Below are positions 1-52,789 of a DNA stretch of 52,789 nucleotides, piece by piece. The notes beneath the pieces were generated by a model. That model worked only from the letters and a program-made list of their open reading frames with translations. It was not told where the DNA came from and did not search any database. The translations under genes and the position numbers were made by a program. Source of the DNA: Candidatus Faecimonas gallistercoris (GTDB lineage Bacteria; Bacillota_I; Bacilli_A; RF39; UBA660); assembly GCA_018712565.1 (NCBI GenBank), contig DVGU01000057.1, forward strand, positions 1 through 52,789, written 5' to 3'. Position 1 is the stretch's first letter; each line of letters opens with the position of its first letter.

Positions 1-2
1 GG

Positions 3-416
3 GAATCAGGATTATCTGTTCCAGATGCTGAAATGCTTATATCTATATCAGAAGTTTTTGAAACTCCAGTTAGTGAAATTCTAGGTGAAAACATTGAAGA
101 AAAAGAAAAGAATGATATAAAAGTAATATCAGAAAAATTAGAAATTATAAATGAACAACTATCTAGGAAACAAAAACAAAAAAGGAAAAGAACAATAAAT
201 TTTTTAATAGTTTTGGATGTGTGTATTATATTACTTTTTATAATATTAGCTATATTAGGTAGTCCATATCAATCTTGGGATTATAGTAATCCTGAATGGA
301 GCGTTATTGGAACAATATGGCATTCTTTTGAATGGATATTCTTTAAAGTTGCACCAATTATAGTTATAGTTATTACGTTAATTTTAGCAATAATTTTAAT
401 AAAAAGAAATAAATAA
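3..416 (+). CDS. XRE-family regulator C-terminal part with two TM segments (5' truncated by window edge)
   Basis: Frame open from base 3 (ESGLSVPDAEMLISISEVFETPVSEILGEN, end of an HTH_XRE domain) followed by two hydrophobic segments. Confidence 0.7.
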   Translation, partial: ESGLSVPDAEMLISISEVFETPVSEILGENIEEKEKNDIKVISEKLEIINEQLSRKQKQKRKRTINFLIVLDVCIILLFIILAILGSPYQSWDYSNPEWSVIGTIWHSFEWIFFKVAPIIVIVITLILAIILIKRNK

Positions 417-577
417 TAAATTACTATTTTTAAAACAAATACTATAAAATATTAAATGTTATGTTTAAGGGACATATTTCCAGTTCTAAATGGTAGATAT
501 AAGGGCAATAAAATATTATAATTATATTAGATATTTAAAGAGCTCTTTGTATCAGAAAATGAAAGGAATGATTTGAA

Positions 578-940
578 GTGAAATTTAATGAAAAATTAAT
601 AAAGTTAAGAAAAGCAGCAGGACTTTCACAAGAAGAACTAGGAAATAAATTAAATGTAGCAAGACAAACTGTTAGTAAATGGGAATTAGGTGAAACAACT
701 CCTGAAATGGACAAATTAGAAGAATTATCTGATCTTTTTGAAATTAGTATAGATGAATTAGTAAAAGATAGATCAATTCCTAATGCTATAATTAAAGAAA
801 TTAGTAGAAAAAAAGTTGATTCATTGTATCGAGATTCACAAAGTGTAAAAAGTGTAATTAAAATATATTTAGTGATAGGTACAGGAATATTAATGTTTTT
901 TGCATTAATAGTGATTTATGGTATATTTTTTGCTAAATAA
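578..940 (+). CDS. XRE-family HTH regulator with C-terminal TM helix
   Basis: LRKAAGLSQEELGNKLNVARQTVSKWELGETTPEMDKL is a typical HTH_XRE; the C-term IYLVIGTGILMFFALIVIYGIFF is a TM helix. Confidence 0.85.
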   Translation: MKFNEKLIKLRKAAGLSQEELGNKLNVARQTVSKWELGETTPEMDKLEELSDLFEISIDELVKDRSIPNAIIKEISRKKVDSLYRDSQSVKSVIKIYLVIGTGILMFFALIVIYGIFFAK

Positions 941-1087
941 AATGATTTAACATTAGTTTATAATTTGGTTCTAATGCCATAATAAGATTATCAGATGAAA
1001 ATGATAGTCTTTTTCTTTTACTTACAAAACTGTAATTTTATATTTTATTAATATATTTTATAATATTATCAGAGAGGAGAAAATTAT

Positions 1088-1852
1088 ATGGAAGTTTTAA
1101 AATTAGAAAATGTAAAAAAGTATTATGGCGTGAATACGAATATTACAAAAGCAGTAGATGGAATTTCTTTTGATGTAGATGAAGGTGAATTTGTCGCTAT
1201 TATGGGAGCAAGTGGCTCTGGTAAAACTACATTATTAAATTGCATTTCTACTATTGATAATGTTACTGCTGGACATATCTATGTTGGTGGTAAAGACATT
1301 ACAGAAATCAAAGAAGATGATATGGCTGATTTTAGAAAAGAAAATTTAGGCTTTATTTTCCAAGATTTTAACTTGCTAGATACTTTAAGTATCGAAGAAA
1401 ACATTTCTTTATCTTTAATTATCAATAATGAAGATCCAAACAAAGTTGATAATAAAGTAAAAGATATTGCTACTAAATTAGGAATTGCAGATGTTTTAAA
1501 GAAGTTTCCTTACGAAGTATCAGGAGGTCAAAAACAAAGATGTGCTTGTGCAAGAGCTTTAATTAATCATCCAAAATTAATTTTAGCAGATGAACCAACT
1601 GGTGCATTAGATTCTAAATCTTCAAGAATGCTTTTGGAAACAATGAATGATATGAATGATAAATTAAAAGCAACTATTCTTATGGTTACACACGATTCGT
1701 TTAGTGCTAGTTTCTGTAAAAGAGTATTATTCTTAAAAGATGGTAAAATTTTCAATGAGATAGTTCGTGGTAATAAATCAAGAAAAGATTTCTTTGATGA
1801 AATAATTGATGTCTTAACACTCCTTGGAGGAGATGTAGGAAATGTTAAGTAA
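1088..1852 (+). CDS. ABC transporter ATP-binding protein, BceA/CprA-like
   Basis: Walker A GASGSGKTT, signature VSGGQKQR, Walker B LILADEPTGALD; upstream RBS gagaggag. Confidence 0.92.
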   Translation: MEVLKLENVKKYYGVNTNITKAVDGISFDVDEGEFVAIMGASGSGKTTLLNCISTIDNVTAGHIYVGGKDITEIKEDDMADFRKENLGFIFQDFNLLDTLSIEENISLSLIINNEDPNKVDNKVKDIATKLGIADVLKKFPYEVSGGQKQRCACARALINHPKLILADEPTGALDSKSSRMLLETMNDMNDKLKATILMVTHDSFSASFCKRVLFLKDGKIFNEIVRGNKSRKDFFDEIIDVLTLLGGDVGNVK

Positions 1853-3815
1853 ATTAGCATTTCGTAATGTTAAACGAAGTGCAAAAGATTATGTAATTTA
1901 TTTAATTACAGTAACTTTAGCTTTTTCTTTTATTTTTGCATTTAACTTAATGGGAAATTCTAAAGAAATATTGAATTTATGTGATGTAATGAATAATTTT
2001 GCATTGGTAATGTATTTTGTTAATGCATTTATTATAGTTGTTGTATGCTTTTTAATTAATTATACAGTTAAATTTATGTTTAGCAAAAGAAGTAAAGAAT
2101 TTGGAACATATATGTTACTTGGAATAAAGAAGAAAAAAATAACAAAGATGTTTACTTTTGAAAATATTATTTTGGGTTTCTTTTCTTTATTAATTTCAAT
2201 TCCTATCGGTTATATTTTTAGTCTTTTTATGTCATTCATAGTTACAAGAATGTTTGAATTGGATTCTATTGTTAAGATTACTTTTAATTTAAATTCTGTT
2301 TTATTACTGTTGCTTTATTTTGCTTTAATATATTTATTTGTTTTATTTTTAGCAAGACACAGAATAAAAAAAGTAAAAATACATGATTTATTATATTTAG
2401 AAAAGCAAAATGAAGAGAAAAGATTTAAAAAGAATAAAGTTAGAAATGTAGCATTTATTGTTTCTTTAATTGTTGGTGTTGTTGCAATGTTTCTTTTTGA
2501 TAAGCAGTTTAAAGGGATGGGGACAGAACCATCTTTCGTAATAATTTTCTTATGTATCATTTTAATTATTATAAGTATTTATGGGGTTGCTATTACATTA
2601 TCTGATTTTATTTTAAAAATAGTTTTAAAAAATAAAAAAATTAAATATAGTAAAGATAATTTATTTATAGCAAGGACATTTTCCTCTAAAGTAAAAACAA
2701 TGAGTTTTACTTTAGGAACGTTGACAGTATTAATTACATTTACTTTAATAGCCTTAAATTTATCTAGCTTATTTAAAGGAATGTTTGACTATCAGTTAGA
2801 GTTAGCATCTCCTTATGATATTAGTATCAAAGAAATTGATAAAAACAATATTTCCGAATATATAAATTTTATTCAAAGTGATTATACCATTGAAGAAAGT
2901 TTTAGCTATCATGGATATAAAGAAACAAATCGATATATAAGTAATTCTTTAGGAGAATATAGTGGCTGGAGAGATTATGACCAAGTAATTAAGCTAAGTG
3001 ATTATAATAAATTATTAGAATTAAGAGGCGATAAGAAAGTTAGTTTAGCTGATGATGAATATTTGATTAATACAGTAAAAGAGTTAGGAGATAAAATTGC
3101 AAATGAAGATTCCATCAAAACACTTACTTTATCAAATGGAGTTAAGCTAAAGCAAAAGGAAGTTCTTACTACTGGTTACACTTATTCTTGGGGTGTTGGA
3201 TATGGCTTTATAATCGTAGTTCCTGATAATGCTATTACGGGTTTAGAAGAGGGTGCTACAAATCTTATTGTTAATACAAAGGAAAAAACAACAGAAACTT
3301 TTGGAAAGAAATTGACAGCTTTTATAAGTCCAGATATTTGTAATGAAACTGAAGATGGATATACTATGTGTTATTCTTCAGGCAATTTAACAGTAAGAGG
3401 TCAAGAAGAGGCTACTAATAATGGATTTATAACAATCATATCTTTTGTTTGTTTTTACATAGCATTTATCTTTATTGCAGTGGTTGGAACAATCCTAGCT
3501 ATTCAATCACTTAGTGATTCTACAAAATATCAATATCGTTATAGAGTTTTAAGTAAACTAGGAGTTCGTGATGAGATGTTAAATAAAACAATATTTAAAC
3601 AACTATTTGTGTTCTTTATTTTTCCTGTTTTTTATCCACTTATCATTAGTTTTGTTACTTTAACATCTCTAAATAAAGTATTTAATATTGCATTAACAAC
3701 AAATACAGTTTACTTGATATATTATTTTATTAATTTGATTGTGTTTATATTAATTTATTCAATATATTTTATAGCTACTTATTACGGCTTTAAAAGAAAT
3801 ATTGAAAGAAATTAA
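1842..3815 (+). CDS. FtsX-like ABC permease, BceB/CprB-like
   Basis: 657 aa, many TM helices with a large extracytoplasmic domain; overlaps the ATPase stop. Confidence 0.88.
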   Translation: MLSKLAFRNVKRSAKDYVIYLITVTLAFSFIFAFNLMGNSKEILNLCDVMNNFALVMYFVNAFIIVVVCFLINYTVKFMFSKRSKEFGTYMLLGIKKKKITKMFTFENIILGFFSLLISIPIGYIFSLFMSFIVTRMFELDSIVKITFNLNSVLLLLLYFALIYLFVLFLARHRIKKVKIHDLLYLEKQNEEKRFKKNKVRNVAFIVSLIVGVVAMFLFDKQFKGMGTEPSFVIIFLCIILIIISIYGVAITLSDFILKIVLKNKKIKYSKDNLFIARTFSSKVKTMSFTLGTLTVLITFTLIALNLSSLFKGMFDYQLELASPYDISIKEIDKNNISEYINFIQSDYTIEESFSYHGYKETNRYISNSLGEYSGWRDYDQVIKLSDYNKLLELRGDKKVSLADDEYLINTVKELGDKIANEDSIKTLTLSNGVKLKQKEVLTTGYTYSWGVGYGFIIVVPDNAITGLEEGATNLIVNTKEKTTETFGKKLTAFISPDICNETEDGYTMCYSSGNLTVRGQEEATNNGFITIISFVCFYIAFIFIAVVGTILAIQSLSDSTKYQYRYRVLSKLGVRDEMLNKTIFKQLFVFFIFPVFYPLIISFVTLTSLNKVFNIALTTNTVYLIYYFINLIVFILIYSIYFIATYYGFKRNIERN

Positions 3816-3827
3816 GGAGGCGATAAA

Positions 3828-5804
3828 GTGTTAAGAAAATTAGCAATTAGAAATGTAAAGCGTAGTAGTCGTGACTATATTATTTACCTAATTACTATTA
3901 CAATAGCATTTTCGCTTATGTTTGCTATGAATTTAGTATCATGGTCTGATGCTATTGTAGAAATTTATGATACTATGAATGATTCATTTAAAAATATTGT
4001 TATATTTATCAATGTAATAGTTGTGTTTGTTATTTGCTTTTTAATTAATTATACAACAAAATTTATGTTTTCTAAGCGAAGCAAAGAATTTGGTACTTAT
4101 ATGTTACTGGGAATTAAAAAGAAAAAGATTTCAAGATTATTTTTGTTAGAAAATATTCTATTTGGAATCATTGCTCTTATACTTTCTATTCCCATAGGAT
4201 TTGTATTTAGTCAATTTATTTCGTTATTTTTAGTTAAAGTAATGGAATTACCACAAGCCATATTTATAGAATTTAATTTCATGTCTATTGTACTATTATT
4301 ACTTTACTTTTTACTTATTTATTTATTTGTTTTATTTTTAGCTTACCGAAGAATTAAAAAGATAAATATTTATAATTTATTATATTTAGAAAAACAAAAC
4401 GAAGAAAAAGTAATCAAGACTAAAAAAAGACGTAATTTATTATTTATTATCAGTATTTTAATAGGAATTGGCTCATTTATTTTTCTAAATTCTACTTTTA
4501 CCAATGATGTTATAATGGATCAGTCTATATTAACATACGCCATAGTTGGAATATTCTTATTTATCATAAGTATTTATGGAGTGATGTTTAGCTTATCGGA
4601 CTTTCTACTTTCTATTGTTTTGAAAAATAAAAAAATTAAATATAGTAAAGATAATTTATTTGTAGCTAGAACATTCTCATCTAAAGCAAGAACAATGGGC
4701 ATGACACTTGGAACACTTGGCGTTTTAATTATGTTTACTTTACTATTTTTAAATTTTTCTAGTTTGAATAAAGCCTCTTATGATTATATCAATGAAGTTA
4801 CTTCACCTTTTGATATTTCAGCATTTTTTGAAACAGAAGAACCTCTTTCAAAAGTTTATGATGTTGTAGATGAAAATTACACAATTGTAGATAGTGTTAG
4901 ATATAATGTTTATATGGATACAAACTCCAATATAGAAAAACTATTACCAGCTTATGATTATAAAAGTGAACCTTATGACAAGATTATTAAAATAAGTGAT
5001 TATAATCATTTATTAAAAATGAAAGGTAAAAATGAAGTTGCTTTAAATAGTGATGAGTATATTTTAGTGTATGATACTAGCGAAACTTCTTTAGCTAATG
5101 AAAATTTAATAAAAACCATTACGTTATCTAACGGTCGAACTCTTAAACAAAAAAGTGCAACTACCGAGCTTTATTTTTCAGGATTAACAAATGCTGATTA
5201 TGCAATAGTTGTTCCAGATGAAGTAGTAAAAGGCTTGGATATTTACGAATATTTTATATCTATTGATACAACGGAAGAAACAACAAGCCAATTAAAAAAA
5301 ATTCTTGTAGAGGCTTTACGTTCTGATTTATGTGAAAAAGATGAAGAAGGACAGGAATTTTGTTCTACATATCGTATTAATGTAAGAGGTACTACATTAG
5401 AAGAAGGTAATATATCATCAGCAATTGTAACTGCAATTAGCGTTTATATGTCATTTATTTTCTCGGCAATCGTTGGAACGATACTGGCAATACAAACATT
5501 AAGCGATAGTGCTAAATATAATTATCGTTATAAAGTATTAAAAAGGCTTGGTGTAAATGATGGAAAAATCTATAAGACAATTAGAAAACAACTTTATATC
5601 TTATTTGGTGTACCAGCTATTTATCCAATTATTATTAGTTTTGGTTTTGTATATTTATTAAATAGAGTATATAAGTCAATTCTCCCAAGTCCAACATTTT
5701 ATTTAAGTTGTTTTGGTGTAAGTATCTTGATATTTATAATGATATATGTAATTTACTTTATTGCAACTTATTTTGGATTTAAAAGAAACATTGATAAGAG
5801 TTAG
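3828..5804 (+). CDS. Second FtsX-like ABC permease, paralogue of the preceding gene
   Basis: 658 aa; shares LAxRNVKRSxxDYxIYLIT, KRSKEFGTYMLLGIKKKKI and KYSKDNLFxARTFSSK with the upstream permease. Confidence 0.88.
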   Translation: MLRKLAIRNVKRSSRDYIIYLITITIAFSLMFAMNLVSWSDAIVEIYDTMNDSFKNIVIFINVIVVFVICFLINYTTKFMFSKRSKEFGTYMLLGIKKKKISRLFLLENILFGIIALILSIPIGFVFSQFISLFLVKVMELPQAIFIEFNFMSIVLLLLYFLLIYLFVLFLAYRRIKKINIYNLLYLEKQNEEKVIKTKKRRNLLFIISILIGIGSFIFLNSTFTNDVIMDQSILTYAIVGIFLFIISIYGVMFSLSDFLLSIVLKNKKIKYSKDNLFVARTFSSKARTMGMTLGTLGVLIMFTLLFLNFSSLNKASYDYINEVTSPFDISAFFETEEPLSKVYDVVDENYTIVDSVRYNVYMDTNSNIEKLLPAYDYKSEPYDKIIKISDYNHLLKMKGKNEVALNSDEYILVYDTSETSLANENLIKTITLSNGRTLKQKSATTELYFSGLTNADYAIVVPDEVVKGLDIYEYFISIDTTEETTSQLKKILVEALRSDLCEKDEEGQEFCSTYRINVRGTTLEEGNISSAIVTAISVYMSFIFSAIVGTILAIQTLSDSAKYNYRYKVLKRLGVNDGKIYKTIRKQLYILFGVPAIYPIIISFGFVYLLNRVYKSILPSPTFYLSCFGVSILIFIMIYVIYFIATYFGFKRNIDKS

Positions 5805-5830
5805 AGGGTAATGTAATCTAACTCTTTTTA
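5797..5830 (+). terminator. Rho-independent terminator after the ABC operon
   Basis: AGAGTTAGA / TCTAACTCT perfect 9-bp stem followed by TTTTT; overlaps the permease stop codon. Confidence 0.75.
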
Positions 5831-5862
5831 TAGTATAATATTAATAGAAATGTGGTGATGTT

Positions 5863-6522
5863 ATGAATATTGTAATTGTTGAAGATGATCCAATTATCAG
5901 AGAAAAACTATCTATACTTTTGCAAGATGCTGGTTATAAAACTACATTGATAGAAAATTTTGAAAATGTCGTAGATAATTTGTTAGAAATAGATGCTAAT
6001 TTGATTTTACTAGATATTAATTTACCTTATATGGATGGTTATGATATATGTAAAAAGATAAAAGAAAAATCAAACATACCAATTATCTTTGTTACAAGTC
6101 GTGATACAACAGAAGATGAAATTAAAAGCATTAGGGTAGGTGGCGTTGATTTTATAACAAAGCCATATAATAAAATTGTTTTACTTGAAAAAATCAAAAG
6201 AGCATTAAAATTAAATAATCCTATTAATTTTAGAGAACTAACTAAAAACGGTTATACTTTGGACTTGCATTTATCCATCTTGAAATATCAAGATAAGGAA
6301 ATAGAATTAACACGTAACGAGTTTCGTATTCTTTATTATTTCTTCACTAATTCGGGAAGACTTATTACTAAAGATGAATTATTAGAAAAACTTTGGAATG
6401 ATAAGTATTATTTAGATGATAATATTTTATCAGTAAATATTAATCGTTTAAGAAATAAAGCAAAAGAGATAGGAATTACTGACTTTTTAACAAATATAAG
6501 AGGAAAGGGATATAAACTATGA
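5863..6522 (+). CDS. OmpR-family response regulator
   Basis: N-terminal receiver (LLDINLPYMDGYD) plus a winged-helix DNA-binding domain. Confidence 0.92.
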   Translation: MNIVIVEDDPIIREKLSILLQDAGYKTTLIENFENVVDNLLEIDANLILLDINLPYMDGYDICKKIKEKSNIPIIFVTSRDTTEDEIKSIRVGGVDFITKPYNKIVLLEKIKRALKLNNPINFRELTKNGYTLDLHLSILKYQDKEIELTRNEFRILYYFFTNSGRLITKDELLEKLWNDKYYLDDNILSVNINRLRNKAKEIGITDFLTNIRGKGYKL

Positions 6523-7520
6523 AATTGTCGAGTTATTTAGAGAATAAAATATTTTATATTCTATTTCAAATATCAACCATCATTGTATTATCAGTTTTAT
6601 TAGGTTTTGCTGAAATACCATTATTTTATATTGCTTTAATTGATATTATTTTATTAGTTCTACTAATTAGTTATTTATTTTGTGATTATCATTTCCAAAA
6701 GAAAAAATATTTGCAAATTACTGATTTAGTTGATGCTTTAGATGAAAAGTATTTTATATCAGAGATAATTCCTAAAAGTAGTAATGTAGAAAATAAGGCA
6801 TATATCTATGCTTTAAAACAAGCAACAAAATCAATGAATGATAAGATAAGTAAATTGGAACAAGAAAATTTAGATTATCGAGAATATATAGAAAGTTTTG
6901 CTCATGAAATTAAAACACCAATTTCGGCATTATCTTTATCATTTGATAATAGTAAAGATAAAATATCAAAAAAAGAATTAAATAAAATTGATATGTATGT
7001 AGATCAGATTTTATATTATGCACGAAGTGAGAATCCAGAAAAAGATTATTTTATAAAAGAACTAAACTTATCTGATGTTATTCATAAAGTTTTATTAAAA
7101 TATAGGGTATATATACTGGATGAAAAAATATCAGTACAAGTGAATCATTTAGAAAAGAAAATATATAGTGATGAGAAATGGTTAATATTCATTGTTTCAC
7201 AAGTCATTCAAAATTCAATTAAATATATGAATAAGAAAGATAAAAGGATTGAGATAAATGCAAGTGAAAATAAAGATAATGTGATATTATCTATAAAGGA
7301 CAATGGCTGTGGAATCAAAGATAGTGATTTATCTAGAGTATTTGAAAAGAGTTTTACTGGTAGTGATAGAACTAAATCAAAATCTACTGGTATTGGTTTA
7401 TATCTTTCTAAAAAGATTTGTAATAAGTTAGGACTTGAAATCAATATATATTCAAAGTACAAAGAAGGGACTAAAGTTGAAATTATTTATCCGAAAAGTA
7501 ATTTTAATAAAATGGATTAA
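6519..7520 (+). CDS. BceS-like intramembrane-sensing histidine kinase
   Basis: Two N-terminal TM helices with a short loop, H-box SFAHEIKTPISAL, N-box QVIQNSIKYM, G-box DNGCGI/GIGLYLSKKI. Confidence 0.9.
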   Translation: MKLSSYLENKIFYILFQISTIIVLSVLLGFAEIPLFYIALIDIILLVLLISYLFCDYHFQKKKYLQITDLVDALDEKYFISEIIPKSSNVENKAYIYALKQATKSMNDKISKLEQENLDYREYIESFAHEIKTPISALSLSFDNSKDKISKKELNKIDMYVDQILYYARSENPEKDYFIKELNLSDVIHKVLLKYRVYILDEKISVQVNHLEKKIYSDEKWLIFIVSQVIQNSIKYMNKKDKRIEINASENKDNVILSIKDNGCGIKDSDLSRVFEKSFTGSDRTKSKSTGIGLYLSKKICNKLGLEINIYSKYKEGTKVEIIYPKSNFNKMD

Positions 7521-7522
7521 AG

Positions 7523-7545
7523 CTACTAATTTAGTAGTTTTTTTA
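7523..7545 (+). terminator. Rho-independent terminator
   Basis: CTACTAA t TTAGTAG followed by TTTTTTT. Confidence 0.65.
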
Positions 7546-7626
7546 ATTTCTATATTGTATGGTATTGACAAACTGTTATAAAGTGTTATAATTAGAACAT
7601 AACAGATGAAACAGTGAGGTGAAAAA

Positions 7627-8004
7627 ATGAATATTATTATTACTAATAGTAGTGGTATTCCAATATTTGAACAAATAGAGAATGCCATAAAAGAAGCAAT
7701 TTTTTCTAACGAACTTAAAGAAGGAGAAATGTTACCATCTGTAAGAAGTTTAGCCAATGATTTGAAAATAAGTTTTTTGACTGTTAAACGTGCTTATGAT
7801 GAATTAGAAAAAGCAGGTTTTATTAAAACAGTGCAAGGAAAAGGAAGCTATGTATCACCTAAAAATTTGGATTTAATCAAAGAAGAGAAATTAAAAGAAG
7901 TTCAGGATTATATAGAAAAGATTTATGAAGTATCTAAACTTTCTAATATTTCTAAAGAGGAAATTAGTGAATTATTTAAAATGATTTTTGAGGAGGAATT
8001 GTAG
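7627..8004 (+). CDS. GntR-family regulator, YtrA-like
   Basis: GIPIFEQIENAIKEAIFSNELKEGEMLPSVRSLANDLKISFLTVKRAYDELEKAGF; short C-terminal domain; precedes an ABC ATPase. Confidence 0.88.
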   Translation: MNIIITNSSGIPIFEQIENAIKEAIFSNELKEGEMLPSVRSLANDLKISFLTVKRAYDELEKAGFIKTVQGKGSYVSPKNLDLIKEEKLKEVQDYIEKIYEVSKLSNISKEEISELFKMIFEEEL

Positions 8005-8859
8005 ATGAATAATATTGAAATTAAAAATGTTACTAAAAAGTATGATGGATTTTTATTAGACAAAATAAGTTTTGATGTTCCAGCTGGCTCTATTGTAGGT
8101 TTAATTGGGGAAAACGGTGCTGGTAAAACGACAACAATTAAGTCAATATTAAATATTATAAAATCAGAAGGTACTGTAAAAATATTTAATAAAGATATTA
8201 ATCAAAATGAAAAAGAAATAAAACAAAATATTGGTGTAGTATTAGATGATAGTTTCTTATCTACTTATCTAACACCTAAATATATAAATTCAGTTATGAA
8301 AGAGTTTTATAAAAACTGGGATGAAGAAAAATACAATAAATTGTTAAAGCAATTTGGTTTACCAAGTGACAAATTAATTAAAGATTTTTCAAGTGGTATG
8401 AAGATGAAATTAAAAATTGCAACGGCTATTTCACATAATCCAAAACTTTTAATACTAGATGAGCCTACAAGTGGATTAGATCCTGTTGTTAGAAATGAAA
8501 TACTTGATATATTTAGAAAATATATTGAAGAAGATGAAACAAGATCAATTTTATTATCTTCACACATCACTACTGATTTAGAACATATTTCTGATTATAT
8601 AATTTTTATTGATAGAGGTAAAACAATTTTAAATGTTCCAACAAATGAATTGTTAGAAAATTATGGTATTATTAAATGTAGTAAAGAAGAGTTTGCAAAG
8701 ATTTCTGAAGATGATTATATCAGTTATAGAAAAAGTAAATATCAATATGAGGTACTTACATCGGATAAGAATAAGATTAAAAAGAAATATAATATTAGTT
8801 CAATAGATAAGCCATCTATTGAAGATATAATGTTATTTTATATAAGAGGAGAAAGATAG
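8005..8859 (+). CDS. ABC transporter ATP-binding protein, YtrB-like
   Basis: Walker A GENGAGKTT, signature FSSGMKMKL, Walker B LLILDEPTSGLDP. Confidence 0.92.
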   Translation: MNNIEIKNVTKKYDGFLLDKISFDVPAGSIVGLIGENGAGKTTTIKSILNIIKSEGTVKIFNKDINQNEKEIKQNIGVVLDDSFLSTYLTPKYINSVMKEFYKNWDEEKYNKLLKQFGLPSDKLIKDFSSGMKMKLKIATAISHNPKLLILDEPTSGLDPVVRNEILDIFRKYIEEDETRSILLSSHITTDLEHISDYIIFIDRGKTILNVPTNELLENYGIIKCSKEEFAKISEDDYISYRKSKYQYEVLTSDKNKIKKKYNISSIDKPSIEDIMLFYIRGER

Positions 8860-8861
8860 TT

Positions 8862-9536
8862 ATGATAAAAGGATTATTAAAAAAGGACTTATACAATTTA
8901 GCAAGTTATAAAACCACATTAATTATTGTTGTATTGTTTTGTGGTATTGCGATAATCGGTACTGATGCAATATACTGGGGTTCAGTAGTGATTGGAATTA
9001 TAGTTGGTATGATTTCTTTATCAACATTTAGCTATGATGAAATGTCAAAATCTAATAAATATATTTTAACTTTACCAGTTACTAGAAAAGAAATTGTTTT
9101 AGAAAAATATGTTTTGGCTATTGGAGCAACTATCTTAGGTGGGATACTTGGGTTTATAGTAACATTATTAGTTGGTAATGTTATGAATTATTTAAGACCA
9201 GATAATTTGATAGATATAAACATTGAAACATTACTTGCTACATCTGTTGGAGGAATGTTTGGCATTTCTTTAATTCAGTCAATTCAAATTCCTAGTATCT
9301 TTAAATGGGGTGCTGAAAAAGGTAGAATACAAATGTTTATGGTATTATTTGTTCTAGTTATAATTGGAGCAATTGCAGGATTTCTTTTAAAGCAAGCAGG
9401 ATTAAGTGTAGATATTGAAAAGTTAGAAAATATATTAAATAATTTCGGCTTAGTTGCACTTATTTTGCTATCATGTTTAATGTATTTTATAAGTTATAAA
9501 ATTTCTTATAAGATATATAAAAATAAAGAAGAGTAA
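8862..9536 (+). CDS. ABC-2 type permease
   Basis: 224 aa, about 6 TM helices, directly follows the ATPase. Confidence 0.8.
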   Translation: MIKGLLKKDLYNLASYKTTLIIVVLFCGIAIIGTDAIYWGSVVIGIIVGMISLSTFSYDEMSKSNKYILTLPVTRKEIVLEKYVLAIGATILGGILGFIVTLLVGNVMNYLRPDNLIDINIETLLATSVGGMFGISLIQSIQIPSIFKWGAEKGRIQMFMVLFVLVIIGAIAGFLLKQAGLSVDIEKLENILNNFGLVALILLSCLMYFISYKISYKIYKNKEE

Positions 9537-9538
9537 TG

Positions 9539-9570
9539 AAGACTCGGTTATTTAATTTCCGAGTCTTTTG
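9539..9570. terminator. Bidirectional terminator between convergent genes
   Basis: AAGACTCGG / CCGAGTCTT stem with a T-tract at the convergent junction. Confidence 0.65.
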
Positions 9571-9997
9571 TTTTGCCACAAAGCCAATCAATAGATACTT
9601 TATAATGTTTCGCAAATTCAATTAAAGCATAGGTATGAATATACATTTTACCTAATTCACATTTAGAGTAGTTTGATTGATCTACATTGATGATATTTGC
9701 AACCTTTTCTTGAGTATGCTTATTTTTAGTTCTTGTTTCCTTTAAATTATTACCTAAAACACTTTTATCAATTTTATCATTGATAACATCATATTTTTTG
9801 GTATTAGTAAGCCCACAAATATAATCTAAACTCACACCATAATAATTGCAAAAATCATTTAGTTTTGGGAGAATAATAGCATCAAGCCCATTTTCCCATC
9901 CAGCATAAGTTGATCTACTTACACCTAAAATACCAGCAAGTTCTTTCTGTGTATTCCCAAAGTAAGTTCTTATGTCTTTCATTCTTTCATATATCAT
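9548..9997 (-). CDS. Tandem-HTH XRE repressor, candidate element master regulator
   Basis: Two consecutive HTH_XRE units (FGNTQKELAGILGVSRSTYAGWENG and NKHTQEKVANIINVDQSNYSKCELG); the only clear minus-strand gene of the element. Confidence 0.82.
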   Translation of the reverse strand: MIYERMKDIRTYFGNTQKELAGILGVSRSTYAGWENGLDAIILPKLNDFCNYYGVSLDYICGLTNTKKYDVINDKIDKSVLGNNLKETRTKNKHTQEKVANIINVDQSNYSKCELGKMYIHTYALIEFAKHYKVSIDWLCGKTKDSEIK

Positions 9998-10104
9998 ATA
10001 ACGACACCTCTAATATAATTTTCCCATTTAAAATAGAAATATTTAAAAAGTGTCGGTGTATTACCTAAAAACGTGATATAATAAGAACAGAAAGGAAGGA
10101 TATA

Positions 10105-10413
10105 GTGTATTATTTAGATTTTAAAGATTACGTTCGAATTGTATTAAAATCCTTACTTGCATCATTAATAATAGTTCCCATTTTTCTTGAAATTTGTTTC
10201 TTAATAAAAACTAATATAGATTTTTCTTATTTTGTTTGTGATTCATGTGATATTCCGAGAGATTTAGCAATATCAGTTATGAGTATGGGGTTTGCTAATA
10301 ATATGATATTTTTATTAAGCGTTTTTGAGTTTGGAGTTATTTATTACTTATTTACTAAAATAAAAAACTCCAAACTCTATACTATTGTTTGGGAATTTAT
10401 GACAAATTTATGA
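10105..10413 (+). CDS. Small membrane protein
   Basis: GTG start after gaaaggaagg; two hydrophobic segments. Confidence 0.55.
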   Translation: MYYLDFKDYVRIVLKSLLASLIIVPIFLEICFLIKTNIDFSYFVCDSCDIPRDLAISVMSMGFANNMIFLLSVFEFGVIYYLFTKIKNSKLYTIVWEFMTNL

Positions 10414-10498
10414 AATGGGTTATAAATATCATATTTATGTGGTACAATTATTTACATAAGTCCAAATTAGTATTTGTGTAGTGAAAAGAGGATTTAGT

Positions 10499-10981
10499 AT
10501 GCTAGAAGAAAAAAGAAAAAATATTTTCAACTTGATGAAAGAATTACAAGATAAGCAACATAAGGAATTACATGAAGTAATACCCAAAATAGATGATGGA
10601 GTTAATTTAGATGATTTTTCAAAAAATCATAGTAATAGGGATTTGAAAGATGTTTATATATTTAAAGATGATATTAATAAAGGTAATATCTCCTTTGGGT
10701 TATACTTAATAAATTATGAACACACCGATCCTATTGCTTTAGATAAAGATTATCAGCCATTACCTTTAAATAAGAGATTATTATTTGAGTATGGTGCAGT
10801 TGTATCATTCCCAGTTGGTAATTATGATTTAGATATTTCTGGAGTATTTGGTGGTATTGAGGAAGATAAAGAAACTGCAATAAATAAATACAATCAATTA
10901 AGACAATATATAAATATGATGTCTGAAGAAAAACTTTTAGATGCTATTGAAAAAAACATTTTAAAAGAGTTAAATTGTTAA
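10499..10981 (+). CDS. Hypothetical cytosolic protein
   Basis: ATG at 10499 preceded by agagga; 160 aa; no recognised family. Confidence 0.65.
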   Translation: MLEEKRKNIFNLMKELQDKQHKELHEVIPKIDDGVNLDDFSKNHSNRDLKDVYIFKDDINKGNISFGLYLINYEHTDPIALDKDYQPLPLNKRLLFEYGAVVSFPVGNYDLDISGVFGGIEEDKETAINKYNQLRQYINMMSEEKLLDAIEKNILKELNC

Positions 10982-11046
10982 AAAAGTGGTTATTTTAAAA
11001 GCGACATAAAAAAAGCATAAAACGACATGAAATAGACATGAAATAA

Positions 11047-11076
11047 ACTTGACTCCATCTTGTCAAGTGGTATAAT
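11047..11076 (+). promoter_or_regulatory. Promoter with dyad operator overlapping the -35 box
   Basis: TTGACT (11049-11054), 16-bp spacer, TATAAT (11071-11076); dyad ACTTGAC-8-GTCAAGT at 11047-11068. Confidence 0.65.
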
Positions 11077-11082
11077 AATGTA

Positions 11083-11139
11083 AAATAAACAAATTATGCA
11101 AAGAGAGAGATTATTTCTTTGCTTTTTGTTTATTTTTTT
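11083..11139 (+). terminator. Strong hairpin with U-tract immediately downstream of the promoter
   Basis: AAATAAACAAA pairs with TTTGTTTATTT; inner GCAAAGA/TCTTTGC stem; followed by T-rich tract. Confidence 0.65.
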
Positions 11140-11150
11140 AATAAAAACTA

Positions 11151-11179
11151 TTGACACTTATTTCTAAAACCGTTAGAAT
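11151..11179 (+). promoter_or_regulatory. Near-consensus sigma-A promoter of the downstream operon
   Basis: TTGACA (11151-11156), 17-bp spacer, TAGAAT (11174-11179). Confidence 0.65.
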
Positions 11180-11320
11180 ATAAGGCAATTTATTTGTTGA
11201 TGTAATGGCAGATGCTATTATTAATAAAATTTAGAGTTGTTAGGGTAGAAAAAGCAGTATCATTTCTATTTTGAGAACAGTTACTGACTTTTTCGCCCCT
11301 TTTTTATGAAATGAGGTTAT

Positions 11321-11449
11321 ATGATGATTTCTAGTAAAAAAGGATGTTCTTCAGCCGGCTGTTTAAGTGTAAATAGTTGCTATAATAATGCGAGTATTTT
11401 TAAAGTCTCTAAAAATAACGTATTAAGAATTATAAAGAGAGAAAGTTAA
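11321..11449 (+). CDS. Putative 42-aa leader peptide or small Cys-containing protein
   Basis: MMISSKKGCSSAGCLSVNSCYNNASIFKVSKNNVLRIIKRES; gaaatgagg upstream; a hairpin spans its stop. Confidence 0.5.
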   Translation: MMISSKKGCSSAGCLSVNSCYNNASIFKVSKNNVLRIIKRES

Positions 11450-11495
11450 GGGCTTTTGCCCCTCTAATTTTCCCTCTTTTATTTTATATTGAAAG
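11429..11495 (+). terminator. Extended hairpin with U-rich 3' tract, possible attenuator
   Basis: gagagaaagtta...gggcttttgccc...taattttccctc: about 11 of 12 outer pairs plus a GGGC/GCCC inner stem, then tcttttattttat. Confidence 0.45.
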
Positions 11496-11496
11496 G

Positions 11497-11982
11497 GTGG
11501 TTACTTTGAATACAAATTATGAACAATGTTACGAAGAAGAATATGCAGACAATTTTACATTAACAAAAGAAGAAATGGTAGGCTATGATATACTAGCGAC
11601 TTATGAAAAAGTTATAGAAAAGTTAAGAGAACTAAAAATAGCTAGAAATAAGTTTATTAATGGCTATCATGTTAGATTAACTGCTAATTATAGACCAAGA
11701 TTAGAACAATTCTCTAATAATGTTTCTGACCCTGTTGGTAAAGCAGTTGAATATAAACTTGATAGTGAGCAAGCCTATAATGAGTTTAATATTCAACTTA
11801 ACAAATTATACTCTATAATGTCTAAAGAGGAAAATGCATATATTAATGATTGCTTATTATGTGGTAAATCAGAGGCATCATTAAGGACTAAATTTGATTT
11901 AGGCAGAGAAGCATTTAATACTATTAAGAATAGTGCAATTATTAGATTTGGTATCGTATTTAATATAATTGTTTATAAATAA
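11497..11982 (+). CDS. Sigma-70 region 4-like / RinA-ArpU-like transcription factor
   Basis: C-terminal LNKLYSIMSKEENAYINDCLLCGKSEASLRTKFDLGREAFNTIKNSAI resembles a sigma region 4 HTH; real start may be TTG at 11506. Confidence 0.55.
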   Translation: MVTLNTNYEQCYEEEYADNFTLTKEEMVGYDILATYEKVIEKLRELKIARNKFINGYHVRLTANYRPRLEQFSNNVSDPVGKAVEYKLDSEQAYNEFNIQLNKLYSIMSKEENAYINDCLLCGKSEASLRTKFDLGREAFNTIKNSAIIRFGIVFNIIVYK

Positions 11983-12087
11983 TAAATTGAAAAGTAACCG
12001 TAGGAGCCTTTTTGGACTCTTTTTTTTGCATTAATTTTATGAGTTTATAGGGATCTCATTGTCAAAAAACTAACTTTGAAAGGAGTG

Positions 12088-12129
12088 ATGAAAATGCACA
12101 TTTTCAATAAACGACAGAAAATACCGTAA
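12088..12129 (+). CDS. Putative 13-aa leader peptide MKMHIFNKRQKIP
   Basis: Strong Shine-Dalgarno gaaaggagtg just before ATG; short ORF in a non-coding leader. Confidence 0.3.
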   Translation: MKMHIFNKRQKIP

Positions 12130-12145
12130 TTTTTAGAAAAAATCA

Positions 12146-12261
12146 AAAAAACTCTTGCAAAATTTCTTTTTTAGAGTGATAAATAGAATATGTTATATCC
12201 GTTGTCAAAGTGCATTAAAAGGCAATATAACGATTTTGGAGTTAGGAGTTGAATAATTATA
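12146..12261 (+). repeat. Bipartite repeat copy 1
   Basis: Blocks 12146-12185 and 12248-12261 match copy 2 at 37356-37395 (36/40) and 37458-37471 (13/14) with identical 102-bp offset. Confidence 0.6.
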
Positions 12262-12857
12262 TGACCACTAAAAGAAAGATGCTTAAAAGAGTTATTTTGG
12301 TAATTATAGTATCATTATTTCTTTTTGGTACTGTAATAGGTATAGGTATTATAAATAATAGAGATGTTTCAAAAGAACAATCATCAAAAACACGATTAAA
12401 TTCTGATTTAAAAACAGAAAGAATAACCGAAGAAAAAGAAGAAGATGATAATGAAGAAAAACTTGAAACTGAAAATAAAGAAGAACAAATAGAAGAAAAA
12501 CCAAAGGAAGAAATGCCACAAAGTGAGGCTAATACAAATGAAACATATACAACTCCTAAAAATGATACTAACACTAATAACCAGCAAACAACAACACCAA
12601 CTCCACCACAAACGATAACTCCACCAGTAGTAGAAGAACCTAGTTGCACACCTAAAAAATTTTATACAGTTTTTAGAGCAGACTTTGATTCTATGGCAGA
12701 ATGTAATAGAGTTGGAGAACTTTATAAAAAAGAATACGGGTATTACGGATATTTTTGCGATTATACTACTGATGACTGTGGTGTTATGTACTATATGTTG
12801 ACTATGTTTGATGGAAATAATAACTATATTGCTTATCCAGATATTCCCAAGCCTTGA
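12261..12857 (+). CDS. Single-pass exported protein with low-complexity Glu/Thr/Pro linker and Cys-containing C-terminal domain
   Basis: MTTKRKMLKRVILVIIVSLFLFGTVIGIG anchor; EEKEEDDNEE and TTTPTPPQT tracts; ATG at 12261 or TTG at 12249. Confidence 0.65.
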   Translation: MTTKRKMLKRVILVIIVSLFLFGTVIGIGIINNRDVSKEQSSKTRLNSDLKTERITEEKEEDDNEEKLETENKEEQIEEKPKEEMPQSEANTNETYTTPKNDTNTNNQQTTTPTPPQTITPPVVEEPSCTPKKFYTVFRADFDSMAECNRVGELYKKEYGYYGYFCDYTTDDCGVMYYMLTMFDGNNNYIAYPDIPKP

Positions 12858-12893
12858 TAGGCTTTTTTCTTTTGGTAAAAATAGGAGGAATTT

Positions 12894-15383
12894 ATGAAGA
12901 AGATAAAAAATAAGATAATTAATGGTTTGATGTTATTGTTGATTGGAATTTCATGTGTGCCAACAGTAAATGCATCAACATATAATGAAACTTTTAATGA
13001 TAAATCTCAATGGATAAGTGGAGATTATATCTTAAAGGTAAAAGGAAGTACAAGAAAATACCAACAGATGACAGTAATTACTAGAAATTCCGATGGAAGT
13101 TTCGTTTACTGTATTGAACCTGGTACTCCAGTTTCAGATGGAGCTGTTTATCCAGGACAAGATTTTGACCAATCCTATGTAGGACAGATGACACAAGAGC
13201 AATGGAGAAGAATTACTTTGCTTGCATATTATGGTTACGGATATGGAAACCATACTGACATACATTGGTATACTGTAACTCAATATTTAATATGGCAAAC
13301 AGTACCTCATGGTTATGACATTTATTTTACTGATTCACTTAATGGAAATCGAATTACTAAATACACAAATGAAATTAATGAGTTAAATCGTTTGGTAGAA
13401 GAACATAATATTAGCCCTAATATAACTAATGATACTATTGATATGGTTATTGGAGATACAGTAGAATTAACTGATTCTAACAATGTATTAAATAAGTTTG
13501 AAGTTGTTGATACTGATAATGTTAGTGCTTCTATTAGTGGAAACACATTAAGTATCACTGCAAATGATGTTGGCGATGGTAGTGTTACTATCAGTAAAAG
13601 AGATAAAAATTACTCACATCCTGCGATTATTTATTATCATCCTACATCACAAGATTTAATGATGAGAGGAGCTTATGATCCGATTGATGTAAATTTAAAA
13701 ATTGAAATCGTAGGTGGTAAGGTATCAGTAAAAAAAGTTGACATGGATACTGGCTTGGGCATTGCTCAAGGAGATGCAACTTTAGATGGTGCAGTATATG
13801 GCATTTATGATTTAGAAGGAAATAGAGTAGGCGAAGTAATTTCAAAAGGTGGAGAATATGTAACAAGTGATTATTTACCATCTTTAGGTACGTTTTATCT
13901 AAAAGAGGAAAAATCATCAACTGGATACGAACTTAACGAAACCAAGTATTTTTTTAATATTACGAAAGATGACTTGTATCCAGAGGTAGATGTTACAGAG
14001 AAAGTTATTGAACGTGATTTAAAAATATTTAAAGTTTATGCTAGTGATGAAACAGGATTCTTAACTGGTGAGCCTAATGTAACTTTTGATATATATTTAA
14101 AGTCAACTGGCGAAAAAGTAACAAGTATTACTACTGATGAAAACGGTTATGCAACAGCAACTTTACCATACGGAACTTATACAGTTAGGCAAGTAAGTTC
14201 AACTGAAGATCATGAAATGGTAGAAGATTTTGAAATAGTCGTAAATGAATATTCAGAAGATCCAATTTACAAGTTGCTTGCAAATGCAGAAATTACTGCT
14301 AGATTAAAAGTTATAAAAATTGATTCAGAAACTGGAAATACTATTCCAGTAGCAGGAATTAAATTTAAAATTTTTGATGTTAAAAATAACGAATATGTAT
14401 GTCAAGTTACAGACAAAGAACAATGTGTTTTTGAAACTAATGATGAGGGGATTTTACTTACACCATTACCATTAGAAAGTGGAACTTATCGTTTAGAAGA
14501 ACAAGATCAAAAGTTAGATGGTTATTTATGGAATGAAGAAGCCTTAACATTTGCTATTGGAGATGATTCTACTTTAATTAATGATGAGGTATTTGGTGCT
14601 ATTGTTGAAGTGGAATTTGAAAATACTCAAGTTAAAGGAAAAGTAGAAATCAATAAAACTGGAGAAGAACTTATCATTGAGGATGACTCTTATCATTATG
14701 AAAAAATTAAACTTGAAGGAGCAGAATTTGAACTTCGTGCAAATGAAGATATAATTGTTGGAGGAAAAACTTATTATAAGAAAGGCGAATTAGTTACTAT
14801 TTTAGTTACTGACAAAGATGGTTATGCAAGTATAGATAACTTACCTTTAGGAAAATATACACTAAAGGAAATCAAGTCTGCTAATAACAATGTTCTTGAT
14901 CCAAATACATACGAGTTTGAACTTGTTTATGAAGATCAATATACTGAAGTGGTATATAAAACATTTACTCTTGATAATAAGTATCCAAAAGGCGAACTTG
15001 AATTTACCAAAACTGATTTAGTAACTGGAGATCCACTACCTGATACGAAAATTGAAATCTTTACAGAAAATGGAGTTAAAGTTTTTGAGGGAAGAACTGA
15101 TGAGAATGGAAAAATCATTATTACTGATTTACCAGTTGGCAAATACTTTATTTTAGAATCAGATGCACCAGATGGTTATATTTTAAACGAGGAGAAAATG
15201 TGGTTTTCTATTACTGAAAACGGAGAAATTGTTAAAGCAGATATGACTAATGAAAAGATTGTTGAAGTTCCTAATACATCACAAGAAAAAGACATTCTTA
15301 TTGAAATTATTTCAGCAACACTTTTATTATCAGGTATAGGAATTATTATTTATGCTAAAAAGAAAAGCAAAAATAGAAAATAA
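12894..15383 (+). CDS. Sortase-anchored adhesin: thioester domain plus about five CnaB/SpaA-like domains
   Basis: Signal peptide; FVYCIEPGTP and TQYLIWQ thioester motifs; five CnaB-like repeats; VPNTS plus TM plus KKKSKNRK sorting signal. Confidence 0.88.
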   Translation: MKKIKNKIINGLMLLLIGISCVPTVNASTYNETFNDKSQWISGDYILKVKGSTRKYQQMTVITRNSDGSFVYCIEPGTPVSDGAVYPGQDFDQSYVGQMTQEQWRRITLLAYYGYGYGNHTDIHWYTVTQYLIWQTVPHGYDIYFTDSLNGNRITKYTNEINELNRLVEEHNISPNITNDTIDMVIGDTVELTDSNNVLNKFEVVDTDNVSASISGNTLSITANDVGDGSVTISKRDKNYSHPAIIYYHPTSQDLMMRGAYDPIDVNLKIEIVGGKVSVKKVDMDTGLGIAQGDATLDGAVYGIYDLEGNRVGEVISKGGEYVTSDYLPSLGTFYLKEEKSSTGYELNETKYFFNITKDDLYPEVDVTEKVIERDLKIFKVYASDETGFLTGEPNVTFDIYLKSTGEKVTSITTDENGYATATLPYGTYTVRQVSSTEDHEMVEDFEIVVNEYSEDPIYKLLANAEITARLKVIKIDSETGNTIPVAGIKFKIFDVKNNEYVCQVTDKEQCVFETNDEGILLTPLPLESGTYRLEEQDQKLDGYLWNEEALTFAIGDDSTLINDEVFGAIVEVEFENTQVKGKVEINKTGEELIIEDDSYHYEKIKLEGAEFELRANEDIIVGGKTYYKKGELVTILVTDKDGYASIDNLPLGKYTLKEIKSANNNVLDPNTYEFELVYEDQYTEVVYKTFTLDNKYPKGELEFTKTDLVTGDPLPDTKIEIFTENGVKVFEGRTDENGKIIITDLPVGKYFILESDAPDGYILNEEKMWFSITENGEIVKADMTNEKIVEVPNTSQEKDILIEIISATLLLSGIGIIIYAKKKSKNRK

Positions 15384-15984
15384 GCACTTGTTAATTATAA
15401 TAAGTGCTTTTCTTATTCTTGGTAGTATTTTTTTGCTTGTCTATAAATACTATGGTTTATATGAAAATCACAAGCAAGAAGAAAAAAGTATCGAAATATT
15501 TTTTCAAGAAATACCACAAATAGAACAAGAAACAACTGAAGAGCAAGTTGAAGAAGAAAGTAAAAAGGAAAGTGTTATAAACTATATAGCAGTTTTAGAA
15601 ATCCCAAAAATCAGTTTAAAACGAGGTTTAGTTGATAAAAACAGTAAATATAATGATGTTGATATAAATATATATACCTTAAAAGAATCAATATTTCCAA
15701 ATGAACAAACTAATAGTCATGTTATTTTAGCATCTCATTCTGGTAACGGTTATCATGCTTATTTTAGAAAATTAAATAATTTAGAAATGGAAGATAAAGT
15801 TTATTTATATTATGAAAACATTAAATATATTTATGAGATAACTGATAGATATGAGGTTGAAAAAACTGGAACTGTAAGTTTAAGGCAAACAACTGGTTCT
15901 GATATTACTTTAATTACTTGTATTAGTGGTACAAATAAACAAGTTGTCTTTGTTGGCAAATTAATAGAGAAGGAGAATTATTAA
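15352..15984 (+). CDS. Sortase
   Basis: N-terminal TM, ILASHSG (catalytic His), ITLITC (catalytic Cys); overlaps the adhesin gene. Confidence 0.88.
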   Translation: MLKRKAKIENKHLLIIISAFLILGSIFLLVYKYYGLYENHKQEEKSIEIFFQEIPQIEQETTEEQVEEESKKESVINYIAVLEIPKISLKRGLVDKNSKYNDVDINIYTLKESIFPNEQTNSHVILASHSGNGYHAYFRKLNNLEMEDKVYLYYENIKYIYEITDRYEVEKTGTVSLRQTTGSDITLITCISGTNKQVVFVGKLIEKENY

Positions 15985-15985
15985 T

Positions 15986-16213
15986 ATGGAATTTGAAAAT
16001 AGTGGAATGGGTAGATGTGTTGTTTTAAAAGAAAGCAATACCCAATATACATTAGTCTATGCTATTCAAAGTAAACAATTCATTGTTGTTTCTGATTTAG
16101 ATAAAGAAACAGGTAGTTGGTTACATGGTCATTACTTCGGACATGATTTAGATAGTGCTTTATCTAGCTTTAACAAGGAAACAGAAAAAGTACAAGATGA
16201 CTTGGAAAGGTAG
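15986..16213 (+). CDS. Small element protein ending in DDLER
   Basis: 75 aa; start 2 nt after the sortase stop. Confidence 0.65.
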   Translation: MEFENSGMGRCVVLKESNTQYTLVYAIQSKQFIVVSDLDKETGSWLHGHYFGHDLDSALSSFNKETEKVQDDLER

Positions 16214-16222
16214 GAAAATCAA

Positions 16223-16579
16223 ATGGAAAAAGTTGCAGTATATGCTAGTTTTAAAGACCAAAGTAGAAAGTCGATTGATTTTTTTCTAAACCGAGTAGCC
16301 GATTGGTGTCTTATGAAAAATTACGATTATACTCTTTACTTTGATAAAGTAAAAAATAGGTTAGATTTAGATAGAAAAGAATTAAATGACTTAAAAGAAG
16401 ATATTGAAAATGGAGAATACTCCAAAGTGATAATTAAAGATATAACACAATTATCAAGAAATACAGTTCATAATATGGAATTTTTGCAATTTTTAGAAGA
16501 TAATGACTGCAAAATAGAAAGCATGGATGGAACTGATTTAACTTTATATAAAAAATATATGAAAGATTTAATAAAATGA
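16223..16579 (+). CDS. Serine-resolvase-fold protein with apparently lost catalytic residues
   Basis: VAVYASFKDQ...DRKELNDLKEDIENGEYSKVIIKDITQLSRNTVHNMEFLQFLEDNDCKIESMDG aligns with a resolvase N-domain; YARVS is replaced by YASFK. Confidence 0.7.
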   Translation: MEKVAVYASFKDQSRKSIDFFLNRVADWCLMKNYDYTLYFDKVKNRLDLDRKELNDLKEDIENGEYSKVIIKDITQLSRNTVHNMEFLQFLEDNDCKIESMDGTDLTLYKKYMKDLIK

Positions 16580-16595
16580 AGGAGGAAAAAGAAAG

Positions 16596-17003
16596 ATGAA
16601 TAATGAAAAAGAAAGAGAAGTAAGAAACTCTAAAAATAGTTTTGAATTAGAAGGGAATGTTGCTAATATAAATAACATTTATACCAATCAAAATGGTAAG
16701 AAAATGTTAAGATTCGATTTAGCACAAAATAATAATGGTAATACTCAATATGTCCCTATTGTTTTAAGGGGAGAATTAGTAAATACTTATGGTATTGAAA
16801 TCCAAAAAGGAGACTGGATCTCTGTTAAAGGTAGAATATCTACTTATACTAAAGATGTTGAAAAAGATGGAAAAACATATAAAGATAAAGCAATAGATAT
16901 TTTAGGCTTTGAAATTACTGATAGAAAAAATAATAAAGTTTATACTTCCGATGGTCAAGTTCAAGAATTAAAAGATAAATCAAAAGATGAAATGGAAAGA
17001 TAA
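16596..17003 (+). CDS. Single-stranded DNA-binding protein (OB fold) with non-canonical tail KDEMER
   Basis: FELEGNVANINNIYTNQNGKKMLRFDLAQNN...VPIVLRGELVNTYGIEIQKGDWISVKGRISTYT. Confidence 0.75.
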   Translation: MNNEKEREVRNSKNSFELEGNVANINNIYTNQNGKKMLRFDLAQNNNGNTQYVPIVLRGELVNTYGIEIQKGDWISVKGRISTYTKDVEKDGKTYKDKAIDILGFEITDRKNNKVYTSDGQVQELKDKSKDEMER

Positions 17004-17005
17004 GT

Positions 17006-17512
17006 ATGAGTAAGTATCAATATAAAATATTAAGTTATTGGAACAATGCAGATGATTTATATGTCAATTACATTGTAGAAGATACCGAAACTAAAAATAC
17101 AGTCAATGCAATAGAATATTACAATACTTCTGATCTTAGTTGTGATTATAATTCATCTTCAGTAGAGGATATTATAGATTCATTAACAGAACTAATCAAA
17201 GAAAACAATGGATTAGAATTTAATTTACCAAAAGTAAGTGAGGCAAGTCCATTACTTAAATACGTATATGATTATGTTTGTGAAAGTGATGCTGATATGT
17301 GTCATATTGATTATAACGATTGGGAAGAATTAAAAGAAGATGAAGAATTTATTGATGAAGATATTAATACTCTAAAAAAGGAAATTGATAAATACAATCT
17401 ACATAGTTATATAACACTAGATGATGGCGAGTATATGATATGTGGTTATGGTGGTTTACAATGTTGCTTTAATGATGATAGAGTAAAGGAGCATGATGAA
17501 CTTGAAAGATGA
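17006..17512 (+). CDS. Acidic hypothetical element protein ending in DELER
   Basis: 168 aa, highly acidic; start 2 nt after the SSB stop. Confidence 0.65.
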   Translation: MSKYQYKILSYWNNADDLYVNYIVEDTETKNTVNAIEYYNTSDLSCDYNSSSVEDIIDSLTELIKENNGLEFNLPKVSEASPLLKYVYDYVCESDADMCHIDYNDWEELKEDEEFIDEDINTLKKEIDKYNLHSYITLDDGEYMICGYGGLQCCFNDDRVKEHDELER

Positions 17513-18170
17513 ATTAAAAAAAGGACAAGCATTTATAGGTGTTGATGATAAAAAATATTATTTTCTAGGATTTGATTATGATGACCAAATATTCTTTACT
17601 AATTTAGATTTATGGACTGATAAAGAACAAAGTTATATGACTAAAAGCAATATTTTTATTAAAGAGGTTTTAGATGAAAAATCAGAGATAATTGAAAATA
17701 GTACATGGTATTATCAGTCTATGAAAGAATTAGATAATTCTACTATGGAAGAAAAAATTAAAAGATGCTTGGATATTATTAAAAACTCAAATACAAAAGA
17801 ATTTGAATTAAGACCTACTGAGATAGGTCCATTAGTAAGAGGACAAGCATATAGTAAAGAGTTTAATCAATATTATGAGGTTATCGGTTTTATCGTTGAT
17901 AATAATATTTATTTAGATGCTGAATTAAAAGCTAAACAAAAAGGCTTTTTTGCAATCTATCATTCCAATTGTGAGAGTACAGTACCATTAATATTTGAAA
18001 GAAACTTTAGTGATAAAGATAATTCGTTTGATGGTAAACACTTTGTAGCAGGTAATGATGATAGAGTTGATATTGAAGATGTTATTTGTAATAAAGAATT
18101 AGTTAATTCTTATATGAATGACACACTATCGGATAGATTAGAGAATAACAACAAAGATATGTCAAAATAA
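17493..18170 (+). CDS. Hypothetical element protein
   Basis: 225 aa; overlaps the previous gene; RBS gtaaaggag. Confidence 0.65.
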   Translation: MMNLKDELKKGQAFIGVDDKKYYFLGFDYDDQIFFTNLDLWTDKEQSYMTKSNIFIKEVLDEKSEIIENSTWYYQSMKELDNSTMEEKIKRCLDIIKNSNTKEFELRPTEIGPLVRGQAYSKEFNQYYEVIGFIVDNNIYLDAELKAKQKGFFAIYHSNCESTVPLIFERNFSDKDNSFDGKHFVAGNDDRVDIEDVICNKELVNSYMNDTLSDRLENNNKDMSK

Positions 18171-18177
18171 AATATAA

Positions 18178-18220
18178 AACTGTGCAATTATTGGGTAATA
18201 GTTGCACAGTTGTTTTTTTG
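18178..18220 (+). terminator. Rho-independent terminator between accessory operon and T4SS operon
   Basis: AACTGTGCAA / TTGCACAGTT perfect 10-bp stem followed by a T-tract. Confidence 0.75.
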
Positions 18221-18248
18221 TATATGAATAAAAGAAAGGGTGAATATA

Positions 18249-18530
18249 ATGAGGAATTTTTTAAGTACATTAGCAATTCAACAATTAGAAGGTGGAACGT
18301 ATACAATAGATACTGTTTTAAATGTAATTAAACAAATAACTGACTGGGCATTAGCAGTAGGAATATCCCTTGCTGGTATTGCATTAGTTGTAAGTTTCAT
18401 TATGTATGCAGTAGTAGATGTCGACCAAAAGCCTAGAGTAAAAACAAGAATTTTACAGACATTACTTGGAATATTCGGAATAATTTTAGCCATCTCATTA
18501 GTTAATATTATTATAAAATTATTTACATAG
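18249..18530 (+). CDS. VirB2/TrbC-like small two-TM protein
   Basis: MRNFLSTLAIQQLEG... two hydrophobic helices; directly before a VirB6-like gene. Confidence 0.6.
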   Translation: MRNFLSTLAIQQLEGGTYTIDTVLNVIKQITDWALAVGISLAGIALVVSFIMYAVVDVDQKPRVKTRILQTLLGIFGIILAISLVNIIIKLFT

Positions 18531-18542
18531 GTGTAATGCTTT

Positions 18543-19931
18543 ATGATGACAAAAGTTTTTGATTTATTACGTAGTCTAGGTTGGTATTTAACAAGTTTTA
18601 TTTATGATTTAATTGATGGACTTTTGCAGATTATAAAAGAACTTAATGCGTTTGATATAATTAACTCATTATCAAGCAATCAAACATTCATAAATTTTTA
18701 TAATGGTGCTATGGCAATAGCAGTAACATTGTTTGCATTATTTATAGTATGGAGATTTGTAAATAAATTGTTAGATCCAGATGAAGAAACAACGTTTAAA
18801 ATGATTATCATGGAGGCAGTAAAATGTGGAACGCTTATTATGCTATCTACATTTTTATTTGTGCAAGTATCTAACTTTTCAATTACCTTATCTAATTATA
18901 CAGGAAATATTTTTGAAACGACCAGCAATTCAAAAATGAGTGATTCAATGCTTACAATGTTTATTTCTTATAGAGATGGTTATAAGAATAGCGAAAAGTT
19001 TGATGAAAGCAAAAGTATATCAGAATTAGTAAGTAGTGGCTCATTTGATAATGATGAATTATATTTGTCAAAATATGTAACTAAATCAAGAGTAATATTA
19101 TCTGATGAAAAAGATTATAAATACGAAATAAATTGGATTATGGCAGTATTAAGTGGTGGCTTTTTCCTATATAGTTTATTCTTTGCTGGAATTATGTTAG
19201 GAAGAAGGCAAATAGAATTTTTATTTCTATTTTCAATAGCACCAATAATATTTGCAACAAGTGTTTGTAATAAGCAAAGGCGAGGTGCAGTTATTGAACA
19301 ATTAGTATCGCTCGCACTCCAAAGTGCAGTTGTAATGCTAATAGTCAGTCTAACAGTAATGGTAATGCAAGAAATAAGTGTTACGACATTCTTTAGTAAT
19401 TCGTTTATGAATATTACAACTAAAGCATTATTATATCTTGGATGTGCGACATTCATCATGACAGGTAGTCAAGTGATTAACAGATTTATTGGCTCAAATG
19501 TAAGTGCAGCGAGTGGTAGAGAACAATTAATGTCATTAATGGGTTATGGCAAAATGGCTGGAATTGGAGCAACTATTGGAGCAGGAGCAACACTTGGTGG
19601 AGCTCTTTTAGGTACTGGTGTTGCTATGAAAGGTGGAAAAGCAGTAGGCTCTCATGCTTTATCTCAAGCAGGACTTGCTTTAGGAGTAATGGGTGCAGTT
19701 GATCCATCTAGTGGACAAACACCAAATAGAATGCAGAGATTTGCTAGTGCTATGGGAACAAGAATGTATATGGCTGGTCAAAAAATGGGAAGTAAACCTA
19801 GTGGCAATAAGTTTAGTGCAAGTGATGCCTTTGTAAATGCAGGAGCAAGTAGTTTGCATAATACTGTAAGAAGAGTAATGCCACGAGCGAGTTATAATAC
19901 ATCTTATTACCGAAGAAAAAACATGATATAG
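18543..19931 (+). CDS. VirB6/TrbL-like polytopic T4SS membrane protein
   Basis: 462 aa, multiple TMs, Gly/Ala-rich C-terminus; position in the T4SS operon. Confidence 0.75.
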   Translation: MMTKVFDLLRSLGWYLTSFIYDLIDGLLQIIKELNAFDIINSLSSNQTFINFYNGAMAIAVTLFALFIVWRFVNKLLDPDEETTFKMIIMEAVKCGTLIMLSTFLFVQVSNFSITLSNYTGNIFETTSNSKMSDSMLTMFISYRDGYKNSEKFDESKSISELVSSGSFDNDELYLSKYVTKSRVILSDEKDYKYEINWIMAVLSGGFFLYSLFFAGIMLGRRQIEFLFLFSIAPIIFATSVCNKQRRGAVIEQLVSLALQSAVVMLIVSLTVMVMQEISVTTFFSNSFMNITTKALLYLGCATFIMTGSQVINRFIGSNVSAASGREQLMSLMGYGKMAGIGATIGAGATLGGALLGTGVAMKGGKAVGSHALSQAGLALGVMGAVDPSSGQTPNRMQRFASAMGTRMYMAGQKMGSKPSGNKFSASDAFVNAGASSLHNTVRRVMPRASYNTSYYRRKNMI

Positions 19932-19944
19932 GAGGAATGAATTT

Positions 19945-20247
19945 ATGTATATTACAGTAAAATCAATAAAAAGAAATTTAGGTTTTAAAGGTATCGAGGT
20001 ATCTGATATTATTATTGCTTTACCAATATTAATCTTATTTATAGTCTTATTTTGCTTTACACCACTCAAAATACCTTCTATTGTTGGATTAATGATTGGA
20101 ATTTTTTGTTTACTACCTATTAATGTTAGTAAGAAAAATAGAATGTATAAAGTAATAGGTTTAATTTTTAAATATTTATTTAGAAATAAGATATATGTAT
20201 ATCAAAGGAAAGGAGAGGTGGACAACTTTGAAAAAACAAGTAACTAA
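19945..20247 (+). CDS. VirB3/PrgI-like T4SS protein
   Basis: Two TM helices, KVIGLIFKYLFRNKIYVYQRKG; immediately upstream of VirB4. Confidence 0.7.
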   Translation: MYITVKSIKRNLGFKGIEVSDIIIALPILILFIVLFCFTPLKIPSIVGLMIGIFCLLPINVSKKNRMYKVIGLIFKYLFRNKIYVYQRKGEVDNFEKTSN

Positions 20248-22735
20248 AGAAGAAAAAAAGAAAAAGAAAGAACATAAAGTTATAGAAAAGTTTGTTAAGA
20301 AGAAAGACAATTCAAAACAAAAATACATAACTAAAGGTGTTTTAAAAAGAAAGTTTAAAAATGCTCAAAGTTTTACCAATGCAGAAGTAGTAAATGATAA
20401 TGGAATTATAAAACTTCGTGATAATAGTTTTGCAAGAGTTTTTTCAGTTGATGCTATTGATTTATCACTAACATCAAATAATCAAAAGCAAAACTTTTTT
20501 AATCAATTAAAATTTCTTTATCAATTAAAAGGATTAAATTTAAGAATATACAAGTTAGATGATAAGATAGATCTAAATGCTAATAAAGATTACTACAATA
20601 GACTAATGGAAGAATTTGCTAATGATGAAGAAAAACTAACATTTTTAAAAGAAAGATATGATAGATTAGAAATATTAGAAGAACAAAATCTTACTACTAC
20701 AAGTAGATATTATTTTGTATTAATTAGTGATAATGATAAAGCATTAGAACATACATCAGAAGAACTAGAAATGCATTGTTACAATATGACACCTAGATTA
20801 CATATTCAAATGATTACAAATAAACTAGAGATATATCAGTTTTTGATAAACTTATATTTATCGAATGCTAATATAGAACAATTAATGTGGAGCGATTTAG
20901 TAGAACTAATCACTCCTTTTTTTATTAATGAAACAGTAGGTTATATAAAATCAGATGATACAGAAATACAAGTTGTAACAATTAAAAGATTACCACCATT
21001 TATAGATGAGTTATTTTTTGAAGAACTATTTAATGTTCCAGATACAAGATGTTGTATTCATATTAAAGATACAATACCAACTGAAGAACTGGTTAGAAGA
21101 TTAGATAGTAATTATGAATTTTTAGTTTCCGAAAGAAGCACTACTAGAAAATTATCAGATGCTACTCAAATGGATACTGAAAGAGAGAACTTTCAAGCAT
21201 TAATGACACAAATTAAAAATGGCGATGAAAAAATCAAAGAAGTTGATTTCATTATTGTAATAAGTGGTAATAGAAAACAACGTGAAGAAAAGTTAAAAGA
21301 GTTAAGAAAAATTGCTGATGTATTTCAAATTAAATTAGATGTTCCTAGAATGAGGCAAATGGAAGGTTGGCAAGCATTCGATATAACTAAAAATGGTTTT
21401 GAAGATTATCATAACTATCTTCCTAGTTTGACTTTATCAGCATCATTCCCACTTACGATTACTCATTTTAATGATGAAACAGGTTATATTTTAGGATCAG
21501 ATATTCATACAGCTTTACCAACAATATTTGATTTATTTCATAAAGATGCAACACGACCATCAAGTAATTTAGCCATAATTGCATCAACTGGTGGTGGTAA
21601 AAGTTTTACATTAAAGAAAATGATTATTAATGAAATTAATCGTGGTAATTCTTGCTTTTTGTTTGATGCAGAGGGCGAGTATGAAAAGTTAGTTAGGAAA
21701 AATAAGGGAGAGTATATTGATATGTATTCTTCTAGTGGTGGTATCATTAATCCACTACAAGTAAGATTTCTTCCTAGTGATAAAGAAGAAAAAGAAGATG
21801 GCGATATAAATTCAATTAATTATGAAGATTGTCCTCTTGCTAAACATCTAGGATCACTAGAAACATTTATTAAATGTGCCTTTGAAGAAATAAAAGAAAG
21901 TGAAGTAGTAGTTATGCTAGATATGATTGAAAAACTATATAAAAGGTTTGGTATAACTAAAAATACAAAAATATCTAGGTTAGAGAAATTAGAAAATACT
22001 GATTATCCAATATTTTCCGACTTGATAGAATTTCTACCAGATTATCGTAATATGATTACTAACCCAGAACAATTAAAAATAGTTGATAAGTTAGAGATAT
22101 TGTTAGATAGATTTAAAGTTGGAACTGATGCAATGTTATTTAATGGTTATACATCAGTAAATCTTGATGCTAACTTAATTGCATTTAATGTAAAGGACTT
22201 GCTATATAGTAAAAACAAAAGAATTATAACTACTCAGTTAGTAAATTTACTTACTTATCTAAATAATATTATCGTAAGAAATAAGATAGTAAATGATAAA
22301 GAAAAAGATAAAAAGAGAATTAAAAATATTGCAGTAGTAGTAGATGAGTTTCACTTATATTTAAAGAATACTGATAGTGAGGTATTGCTTACCTTTGAAC
22401 AAATTGCAAGAAGAATTAGAAAGTATCACGGGGCATTTATTCCAGCAACTCAAAGTATTCATGACTTTTTAGGAGATGATGATTCAGTTAGGAGTGCTAC
22501 AGCAATCTTTAATAATTGTCAGTATCAATTAGTTGGAATGCTAAAAGAAGATGACTTAACAACTTATTTAAAATTATTCTATCAAAACCCATTAACTGAT
22601 ACACAAAAAGAATTTTTAATGCAAGCAGAGATGGGAGAGTTTTTGCTTACGATTAATTCGAAGAATAGAATAAGAGTTAAAATTGTTGCTACACCACTTG
22701 AAGTTGAACTGATGGGAGAAGAAGTTAAAGTATGA
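20228..22735 (+). CDS. VirB4/TraE-like conjugation ATPase
   Basis: Walker A ASTGGGKSFT, Walker B IAVVVDEFHLYL; TTG start at 20228 with RBS aaaggagagg. Confidence 0.9.
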   Translation: MKKQVTKEEKKKKKEHKVIEKFVKKKDNSKQKYITKGVLKRKFKNAQSFTNAEVVNDNGIIKLRDNSFARVFSVDAIDLSLTSNNQKQNFFNQLKFLYQLKGLNLRIYKLDDKIDLNANKDYYNRLMEEFANDEEKLTFLKERYDRLEILEEQNLTTTSRYYFVLISDNDKALEHTSEELEMHCYNMTPRLHIQMITNKLEIYQFLINLYLSNANIEQLMWSDLVELITPFFINETVGYIKSDDTEIQVVTIKRLPPFIDELFFEELFNVPDTRCCIHIKDTIPTEELVRRLDSNYEFLVSERSTTRKLSDATQMDTERENFQALMTQIKNGDEKIKEVDFIIVISGNRKQREEKLKELRKIADVFQIKLDVPRMRQMEGWQAFDITKNGFEDYHNYLPSLTLSASFPLTITHFNDETGYILGSDIHTALPTIFDLFHKDATRPSSNLAIIASTGGGKSFTLKKMIINEINRGNSCFLFDAEGEYEKLVRKNKGEYIDMYSSSGGIINPLQVRFLPSDKEEKEDGDINSINYEDCPLAKHLGSLETFIKCAFEEIKESEVVVMLDMIEKLYKRFGITKNTKISRLEKLENTDYPIFSDLIEFLPDYRNMITNPEQLKIVDKLEILLDRFKVGTDAMLFNGYTSVNLDANLIAFNVKDLLYSKNKRIITTQLVNLLTYLNNIIVRNKIVNDKEKDKKRIKNIAVVVDEFHLYLKNTDSEVLLTFEQIARRIRKYHGAFIPATQSIHDFLGDDDSVRSATAIFNNCQYQLVGMLKEDDLTTYLKLFYQNPLTDTQKEFLMQAEMGEFLLTINSKNRIRVKIVATPLEVELMGEEVKV

Positions 22736-22914
22736 AACGATTAAGTGGTCGGCAGTTAAGAAAAGAGTTTAAGAAGATATACTTTGATGAGTTTGATGAT
22801 CCAAATGAATCTTTTATGGATTTCTTGTTAGACTTAATTCCAAAGAAAATATTAATAGAAATTATTTCAAAAGGGGAACATTATTATTCCTCTATTTTTA
22901 GTAAGTATAAATAA
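22732..22914 (+). CDS. Small hypothetical protein in T4SS operon
   Basis: 60 aa, translationally coupled on both sides. Confidence 0.5.
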   Translation: MKRLSGRQLRKEFKKIYFDEFDDPNESFMDFLLDLIPKKILIEIISKGEHYYSSIFSKYK

Positions 22915-23840
22915 TGAATAAAGGTAAAAAGAAAAACATTATTCTAAAAATTATTGGTGGTAGTACCATTTTGTCGGTAGCTTTTGCAATGGTTATTTTA
23001 ATTTGTGTGCTAATGATTTTTGATTTTTTTGGAACAAAACTTACAAAAGAAAAAGTTCAACACAATGAAGAATATGCAGATGCTTATAAGACTGCACTTA
23101 ATACATATCTAAAAGATGGATACGTTCCACTACAAAGACTATTATATTTTTATTTGGAAGATTCAACATTGACGCTAGATATTCTATATACAATGAATCA
23201 AAATAAAGAGGCAAAAACTGCTAGAGAAATAGAAAGTGTTTGTGAAGATCAAAGGGTAAAAAATATGACTGCTTGCACTAATGTTAATATAGAAGAAAAT
23301 AAAGATTATCTTGTAGTAAGTACAGGACATTTCAATTTTCCGTTAAAAAGTGAGTTTACTGTAACAAGTTTCTTTAATGAACAAAGAACAGTATATGGAG
23401 AAAGTAATACTCACAATGGTTGGGATTTAGCAGTACCAGCTCAAACACCAGTCTATTCAGTTTGTGATGGAGTGGTTGAAAAAGTAAACTTTACTCAAGA
23501 TTCTAATCTTCCTTACGACCAAAGTGGAAATAGTGTTGGCAATACAATTACCTTAAAATGTGATAGTGATTATGATGAAACTTATTATGTAATATTCGCT
23601 CATCTTTATCCTAATAGTGCAAAAGTTAGAGAAGGAGATACAGTAAGTCATTGGACACAAGTTGCAACTGCTGGAACTACTGGTTACTCAACTGGTAATC
23701 ATTTACATTATCAAGTGGAAAATGAAAATAGAGAATTAGTTGATGGAATGCAGTTAATTGATTTTACATTAAGTAGTTCATCAGACTTTAATGACTTTAA
23801 AAATCCTAATACTGGTTTTAGACCACCACTTGGAAATTAA
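22914..23840 (+). CDS. M23-family peptidase, T4SS cell-wall hydrolase
   Basis: N-terminal TM; HNGWDLAVPAQTPVYSVCDGVV and GNHLHYQV motifs. Confidence 0.85.
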   Translation: MNKGKKKNIILKIIGGSTILSVAFAMVILICVLMIFDFFGTKLTKEKVQHNEEYADAYKTALNTYLKDGYVPLQRLLYFYLEDSTLTLDILYTMNQNKEAKTAREIESVCEDQRVKNMTACTNVNIEENKDYLVVSTGHFNFPLKSEFTVTSFFNEQRTVYGESNTHNGWDLAVPAQTPVYSVCDGVVEKVNFTQDSNLPYDQSGNSVGNTITLKCDSDYDETYYVIFAHLYPNSAKVREGDTVSHWTQVATAGTTGYSTGNHLHYQVENENRELVDGMQLIDFTLSSSSDFNDFKNPNTGFRPPLGN

Positions 23841-23872
23841 AGGAAGCACATTTATAATGGCTATTTTATGAT

Positions 23873-24120
23873 GGTAGCCACTTTTAAAGAAAAAGGTAGC
23901 CACAATATTTGTTGATATTAAAGGTATTTTTTATATAGGGTAGCCACTTTTGTTATTAAAAGTAGTCATTTTTGCAAGTGCAAAAATAGTAAGACACCAC
24001 TATTTTCCCTTTATGCCATAAGGAATAAAAGGATTTGTGGTGTCGTTCTTCTTATGCCCATTAAAAATATGCAATATTTTTATTAAGAAAAATACCTTAA
24101 AAAAGTAGAAAGTGGCTACC
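23873..24120 (+). other. Candidate origin of transfer (oriT)
   Basis: GGTAGCCAC at 23873, 23895, 23939, degenerate AGTAGTCAT at 23961 (22-bp register), inverted GTGGCTACC at 24112; palindrome ATTTTTGCA-AG-TGCAAAAAT; GACACCAC/GTGGTGTC inverted repeat; upstream of relaxosome genes. Confidence 0.65.
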
Positions 24121-24147
24121 TATAAATTAAAGAAAGGAGTTTGTAAA

Positions 24148-24354
24148 ATGGTAAAAGGTTTAGTTAGAACTACATTAAGAATTGATAATAATTTAAAAAC
24201 TAGAATAGAACTTTTAGCAGTTAAAAATAATTTAAGTTTCAATAAAATGCTAACTTATCTAATAGAACTTGGCTATAATTCCTACATGGAAAAATTTGAT
24301 AAGTATTACGAAATACAAAATAAAAAAATTGAAAGAGAGGAAGAAGATGAATAA
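24148..24354 (+). CDS. Ribbon-helix-helix relaxosome accessory protein
   Basis: VRTTLRIDNNLKTRIELLAVKNNLSFNKMLTYLIELG; ATG at 24148 after aaaggag. Confidence 0.65.
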   Translation: MVKGLVRTTLRIDNNLKTRIELLAVKNNLSFNKMLTYLIELGYNSYMEKFDKYYEIQNKKIEREEEDE

Positions 24355-24811
24355 GACTAGAATTTATACAGATGAAGAAATAAGAGTTTTATTAAGTAAT
24401 CCTAATGTTGTTAGAATTAGAAATAAAAGTCAGATACTTTATAAAAATAGTTTTAAACTTTGGGCTGTTAAAGAAAAATTATCTCATAGCGAAAAGACTG
24501 CAAAAGAAATATTTACTGAAGGTAAGTTTGATGTAAATATGTTAGATGACAGAACTCCACAAAAAAGGTTAAACTCATGGATGAAGAAATATAAAATATT
24601 TGGAGAAGATTATTTTTCTGATTCTAAATCTCATTATCAAACAAAAGGAACAATTTTTGATAAAGATAAAGCAGAACATAACTTTGTAAATTATGTTAGA
24701 AAAGCAGTACATAATCCAAAGTTTGTAGCATTCATAATTGATAGAGATGAAAAAAATAATCTTCGTATAACTAATTTAGTGAGTATTGAAGATGAAAAAA
24801 CTAACAGTTAG
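24347..24811 (+). CDS. Hypothetical relaxosome-associated protein
   Basis: 154 aa from ATG 24347; coupled to RHH genes on both sides. Confidence 0.55.
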   Translation: MNKTRIYTDEEIRVLLSNPNVVRIRNKSQILYKNSFKLWAVKEKLSHSEKTAKEIFTEGKFDVNMLDDRTPQKRLNSWMKKYKIFGEDYFSDSKSHYQTKGTIFDKDKAEHNFVNYVRKAVHNPKFVAFIIDRDEKNNLRITNLVSIEDEKTNS

Positions 24812-25121
24812 ATTAGAAGATTATATTTATGATAGACTTTATCTTGTAGCAAATGATAATACCACATCAGTAAATAAAGTTGTGGCTAGTATTTTAGAAA
24901 AATATATTAACGAGCCAAGAGAAATTAATTATTTAAAAGAAATAGATGAAAAATTAAAGAATATAGATGATAAGTTAGAAAAAATTTCTAAAAGACAATA
25001 TAAGCATTTTAAATTATCTCAACAACACTTTGCTAACTTTGGCTACTTATCAAATGCTGATATAAAAGAAGATAAATGTCTTAATGAAATATTAAATAGT
25101 AAGGACTCTTTCAATGAGTAA
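24792..25121 (+). CDS. Second RHH / MobC-like protein
   Basis: MKKLTVRLEDYIYDRLYLVANDNTTSVNKVVASILEKYI then a coiled-coil segment. Confidence 0.6.
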   Translation: MKKLTVRLEDYIYDRLYLVANDNTTSVNKVVASILEKYINEPREINYLKEIDEKLKNIDDKLEKISKRQYKHFKLSQQHFANFGYLSNADIKEDKCLNEILNSKDSFNE

Positions 25122-26478
25122 AAAAAGTCCTAATGTTGTATTTAAAGGTAGATACAGTCTAGCACTTACTTGTAGAGATAATAAAAACAAATCATTAAAT
25201 TATAAAGAAGAAAGATTAAAAGATGTTGATGACATGATTGATTATTATTCTGATGAAAAGAAAAAAACAGTTGGAATGTTTGAATATTATATGGGGCATA
25301 CAAGAAACGAAAAATATAATCTTGTAATGGAAAATGGGTCTTATGCTACTAAACAAGATATAGCAAAAATTAAAACTAATTATAAAAAGTATATTGAAAA
25401 CTCAAATCTTTGGAAAGGCATCTTAAGTTTTAAAAAAGAATATCTTGATGAAAATATAGACATAAAAACATTAGAACAAAAGATAGCTAAAGAGGTAATG
25501 CCTCAATTTTTAAAGTATTGTGGTTTTAAGGATATGAAAAATATGAGTTTTGTTTTTGCAATACATACTAATAGAAAACATCAGCCACACATTCATTTTG
25601 CTTTTATTGAAAAAAAGCCAAATTACTTATATTGCGATAATAAAGTTAATTATAGAAGAAAAGGTAAAATAAGTCTTGATGAGCAAAGGTATTTAAAAAG
25701 ATTAGTGGAACTTGCTATTGAAAGAGAGAAATATTATACTCCATTACTTAAGAAAACTAATGAAGATATTGATTATTTAAAATCATATTTTAATCCAAAA
25801 GAAAAAAATTTTGCATTAAGAAATGTAAATGAGATTTATGTTGAAGAAGATATTTTAAAACTAGGAGAGTTAATAAAGAAATATCGTGAGCAAAATAATC
25901 AAACATCTAAAAAAGTAAAATATAATTCTATTAAAGATAATGAACTTGGTAAAGAAATCAAGACTTTGACTAAAAGAATTAAATCATATCTTTTTAATGA
26001 TGAAACATCTATTTTGTATGCTAGTAGAAAAGATATAAATAAAGATTTAGAAAAACTTAATGACTATTTTGATACTTTAAATAAAAATAATAATGTTAAA
26101 GAGTTAGTGGCAGATAATAGTATTGTTAATAAAAAAGAAGAATATATTGATAACTATATTTATAATTCAATAGTAAATCATGCTTTATATAAATATAATC
26201 ATATTTCTATGTATGTAAAAAATAAGAATAATACTGATAAAATCACTATTGATGATTTAATACAAGAAGTTGTTTATCAAAATAGTAAACGAAATAATTT
26301 TAGTGATAAGCAAAGAAGAAAGCAAGTGTTATATAATTATTTTAAAGGTAATAGTTATATTTCTAGATTTCCTAGTAAGCATAAAATAGAGAAAGCCATA
26401 AAAAATATTAATTATGAAATGGAAAAAGCATCACAAGAGTTTAGTAAATTATTCAATTATGATGATAAAACTAAATAA
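25114..26478 (+). CDS. MobL/MobP-type relaxase
   Basis: SPNVVFKGRYS N-terminus; histidine motif HTNRKHQPHIHFAF. Confidence 0.8.
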   Translation: MSKKSPNVVFKGRYSLALTCRDNKNKSLNYKEERLKDVDDMIDYYSDEKKKTVGMFEYYMGHTRNEKYNLVMENGSYATKQDIAKIKTNYKKYIENSNLWKGILSFKKEYLDENIDIKTLEQKIAKEVMPQFLKYCGFKDMKNMSFVFAIHTNRKHQPHIHFAFIEKKPNYLYCDNKVNYRRKGKISLDEQRYLKRLVELAIEREKYYTPLLKKTNEDIDYLKSYFNPKEKNFALRNVNEIYVEEDILKLGELIKKYREQNNQTSKKVKYNSIKDNELGKEIKTLTKRIKSYLFNDETSILYASRKDINKDLEKLNDYFDTLNKNNNVKELVADNSIVNKKEEYIDNYIYNSIVNHALYKYNHISMYVKNKNNTDKITIDDLIQEVVYQNSKRNNFSDKQRRKQVLYNYFKGNSYISRFPSKHKIEKAIKNINYEMEKASQEFSKLFNYDDKTK

Positions 26479-26534
26479 CCTATGATATAATATTATCAGA
26501 TAGATAAATAGTAATTTGAAAGTGAGGAAATTTT

Positions 26535-26915
26535 ATGAAAGAATCAAAAGTAATAACATTTATCGGAGGATTCTATATATTTGGAGGTATTATTATATTA
26601 TTATCATTAATATTTAATGGTAGTGCTTTAAATATAGCTTTTGATTTGCCTAATGTACCAGATTATATCGTTAAGTTAATAGTAAGTCTTATATATATAC
26701 CATTAGGCTATTTATATATTAATAGAATTAAAAATTCAAATTGGGTTGTATTAGTATTAGCAATAATTTTTGGTTGTATTAGTGCTTCTTTAACAACAAA
26801 ATATAACACACAGCCATTTATAGGAAATTTGGTATATTCTTGCTTTGTAATAGTTATGACTTTCTTAAAAAGAAAAGAATTTAAAAATGGTTTAAAAACT
26901 CTATTGAAAAAATAA
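26535..26915 (+). CDS. Small membrane protein
   Basis: 126 aa, about 4 TM helices. Confidence 0.6.
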   Translation: MKESKVITFIGGFYIFGGIIILLSLIFNGSALNIAFDLPNVPDYIVKLIVSLIYIPLGYLYINRIKNSNWVVLVLAIIFGCISASLTTKYNTQPFIGNLVYSCFVIVMTFLKRKEFKNGLKTLLKK

Positions 26916-26988
26916 TAAAAAAATCTTGAGCATTTAGTATTTGTTTTACTATTACAGTGTGGTAAAATTATAATTGGAGGTGTATTTC

Positions 26989-27228
26989 ATGGAAAAGAAA
27001 CAAGTAAAGAAAATTGTAGCAATGGGAGTATCTTTAGTAGTTCTACTTATTCTTGGAATTATTTACTCACTTGTTTTCAATGATGGACGTTGGGTTAAAG
27101 AAATGTATATGCCAGATTATATTTTTTCTGTAAAAGATATTCCAATGTTTATTATTGGAGCACTGATAATTATATATGTTATTTATGTTTTAGTTGTTTG
27201 CATTAAAAATGCAAAAAATAAAAAGTAA
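26989..27228 (+). CDS. Small membrane protein, two TM helices
   Basis: ATG at 26989 after ggaggtg. Confidence 0.55.
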   Translation: MEKKQVKKIVAMGVSLVVLLILGIIYSLVFNDGRWVKEMYMPDYIFSVKDIPMFIIGALIIIYVIYVLVVCIKNAKNKK

Positions 27229-27304
27229 TACAAATTACAATTTATCGAGGAGATCAACTTAATATAGTTAGTTGGTCTTTTTTATTGTGAAGAAAGGAAG
27301 GATT

Positions 27305-27442
27305 ATGATAAAGATTATTTTAATGGCAATAGGAGTGTTCTTATTGCTTTTTTTATATTGTGCTTGTGTTATATCAAGCAAGTGTTCAAGAGAGGAGGAA
27401 AAAGATGAACAGTTTAGAAAGATACAAAATGTTATCAAATGA
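27305..27442 (+). CDS. 45-aa single-TM small protein
   Basis: MIKIILMAIGVFLLLFLYCACVISSKCSREEEKDEQFRKIQNVIK; gaaaggaagg upstream. Confidence 0.5.
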   Translation: MIKIILMAIGVFLLLFLYCACVISSKCSREEEKDEQFRKIQNVIK

Positions 27443-27741
27443 AGATAAATCTAATTTAACAATTTATAGTATTTATGACAGCATTTATGATGTTGCAAAA
27501 AATGAAGATATTAATATAAGTGATGATATAGTTACTGATATTAAAGAACTAGCTTATGACTTATATCTTGATGATGAATACATGAATTTATCTGCACCTC
27601 AAATTGCTTTTTTCTTAACAGAGTGCTATGCAAAAGATAATTCTTTTATGGATAAAGTTGCTGATATGGATTACTCTGACATTTTTACAAGCAGTTGATA
27701 ATGATAATTATGATTTTTATCAAGATGAAATGGAAAGATAA
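27405..27741 (+). CDS. Hypothetical element protein, apparently frameshifted near 27682-27686
   Basis: ORF ends YSDIFTSS at 27698; removing one T from TTTTT gives YSDILQAVDNDNYDFYQDEMER ending at 27741. Confidence 0.55.
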
Positions 27742-27743
27742 TT

Positions 27744-27881
27744 ATGTTTAAAAAGTTTAAGATATTATGGAGAAATTTTTGGGGTAGTAGATATTGGATA
27801 TATGAAGATGAAACTTTAACTAAAGAATTACTTATATATCATAGAAAAATATATGTTAAGGAAATAAAGGAGGGAAAATAA
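27744..27881 (+). CDS. 45-aa small basic protein
   Basis: MFKKFKILWRNFWGSRYWIYEDETLTKELLIYHRKIYVKEIKEGK; start coupled to the upstream tail, stop 1 nt before next ATG. Confidence 0.4.
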   Translation: MFKKFKILWRNFWGSRYWIYEDETLTKELLIYHRKIYVKEIKEGK

Positions 27882-27882
27882 C

Positions 27883-28158
27883 ATGGATTTTTCAAAATTA
27901 AATTTAGAATTTGCTAATATGCAAAAAACAGTCGAAGATTATAACAAGATAATTACTTTGATTAATATGAGGATTAAAGATAATTTAAGGACTGTCAGTA
28001 AATACGAAACGAAAATGAAAAATACAAAAAATAAATTAGAGAAAGATTTAGCACATTTATATATAACATCAATTAAATGTGAAACTGAATTTTTAGAAAG
28101 TTTAGTAAAGGAGGATAAAAATAATGAACGAGAATCAGGGAATACTAAAAATGTATAA
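27883..28158 (+). CDS. Coiled-coil hypothetical protein
   Basis: 91 aa, RBS aaggaggg. Confidence 0.55.
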   Translation: MDFSKLNLEFANMQKTVEDYNKIITLINMRIKDNLRTVSKYETKMKNTKNKLEKDLAHLYITSIKCETEFLESLVKEDKNNERESGNTKNV

Positions 28159-28519
28159 TGAAGAAGAAATAAAACAATTACTTAATAGTAACGAAAGGTT
28201 AGTATATATTGATGATGGGACTGATGAAATAGTAGCAAGGTATGAAGATTTACCAGATATTATTGTAGATGTAAATGAAAAACTTGGTCATACTGAAAAT
28301 TTAAAAGTATATGATTTTGATAATCAACTTCTTGATAAACCTATTTTAACAACAATAGGTTATTTTTTGGATAAATGTGATCCAAAAGTAAGAGAAGATA
28401 TTATTGATAGATTAGTTAACTTACAAACTGGAGTAGAACAAATGAAAGATTATAAAGTAATTGATGAAGATATGCTATTTGATGTTAGAATTGCCATGGA
28501 TGAAGAAATGGAAAGATAA
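28124..28519 (+). CDS. Acidic hypothetical element protein ending in EEMER
   Basis: 131 aa, RBS aaaggagg; 2 nt before the coupling protein start. Confidence 0.65.
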   Translation: MNENQGILKMYNEEEIKQLLNSNERLVYIDDGTDEIVARYEDLPDIIVDVNEKLGHTENLKVYDFDNQLLDKPILTTIGYFLDKCDPKVREDIIDRLVNLQTGVEQMKDYKVIDEDMLFDVRIAMDEEMER

Positions 28520-28521
28520 GT

Positions 28522-30495
28522 ATGCCAATTCCTTATATTATCATTTTAGTTATAGTTGTATTAATAATTATCTTTTTATATTTTATTGAACCACTTATAA
28601 CTAGGCAGAAAATTAAAGATAATAATGAACATGGTAGTGCTAGGTGGTCAACTTTTCAAGAGATTAAAAAGAACTTTAGAAAAGAGAAGATAAATAATAT
28701 TATTGAAAGTGGTTTTCCAGTTTATTATTCAAAAGATAATAAATATGTATGGTTTGATATGACAACACCTCATTGGATTTATCTAGGATCAACTGGTAGT
28801 GGTAAAAGTGCTACTGCTGTTATTCCAGAATGTAGTTTTATAGCAACTGCTAAAAATAAAAAGAGTGTTTTTATTACTGACCCAAAGGGAGAAATTTTTT
28901 CTACAACAAGTAAGATGTTTAAAGATAATGGTTATAATGTATTTACATTGGATTTTAGAAATCCAGAATATTCTAATCATTCTAATTTACTTGAAACTGC
29001 AATAAATGAATATGAACTTTTTGATAAAAACGAGAAATTAAGTGATAAAGAAAAAAATGAAGAACTAAAAATTAAATATAAAAATGAGGCAATAACACAT
29101 TATGCTCAATGTAATCAAATAGTAAATGATATATGCACTATGATTATGGCTGATAAGACTGCAAAAGAGGCTTTTTGGAATAATAGTGCAAGTGATTTAT
29201 TATATGGTATTATTTTTTTGTTTTTAGAAGATTATGCTGATGGAAAAATTAAAAGAGAGCAAATAACATTAACATCTATGAAAAAATTTCAAAATAGTTC
29301 CATGACTGACAAAAACATAAAATCATTAAGAAAATATGTAGAGGCAAAGCCTTATGGATTTAAAAGTAAAGATAAATTGATACCAATTATTTCTACTAGC
29401 GAAAACACTTATAAAAGTATAACATCAATATTCAATGAAAGAATGACTCTGTTTGATGATGTAAATGTAGAAAATATAACATCAAATTCTGACTTTGATT
29501 TTGATATATTAGGAAAAGAGCCGACGGTATTGTATTGTTGCATACCTGATGAATCTAAAATATATTACACTTTAGTATCAGTAGTAGTATCTTTAATCTA
29601 TAAAAGATTGGTATTGTTATGTAATCAACAACCTAATAAAAAGTTACCAATCGAACTTGTATTTTTACTTGATGAATTTGCAAATACACCACCTTTACAG
29701 GACATTGAAACAATCGTATCAGTAGCTAGGAGTAGAGGAATGTATTTTCAATTTTTCTTACAAAGTTTTGCCCAACTTGATAATTTATATGGTAAAGAGG
29801 TTAGTCAAATAATACAAGATAACTGTGGACTTGCTTATTTAAAAACAAATACACAAGAAACAGCTGAAGCAATTAGTTCAAGACTTGGAACTCATGGAGT
29901 AGAAACCACCTCATTAAATTACTCTATTAGTTTACTTAATAATAATGGGAGTAAAGGCACAAGCCTTATTTCAAGAAGATTATTAACTGCTGATGAGATA
30001 AAACAATTACATTATAAAACTATTATATTCCCAACAATAGGTTATCCAATCTTTCGTGATACAGTAATTTATCAAAAGTTTAGTTGTTATAAAAAGGGAT
30101 TTATTGATAGAAAAATAAGACCACTTGAAAGACTAGCAAATACATACTATACAGTAGAACAATTAAAATTCAATAATAAAGAAAGTAATCAAGAGCCTAA
30201 ACTTGATACTGCTGAATCTAAAATTAAAACAAAGTTAGTATCAATAATAAATGAGGTATTAAAAGTCTTTGGAAAAATTGATTTTAATGTTGAATACGTT
30301 AAAGATGATGATAACATCATAGCCCAGTTGTATTTAGCACCACCATTATCAACTAACGATCTAAAAGAGTTAGAAGAATTAAGTAGTAAATTAGATTTTT
30401 TCTATAATGCTATATCAGATAAAGGAAAAGTTAATCGTAAAAATAGAAACTCATTAATTGAGGTTTTTTTAGTTAATAAAGAAAAAGAAATGTGA
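28522..30495 (+). CDS. VirD4/TraG-like type IV coupling protein
   Basis: YLGSTGSGKSATAVIPE Walker A; IELVFLLDEFANTPPL Walker B; N-terminal TM. Confidence 0.92.
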   Translation: MPIPYIIILVIVVLIIIFLYFIEPLITRQKIKDNNEHGSARWSTFQEIKKNFRKEKINNIIESGFPVYYSKDNKYVWFDMTTPHWIYLGSTGSGKSATAVIPECSFIATAKNKKSVFITDPKGEIFSTTSKMFKDNGYNVFTLDFRNPEYSNHSNLLETAINEYELFDKNEKLSDKEKNEELKIKYKNEAITHYAQCNQIVNDICTMIMADKTAKEAFWNNSASDLLYGIIFLFLEDYADGKIKREQITLTSMKKFQNSSMTDKNIKSLRKYVEAKPYGFKSKDKLIPIISTSENTYKSITSIFNERMTLFDDVNVENITSNSDFDFDILGKEPTVLYCCIPDESKIYYTLVSVVVSLIYKRLVLLCNQQPNKKLPIELVFLLDEFANTPPLQDIETIVSVARSRGMYFQFFLQSFAQLDNLYGKEVSQIIQDNCGLAYLKTNTQETAEAISSRLGTHGVETTSLNYSISLLNNNGSKGTSLISRRLLTADEIKQLHYKTIIFPTIGYPIFRDTVIYQKFSCYKKGFIDRKIRPLERLANTYYTVEQLKFNNKESNQEPKLDTAESKIKTKLVSIINEVLKVFGKIDFNVEYVKDDDNIIAQLYLAPPLSTNDLKELEELSSKLDFFYNAISDKGKVNRKNRNSLIEVFLVNKEKEM

Positions 30496-30509
30496 AAGAA
30501 GGTGTAGGA

Positions 30510-30986
30510 ATGACTAATATTGGAGATTATATTGCAAAAGCAAGAATAGATAAAGGCTATTCTATGAGAAAACTGGCTAGATTAAGTGGATTAGATAATG
30601 CCACAATATCTAAAATAGAATCTGGTAAAATCAAAAATCCGAAATTATCATTAATAAAAACATTATGTAGATATTTAGATATTGCTTATGAAGATTGTCT
30701 TTATGTTATGCAATTAGGTGCAACTTATAATCCTAATAACAATATTTTAATGAATTATTATAATAATATTTCTGATGATGAATTAAAAAGCACTTATAAA
30801 AATATCATAGGTAAAATAAATGAATATGATAAAATTTTATCTTATTTACACCAACAATTTAATCAAACTGATGATAAGAAATTATTGATAGATACAATAA
30901 AGTCTTATGAATATGAAAATAGAACTAATAAATATATTAGAAAAATTTTAGAAGAAAAAATACTTAATAAATATTTGAATAGTTAG
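30510..30986 (+). CDS. XRE-family regulator
   Basis: [47 protein letters not shown]. Confidence 0.85.
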
Positions 30987-30997
30987 GAGGGTTAAAA

Positions 30998-33900
30998 GTG
31001 AATAAAGAGTTTGTAAATGATTTTTTTAATATAAGAGATGAAACTTTAAAAGATATTCAAGATAATTCTTATAATTGGAATCGCTTTATTATCTACTGGT
31101 CTAAAATACTAGATGATTATAGCATTGATAATGTTCTTAACTTATATTCTTATAATTCTAGTGGTAGAGTTTTTAAGACCTTTGATGATTGGAATAGTGA
31201 GGAAATTGGTAGAAGAATAAAACCTAAAAGTAGAGGAATCCCAATAATTGTTAATGATGCAAAAATATATGTATTTGATATTAGACAAACTTATGGTAAA
31301 GAATATAGGACTTGGAATTATAATCACTATATTGATAAAGACATTTTAAATTATTATCAAGATAGTTATAATATTGAAAATGATGATAGTAAAACATTAT
31401 ATGAAAATTTTTATGATACGTTTTATGAAATATCATTAAATCAAATAATGAATAATTATAAAACAATGTCATCAGATGAAGTGGAGTTCGTTGCTAAAAC
31501 AATGACTTCACTTTTTTTAGCAAAATCTAATTTTAATATAAATAATCTTCCAACAGTTTATGAAATGCTGGAAAATATGGAAACTGACGATATTTTAAAG
31601 TGTATGCAGATAGCCAATAAAGAAACTGCAAACATATATAATGATTTTATAGAGAAAACTGATAATCTTATTTCCATACAAAATGTTATTCGGGAAAATG
31701 TACTTAATCAATTTAAAGAAGATACATTTATAAGTGAAGAACAAAAGCAGAACTTTATATCATCAATAGAACGAAATTCATTCTTTAATAGTGAGCATAT
31801 TGAAAATATCTATAATGGATATGTTACTAGATATGAACGTGCTTTTAAGAAAATGGTAAATAATATTGTTGATGAAATAACTACTGAAAGCAATGTAGAA
31901 AGTATTAAAGAAACTAAAGTTGATGATAGTGAGGAGATTAATACTGATACATCTTCAATAAGTGATGAAGAAAATGTTAGAGAACAAATGTCATTATTTG
32001 CACCTAGAGAAGAAGAACTCGCAAATAAAATATGTGATATTTTCAATTCTTTTGATACAAAATACCAAAATACATTTGAAATTAATAATGTGGAATTACA
32101 AAAGTGGGAACATATTAAAAGTAAAAAGAGAAATTTATCTATTATTTTAACAAGTTCTTTGATAGGAGAGTTTGCAGATAGAGATAATAGTTTTACTTAT
32201 TTTAATAGTGATAAAACTGATGAAATAAAGTTAAATAATAGTATTGCAAATAATTATTTTTTACAAGAATTATATAAAGATAAAGATTTTTCAATATCAT
32301 TTACTCCTAGTATGATTCATATATTTTGGCATAACTTTGATGATAAAACTTTTGATATGAATATTCCTAGTACAAAACTAGTAGATCAAAGTGAGATAGA
32401 TAATCAAGAGTTAGAAAAAATTGATGATGAAATATCTGCAATTAATAACGATAAAGAAATTGATTATAAAGTAACAACAGCTGAAATAATACCTACTCAT
32501 GATGGTGTTGAAACTAATGTTATAGAAAAACATACTTATAATACTGTTGGAGAAGAAATAGAAGAATATCCTAAAGTTAATTATCATATTGCTGATGATA
32601 AAACTGATACAAGTTTTGGTGCAAAATCGAGATTTGAAGATAACGTCAAAGCAATAGAATTATTAAAAAAGTTAGAAACCGAAAATAGGAATGCAACTAA
32701 AGAAGAACAAGATGTTTTAGCACGATATGTTGGTTGGGGTGGAATTGCTGATGCTTTTGATGAAAGAAAAGAAAACTGGAAGAGTGAGAGAGAAAGATTA
32801 AAATTACTTTTAAGTGATGAAGAATATAAATCAGCATCTCATTCTACATTATCTTCTTTTTATACTCCAAATGTTGCGATAGATGGAATATATAAAGCCT
32901 TAAAACAATTTGGTTTTGAAAAAGGTAATATTTTAGAGCCTAGTTGTGGTATTGGAAATTTCTTTGGTAGATTACCTAATGAATTTGCAAACTCTAAATT
33001 ATATGGAATAGAGTTAGATAGTATAAGTGGTAGAATTGCTAAAAAACTTTATCCTAATGCAAAAATAGAAATAAGTGGTTATGAAGAATCAAAAGTTAGT
33101 GATGACTTATTTGATGTAGCAGTTGGTAATGTTCCTTTTGGTAGTAATACAGTTTATGATAGAAGATACAAAGATAAGTTTTTAATCCATGATTATTTCT
33201 TCCAAAAGACATTAGATAAAGTTAGAGATGGAGGAATAATCGCTTTTATAACAACTGATGGAACTCTTGATAAAAAAGATACAAAGGTAAGAGAATACAT
33301 TGCAAAAAGGGCAGAGTTTTTAGGTGCAATAAGATTACCAAATAATATGTTTACAGATAATGCCAATGCTAAAGTTACATCGGATATTATTTTCCTAAAG
33401 AAACGTGATGAATTAAAACATGATGTAAGTGATGAAAGTTGGATTTATACAAGTGAATATGATGATGGAATAACAATTAATAATTATTATATTGATAATC
33501 CTGATATGATGCTTGGTAAAATGGAATTGCATTCAACTGCTTATGGTTTTGACAATACATTAAGTCCAGTAGATGAAGATATTAATGTTTTAATGAATAA
33601 AGCATTAGAAAAGTTACCAACTAATAACTATGAACAAACTACTTTTATTCAAAACGAAGATAATGATTACGAGGTACTTGATGCTGATGATAGTGTTAAG
33701 AATAATGCTTTTGTTATTATAAATCAAGATGGTAAAGATATAATTTATCAAAGGTCTTTTTCTAGTTTAGTTCCTTATTCTATTCAAGAGGGAATGGTAG
33801 CAAAAAGAATAATTGGTCTTTGCAAGGTAAAGAATGCTTTACGAGAAGTCTTTGATGTACAACTTAATGATGGCAGTGATGAAGAACTATCTTCAGCACA

Positions 33901-36900
33901 AGAAAAATTAAGTAAAGTGTATGATGAATTTTATAAAAAGTATGGTTATATAAATGATAGTGTAAACGCAAGAGCCTTTGATAGTGATCCAGATTATTAT
34001 TTGCTTACATCTATTGAAAATAAAATTAGTAAAGATGATGAAGAAAATGATAAACCTAAATATGAAAAAGGAGATGTATTTACAAAGAGAACTATCAGAA
34101 AAAGTAAAAAGATAACAAGTGCAGAAAATGCTGAAGAAGCATTAAGGTATTCACTTAACAATCGTGGGTGTGTTGATTTTGAATATATGAAAACATTATA
34201 TCCAAAAGAGGAAAGTGAAATCATTGATGAACTTGATAATTTAATTTATCAAGATCCTGAAAAGATAAATGATTTTAATTATGGTTGGGTAATAGCCAGT
34301 GAATATTTAAGTGGTAATGTAAAACAAAAATTAAATTATGCTAAAACAGTTAATGAGGATAATAAGTTTGATAGGAATATAGAGGCACTTGAAAGAGTAC
34401 AACCTAGACCACTTGAATATGATGAAATAAGTATTAAATTAGGCTCTACTTGGATACCAGAAGATGTATATCATGAGTTTTGCTGTGAACTTTTAGATAT
34501 TCCTAGTTGGAATAAGAGTCAACTAAAGATTAAATATGCAAAAGAGGTCAATACTTGGTTATTTCAAGCTAGTGGCTTATATGGATATGGAGTAAAAAAT
34601 ACAAGCACGTGGGGAACAGATAGAGCAGATGCTTTATCTTTAATTAAAAACTCTTTAAATCTACAAAGTGTAACTGTTTATGATAAGTTAGAAGATGAAA
34701 GGCGAGTTGTAAATCCAGTAGAAACTGCTAATGCTAGAGAAAAACAAGAGGCAATAAAGCAAGAGTTTAAAGAATGGATTTGGAAAGATGAAGATAGAAG
34801 AAATAGACTTGTAAAATTATACAATGAACAATTTAATTGTATGAAAGAAAGAGAATATGATGGTAGTCATTTAACTTTTGATGGTATGAATCCAAATATA
34901 GAACTTCGACCACATCAAAAAAATGCAGTTGCTCGTGTTTTATATGGTGGTAATACTTTACTTGCTCATGCAGTTGGTGCTGGTAAAACTTATGAATGTA
35001 TTGCTAGTGCAATGGAATTAAAGAGATTAGGTATAGTTAGTAAGCCAATGTTTGTTGTGCCGAATCATTTGTTAGGTCAATGGGCTAATGAAATTTTAAA
35101 ATTATATCCTACTGCGAATATATTAGTTGCAACACAAAAAGATTTTGAAAAAACAAGAAGAAAAAAACTTATGGGAAAAATAGCGACAGGAGAATGGGAT
35201 GCAGTTTTAATTGCTCACTCTAGTTTTGGATTAATTCCTATGAGTAAAGAGTATGAACAAAAACACATGGAAGGACAAATAGAAGAAGTAGTTAATGCGA
35301 TTGAAAGAATAAAAGCAGAAACTAATGATAGTTTAAGTGTAAAGAAACTAGAACAAATTAAAACTAGCATGGATACCAAACTAAAATCGTTAATTGATAG
35401 ACCAAAAGATGATGTGGTAACATTTGAAGAATTAGGTGTCGATGAATTAATTGTTGATGAGGCACACTTGTTTAAAAACTTACCTATGTTTTCTAAAATA
35501 AGAAATGTTGCTGGAATAAATAATAGTGAATCTAAAAAAGCAACAGATTTATTTATGAAGATAAGTTATGTATTAGAAAATAATGGTGGTAAAGGTGCAG
35601 TATTTGCAACTGGTACTCCTATTTCAAACTCCATGGGAGAACTATTTGTTATGCAAAAGTATTTGCAACTTGATAGATTGCGAGAAATGGGACTTGAACA
35701 TTTTGATGAGTGGGCATCAACTTTTGGAGAAATTGTTAATAGTTTTGAAATCGCTCCTGATGGTAGTGGTTTTAGAACAAAAGCAAGATTTGCTCAATTC
35801 TTTAATATTCCAGAATTAATGACTTTATTTAAAGAAATTGCTGATATTCAAACATCTAAAATGTTAGATCTACCAGTTCCTAAATTAAAAGGTGGAGATT
35901 ATAAAACAGTAGTTGCTCCAAAAAGTGATGAACTTGCTGAATATGTTAATAAGTTAGCAGAACGTAGTGAAATTATTAGGAATGGTTGTGATCCAAGGGA
36001 TGATAATATGCTTTTAGTAACCAATGATGGTAGAAAAGCAGCACTCGATTTAAGAATGATAGATCCTAGTATGCCAGATTTACCTAACTCAAAAATAAAT
36101 ATGGCAGTAGAAAACATTTATAGAATATGGTTAGAAAACAAAGATGACAAGTTAACGCAACTTGTCTTTTGTGATTTATCTACTCCTAAAAATGATGGTA
36201 CTTTTAATGTTTATGATGATATTAAAAACAAACTTATTGCTAGAGGAGTACCAGCAGATGAAATTGAGTATATTCATAACGCAAAAACTAATCCTCAAAA
36301 ATTAAAACTTTTTGAAGATATGCGAAATGGAACAAAAAGAATTTTAATAGGATCAACTTCTAAAATGGGAGCAGGAATGAATGTTCAAGATAAATTAATT
36401 GCTTTACATCATTTAGACTGTCCATGGCGACCATCTGATATTGAACAACGTGAAGGAAGGATTTTAAGACAAGGTAATCAAAATGATGAAGTGGAAATAT
36501 ATCGTTATGTTACTGAAGGTAGTTTTGATGCGTATTCTTATCAATTAATTCAAACGAAATCTACTTTTATTAATCAAATAATGTCTAACAGTAATGGTGG
36601 TGGAAGAACTGCTGAAGATTTAGATAGAGATACACTCACTTATGCAGAGGTTAAAGCTCTTGCTAGTGGGAATCCTTTGATTTTAGAAAAGTTTAAAGTA
36701 GAAAATGAATTAAAACAATTATACTTATCTAAAAGTAGATATGATAAATCACATATTGAACTTGAGGCAAAATATAATACAGAATTACCACGTAAATTAA
36801 AATATCAAAAGCAATATTTAAGTGGTCTTGAAGAAGATGTAAAAAATGTCAAAGATTTGTCTGCAGATAATTTTGTAATTACTATTAAAGATAAAATTTA

Positions 36901-37345
36901 TGATTCTAGGAAAGAGGCTAGTACAAAATTTTATGAAAGTTTTTCTCTTTTAAAGTCTAGAGAAGAAACTAAAATTGGAGAAATAAGTGGTTTTGATATT
37001 ATTGGTACTAAAGATGAGTTATGGTATAAACCAGTTATTTATATACAAGGTGCTGGAAAGTATAAAGTTGAAATTAGTAATACTGATGAAATAGGTAATA
37101 TTTTAAAATTAGAAAATATGCTAAAAAGTTTTGAAAATAAAATTGGTACTGCTAAAGAACAAATCGCTTATACTGAAAAACAACTTATAGATGTTAAAGA
37201 GGAACTTGATAAACCATTTACACAAAAAGATAGAATTAAAGAATTACAAAAAGAAAAAGCAAGAATTGATAGTGAACTTGATTTAGATAAGCAGGAAAAC
37301 AATAGAAGTGTTGAGAAAACAACTGAAGAAGAATTAGAAAGATAA
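30998..37345 (+). CDS. Giant N6-methylase-like plus SNF2-family helicase fusion
   Basis: [13 protein letters not shown] (SAM motif), VGNVPFG (motif IV-like), [13 protein letters not shown] (Walker A), [26 protein letters not shown]; ends EEELER. Confidence 0.9.
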
Positions 37346-37355
37346 TTTTTTTTGC

Positions 37356-37471
37356 AAAAAACACTTGCATAATTTCTTTTTTTAAGTGATAAATAAATCG
37401 AAGAAAAAATGCTATATAACTACTTTAATTTCTTTAAATTTAGTTTTAATGCAAAGCGTTGAATAGTTATA
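37356..37471 (+). repeat. Bipartite repeat copy 2
   Basis: See copy 1 at 12146-12261. Confidence 0.6.
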
Positions 37472-37545
37472 AGCATAAAAATAAAAAGTCTGTTAAAAGG
37501 GCTAAAACAGGCTTTGGTAGTAATATGTATGGGAGGAATGATAAT

Positions 37546-38049
37546 ATGTATATTACTAATACGACAGAACAAGTCGTAAAATTAATTGAACAGTTAGAAA
37601 TTAAGTCTGATTTGACTAAATTGAAATTTTTGATTTATATATTTGATTTATTAAATAATAACCAAATAAATGATAAAAATGAGGTTAATCCAGATTTAAT
37701 TGATGATGGTGAATTAAAGATATTTAATTTTGAAGTGATTGGATTATCTCCAAACGCAGGTAATCTTTTATTACAGTATTTTGCTATGCTTTATAATGGT
37801 ATGACTGATAGTAAAGATGCGTATGAAGATAATGGAAATATTTTAGGTATTAATTGTGATAAAACTGATAAAGAATTTGCATCTAAATTTGAAAGACTAG
37901 ATTTTAATGAAAAATTAGATGTGTTTAGTGAGATAATAATTAGATATGATAATGAAACTTACTTTAATGAAAAGACTTTAGTATTGTCGCTTGATTCAAA
38001 GTTAAGTGGATATGATATTGCAAAACAAATTCAAAATTTTAAAAATTAA
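37546..38049 (+). CDS. Hypothetical element protein
   Basis: ATG at 37546 with RBS gggagg; upstream TTG extension is likely leader. Confidence 0.6.
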   Translation: MYITNTTEQVVKLIEQLEIKSDLTKLKFLIYIFDLLNNNQINDKNEVNPDLIDDGELKIFNFEVIGLSPNAGNLLLQYFAMLYNGMTDSKDAYEDNGNILGINCDKTDKEFASKFERLDFNEKLDVFSEIIIRYDNETYFNEKTLVLSLDSKLSGYDIAKQIQNFKN

Positions 38050-38164
38050 GATTATATGTATCTATAAATTGTTATTTGAAAACTTAATATTCTAAATAAT
38101 GATTTGCAAGGTGTATTCTCTTTCATTAAGAAAATATTGAGTTTCAAATTACGATAAATTAATG

Positions 38165-38187
38165 GAACTCAATAGAGTTCTTTTTTT
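38165..38187 (+). terminator. Rho-independent terminator
   Basis: GAACTC AATA GAGTTC TTTTTTT. Confidence 0.75.
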
Positions 38188-38225
38188 GTGACTTTAATAA
38201 TATTCTTAATGGAAGGGAGATAAAA

Positions 38226-38396
38226 ATGATAAATTCTAGTGAACAACTTAATTATGAAGTGGAATTAATTTTAAATGAAAATTTATATAAAAAGAAAATA
38301 ATTACAGAAGACGTTTATAAAAAAGTTAATGAAAGATTGCTTAAATTAATAGAAATATATAAAACAAAAAATAAACCTATTAATGATAGTGGTTAA
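38226..38396 (+). CDS. 56-aa small protein upstream of recombinase (SHOCT-like; directionality-factor candidate)
   Basis: MINSSEQLNYEVELILNENLYKKKIITEDVYKKVNERLLKLIEIYKTKNKPINDSG; RBS gaagggag. Confidence 0.55.
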   Translation: MINSSEQLNYEVELILNENLYKKKIITEDVYKKVNERLLKLIEIYKTKNKPINDSG

Positions 38397-38415
38397 TAGG
38401 TAGAAAGGAGACATT

Positions 38416-40098
38416 ATGGAGTTATATAAGATTAGAAGTAGAATTTCAATGGGAGAAAGTTTATATGATCTTCCTTTAAAAGTTACATTTTATGCTCGTG
38501 TATCTACCGACAAAGATGTACAGTTAAATTCGTTAGATAATCAAGTTATGTATTTTAGAAATTTGATAACTGAAAATAAAAATTGGACATATGTTGATGG
38601 ATATATTGATGAAGGTATAAGTGGAACAAGTGTTAATAAAAGGGAAGATTTTTTAAGAATGATTGAAGATTCTAAAACAGGAAAGTTTGATTTGATTTTA
38701 ACGAAAGAAATATCACGATTTTCAAGAAGTACACTAGATAGTATCAAATATACACAAGAATTATTAGAAAATGGTGTTGGAGTTTTATTTCAATCGGATA
38801 ACATAAATACCATAATGCCAGATTCAGAACTTCGTTTAACTATTATGGCTAGTATTGCACAAGAAGAAGTTCGTAAATTAAGTGAGAGAGTGAAGTTTGG
38901 AATGAAAAGAAGTATTGAAAAAGGAAAAGTATTAGGAAATAGCGTTATTACAGGTTATAAAAAAGAAAATGGAAAATTAATAATAGTCGAAAAAGAAGCA
39001 GAAATGATAAGAATAATTTACGAAATGTATGCAACTGGAGAACATGGATTAGGTTATATATCTAATTATTTATATGAAAAAGGTTTTAAAACGAGAAAAG
39101 GTGGGTATATTCATACTACTACGTTGAGAAGAATTATAACTAATCCAAAATATAAAGGGTTTTATTGTACAAATACGGTTAAGCATTTGGATTATAAAAC
39201 ACACAAACAAATTAGGTTGCCTCAAAGTGAATGGGTAGTTTATGATAGCAATGGAGATATACCTGCTATTGTATCTCCTGTACTATGGGATAAAGCAAAT
39301 GAAATACTTGCAAATAAATCAAGTGGATATTGTGCAAAAATAAAAGATATGGGTGCATTCAAAAGGACAACAACTTATGGTGGATTACTTATATGTGCAG
39401 AACACAATGTTGCATTTAGAAGATTAACATCCAATAATAAAAATGTAAGCTGGAAATGTGGAGAAATGTTAAGACGTGGTATTTCTGCCTGTGAAAGCCC
39501 TATACTTTATGAAACTGAGTTAGATGATATTTTTCATAAAGTAATTGATAAATTGATAGAAGATAGATCAAAAATTGTTAAACATTTATCTGAATTATAC
39601 AAAGAAGCAAATAGTAGCAAAAATTATGAATATGAAATAAAAAAAGTATATAATCAAATAGATGAAATTAATTTAAAGAAAAATAAGTTATTGGATTTCT
39701 TGATGGAAGAAGTTGTTAGCAGAGAAGAGTATCAACGAAGAAATACAGAATTAGAACAAGAAATTGAAAATTTAAACAATAAAATAATTAAATTAAAAAG
39801 TGATGAACTATATGAAAAACAATTAAAGAAGAAGTATAAAGAAATAGATGAAAAAATTAATAATGAAGTAGATAGCGAGGAATCATTCCGAAAACTAGTT
39901 CAACTTCTTATTGAAAGAGTTGTTGTATCTAAAATAGATGGGAATAGGAGAAAAGTTAAATTAGATATTTATGCCAATGTAGTTGGTAAAAAATTAACTG
40001 TCTATGATAAGACAGTTTTAGACGACTCCTATTCATCACCATGTAGTCATAAGGAAAATTATGACTGCTATTCTTGCAATAGAGAATGGAAATCTTAA
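38416..40098 (+). CDS. Large serine recombinase (ICE integrase)
   Basis: FYARVSTDKDVQLNSLDNQ catalytic motif, KEISRFSRSTLD, zinc-ribbon-like region and C-terminal coiled coil. Confidence 0.93.
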   Translation: MELYKIRSRISMGESLYDLPLKVTFYARVSTDKDVQLNSLDNQVMYFRNLITENKNWTYVDGYIDEGISGTSVNKREDFLRMIEDSKTGKFDLILTKEISRFSRSTLDSIKYTQELLENGVGVLFQSDNINTIMPDSELRLTIMASIAQEEVRKLSERVKFGMKRSIEKGKVLGNSVITGYKKENGKLIIVEKEAEMIRIIYEMYATGEHGLGYISNYLYEKGFKTRKGGYIHTTTLRRIITNPKYKGFYCTNTVKHLDYKTHKQIRLPQSEWVVYDSNGDIPAIVSPVLWDKANEILANKSSGYCAKIKDMGAFKRTTTYGGLLICAEHNVAFRRLTSNNKNVSWKCGEMLRRGISACESPILYETELDDIFHKVIDKLIEDRSKIVKHLSELYKEANSSKNYEYEIKKVYNQIDEINLKKNKLLDFLMEEVVSREEYQRRNTELEQEIENLNNKIIKLKSDELYEKQLKKKYKEIDEKINNEVDSEESFRKLVQLLIERVVVSKIDGNRRKVKLDIYANVVGKKLTVYDKTVLDDSYSSPCSHKENYDCYSCNREWKS

Positions 40099-40951
40099 TA
40101 AAAAAATAACGGTTGGTGAAGAAGTACTTTCCATGTATGGTACAAATATATATATAGAAGTTGGAGAAAAAATGCGACTTAGAGATTTAATTTATGGGTT
40201 ACTTCTTCGTAGTGGTAATGATGCATCTGTAGTAATTGCTCGTGCTATTGGGGGAAGCGAGGAAAAATTTGTTAAAATGATGAATCAAAAAGCCCATGCT
40301 ATTGGAATGAAAAATACAATATTTAAAAATCCACATGGATTAGACGAAGAGAGTGAGAACTATTCAACGGCATATGACATGGCATTATTATCAAAATATG
40401 CATATCAAAATAAGGTTTATCGTAATATTGTTTCTACAGATAAATATGAAGTTTCTACTGGAAAAAAGACGTATCTTTGGTATAATCGTAATAAATTGTT
40501 AACAGAGTATGACTATTGTACAGGAGGTAAAAATGGGTATACTCCTAGAGCAGGGAAAACATTGGTTTCTACAGCTTCTAAAAATGGATTAAATTTGACT
40601 ACAGTTACTTTATCTGATGGGGATATTTATAATAATCATCGTAATTTGTTTGATGATGCATTTTCTCGTTATTATAATTATAAAATTATTGATAAAAATC
40701 ATTTTGAAGTTGATAAGGAATTTGTTGAGGATGATGTATATATTAAAGAATCTTTTTATTATCCACTTATGAAAAGTGAGTTAAATAATGTTAAGACTAT
40801 TATTCGTTTTTTTAATGATGCTTCAAATGATAAAGTTGGTGTAATTAATGTATATTTATTTGATGATGAAATAGCAAAGATTCCAATTTATAAGAATAAA
40901 AAAAACAAAGAAAGTTCTTCGTTTTTAAGATGGTTTAAATCTTTATTTTGA
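40055..40951 (+). pseudogene. 3' part of D-alanyl-D-alanine carboxypeptidase interrupted by the element
   Basis: Begins KIMTAILAIENGNL just after the SxxK serine; keeps RSGNDAS and KNGYTPRAGKTLVSTA (SxN, KTG-like) motifs; no N-terminus in window. Confidence 0.85.
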
Positions 40952-41863
40952 TGATAGTCGAAAAAAATTAATACTTGGATGACAAAATAGGCGGATCCCA
41001 TTTCCATTAGTTCCAAGACCACTTGATATATATAATTTAGAATTATTTAATTGATAAAATTCATTTATGTAGTTTTTGGCACCTTCTTTTTTTATGATTC
41101 CTCCTATATATGGAAGTGCGATTTGCCCATTATGTGAATGGCCGGCTAAAAAAATATCTGTTGGATAAGATGATATTATGTTATCTACTGAGTCTGGTTC
41201 ATGTAATAAAGAAATAGTGAATATATCATTATTGTGTGTTGATTTAGTAAAATATTTATATGCTTGATCTATATTTATTGCTCCTGTTATGCTACTATTT
41301 AAGCCAATTAACAAAATAGGAGTATTACTATTTTTATAGATTAATTCATAGGAATTATTTAATATAGTAAAATTACTTTGATTCATGATTGTTGTAAAGG
41401 TATTTGAATCTTCTTCACCTAGTATTGCATATTTTCCTATTGTTGATTTTATTTTTTTCATTTGTTTTATGAGTTTTTCTTGCTCTGAAGAATTTATTTT
41501 ATAGTTTTTATTGATTAAATCTCCTGTAAATACTACTAAATCCGGATTTCTACGATTAATTATATTTATTAAATTTTTAATATCTTCTATAAATATTGTT
41601 GATCCATAATGAATATCGGATATTTGAATAATTTTTAAACCGTCAAAGCTTTTTGGTAATTTCTCACTAGTAATTCTTGTTTCTTTTACGGAAATTATTT
41701 TTGATGAAATATATGTTGTATATAAAAAGAAAGTCATGCTTATGATGATAATTATCAATATTATTTTAAAAGTAGTTAAAACGATTTTTTTTCGTAATTC
41801 TCTATTTTCTTCTTTTATAATCTCATTTTGTTTTTCTTCATTTCGTTCTGTTCTTGTTACCAT
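40943..41863 (-). CDS. Membrane-anchored metallophosphoesterase, YkuE/YaeI-like
   Basis: ISDIHYG, FTGDLIN, LAGHSHNGQ motifs; N-terminal TM. Confidence 0.85.
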   Translation of the reverse strand: MVTRTERNEEKQNEIIKEENRELRKKIVLTTFKIILIIIIISMTFFLYTTYISSKIISVKETRITSEKLPKSFDGLKIIQISDIHYGSTIFIEDIKNLINIINRRNPDLVVFTGDLINKNYKINSSEQEKLIKQMKKIKSTIGKYAILGEEDSNTFTTIMNQSNFTILNNSYELIYKNSNTPILLIGLNSSITGAINIDQAYKYFTKSTHNNDIFTISLLHEPDSVDNIISSYPTDIFLAGHSHNGQIALPYIGGIIKKEGAKNYINEFYQLNNSKLYISSGLGTNGNGIRLFCHPSINFFRLSSK

Positions 41864-42109
41864 ATTATCACCAATATTATTGTATCAAATTTCTGTTAAA
41901 AAGTCTTTTGTTTCAAAAATTATAAGTTCTATTTTTTATAATTTTAATAATTTTAATGTAAATAAAATAGTTCAATTGAACTTTTATATGTTCTTTATTG
42001 ATATATAAATTGTTGAATGTATTTATAAAAATGTTTACAAGATTATACTTTTATTAATATAATTCATTTTTTAAAGTGATTTATGATACAATAATATAGG
42101 TGATGAAAA

Positions 42110-43492
42110 ATGAAATATGACGTTGTAATTGTTGGGGCTGGTCCTGCTGGATTATTTACTGCTTATGAACTTATTACAAAAAATAAAAATTTAAAAATCG
42201 CTTTGATGGATAAAGGACAAAAGGTAAAAACTAGATTTTGTCCTATGAGCAAGCATAAGATAAAATGTGTTAATTGTAATCCATGTCGTATTTTATCTGG
42301 TTATGGTGGTGCTGGTACTTTTTCGGATGGAAAATTAAATTTTATTCCTAAACTTGGAAAAAGTGATTTGTTTAAGTATATGAGTGAAAGTGAAGCAAAT
42401 CATTTGATTGATGATACTGAAGAAATATTTACTAAGTTTGGGATGGATAGTGATGTTTTTCCTAGTAATATGGATGAGGCATTAGAAATAAAGAGAAAAG
42501 TAGCTGTTCAAGGTGCTAGATTATTGTTAATTCGACAAAAGCATTTGGGAAGTGATCATTTACCTGAATATATTAATAATTTTAGTAATTATTTAGAAAA
42601 TTACGGGGTAGATTTATATGAGAATACTGATGTATCGGATATTGTTTCTGTTGATAATGGATATGAGGTTAGATATGGTAAGAAAAAACTCACTACTCGA
42701 AAAGTAGTTGTTGCGCCTGGTAGAACTGGTGCAAAATGGATTCAAGAATTAGCTGATAAATATCATATTCCATATTTATCTCAGAGTATTGAAATCGGTG
42801 TTCGCGTGGAGGTTAGAAAAGAAATTTTAGAGTCTATTACTGATGTAATTTACGATCCGACTATTTTTATACGTACGGATACTTATGGTGATGAGATTCG
42901 AACTTTTTGTACGAATCCTGGTGGGTTTGTTGCGAAAGAAAATTATTATGGCTATATTTGTGTTAATGGTCACGCATTAAAGGATGTGAAGTCTAATAAC
43001 AGTAATTTTGCTTTTATTAGTCGTGTTCATTTAACTGAACCTGTTACGAATACTAGATTGTATGGTGAATCTATTGCTAGAATTGCTAATGTATTAGGTG
43101 ATTCTAAACCTATTATTCAATCTCTTAAGGATTTGAAAAGTGGCAGAAGATCTACTTGGCATCGAATTAACCAAGGATTTGTAGAACCAACGTTAAAAGA
43201 TTGTGTTGCAGGAGACCTTGCTTTAGTTTTGCCACATCGTATTGTTACTAATATTTTGGAAGGATTGCAAAAATTGGATAAAATTATCCCTGGTGTTAAC
43301 AATGATGAAACGCTTCTTTATGGTCCGGAGATAAAATTCTTTAGTAACGAAATAGAAACAGATAATCATTTTAAATTAAAGTCTGAGGATATTTATTTTA
43401 TAGGTGATGGTGCTGGTAAAGCTGGCAATATTGTAGTAGCTGCTGCAACGGGATTGGTTGCTGCACGTGATATTTTGGAAAAGGAGAAATGA
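42110..43492 (+). CDS. FAD-dependent NAD(P)/FAD oxidoreductase
   Basis: VVIVGAGPAGLFTAYEL dinucleotide fold; C-terminal YFIGDGAGKAGNIVVAAATGLVAA. Confidence 0.88.
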   Translation: MKYDVVIVGAGPAGLFTAYELITKNKNLKIALMDKGQKVKTRFCPMSKHKIKCVNCNPCRILSGYGGAGTFSDGKLNFIPKLGKSDLFKYMSESEANHLIDDTEEIFTKFGMDSDVFPSNMDEALEIKRKVAVQGARLLLIRQKHLGSDHLPEYINNFSNYLENYGVDLYENTDVSDIVSVDNGYEVRYGKKKLTTRKVVVAPGRTGAKWIQELADKYHIPYLSQSIEIGVRVEVRKEILESITDVIYDPTIFIRTDTYGDEIRTFCTNPGGFVAKENYYGYICVNGHALKDVKSNNSNFAFISRVHLTEPVTNTRLYGESIARIANVLGDSKPIIQSLKDLKSGRRSTWHRINQGFVEPTLKDCVAGDLALVLPHRIVTNILEGLQKLDKIIPGVNNDETLLYGPEIKFFSNEIETDNHFKLKSEDIYFIGDGAGKAGNIVVAAATGLVAARDILEKEK

Positions 43493-43493
43493 T

Positions 43494-44162
43494 ATGAAAA
43501 AATTATTTCTAGTATTTATTACTATTTTTTCTGTATTTAGTTTGACAGGTTGTGGTGTGAAAGAAGATTTGCTTGGTATAGCTTATAATGTTGCTGGTAA
43601 TGAAGCAACTCTTGGTCAATATGATACTAAGAATCCTGTTGTTGCAATTTATGTGGAAGATTATGGGTCTATTGTTATGGAACTTTATCCTGAAATTGCA
43701 CCGAATACAGTTAATAATTTTATTTCTTTAGTGAAATCTGGTTTTTATGATGATAATACTTTTCATCGATTAGTTCCTGGTTTTGTATTACAAGGAGGAG
43801 ATCCTAATGGTAATGGAACAGGTGGACCTGGGTATACTATTAAAGGTGAATTTAGTGAAAATAATTTTGAGAATGATTTAAAACATGAAAAATGGGTTGT
43901 TTCTATGGCACGTAGTGAAGATTATGATTCTGCTGGTAGTCAGTTTTTTATTATGTTAGGTAAAGCAGAAAACTTGGATGGACAGTACGCAGCTTTTGGA
44001 AAAGTAATTGATGGAAAAGAAAATATTAATCGTATTGTTAAGAGTGAAGGAGTAAGTGATCCAGATTCTGGAAAGCTTACACATAATTTAATTATAAAAA
44101 AGGCTGTTGTGGATTTAAAAGGTAAAGAATATCCAGCTGTAGAAAAGATTAGTGAGAGCTAA
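43494..44162 (+). CDS. Cyclophilin-type peptidyl-prolyl isomerase lipoprotein
   Basis: Lipobox LTGC; FHRLVPGFVLQGGDPNGNGTGGPGY and GSQFFIMLG. Confidence 0.92.
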   Translation: MKKLFLVFITIFSVFSLTGCGVKEDLLGIAYNVAGNEATLGQYDTKNPVVAIYVEDYGSIVMELYPEIAPNTVNNFISLVKSGFYDDNTFHRLVPGFVLQGGDPNGNGTGGPGYTIKGEFSENNFENDLKHEKWVVSMARSEDYDSAGSQFFIMLGKAENLDGQYAAFGKVIDGKENINRIVKSEGVSDPDSGKLTHNLIIKKAVVDLKGKEYPAVEKISES

Positions 44163-44221
44163 TCTTTATTTATTTTAGATTTTAAACTTGTCAAGAGAAA
44201 AAAATTGGTTTATACTATGTG

Positions 44222-44446
44222 ATAGATGCGATGAAGTTGAGGAGTAAAAATAGTTTGGCTTTTAGAGAGGTTATGGTTGGTGAAAATAACTAGTAATCTA
44301 TTTTGAAGGTAGCAATGGAGCAGATTTTCTGAACTTATAGTAGGAAATATCCGTTCATCACGTTACGATGTTGAGATAGAGTTTTTAATTCTATAAAATA
44401 AGGTGGTACCACGAGTTTTCGTCCTTTGGATGAAGCTCGTTTTTTG
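44222..44446 (+). promoter_or_regulatory. T-box leader, valine type
   Basis: AGGTGGTACCACG T-box followed by an ACGAG...CTCGTTTTTT terminator; immediately upstream of valS; upstream stem I-like elements. Confidence 0.88.
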
Positions 44447-44550
44447 TTAAGGAGTGATTTTAATGATATTTATGTTTAAGGGTGATTATGTACGAGTCTG
44501 TTTATAATTTGTATAGGGTAATTTGTAGATAGAAAGGAAGGATGTATATT

Positions 44551-47094
44551 ATGTTAGATAAAAAATATAATCATGTAGAAGTAGAAAAAAATAAATATGA
44601 AGAATGGAAGAGTAAAGGCTATTTTAAATCTGATAGCAAGAGTGATAAGACGCCTTATTGTATTGTAATACCTCCTCCAAATGTAACAGGAAAGCTTCAT
44701 TTGGGTCATGCCTGGGATACAACACTTCAAGATATTTTGATTCGTTATAAGAGAATGCAAGGATATGATGCTTTATGGCTTCCTGGAATGGATCATGCTG
44801 GTATTGCTACACAAGCTAAAGTTGATAAGCGACTTCGTGATATGGGTATTAATCCTCGTGGTATTTCTCGTGATGAATGGTTACAACACGCATGGAGTTG
44901 GAAAGATGAATATGCTAATACCATTCATGAACAATGGGCAAAATTAGGACTTAGTTTGGATTATTCTAAAGAAAGATTTACTTTAGATAAGGGCCTTAAT
45001 GATGCGGTTAATTATGTTTTTGTTAAACTTTATGAAGAGGGGCTTATTTATCGAGGAGAGCGAATTATTAACTGGGATCCAGTTCAGATGACAGCACTTT
45101 CTAATGAAGAAGTTATTTATAAAGAAGATAAAGGTGCATTTTACCATATTAAGTATTTTATTACTGGAACAGATGATTATTTGGATGTAGCAACAACTCG
45201 TCCTGAAACTTTATTTGGTGATACGGCGGTTGCGGTTAATCCGAAAGATGAGCGTTATAAACATTTGATTGGAAAAACGGTTATTTTACCAATTGTTAAT
45301 AAGGAAATTCCAATTGTGGGTGATATTCATGCAGACCCTGAATTTGGTACTGGTGTTGTTAAAATTACGCCTGCTCATGATCCTAATGATTATGAAGTAG
45401 GTATGCGTCATAATCTACCAAGAGTTGTTGTTATGAATTTGGATGCTACAATGAATGAGAATGCTCCTGGATATGAAGGAATGGCTCGCGAAGAGTGTCG
45501 TGAGAAGTTATTAGAAGACTTAAAAGAGAAAGATTTATTAATTCGTGTTGAAGAGATGGTGCATAATGTTGGTCATAGTGAGAGAAGTGATGCAGTCGTT
45601 GAACCAACACTTTCTAAACAATGGTTTGTTAAGATGAGACCTCTTGCTGATAGAGTTTTGGAAAATCAAAAAAATAAAGATACAAAAGTTAATTTTGTAC
45701 CAGAGCGTTATGAGAAGACGATGAATCATTGGATGGAAATTACTTATGATTGGTGTATTTCTAGACAGTTATGGTGGGGACATAGAATTCCTGCTTGGTA
45801 TCGTGGAGATGAAGTTTATGTCGGACTTAGTGCTCCAGAAGGTGATGGCTGGGTACAGGATGATGATGTTCTTGATACTTGGTTTTCATCTGCTTTATGG
45901 CCATTTTCTACTTTAGGATGGCCTGAAGAAACTGATGATTTTAAGAGATATTATCCAAATAATGTATTAGTTACTGGTTATGATATTATTCCATTCTGGG
46001 TAAACCGTATGACTTTCCAAGGTTTAGAGTTTACTGGAAAACGTCCATTTAAAGATTGTCTTATTCACGGACTTATTCGTGATAAAGAGGGACGTAAGAT
46101 GAGTAAATCTTTAGGAAATGGTGTTGATCCTATGGATGTTATTGATGAGTACGGTGCTGACAGTTTGCGTTTTTATTTAACGACTAACACGGCTCCTGGC
46201 ACAGATTTGCGTTATGATGAGGAAAAGGTAAAATCAACATGGAATTTTATTAATAAATTATGGAATGCATCTCGTTATGTTTTAATGAATATTGATGATT
46301 TAACAAAAGAAGAAATTACGTTTCGTAATTTAAGTAAAGCTGATAAGTGGATTTTGACTGCTAAAAATCAGTTAATTCAAGAAGTTACTAAAAATATGGA
46401 TAGTTATGATTTTCAAAATGTAGGGAATGCATTATACCAATTTATTTGGGAAGATTTCTGTGATAATTATATTGAACTTAGTAAAGCTTTAATGAATGAT
46501 ACTACTAAGAGTGTTTTATTAGATGTTCTTACGACAATTTTGAAGTTATTGCATCCATTTATGCCTTATGTAACAGAAGAGATTTATGATAAGCTTCCAG
46601 TTAAGGCAAGCGAATCTATTATGATTAGTTCTTATCCTATATATAATGAAAATGAAGTTTTTGTAAATGATTATGAGAATGTTCGAAAAGCAATTTCTGA
46701 TTTAACTGAAATTCGTAATTTAAAAGTTACCAATGGTGTTAAGAAGGACGCTAAAGTTCAGTTAGATACTAGTAAAGATTTAGAATATATTTATCGTTCT
46801 CAATTAAAAATTACGGATGATAATTTAATTACTAATAATGATGACATTACTAGTTATCAGACAATTTCTTATCAATCACCTTTAGTTCAGATTACTTATT
46901 ATTTTGAAAATGAAATTAATAAAGAGCAATTAAAAGAAGAAATAAAAAAATTAAAATCTTCTATTGAAAGACGAGAAAAACTTCTTTCTAATGAGAACTA
47001 TGTTAATAAAGCGCCAAAGAATATTGTAGATATGGATCGTGTAAAACTAAAAGAAGAACAAGAAAAACTGAAGTCTTTAGAGTCACAATTATAG
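44551..47094 (+). CDS. valS: Valyl-tRNA synthetase
   Basis: [16 protein letters not shown] (HIGH), KMSKSLGNG (KMSKS), C-terminal coiled-coil; T-box upstream. Confidence 0.97.
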
Positions 47095-47120
47095 TAAGTT
47101 TTAAATTTAGGTAAAAGTTT

Positions 47121-47966
47121 ATGGAAAAAATTTTTCAAGAGTTGTTGAATGGGTATAATTTTATTGATGTATTGGATAAATATCAATTATATAAATATGA
47201 ACTTCTTTTGTTAATTTATAAAGAATTAGTAAATAATAATTTGACTGTAAAAGAAAAAAGTCAGTTATATTCAATTTATTTTGATAATTTTAGTATGGTG
47301 GATTTAACTGGTGAGTCTGTTGTATATGTCTCTGATACTCATTTTGCTAGTAAGGATGAAAATTTAGATTATTTTTCTGTTGTTAAAGATTTTTGTCATC
47401 AAAATCACATTTCTTATTTATTTCACGGCGGAGATATTGGAGATGGAATGGTTAATTATTCTCCTAAATATTTTACTCCTGCAAAACAAATAGAGCATAT
47501 TTTGGATATATATCTTGATGATAGTTATATTAGTCAATTTGTTTTAGGTGGAAATCATGATTATAAATATAAGAAACATCATATTGACTTGATTAAAATT
47601 TTGGCGAAAGAGAAGAATAATATTGTTCCTATGGGGTATTATCAATCTTATTTTAAAATATATAATTATTTAATTTCTTTTGAACATTGTTCGAAAAAAA
47701 ACTATAAATATAATTTTGTTTTTCCACAGTTTTCTATTATGGGGCATGCACATAAAAGTAGATTTGCAGATAATTTTATTAAATTACCACCTTTGTGTGA
47801 TGATAATCGAAATCATTATGGTTCTTCTTTAGATTCTTTTGCAGGATTTGTATTAATGAAGACAAGTAAAGATGTAAATTATGTAAATTTAGAGTTTGAT
47901 CGATTTTCTATTTCTTCTTTAGTTTCTATAAAACAAGAATCTAAAATTTATCAATTAATGAAATAA
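47121..47966 (+). CDS. Metallophosphoesterase
   Basis: VSDTHFAS, HGGDIGDG, GGNHDYK, MGHAHKS. Confidence 0.8.
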   Translation: MEKIFQELLNGYNFIDVLDKYQLYKYELLLLIYKELVNNNLTVKEKSQLYSIYFDNFSMVDLTGESVVYVSDTHFASKDENLDYFSVVKDFCHQNHISYLFHGGDIGDGMVNYSPKYFTPAKQIEHILDIYLDDSYISQFVLGGNHDYKYKKHHIDLIKILAKEKNNIVPMGYYQSYFKIYNYLISFEHCSKKNYKYNFVFPQFSIMGHAHKSRFADNFIKLPPLCDDNRNHYGSSLDSFAGFVLMKTSKDVNYVNLEFDRFSISSLVSIKQESKIYQLMK

Positions 47967-48056
47967 TGTTGACATTTTTTGTAAGAAAAATAAAAAATGT
48001 CTTTTTTTTCGACAAAAAACATGGTTTTAATTTGTTACTTTATAAATGGTGATAAA

Positions 48057-48509
48057 ATGAAAAAGACAATGTTATTAGCTGTAATTTTTGTTGCATTAGG
48101 GGCAATTTGTGGTAATTATTTATATCAGGCAGCTCCGGATAGTATATCGGTATTTCAGGAGAAAAATACTTATTATTTTTTACAAGAAGGCGTTTATTCT
48201 TCTAAAGATATTATGCAAGAAAATGTTGGGGATTTGACGAATAAACTAACTGTTTTTGAAGATAATAAGTATTATGTGTATGTTGGTATTACTCAAAGTC
48301 AAGAGAATGCAAAAAAGATAAAAAAAATATATGAAGATATGGGTTATCAAATTTATTTAATGGATAAAACAATAAATAATGAGGAGTTTTCTAATAATGT
48401 TACACAATTCGATTTATTAGTTAGTGAATCCGATTCTTCGGAGGATATTTTAACTATTGAGGAAGTTGTACTTGCTAATTATGAAGAGATATTTGGTACG
48501 GGAATGTAG
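48057..48509 (+). CDS. Exported protein with SPOR-like C-terminal domain
   Basis: N-terminal TM; YYVYVGITQSQENAKKIKKIYEDMGYQIYLM. Confidence 0.55.
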   Translation: MKKTMLLAVIFVALGAICGNYLYQAAPDSISVFQEKNTYYFLQEGVYSSKDIMQENVGDLTNKLTVFEDNKYYVYVGITQSQENAKKIKKIYEDMGYQIYLMDKTINNEEFSNNVTQFDLLVSESDSSEDILTIEEVVLANYEEIFGTGM

Positions 48510-48536
48510 TAATTTTTTCTAATTATAATAATAGAG

Positions 48537-49232
48537 GTGGTGTTTATTAATTATAAAATGAAAGAATTGCCTGATAATGAGCGGCCAAGAGAAAGACTTA
48601 TTTCTTATGGTGCCAGTTCTTTGTCAGATTCACAGCTACTTGCTATTTTACTTCGTAATGGGTATCATGATAAAAATGTTTATGATTTAGCTATTGATAT
48701 ATTAAAACAATTTCCGCTTTCTAAAATTCAAGAATGTAGTTATTATGATTTGATTTCTATTAAGGGGGTAGGGAAGGTTAAAGCTATAGAAATTCTTGCG
48801 GCTATTGAGTTTGGTAAGCGTATATTTTTAAGGAAAAGTGAGAAATTAGTTAAGTTAAAGTGTGCTATGGATATTTGGAATGATGTAAAGTATTTAATTA
48901 CTGATTTAAAACAAGAACATTTTTATTGTTATTATTTTAATCACAAACAAGAATTATTAGAAAGGAAGTTATTATTTATGGGAACTATTAATCGTAGTAT
49001 TGTACATCCTAGAGAAGTTTTTAAGGAGGCTTATCGGTTAAGTGCATCTAGTATTGTATGTATTCATAATCATCCATCTAATCATGTAATGCCAAGTAAA
49101 GAAGATGTTTTGCTTACCGATCATTTAGTAAAAACTGGTTATATTCAAGGTATTCCTATTCGAGATCACATTATTGTTGGAGAAGATTCTTATTATAGTT
49201 TTTATGAACATCATAATATTTTAAATCTATAG
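48537..49232 (+). CDS. radC: RadC JAB-domain protein
   Basis: NERPRERLISYGASSLSDSQLLAILLRNG; metal motif HNHPSNHVMPSKEDVLLTDHL; ATG alternative at 48558. Confidence 0.93.
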   Translation: MVFINYKMKELPDNERPRERLISYGASSLSDSQLLAILLRNGYHDKNVYDLAIDILKQFPLSKIQECSYYDLISIKGVGKVKAIEILAAIEFGKRIFLRKSEKLVKLKCAMDIWNDVKYLITDLKQEHFYCYYFNHKQELLERKLLFMGTINRSIVHPREVFKEAYRLSASSIVCIHNHPSNHVMPSKEDVLLTDHLVKTGYIQGIPIRDHIIVGEDSYYSFYEHHNILNL

Positions 49233-49282
49233 TTGCAGTCAAAATTTATTTATATTATAATAAGTTGGAATGGGATGATGTT

Positions 49283-50083
49283 ATGTATAAGAATAAAAAG
49301 AAAAAACAAATGAATTTAAAAGTTTTAATTATCGTTGTAGCAGTTGTTGTGATTTTTGGATTGGCTGTTTCTGTTTATATGAGTCGTTCTCCTTTTTTAG
49401 GAGAGGGAATAATTAAAGATATTGTGACGGTTATTAATAAAGTTGTTATGTATCCGTTTACTGCGTTAAATGGAGAGAAAAATGTTGATCAATCAGAAAG
49501 TTATCTTATTCAGAAGAATGTAAATGCTTCTTTAGAAGAAGAAATTCAGGAATTAAAAGATGTTTTGAGTTTAAATAATACATTAACAGAATATACACCA
49601 ATTAATGCTACAATTTTATCTAGAAATCGGAGTTATTGGTTTAATCAGATTATGATTGATAAGGGATCAAATGATGGAATAAAAGAAGATATGGCTGTAG
49701 TTACTAAGCACGGTTTAGTAGGTAAGATTTCTAAGGTATATCGTAACTCTAGTGAAATTAAATTGATTACTTCTGATGATGTTAATTATAAGGTTAGTGT
49801 GGCTATTCAAACTGGAAATGGAGATAGTTATGCCATTTTGAATGGTTATGATGCTGATACAGAATGTGTTATGGTTACTGGTGTTGATAAGATGAGTACT
49901 GTAAAAAAAGGTGACACTATTGTTACAAGTGGCCTTGGTGGAATGTTTCCGGGAGGAATTTATGTAGGAGTTGTTGAGGATGTCAAAAGCGATAAATATG
50001 ATTTAAGTAAGACCTTATATATTAAAACATCACAAGATTTTAATAATATTCATTATGTTACAGTTTTAAAGGAGAAAGAATAG
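49283..50083 (+). CDS. mreC: Rod-shape-determining protein MreC
   Basis: TM, coiled coil, NRSYWFNQIMIDKGSNDGIKEDMAVVTKHGLVGKI. Confidence 0.93.
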   Translation: MYKNKKKKQMNLKVLIIVVAVVVIFGLAVSVYMSRSPFLGEGIIKDIVTVINKVVMYPFTALNGEKNVDQSESYLIQKNVNASLEEEIQELKDVLSLNNTLTEYTPINATILSRNRSYWFNQIMIDKGSNDGIKEDMAVVTKHGLVGKISKVYRNSSEIKLITSDDVNYKVSVAIQTGNGDSYAILNGYDADTECVMVTGVDKMSTVKKGDTIVTSGLGGMFPGGIYVGVVEDVKSDKYDLSKTLYIKTSQDFNNIHYVTVLKEKE

Positions 50084-50084
50084 T

Positions 50085-50597
50085 ATGGTAGTTCCTGTTA
50101 TTATATTAGTAGTTTCTTTATTTTTAGATGGTATACTTTCAAATTTTTTTCCTTATGTAGTAGGAAATTTATCGCTTTTTACTCCTATGTTTACAATTGT
50201 TTCTCTTGTTGTTGTATATCCTTTTTTTATAAAAAAAATAAAGTTTTATTTTATTAGTTGTTTTATTTTAGGTATTGTTTATGATTTTATGTATACTAAT
50301 TTGTTATTTTATAATGCTATTTTCTTTTTAGGATTAGCTGTTATTATTATGTTTTTATATCGGAATATTCGATTGACTTGGATTAGTATATTATTGTTTA
50401 TTTCTTTAACAATTGTTAGTTATGAGTGTATGAATGCTATTATTATACTTATATTTCAGCTTGTTCCAATGACATTTTATCGTTTACTTTACAAAATATT
50501 ACATAGTTTATTATTGAATTTATTGTATGGTGAAGTTCTTTATTTTGTTATACGATTGCTTCCTAAAAAATATAAAAGAATATCTATTAATTCTTAA
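50085..50597 (+). CDS. mreD: Rod-shape-determining protein MreD
   Basis: 170-aa polytopic protein 1 nt after mreC. Confidence 0.85.
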   Translation: MVVPVIILVVSLFLDGILSNFFPYVVGNLSLFTPMFTIVSLVVVYPFFIKKIKFYFISCFILGIVYDFMYTNLLFYNAIFFLGLAVIIMFLYRNIRLTWISILLFISLTIVSYECMNAIIILIFQLVPMTFYRLLYKILHSLLLNLLYGEVLYFVIRLLPKKYKRISINS

Positions 50598-50651
50598 GAA
50601 AAGTACATATTTACTTTTCTTTTTTCATATCCTTAATTAGAGGAGACTAAT

Positions 50652-51227
50652 ATGAATACAAGAAAAGTTATAAAAAAGAGATTAGTATTAAAAAAAAGTG
50701 TTAGAAATTTTATTACTAGAGTACTTATTACAGTTATTATTTTTTTAGTTGGAATGATTTTAGTAAAAAGTGATAGTAAAATAAAAGCAACAATATTAGA
50801 TTGTGTATATGATAATAATTTTGAATTTACGAAAATTAAAAAATTTTATCAGAAATATTTTGGTAATATTTTATCTATTGATCAGTTGGCTGTTAATGAA
50901 CAATCTGTATTTAAAGAAAAATTATCTTATGAAAAAGCTAATACTTTTTTAGATGGAGTAAAGTTAACAGTAGAGAATAATTATATGGTACCAGTACTTG
51001 AGAGTGGAATTGTTATTTTTATGGGAGAAAAGGAAGGATATGGAAATACTGTGGTAATAGAGCAAATTGATGGTATTGATGTATATTATTCTAATATTTC
51101 TACAGATGGTATTAAACTTTATGATTATGTAGAAAAAGGAACTTTGTTAGGAGAAGCGAAAAATAGAAAACTTTATTTAGTATTTCAAAAAGATGGTGAG
51201 TTTTTAAATTATAAAAAATATATTTAG
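50652..51227 (+). CDS. SpoIVFA-like M23-domain membrane protein
   Basis: N-terminal TM and degenerate LytM-like domain (ESGIVIFMGEKEGYGNTVVIEQIDGIDVYYSNI); precedes the M50 protease. Confidence 0.65.
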   Translation: MNTRKVIKKRLVLKKSVRNFITRVLITVIIFLVGMILVKSDSKIKATILDCVYDNNFEFTKIKKFYQKYFGNILSIDQLAVNEQSVFKEKLSYEKANTFLDGVKLTVENNYMVPVLESGIVIFMGEKEGYGNTVVIEQIDGIDVYYSNISTDGIKLYDYVEKGTLLGEAKNRKLYLVFQKDGEFLNYKKYI

Positions 51228-51237
51228 TTATTTTGAG

Positions 51238-51960
51238 GTGCATCCTTTATTTTATTTGGTTGCTTTTTTTGCTATTATTACTGCTTCTTTTTTTCCTTTT
51301 TTAATTATTACTGTTTTGATATTAGTACATGAGTTTGGGCACTCTTTGATGGTGTATCTTTTTGGTGGAGAAGTTATTAAAATATTAATTTATCCTTTAG
51401 GGGGGATTTCTAAATTTTCTACTTCTTTTAATATTCCTTTAGTAAAAGAATTTATTATTTTACTTTTTGGTCCGTTATTTCAAATTATTGCTTGGTATCT
51501 ATTAATTACTTTATTTCCTGAAAAAGAAATGCTTATTTCATCTTATCATTATGGAATTTTATTTTTTAATTTACTTCCAATATATCCTTTGGATGGTGGT
51601 AAAGTTTTGTGTTTGTTTTTTCATAGAATATTTTCTTATCGATTCTCTTTTTATTTTACATTTGTAATTGGTTATTTATTAGTGCTTAGTTTTTTGATTT
51701 TTACATATTTTCATTTTTCATTTAATGTTATTTTTTTATCTATTTTTTTATTAGTTAAACTCACTAAAGAATATAGGCAAATACCTTATTTTTATGAGAG
51801 ATTTTTATTAGAAAGATATTTAAATCATTATTTTTTTAAGAAAAGTAAAATACTTAATTCTTCTAGTGATTTTCAAAGAGGGTATCATCATTTGATTAAA
51901 GATGGGGAATTATATTATTTAGAAGAAGAATATTTAGAAAAAAAGTATAAAAGTTATTGA
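51238..51960 (+). CDS. SpoIVFB-like M50 site-2 protease
   Basis: LVHEFGHSLMVYLFGG (HExxH) and IYPLDGGK. Confidence 0.88.
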   Translation: MHPLFYLVAFFAIITASFFPFLIITVLILVHEFGHSLMVYLFGGEVIKILIYPLGGISKFSTSFNIPLVKEFIILLFGPLFQIIAWYLLITLFPEKEMLISSYHYGILFFNLLPIYPLDGGKVLCLFFHRIFSYRFSFYFTFVIGYLLVLSFLIFTYFHFSFNVIFLSIFLLVKLTKEYRQIPYFYERFLLERYLNHYFFKKSKILNSSSDFQRGYHHLIKDGELYYLEEEYLEKKYKSY

Positions 51961-52019
51961 CATTTATGATTGTGCTTGCTATAATCTATTTGTCGACTTC
52001 GAAATGAGTTGATAAATAT

Positions 52020-52095
52020 GGGGCATTAGCTCAGCTGGGAGAGCGCCACGTTTGCACCGTGGAGGTCAGCGGTTCGATCCCGCTATGCTCCACCA
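52020..52095 (+). tRNA. tRNA-Ala (anticodon TGC), CCA encoded
   Basis: ggggcattagctcagctgggagagcgccacgtttgcaccgtggaggtcagcggttcgatcccgctatgctccacca folds as a cloverleaf. Confidence 0.98.
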
Positions 52096-52274
52096 TATTG
52101 ATTGTTACGCTACTTAGTAGCGTTTTTTTTTGTAAAAGAGTGATTATAAACAAAATGTTGCTAGTATTGGATTATAATCATTTTAGTTTCAGGATATTAT
52201 AAAAAATGATAAGGAAGGTGTGGATTATCCATTGTTTGAAAAAAGTAAAATAAAAAAGCACTATGTTGTGCTTT

Positions 52275-52430
52275 TTATCTGCAACCATTTCCTCCATTGT
52301 TGCAGCAATTGTTGTTGTTTCCAAAGATGAAGAAAATGATGATAATTACAATGAGAATTGCCCAAATCCAACCTGAGCCAAATCCATCATTGTTTCCATA
52401 ATTGTATGGATAAGGATACATTCCGTACAT
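52275..52430 (-). CDS. 51-aa YjcZ-like small hydrophobic protein
   Basis: MYGMYPYPYNYGNNDGFGSGWIWAILIVIIIIFFIFGNNNNCCNNGGNGCR; ggaatg upstream on minus strand. Confidence 0.65.
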   Translation of the reverse strand: MYGMYPYPYNYGNNDGFGSGWIWAILIVIIIIFFIFGNNNNCCNNGGNGCR

Positions 52431-52733
52431 ATTACTTCATTCCTTTCATTATAGTATAATCAAAATAAAAATAAATATATATAGCAAATGCCTAATTTTT
52501 TAATATTTTATGATGATTAAATAGCAGGGTTAGATTTATCTGGAAAGAGATATTTAGGAAATTTTAAAAGTTGCTTATGAAAAATTAAAAAAAATGTTAT
52601 AATTAAATTGCAACGAGTAGTTATTTATTGGTATAAGTTTAGTTGATAGCTACTTTTTAGGTATGGCAATCGCTTAAAAAATAATATGAGAAATAGTGTA
52701 TAATTAAATCAGGATAAAGAGAGGGATTTAATT

Positions 52734-52789
52734 ATGAATTTATTTGAAAGATTTGAAATACTAGAAGATCCAAGAGATATCAGAGGAAA
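52734..52789 (+). CDS. ISAs1-family transposase N-terminus (truncated by window edge)
   Basis: MNLFERFEILEDPRDIRGK resembles the conserved N-terminal DPR motif of ISAs1/H-repeat transposases. Confidence 0.5.
   Translation, partial: MNLFERFEILEDPRDIRG

Follow-up and report, generated by a model that had tools for sequence, protein, structure and literature searches.

A conserved C-terminal Glu-Arg tail on otherwise unrelated ICE proteins, a candidate recruitment signal of conjugative T4SSs

Why should proteins of one ICE that share nothing else end in nearly the same five residues? The question is raised by a 52,789-nucleotide stretch of Candidatus Faecimonas gallistercoris DNA (contig DVGU01000057.1), analysed here as a whole and called the window, in which a first-pass annotation had noticed six C-termini of the form [DE][DE][LM]ER. 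All six were found as described, on ICE proteins ending at 16213, 17003, 17512, 27741, 28519 and 37345 of the forward strand. Five are intact ORFs of 75, 135, 168, 131 and 2115 aa: an orphan ending QDDLER (15986..16213), without homologue among the retrieved loci; the ICE SSB, ending KDEMER (16596..17003; PF00436, E=7.9e-8); an acidic protein ending HDELER (17006..17512); an orphan encoded directly upstream of virD4 and ending DEEMER (28124..28519); and a methylase/SNF2-helicase ending EEELER (30998..37345). The 75-, 168- and 131-aa proteins gave no convincing match in Pfam, NCBIfam or PADLOC, and the 75-aa protein no Pfam match. The sixth copy belongs to a small all-helical orphan (the 27360 family) that is frameshifted, its downstream frame ending QDEMER (27405..27741). 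The annotation had suspected this frameshift, and three relatives (L083, L084, L085) indeed encode an intact 126-aa ORF ending DEMER; a T-run differs in length between the window and L084, and the frameshift is either an assembly error or real. Structures predicted for the 28124 and 27360 families (pLDDT 86 and 88.7) had no PDB match, so that no function could be read from these confident models.

To gauge how rare such tails are, we searched DNA with the peptide-level pattern GAN GAN HTN GAR AGR TRR, whose stop position also admits TGG. The window's own genome (1,294,549 bases, 74 contigs) contained six matches, all in the window and all on the forward strand, whereas the reversed control pattern had none in the same 1,294,549 bases. 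Among relatives the pattern was present in 39 of 147 genomes, on average far fewer than one match each; taking 0.4 matches per genome as the rate, at least six in the window have a Poisson P of ~3e-14. Matches to the strict pattern by chance or on the chromosome included an enolase (L033), two replication-initiator-like proteins (L019, L034) and an 84-aa ORF (L070).

No tail was present on the SpaA-type surface adhesin and sortase of the element (12894..15984), the VirB4-like T4SS ATPase (20195..22735), the M23 peptidase of the transfer machinery (22914..23840), the VirD4-type coupling protein (28522..30495; PF02534, E=1.5e-54) or the large serine recombinase (38416..40098), all on the forward strand. 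The probable relaxase (25114..26478, forward strand; metal-binding motif HTNRKHQPHIHF) ends NYDDKTK and likewise has no ER tail. A 118-aa stand-alone resolvase-N-domain protein without the tail lies between two tagged genes (16223-16579). At 38416-40951, a peptidase S11 (carboxypeptidase) gene has its start overlapped by the serine recombinase gene, and its product appears ~54 residues shorter at the N-terminus than an L070 homologue; overlap and shortening suggest that the ICE inserted into this gene.

We next asked whether the tail is conserved in related ICEs. A VirD4 profile search retrieved 24 GTDB loci, mostly Bacilli MAGs; a VirD4 scan of viral contigs found no relative. Counts were restricted to the best-covered families and to homologues extending to the C-terminus, with ORFs called mechanically and duplicate contigs excluded. 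On this basis, an ER end was kept in 49 of 64 tagged-family homologues (SSB 5/6, 168-aa protein 2/2, 27360 family 18/20, 28124 family 10/16, methylase/helicase 14/20). By contrast, only 2 of 212 members of adhesin, sortase, VirB4, VirD4, M23, relaxase, recombinase and other small ICE families ended in ER, one a sortase and one an 86-aa protein (Fisher P 2.5e-38, on related members whose counts are not phylogenetically independent). The tail is thus almost absent from the membrane and envelope parts of the machine, and none of the 21 VirD4 homologues has it. Chromosomal control stretches had no ER end in 195 mechanically called ORFs, a background not GC-matched to the Tn1549 hosts discussed below, compared with 59 of 386 in ICE loci. 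Enrichment over chromosomal proteins is what the annotation had proposed to look for in related ICEs. Ends of the form [LMIFY]ER, found on 48 of 74 tagged-family ORFs, occur at ~0.001 per interior position.

Close orthologues of the ICE SSB end TEMER (L245), EEMER (L064, L072) or NEMER (L068), homologues of the 168-aa protein SDELER (L064), EELER (L021/L259) or VFANER (L072), and methylase/helicases of other genera, 45-48% identical, KDYER, NKDYER or NRDYER. In the 27360 family, mean column identity is 26%, yet the terminal Glu-Arg is among the few invariant residues; there and in the 28124 family the sequence ahead of the tail varies while the final residues are kept. The motif as first defined is real but too narrow, as homologues also end DYER, EFER, EIER and NMER. 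Exact ER is missing in about a quarter of tagged-family homologues: these often retain the core, ending EMEK, EMEN, EMEH or EMDR (several in the 28124 family with EMEK, EMEN or EMDR), and some have plainly lost it (ENDK, QQVRM). Related ICEs also encode extra OB-fold/SSB-like paralogues of ~280 aa, several ending in ER (L068 14947-15804, L093 18209-19054, L096 18501-19343, L089 9986-10807).

Further unrelated families carry the tail. In window-type and related ICEs these are DUF4313, DpnD/PcfM, DUF3991-TOPRIM, DUF3848, LPD11 and OB-fold proteins. A Monoglobus record carries a Tn1549-type element, with VirD4 and VirB4 of the CD1115/CD1110 families, in which an SNF2 protein ends TYER, a DUF3846 protein DMER, PcfB VKER, and two other proteins DYER and DKER. 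Three other Tn1549-type elements, in which proteins were named by position and N-terminal resemblance rather than by family search, have such ends on an SSB-like protein (KEMER), on ParB-like proteins (SLER, EQER), on a TOPRIM primase-like protein (KEYER), on an SNF2 fragment (ISLER) and on a relaxase-like protein (NTER). Where Tn1549-type elements reside in GC-rich DNA, the peptide tail is kept with other codons.

Relaxases are the classic conjugation substrates, transferred with the DNA, and outside ICEs it is chiefly the MobV (Mob_Pre) relaxases of mobilizable elements that bear the strict tail. An unbiased search of all 147 relatives with PF01076, followed by gene retrieval, yielded 81 distinct MobV C-termini, of which 16 ended [FYLIM]ER (background 0/195 ORFs) and 48 fitted [DE][DE]-hydrophobic-[DE]-x(1-3) (background 1/195); inside the same proteins, the four-residue pattern [DE][DE]-hydrophobic-[DE] occurred at 0.0023 per position. 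Some MobV relaxases in these hosts end exactly DD[FIL]ER or DELER. The looser form also fits MobV proteins of named plasmids (KDHELER in B. velezensis pA, EELEL in Nostoc, NDFEM in Acinetobacter), and other named-plasmid ends are RGMHL (pT181) and QGMSL (a B. subtilis plasmid). Plasmid MobV proteins from Staphylococcus, Bacillus, Enterococcus, Nostoc and Acinetobacter (L204-L213) showed a loose end, hydrophobic-[ESH]-[LRM]. Two near-identical putative integrative mobilizable elements were seen in two genera (L066 1-2739, G070:C61; L075 9986-13409, G005:C8), in which a serine recombinase adjoins a MobV relaxase ending DDELER.

As relaxases are transferred in conjugation and carry the tail, the tail is tied to substrate recognition, short of proof. 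The annotation had counted the lack of a tail on relaxase and coupling protein against delivery; this is correct for the ICE's own relaxase and VirD4, but not for relaxases in general. Homologues of the ICE's own relaxase end in NYDDKTK-type tails without ER, so this family must use another signal, if relaxases need one. Its window member had no Pfam match above cut-off and was not recognised by NCBIfam; with an HxxxxxHxH motif read in the sequence and 16 homologues in related ICE loci, it may represent an undescribed relaxase family.

On a VirD4 tree, every one of the 12 window-type and 5 Tn1549-type elements had ER tails, whereas the five elements on other VirD4 branches had none in 119 ORFs; one of these five is pCF10, the Gram-positive model system. 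Hosts of the same family occur both with and without tail-bearing elements. The window's own genome contains a second, related ICE (G000:C32, about 18000-41500; L255, L260, L261), with VirD4 and VirB4 each 56% identical to those of the window ICE, and this element has tails of another kind. Its SSB ends EKDKEMDM and a 251-aa protein EKDKEMDI, a shared ending KDKEMD[MI], and the two genes directly upstream of its virD4 end EDYEL and DDYEID. The genome's housekeeping SSB keeps the end DDELPF, which bears out the remark that the ICE SSB has its usual DDxxPF-type tip replaced, by KDEMER. In this one genome with two ICEs, on which the dialect argument rests, two tail dialects share a cytoplasm, indicating that the readers are probably element-encoded.

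What could the tagged proteins do? The 2115-aa protein has SNF2 and Helicase_C domains, and an orphan-MTase match, and across about 1600 aa it is 38% identical to phage proteins annotated as DarB-like antirestriction; by its methylase and SNF2 homology, it is a DarB-like antirestriction/polyvalent protein. For proteins of the DarB type, delivery together with phage or conjugative-element DNA has been predicted (PMC5512222). Transfer through the F-plasmid T4SS has been demonstrated for ParA, ParB1 and SSB (PMC8406263), and F-plasmid translocation signals may be C-terminal or internal (PMC11288057). Most of the identifiable tagged proteins (SSB, DarB-like, ParB, primase) could act on incoming DNA in the recipient.

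The tail is found on unrelated proteins, is conserved, is kept off the machinery, is absent from the sampled chromosomal ORFs and occurs on relaxases. We consider it probable that it serves as a C-terminal T4SS recruitment signal, by which the VirD4 complex would select relaxases and establishment proteins for co-delivery. In such a model, establishment proteins (SSB, the DarB-like methylase/helicase and small acidic proteins, elsewhere ParB, TOPRIM primase, PcfM-like and DUF4313 proteins) would display acidic-acidic/x-hydrophobic-Glu-Arg-COOH on a flexible C-terminus, the element's coupling-protein complex would bind it, and the tagged proteins would enter the recipient together with the DNA strand or beside it. 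A mobilizable element whose MobV relaxase bears the same or a variant tail would be accepted by the same machine. From sequence, we infer VirD4 or a VirD4-bound adaptor as the tail receptor, and propose the window VirD4 (28522..30495) for this role; the tagged proteins would then cross into the recipient.

Could the tail instead be a by-product of translation? Purine-rich codons before a stop might serve as ribosome-binding site or in translational coupling for the next gene: an ATG or GTG lies within 20 nt downstream of 53 of the 69 distinct tails, and GGAAAGATAA resembles a weak Shine-Dalgarno stretch. However, the remaining 16 tails have no nearby start, as expected from the earlier view that coupling alone is insufficient, and machinery genes in the same operons do without the tail. 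Codon usage is also too varied. Inspection confirmed the codon and stop variety described for the six window tails, and across the distinct tails of ICE families the hydrophobic residue is written with nine different codons, arginine with AGA, AGG, CGA and CGT, and the end with all three stops. This variety indicates that selection acts on the peptide, and conservation, enrichment and recoding in GC-rich elements likewise favour the peptide-level constraint, rather than a DNA repeat, proposed in the annotation. A coupling artefact, which would also have to accommodate the tail-free chromosomal ORFs, is highly improbable; a DNA repeat or ribosome-binding site as the full origin is ruled out by codon diversity, GC-rich recoding and missing starts. 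Hardly credible is coincidence or common ancestry of a C-terminal domain. Kinship among related elements does inflate the counts, but, as first noted, the tagged proteins are otherwise unrelated (SSB, SNF2, helical orphan, relaxase) and the sequence before the tail varies while the last residues are kept; the genome-wide, chromosomal, family and MobV counts rule this origin out.

If the tail is a tag, who reads it? SSBs bind replication and repair proteins of the host through an acidic C-terminal tip, which the ICE SSB lacks; the tail might thus be an SSB-like interaction tip, or mark proteins for degradation, with a host factor as its reader. We hold this to be very unlikely, because two ICEs in one host have different shared tails, hosts of the same family carry elements with and without the tail, the host SSB retains its own tip, and the tails end in Glu-Arg, not in ssrA-type Ala-Ala. 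Of the sorting, docking or degradation tag first suggested, the peptide-level, element-specific tag is thus strongly upheld and the version with a host degradation or docking factor disfavoured. A docking tag internal to the donor, which would bring proteins together at a hub encoded by the element (VirD4, a VirB4-associated adaptor or the relaxosome) but not lead to their transfer, is less easily dismissed, although we still judge it unlikely. Element-specific dialects and co-occurrence with VirD4 clades fit it equally well, and the genes of two tagged families lie immediately ahead of virD4; on the other hand, SSB, DarB-like antirestriction proteins, ParB and primase could work in the recipient, and relaxases of mobilizable elements, themselves transferred, bear the tail. 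T4SS delivery, for which these MobV tails are independent support, is the version that we favour.

Extending T4SS recruitment beyond the ER tail, we tentatively suggest, at somewhat less than even confidence, that the conjugation machines of Firmicutes recognise a short C-terminal code, [DE][DE]-hydrophobic-[DE]-x, in dialects that differ between elements: ER for window-type and Tn1549-type ICEs, and EL, DM or DI for the second ICE. The code would define the co-delivered set, and mobilizable elements would match their relaxase dialect to the chosen ICE. Were this so, the delivered protein set of such elements could be predicted from sequence. A recent review treats protein delivery into other cells by Gram-positive T4SSs as an open question (PMC12857230). 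With a near-fixed motif on SSB, antirestriction, partition, primase and relaxase proteins, such delivery becomes directly testable; the motif would also yield an inventory of the proteins that Tn1549-type and related ICEs deliver, and hint at how a mobilizable element picks the machine it rides.

How does the tail compare with known systems? The acidic tip of bacterial SSBs is likewise at the extreme C-terminus of an OB-fold protein, but the ICE tail has Glu-Arg in place of Pro-Phe and is common to non-SSB proteins. The Legionella-type E-block is a glutamate cluster near the C-terminus; the ER tail has acidic residues at -4/-5 and -2, together with a fixed hydrophobic residue and Arg. Most MobV relaxases of mobilizable plasmids and IMEs in the hosts studied end in the same kind of tail, others in EL, MSL, LSR or IGM, whereas the ICE's own relaxase belongs to a different, Pfam-unrecognised family. 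A literature search covering few subscription papers found no published C-terminal consensus for MobV relaxases or Gram-positive T4SS substrates. Among polyvalent proteins (PMC5512222), the 2115-aa protein matches phage DarB-like proteins, and LPD11 and DUF3991-TOPRIM proteins of related ICEs are tagged too; the P1-type phage forms, for their part, are packaged in virions. Plasmid-borne DarB-like homologues from Rhizobium, Alteromonas, Acetobacter and E. faecalis had no ER tail. The proteins co-transferred by F plasmid pED208 are of the same kinds, SSB and ParB; their transfer is shown there and inferred for the ICE, and the consulted passages of that report mention no shared terminal motif (PMC8406263).

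C-terminal T4SS signals are already known as a kind. Those of Agrobacterium VirB/VirD4, Legionella Dot/Icm and the F-plasmid conjutome are likewise short, often C-terminal and borne by unrelated substrates, and the coupling protein has been proposed as their reader (PMC11288057), as we propose for the ER tail. The net positive C-terminus of VirB/D4-type substrates was not found here, the tails being acidic with a single terminal Arg. Whereas the reported C-terminal signals of the VirB/D4 and F types carry positive charge or are hydrophobic, with a loose definition, the ER tail is a near-fixed acidic-hydrophobic-Glu-Arg end, carried by elements of monoderm Firmicutes.
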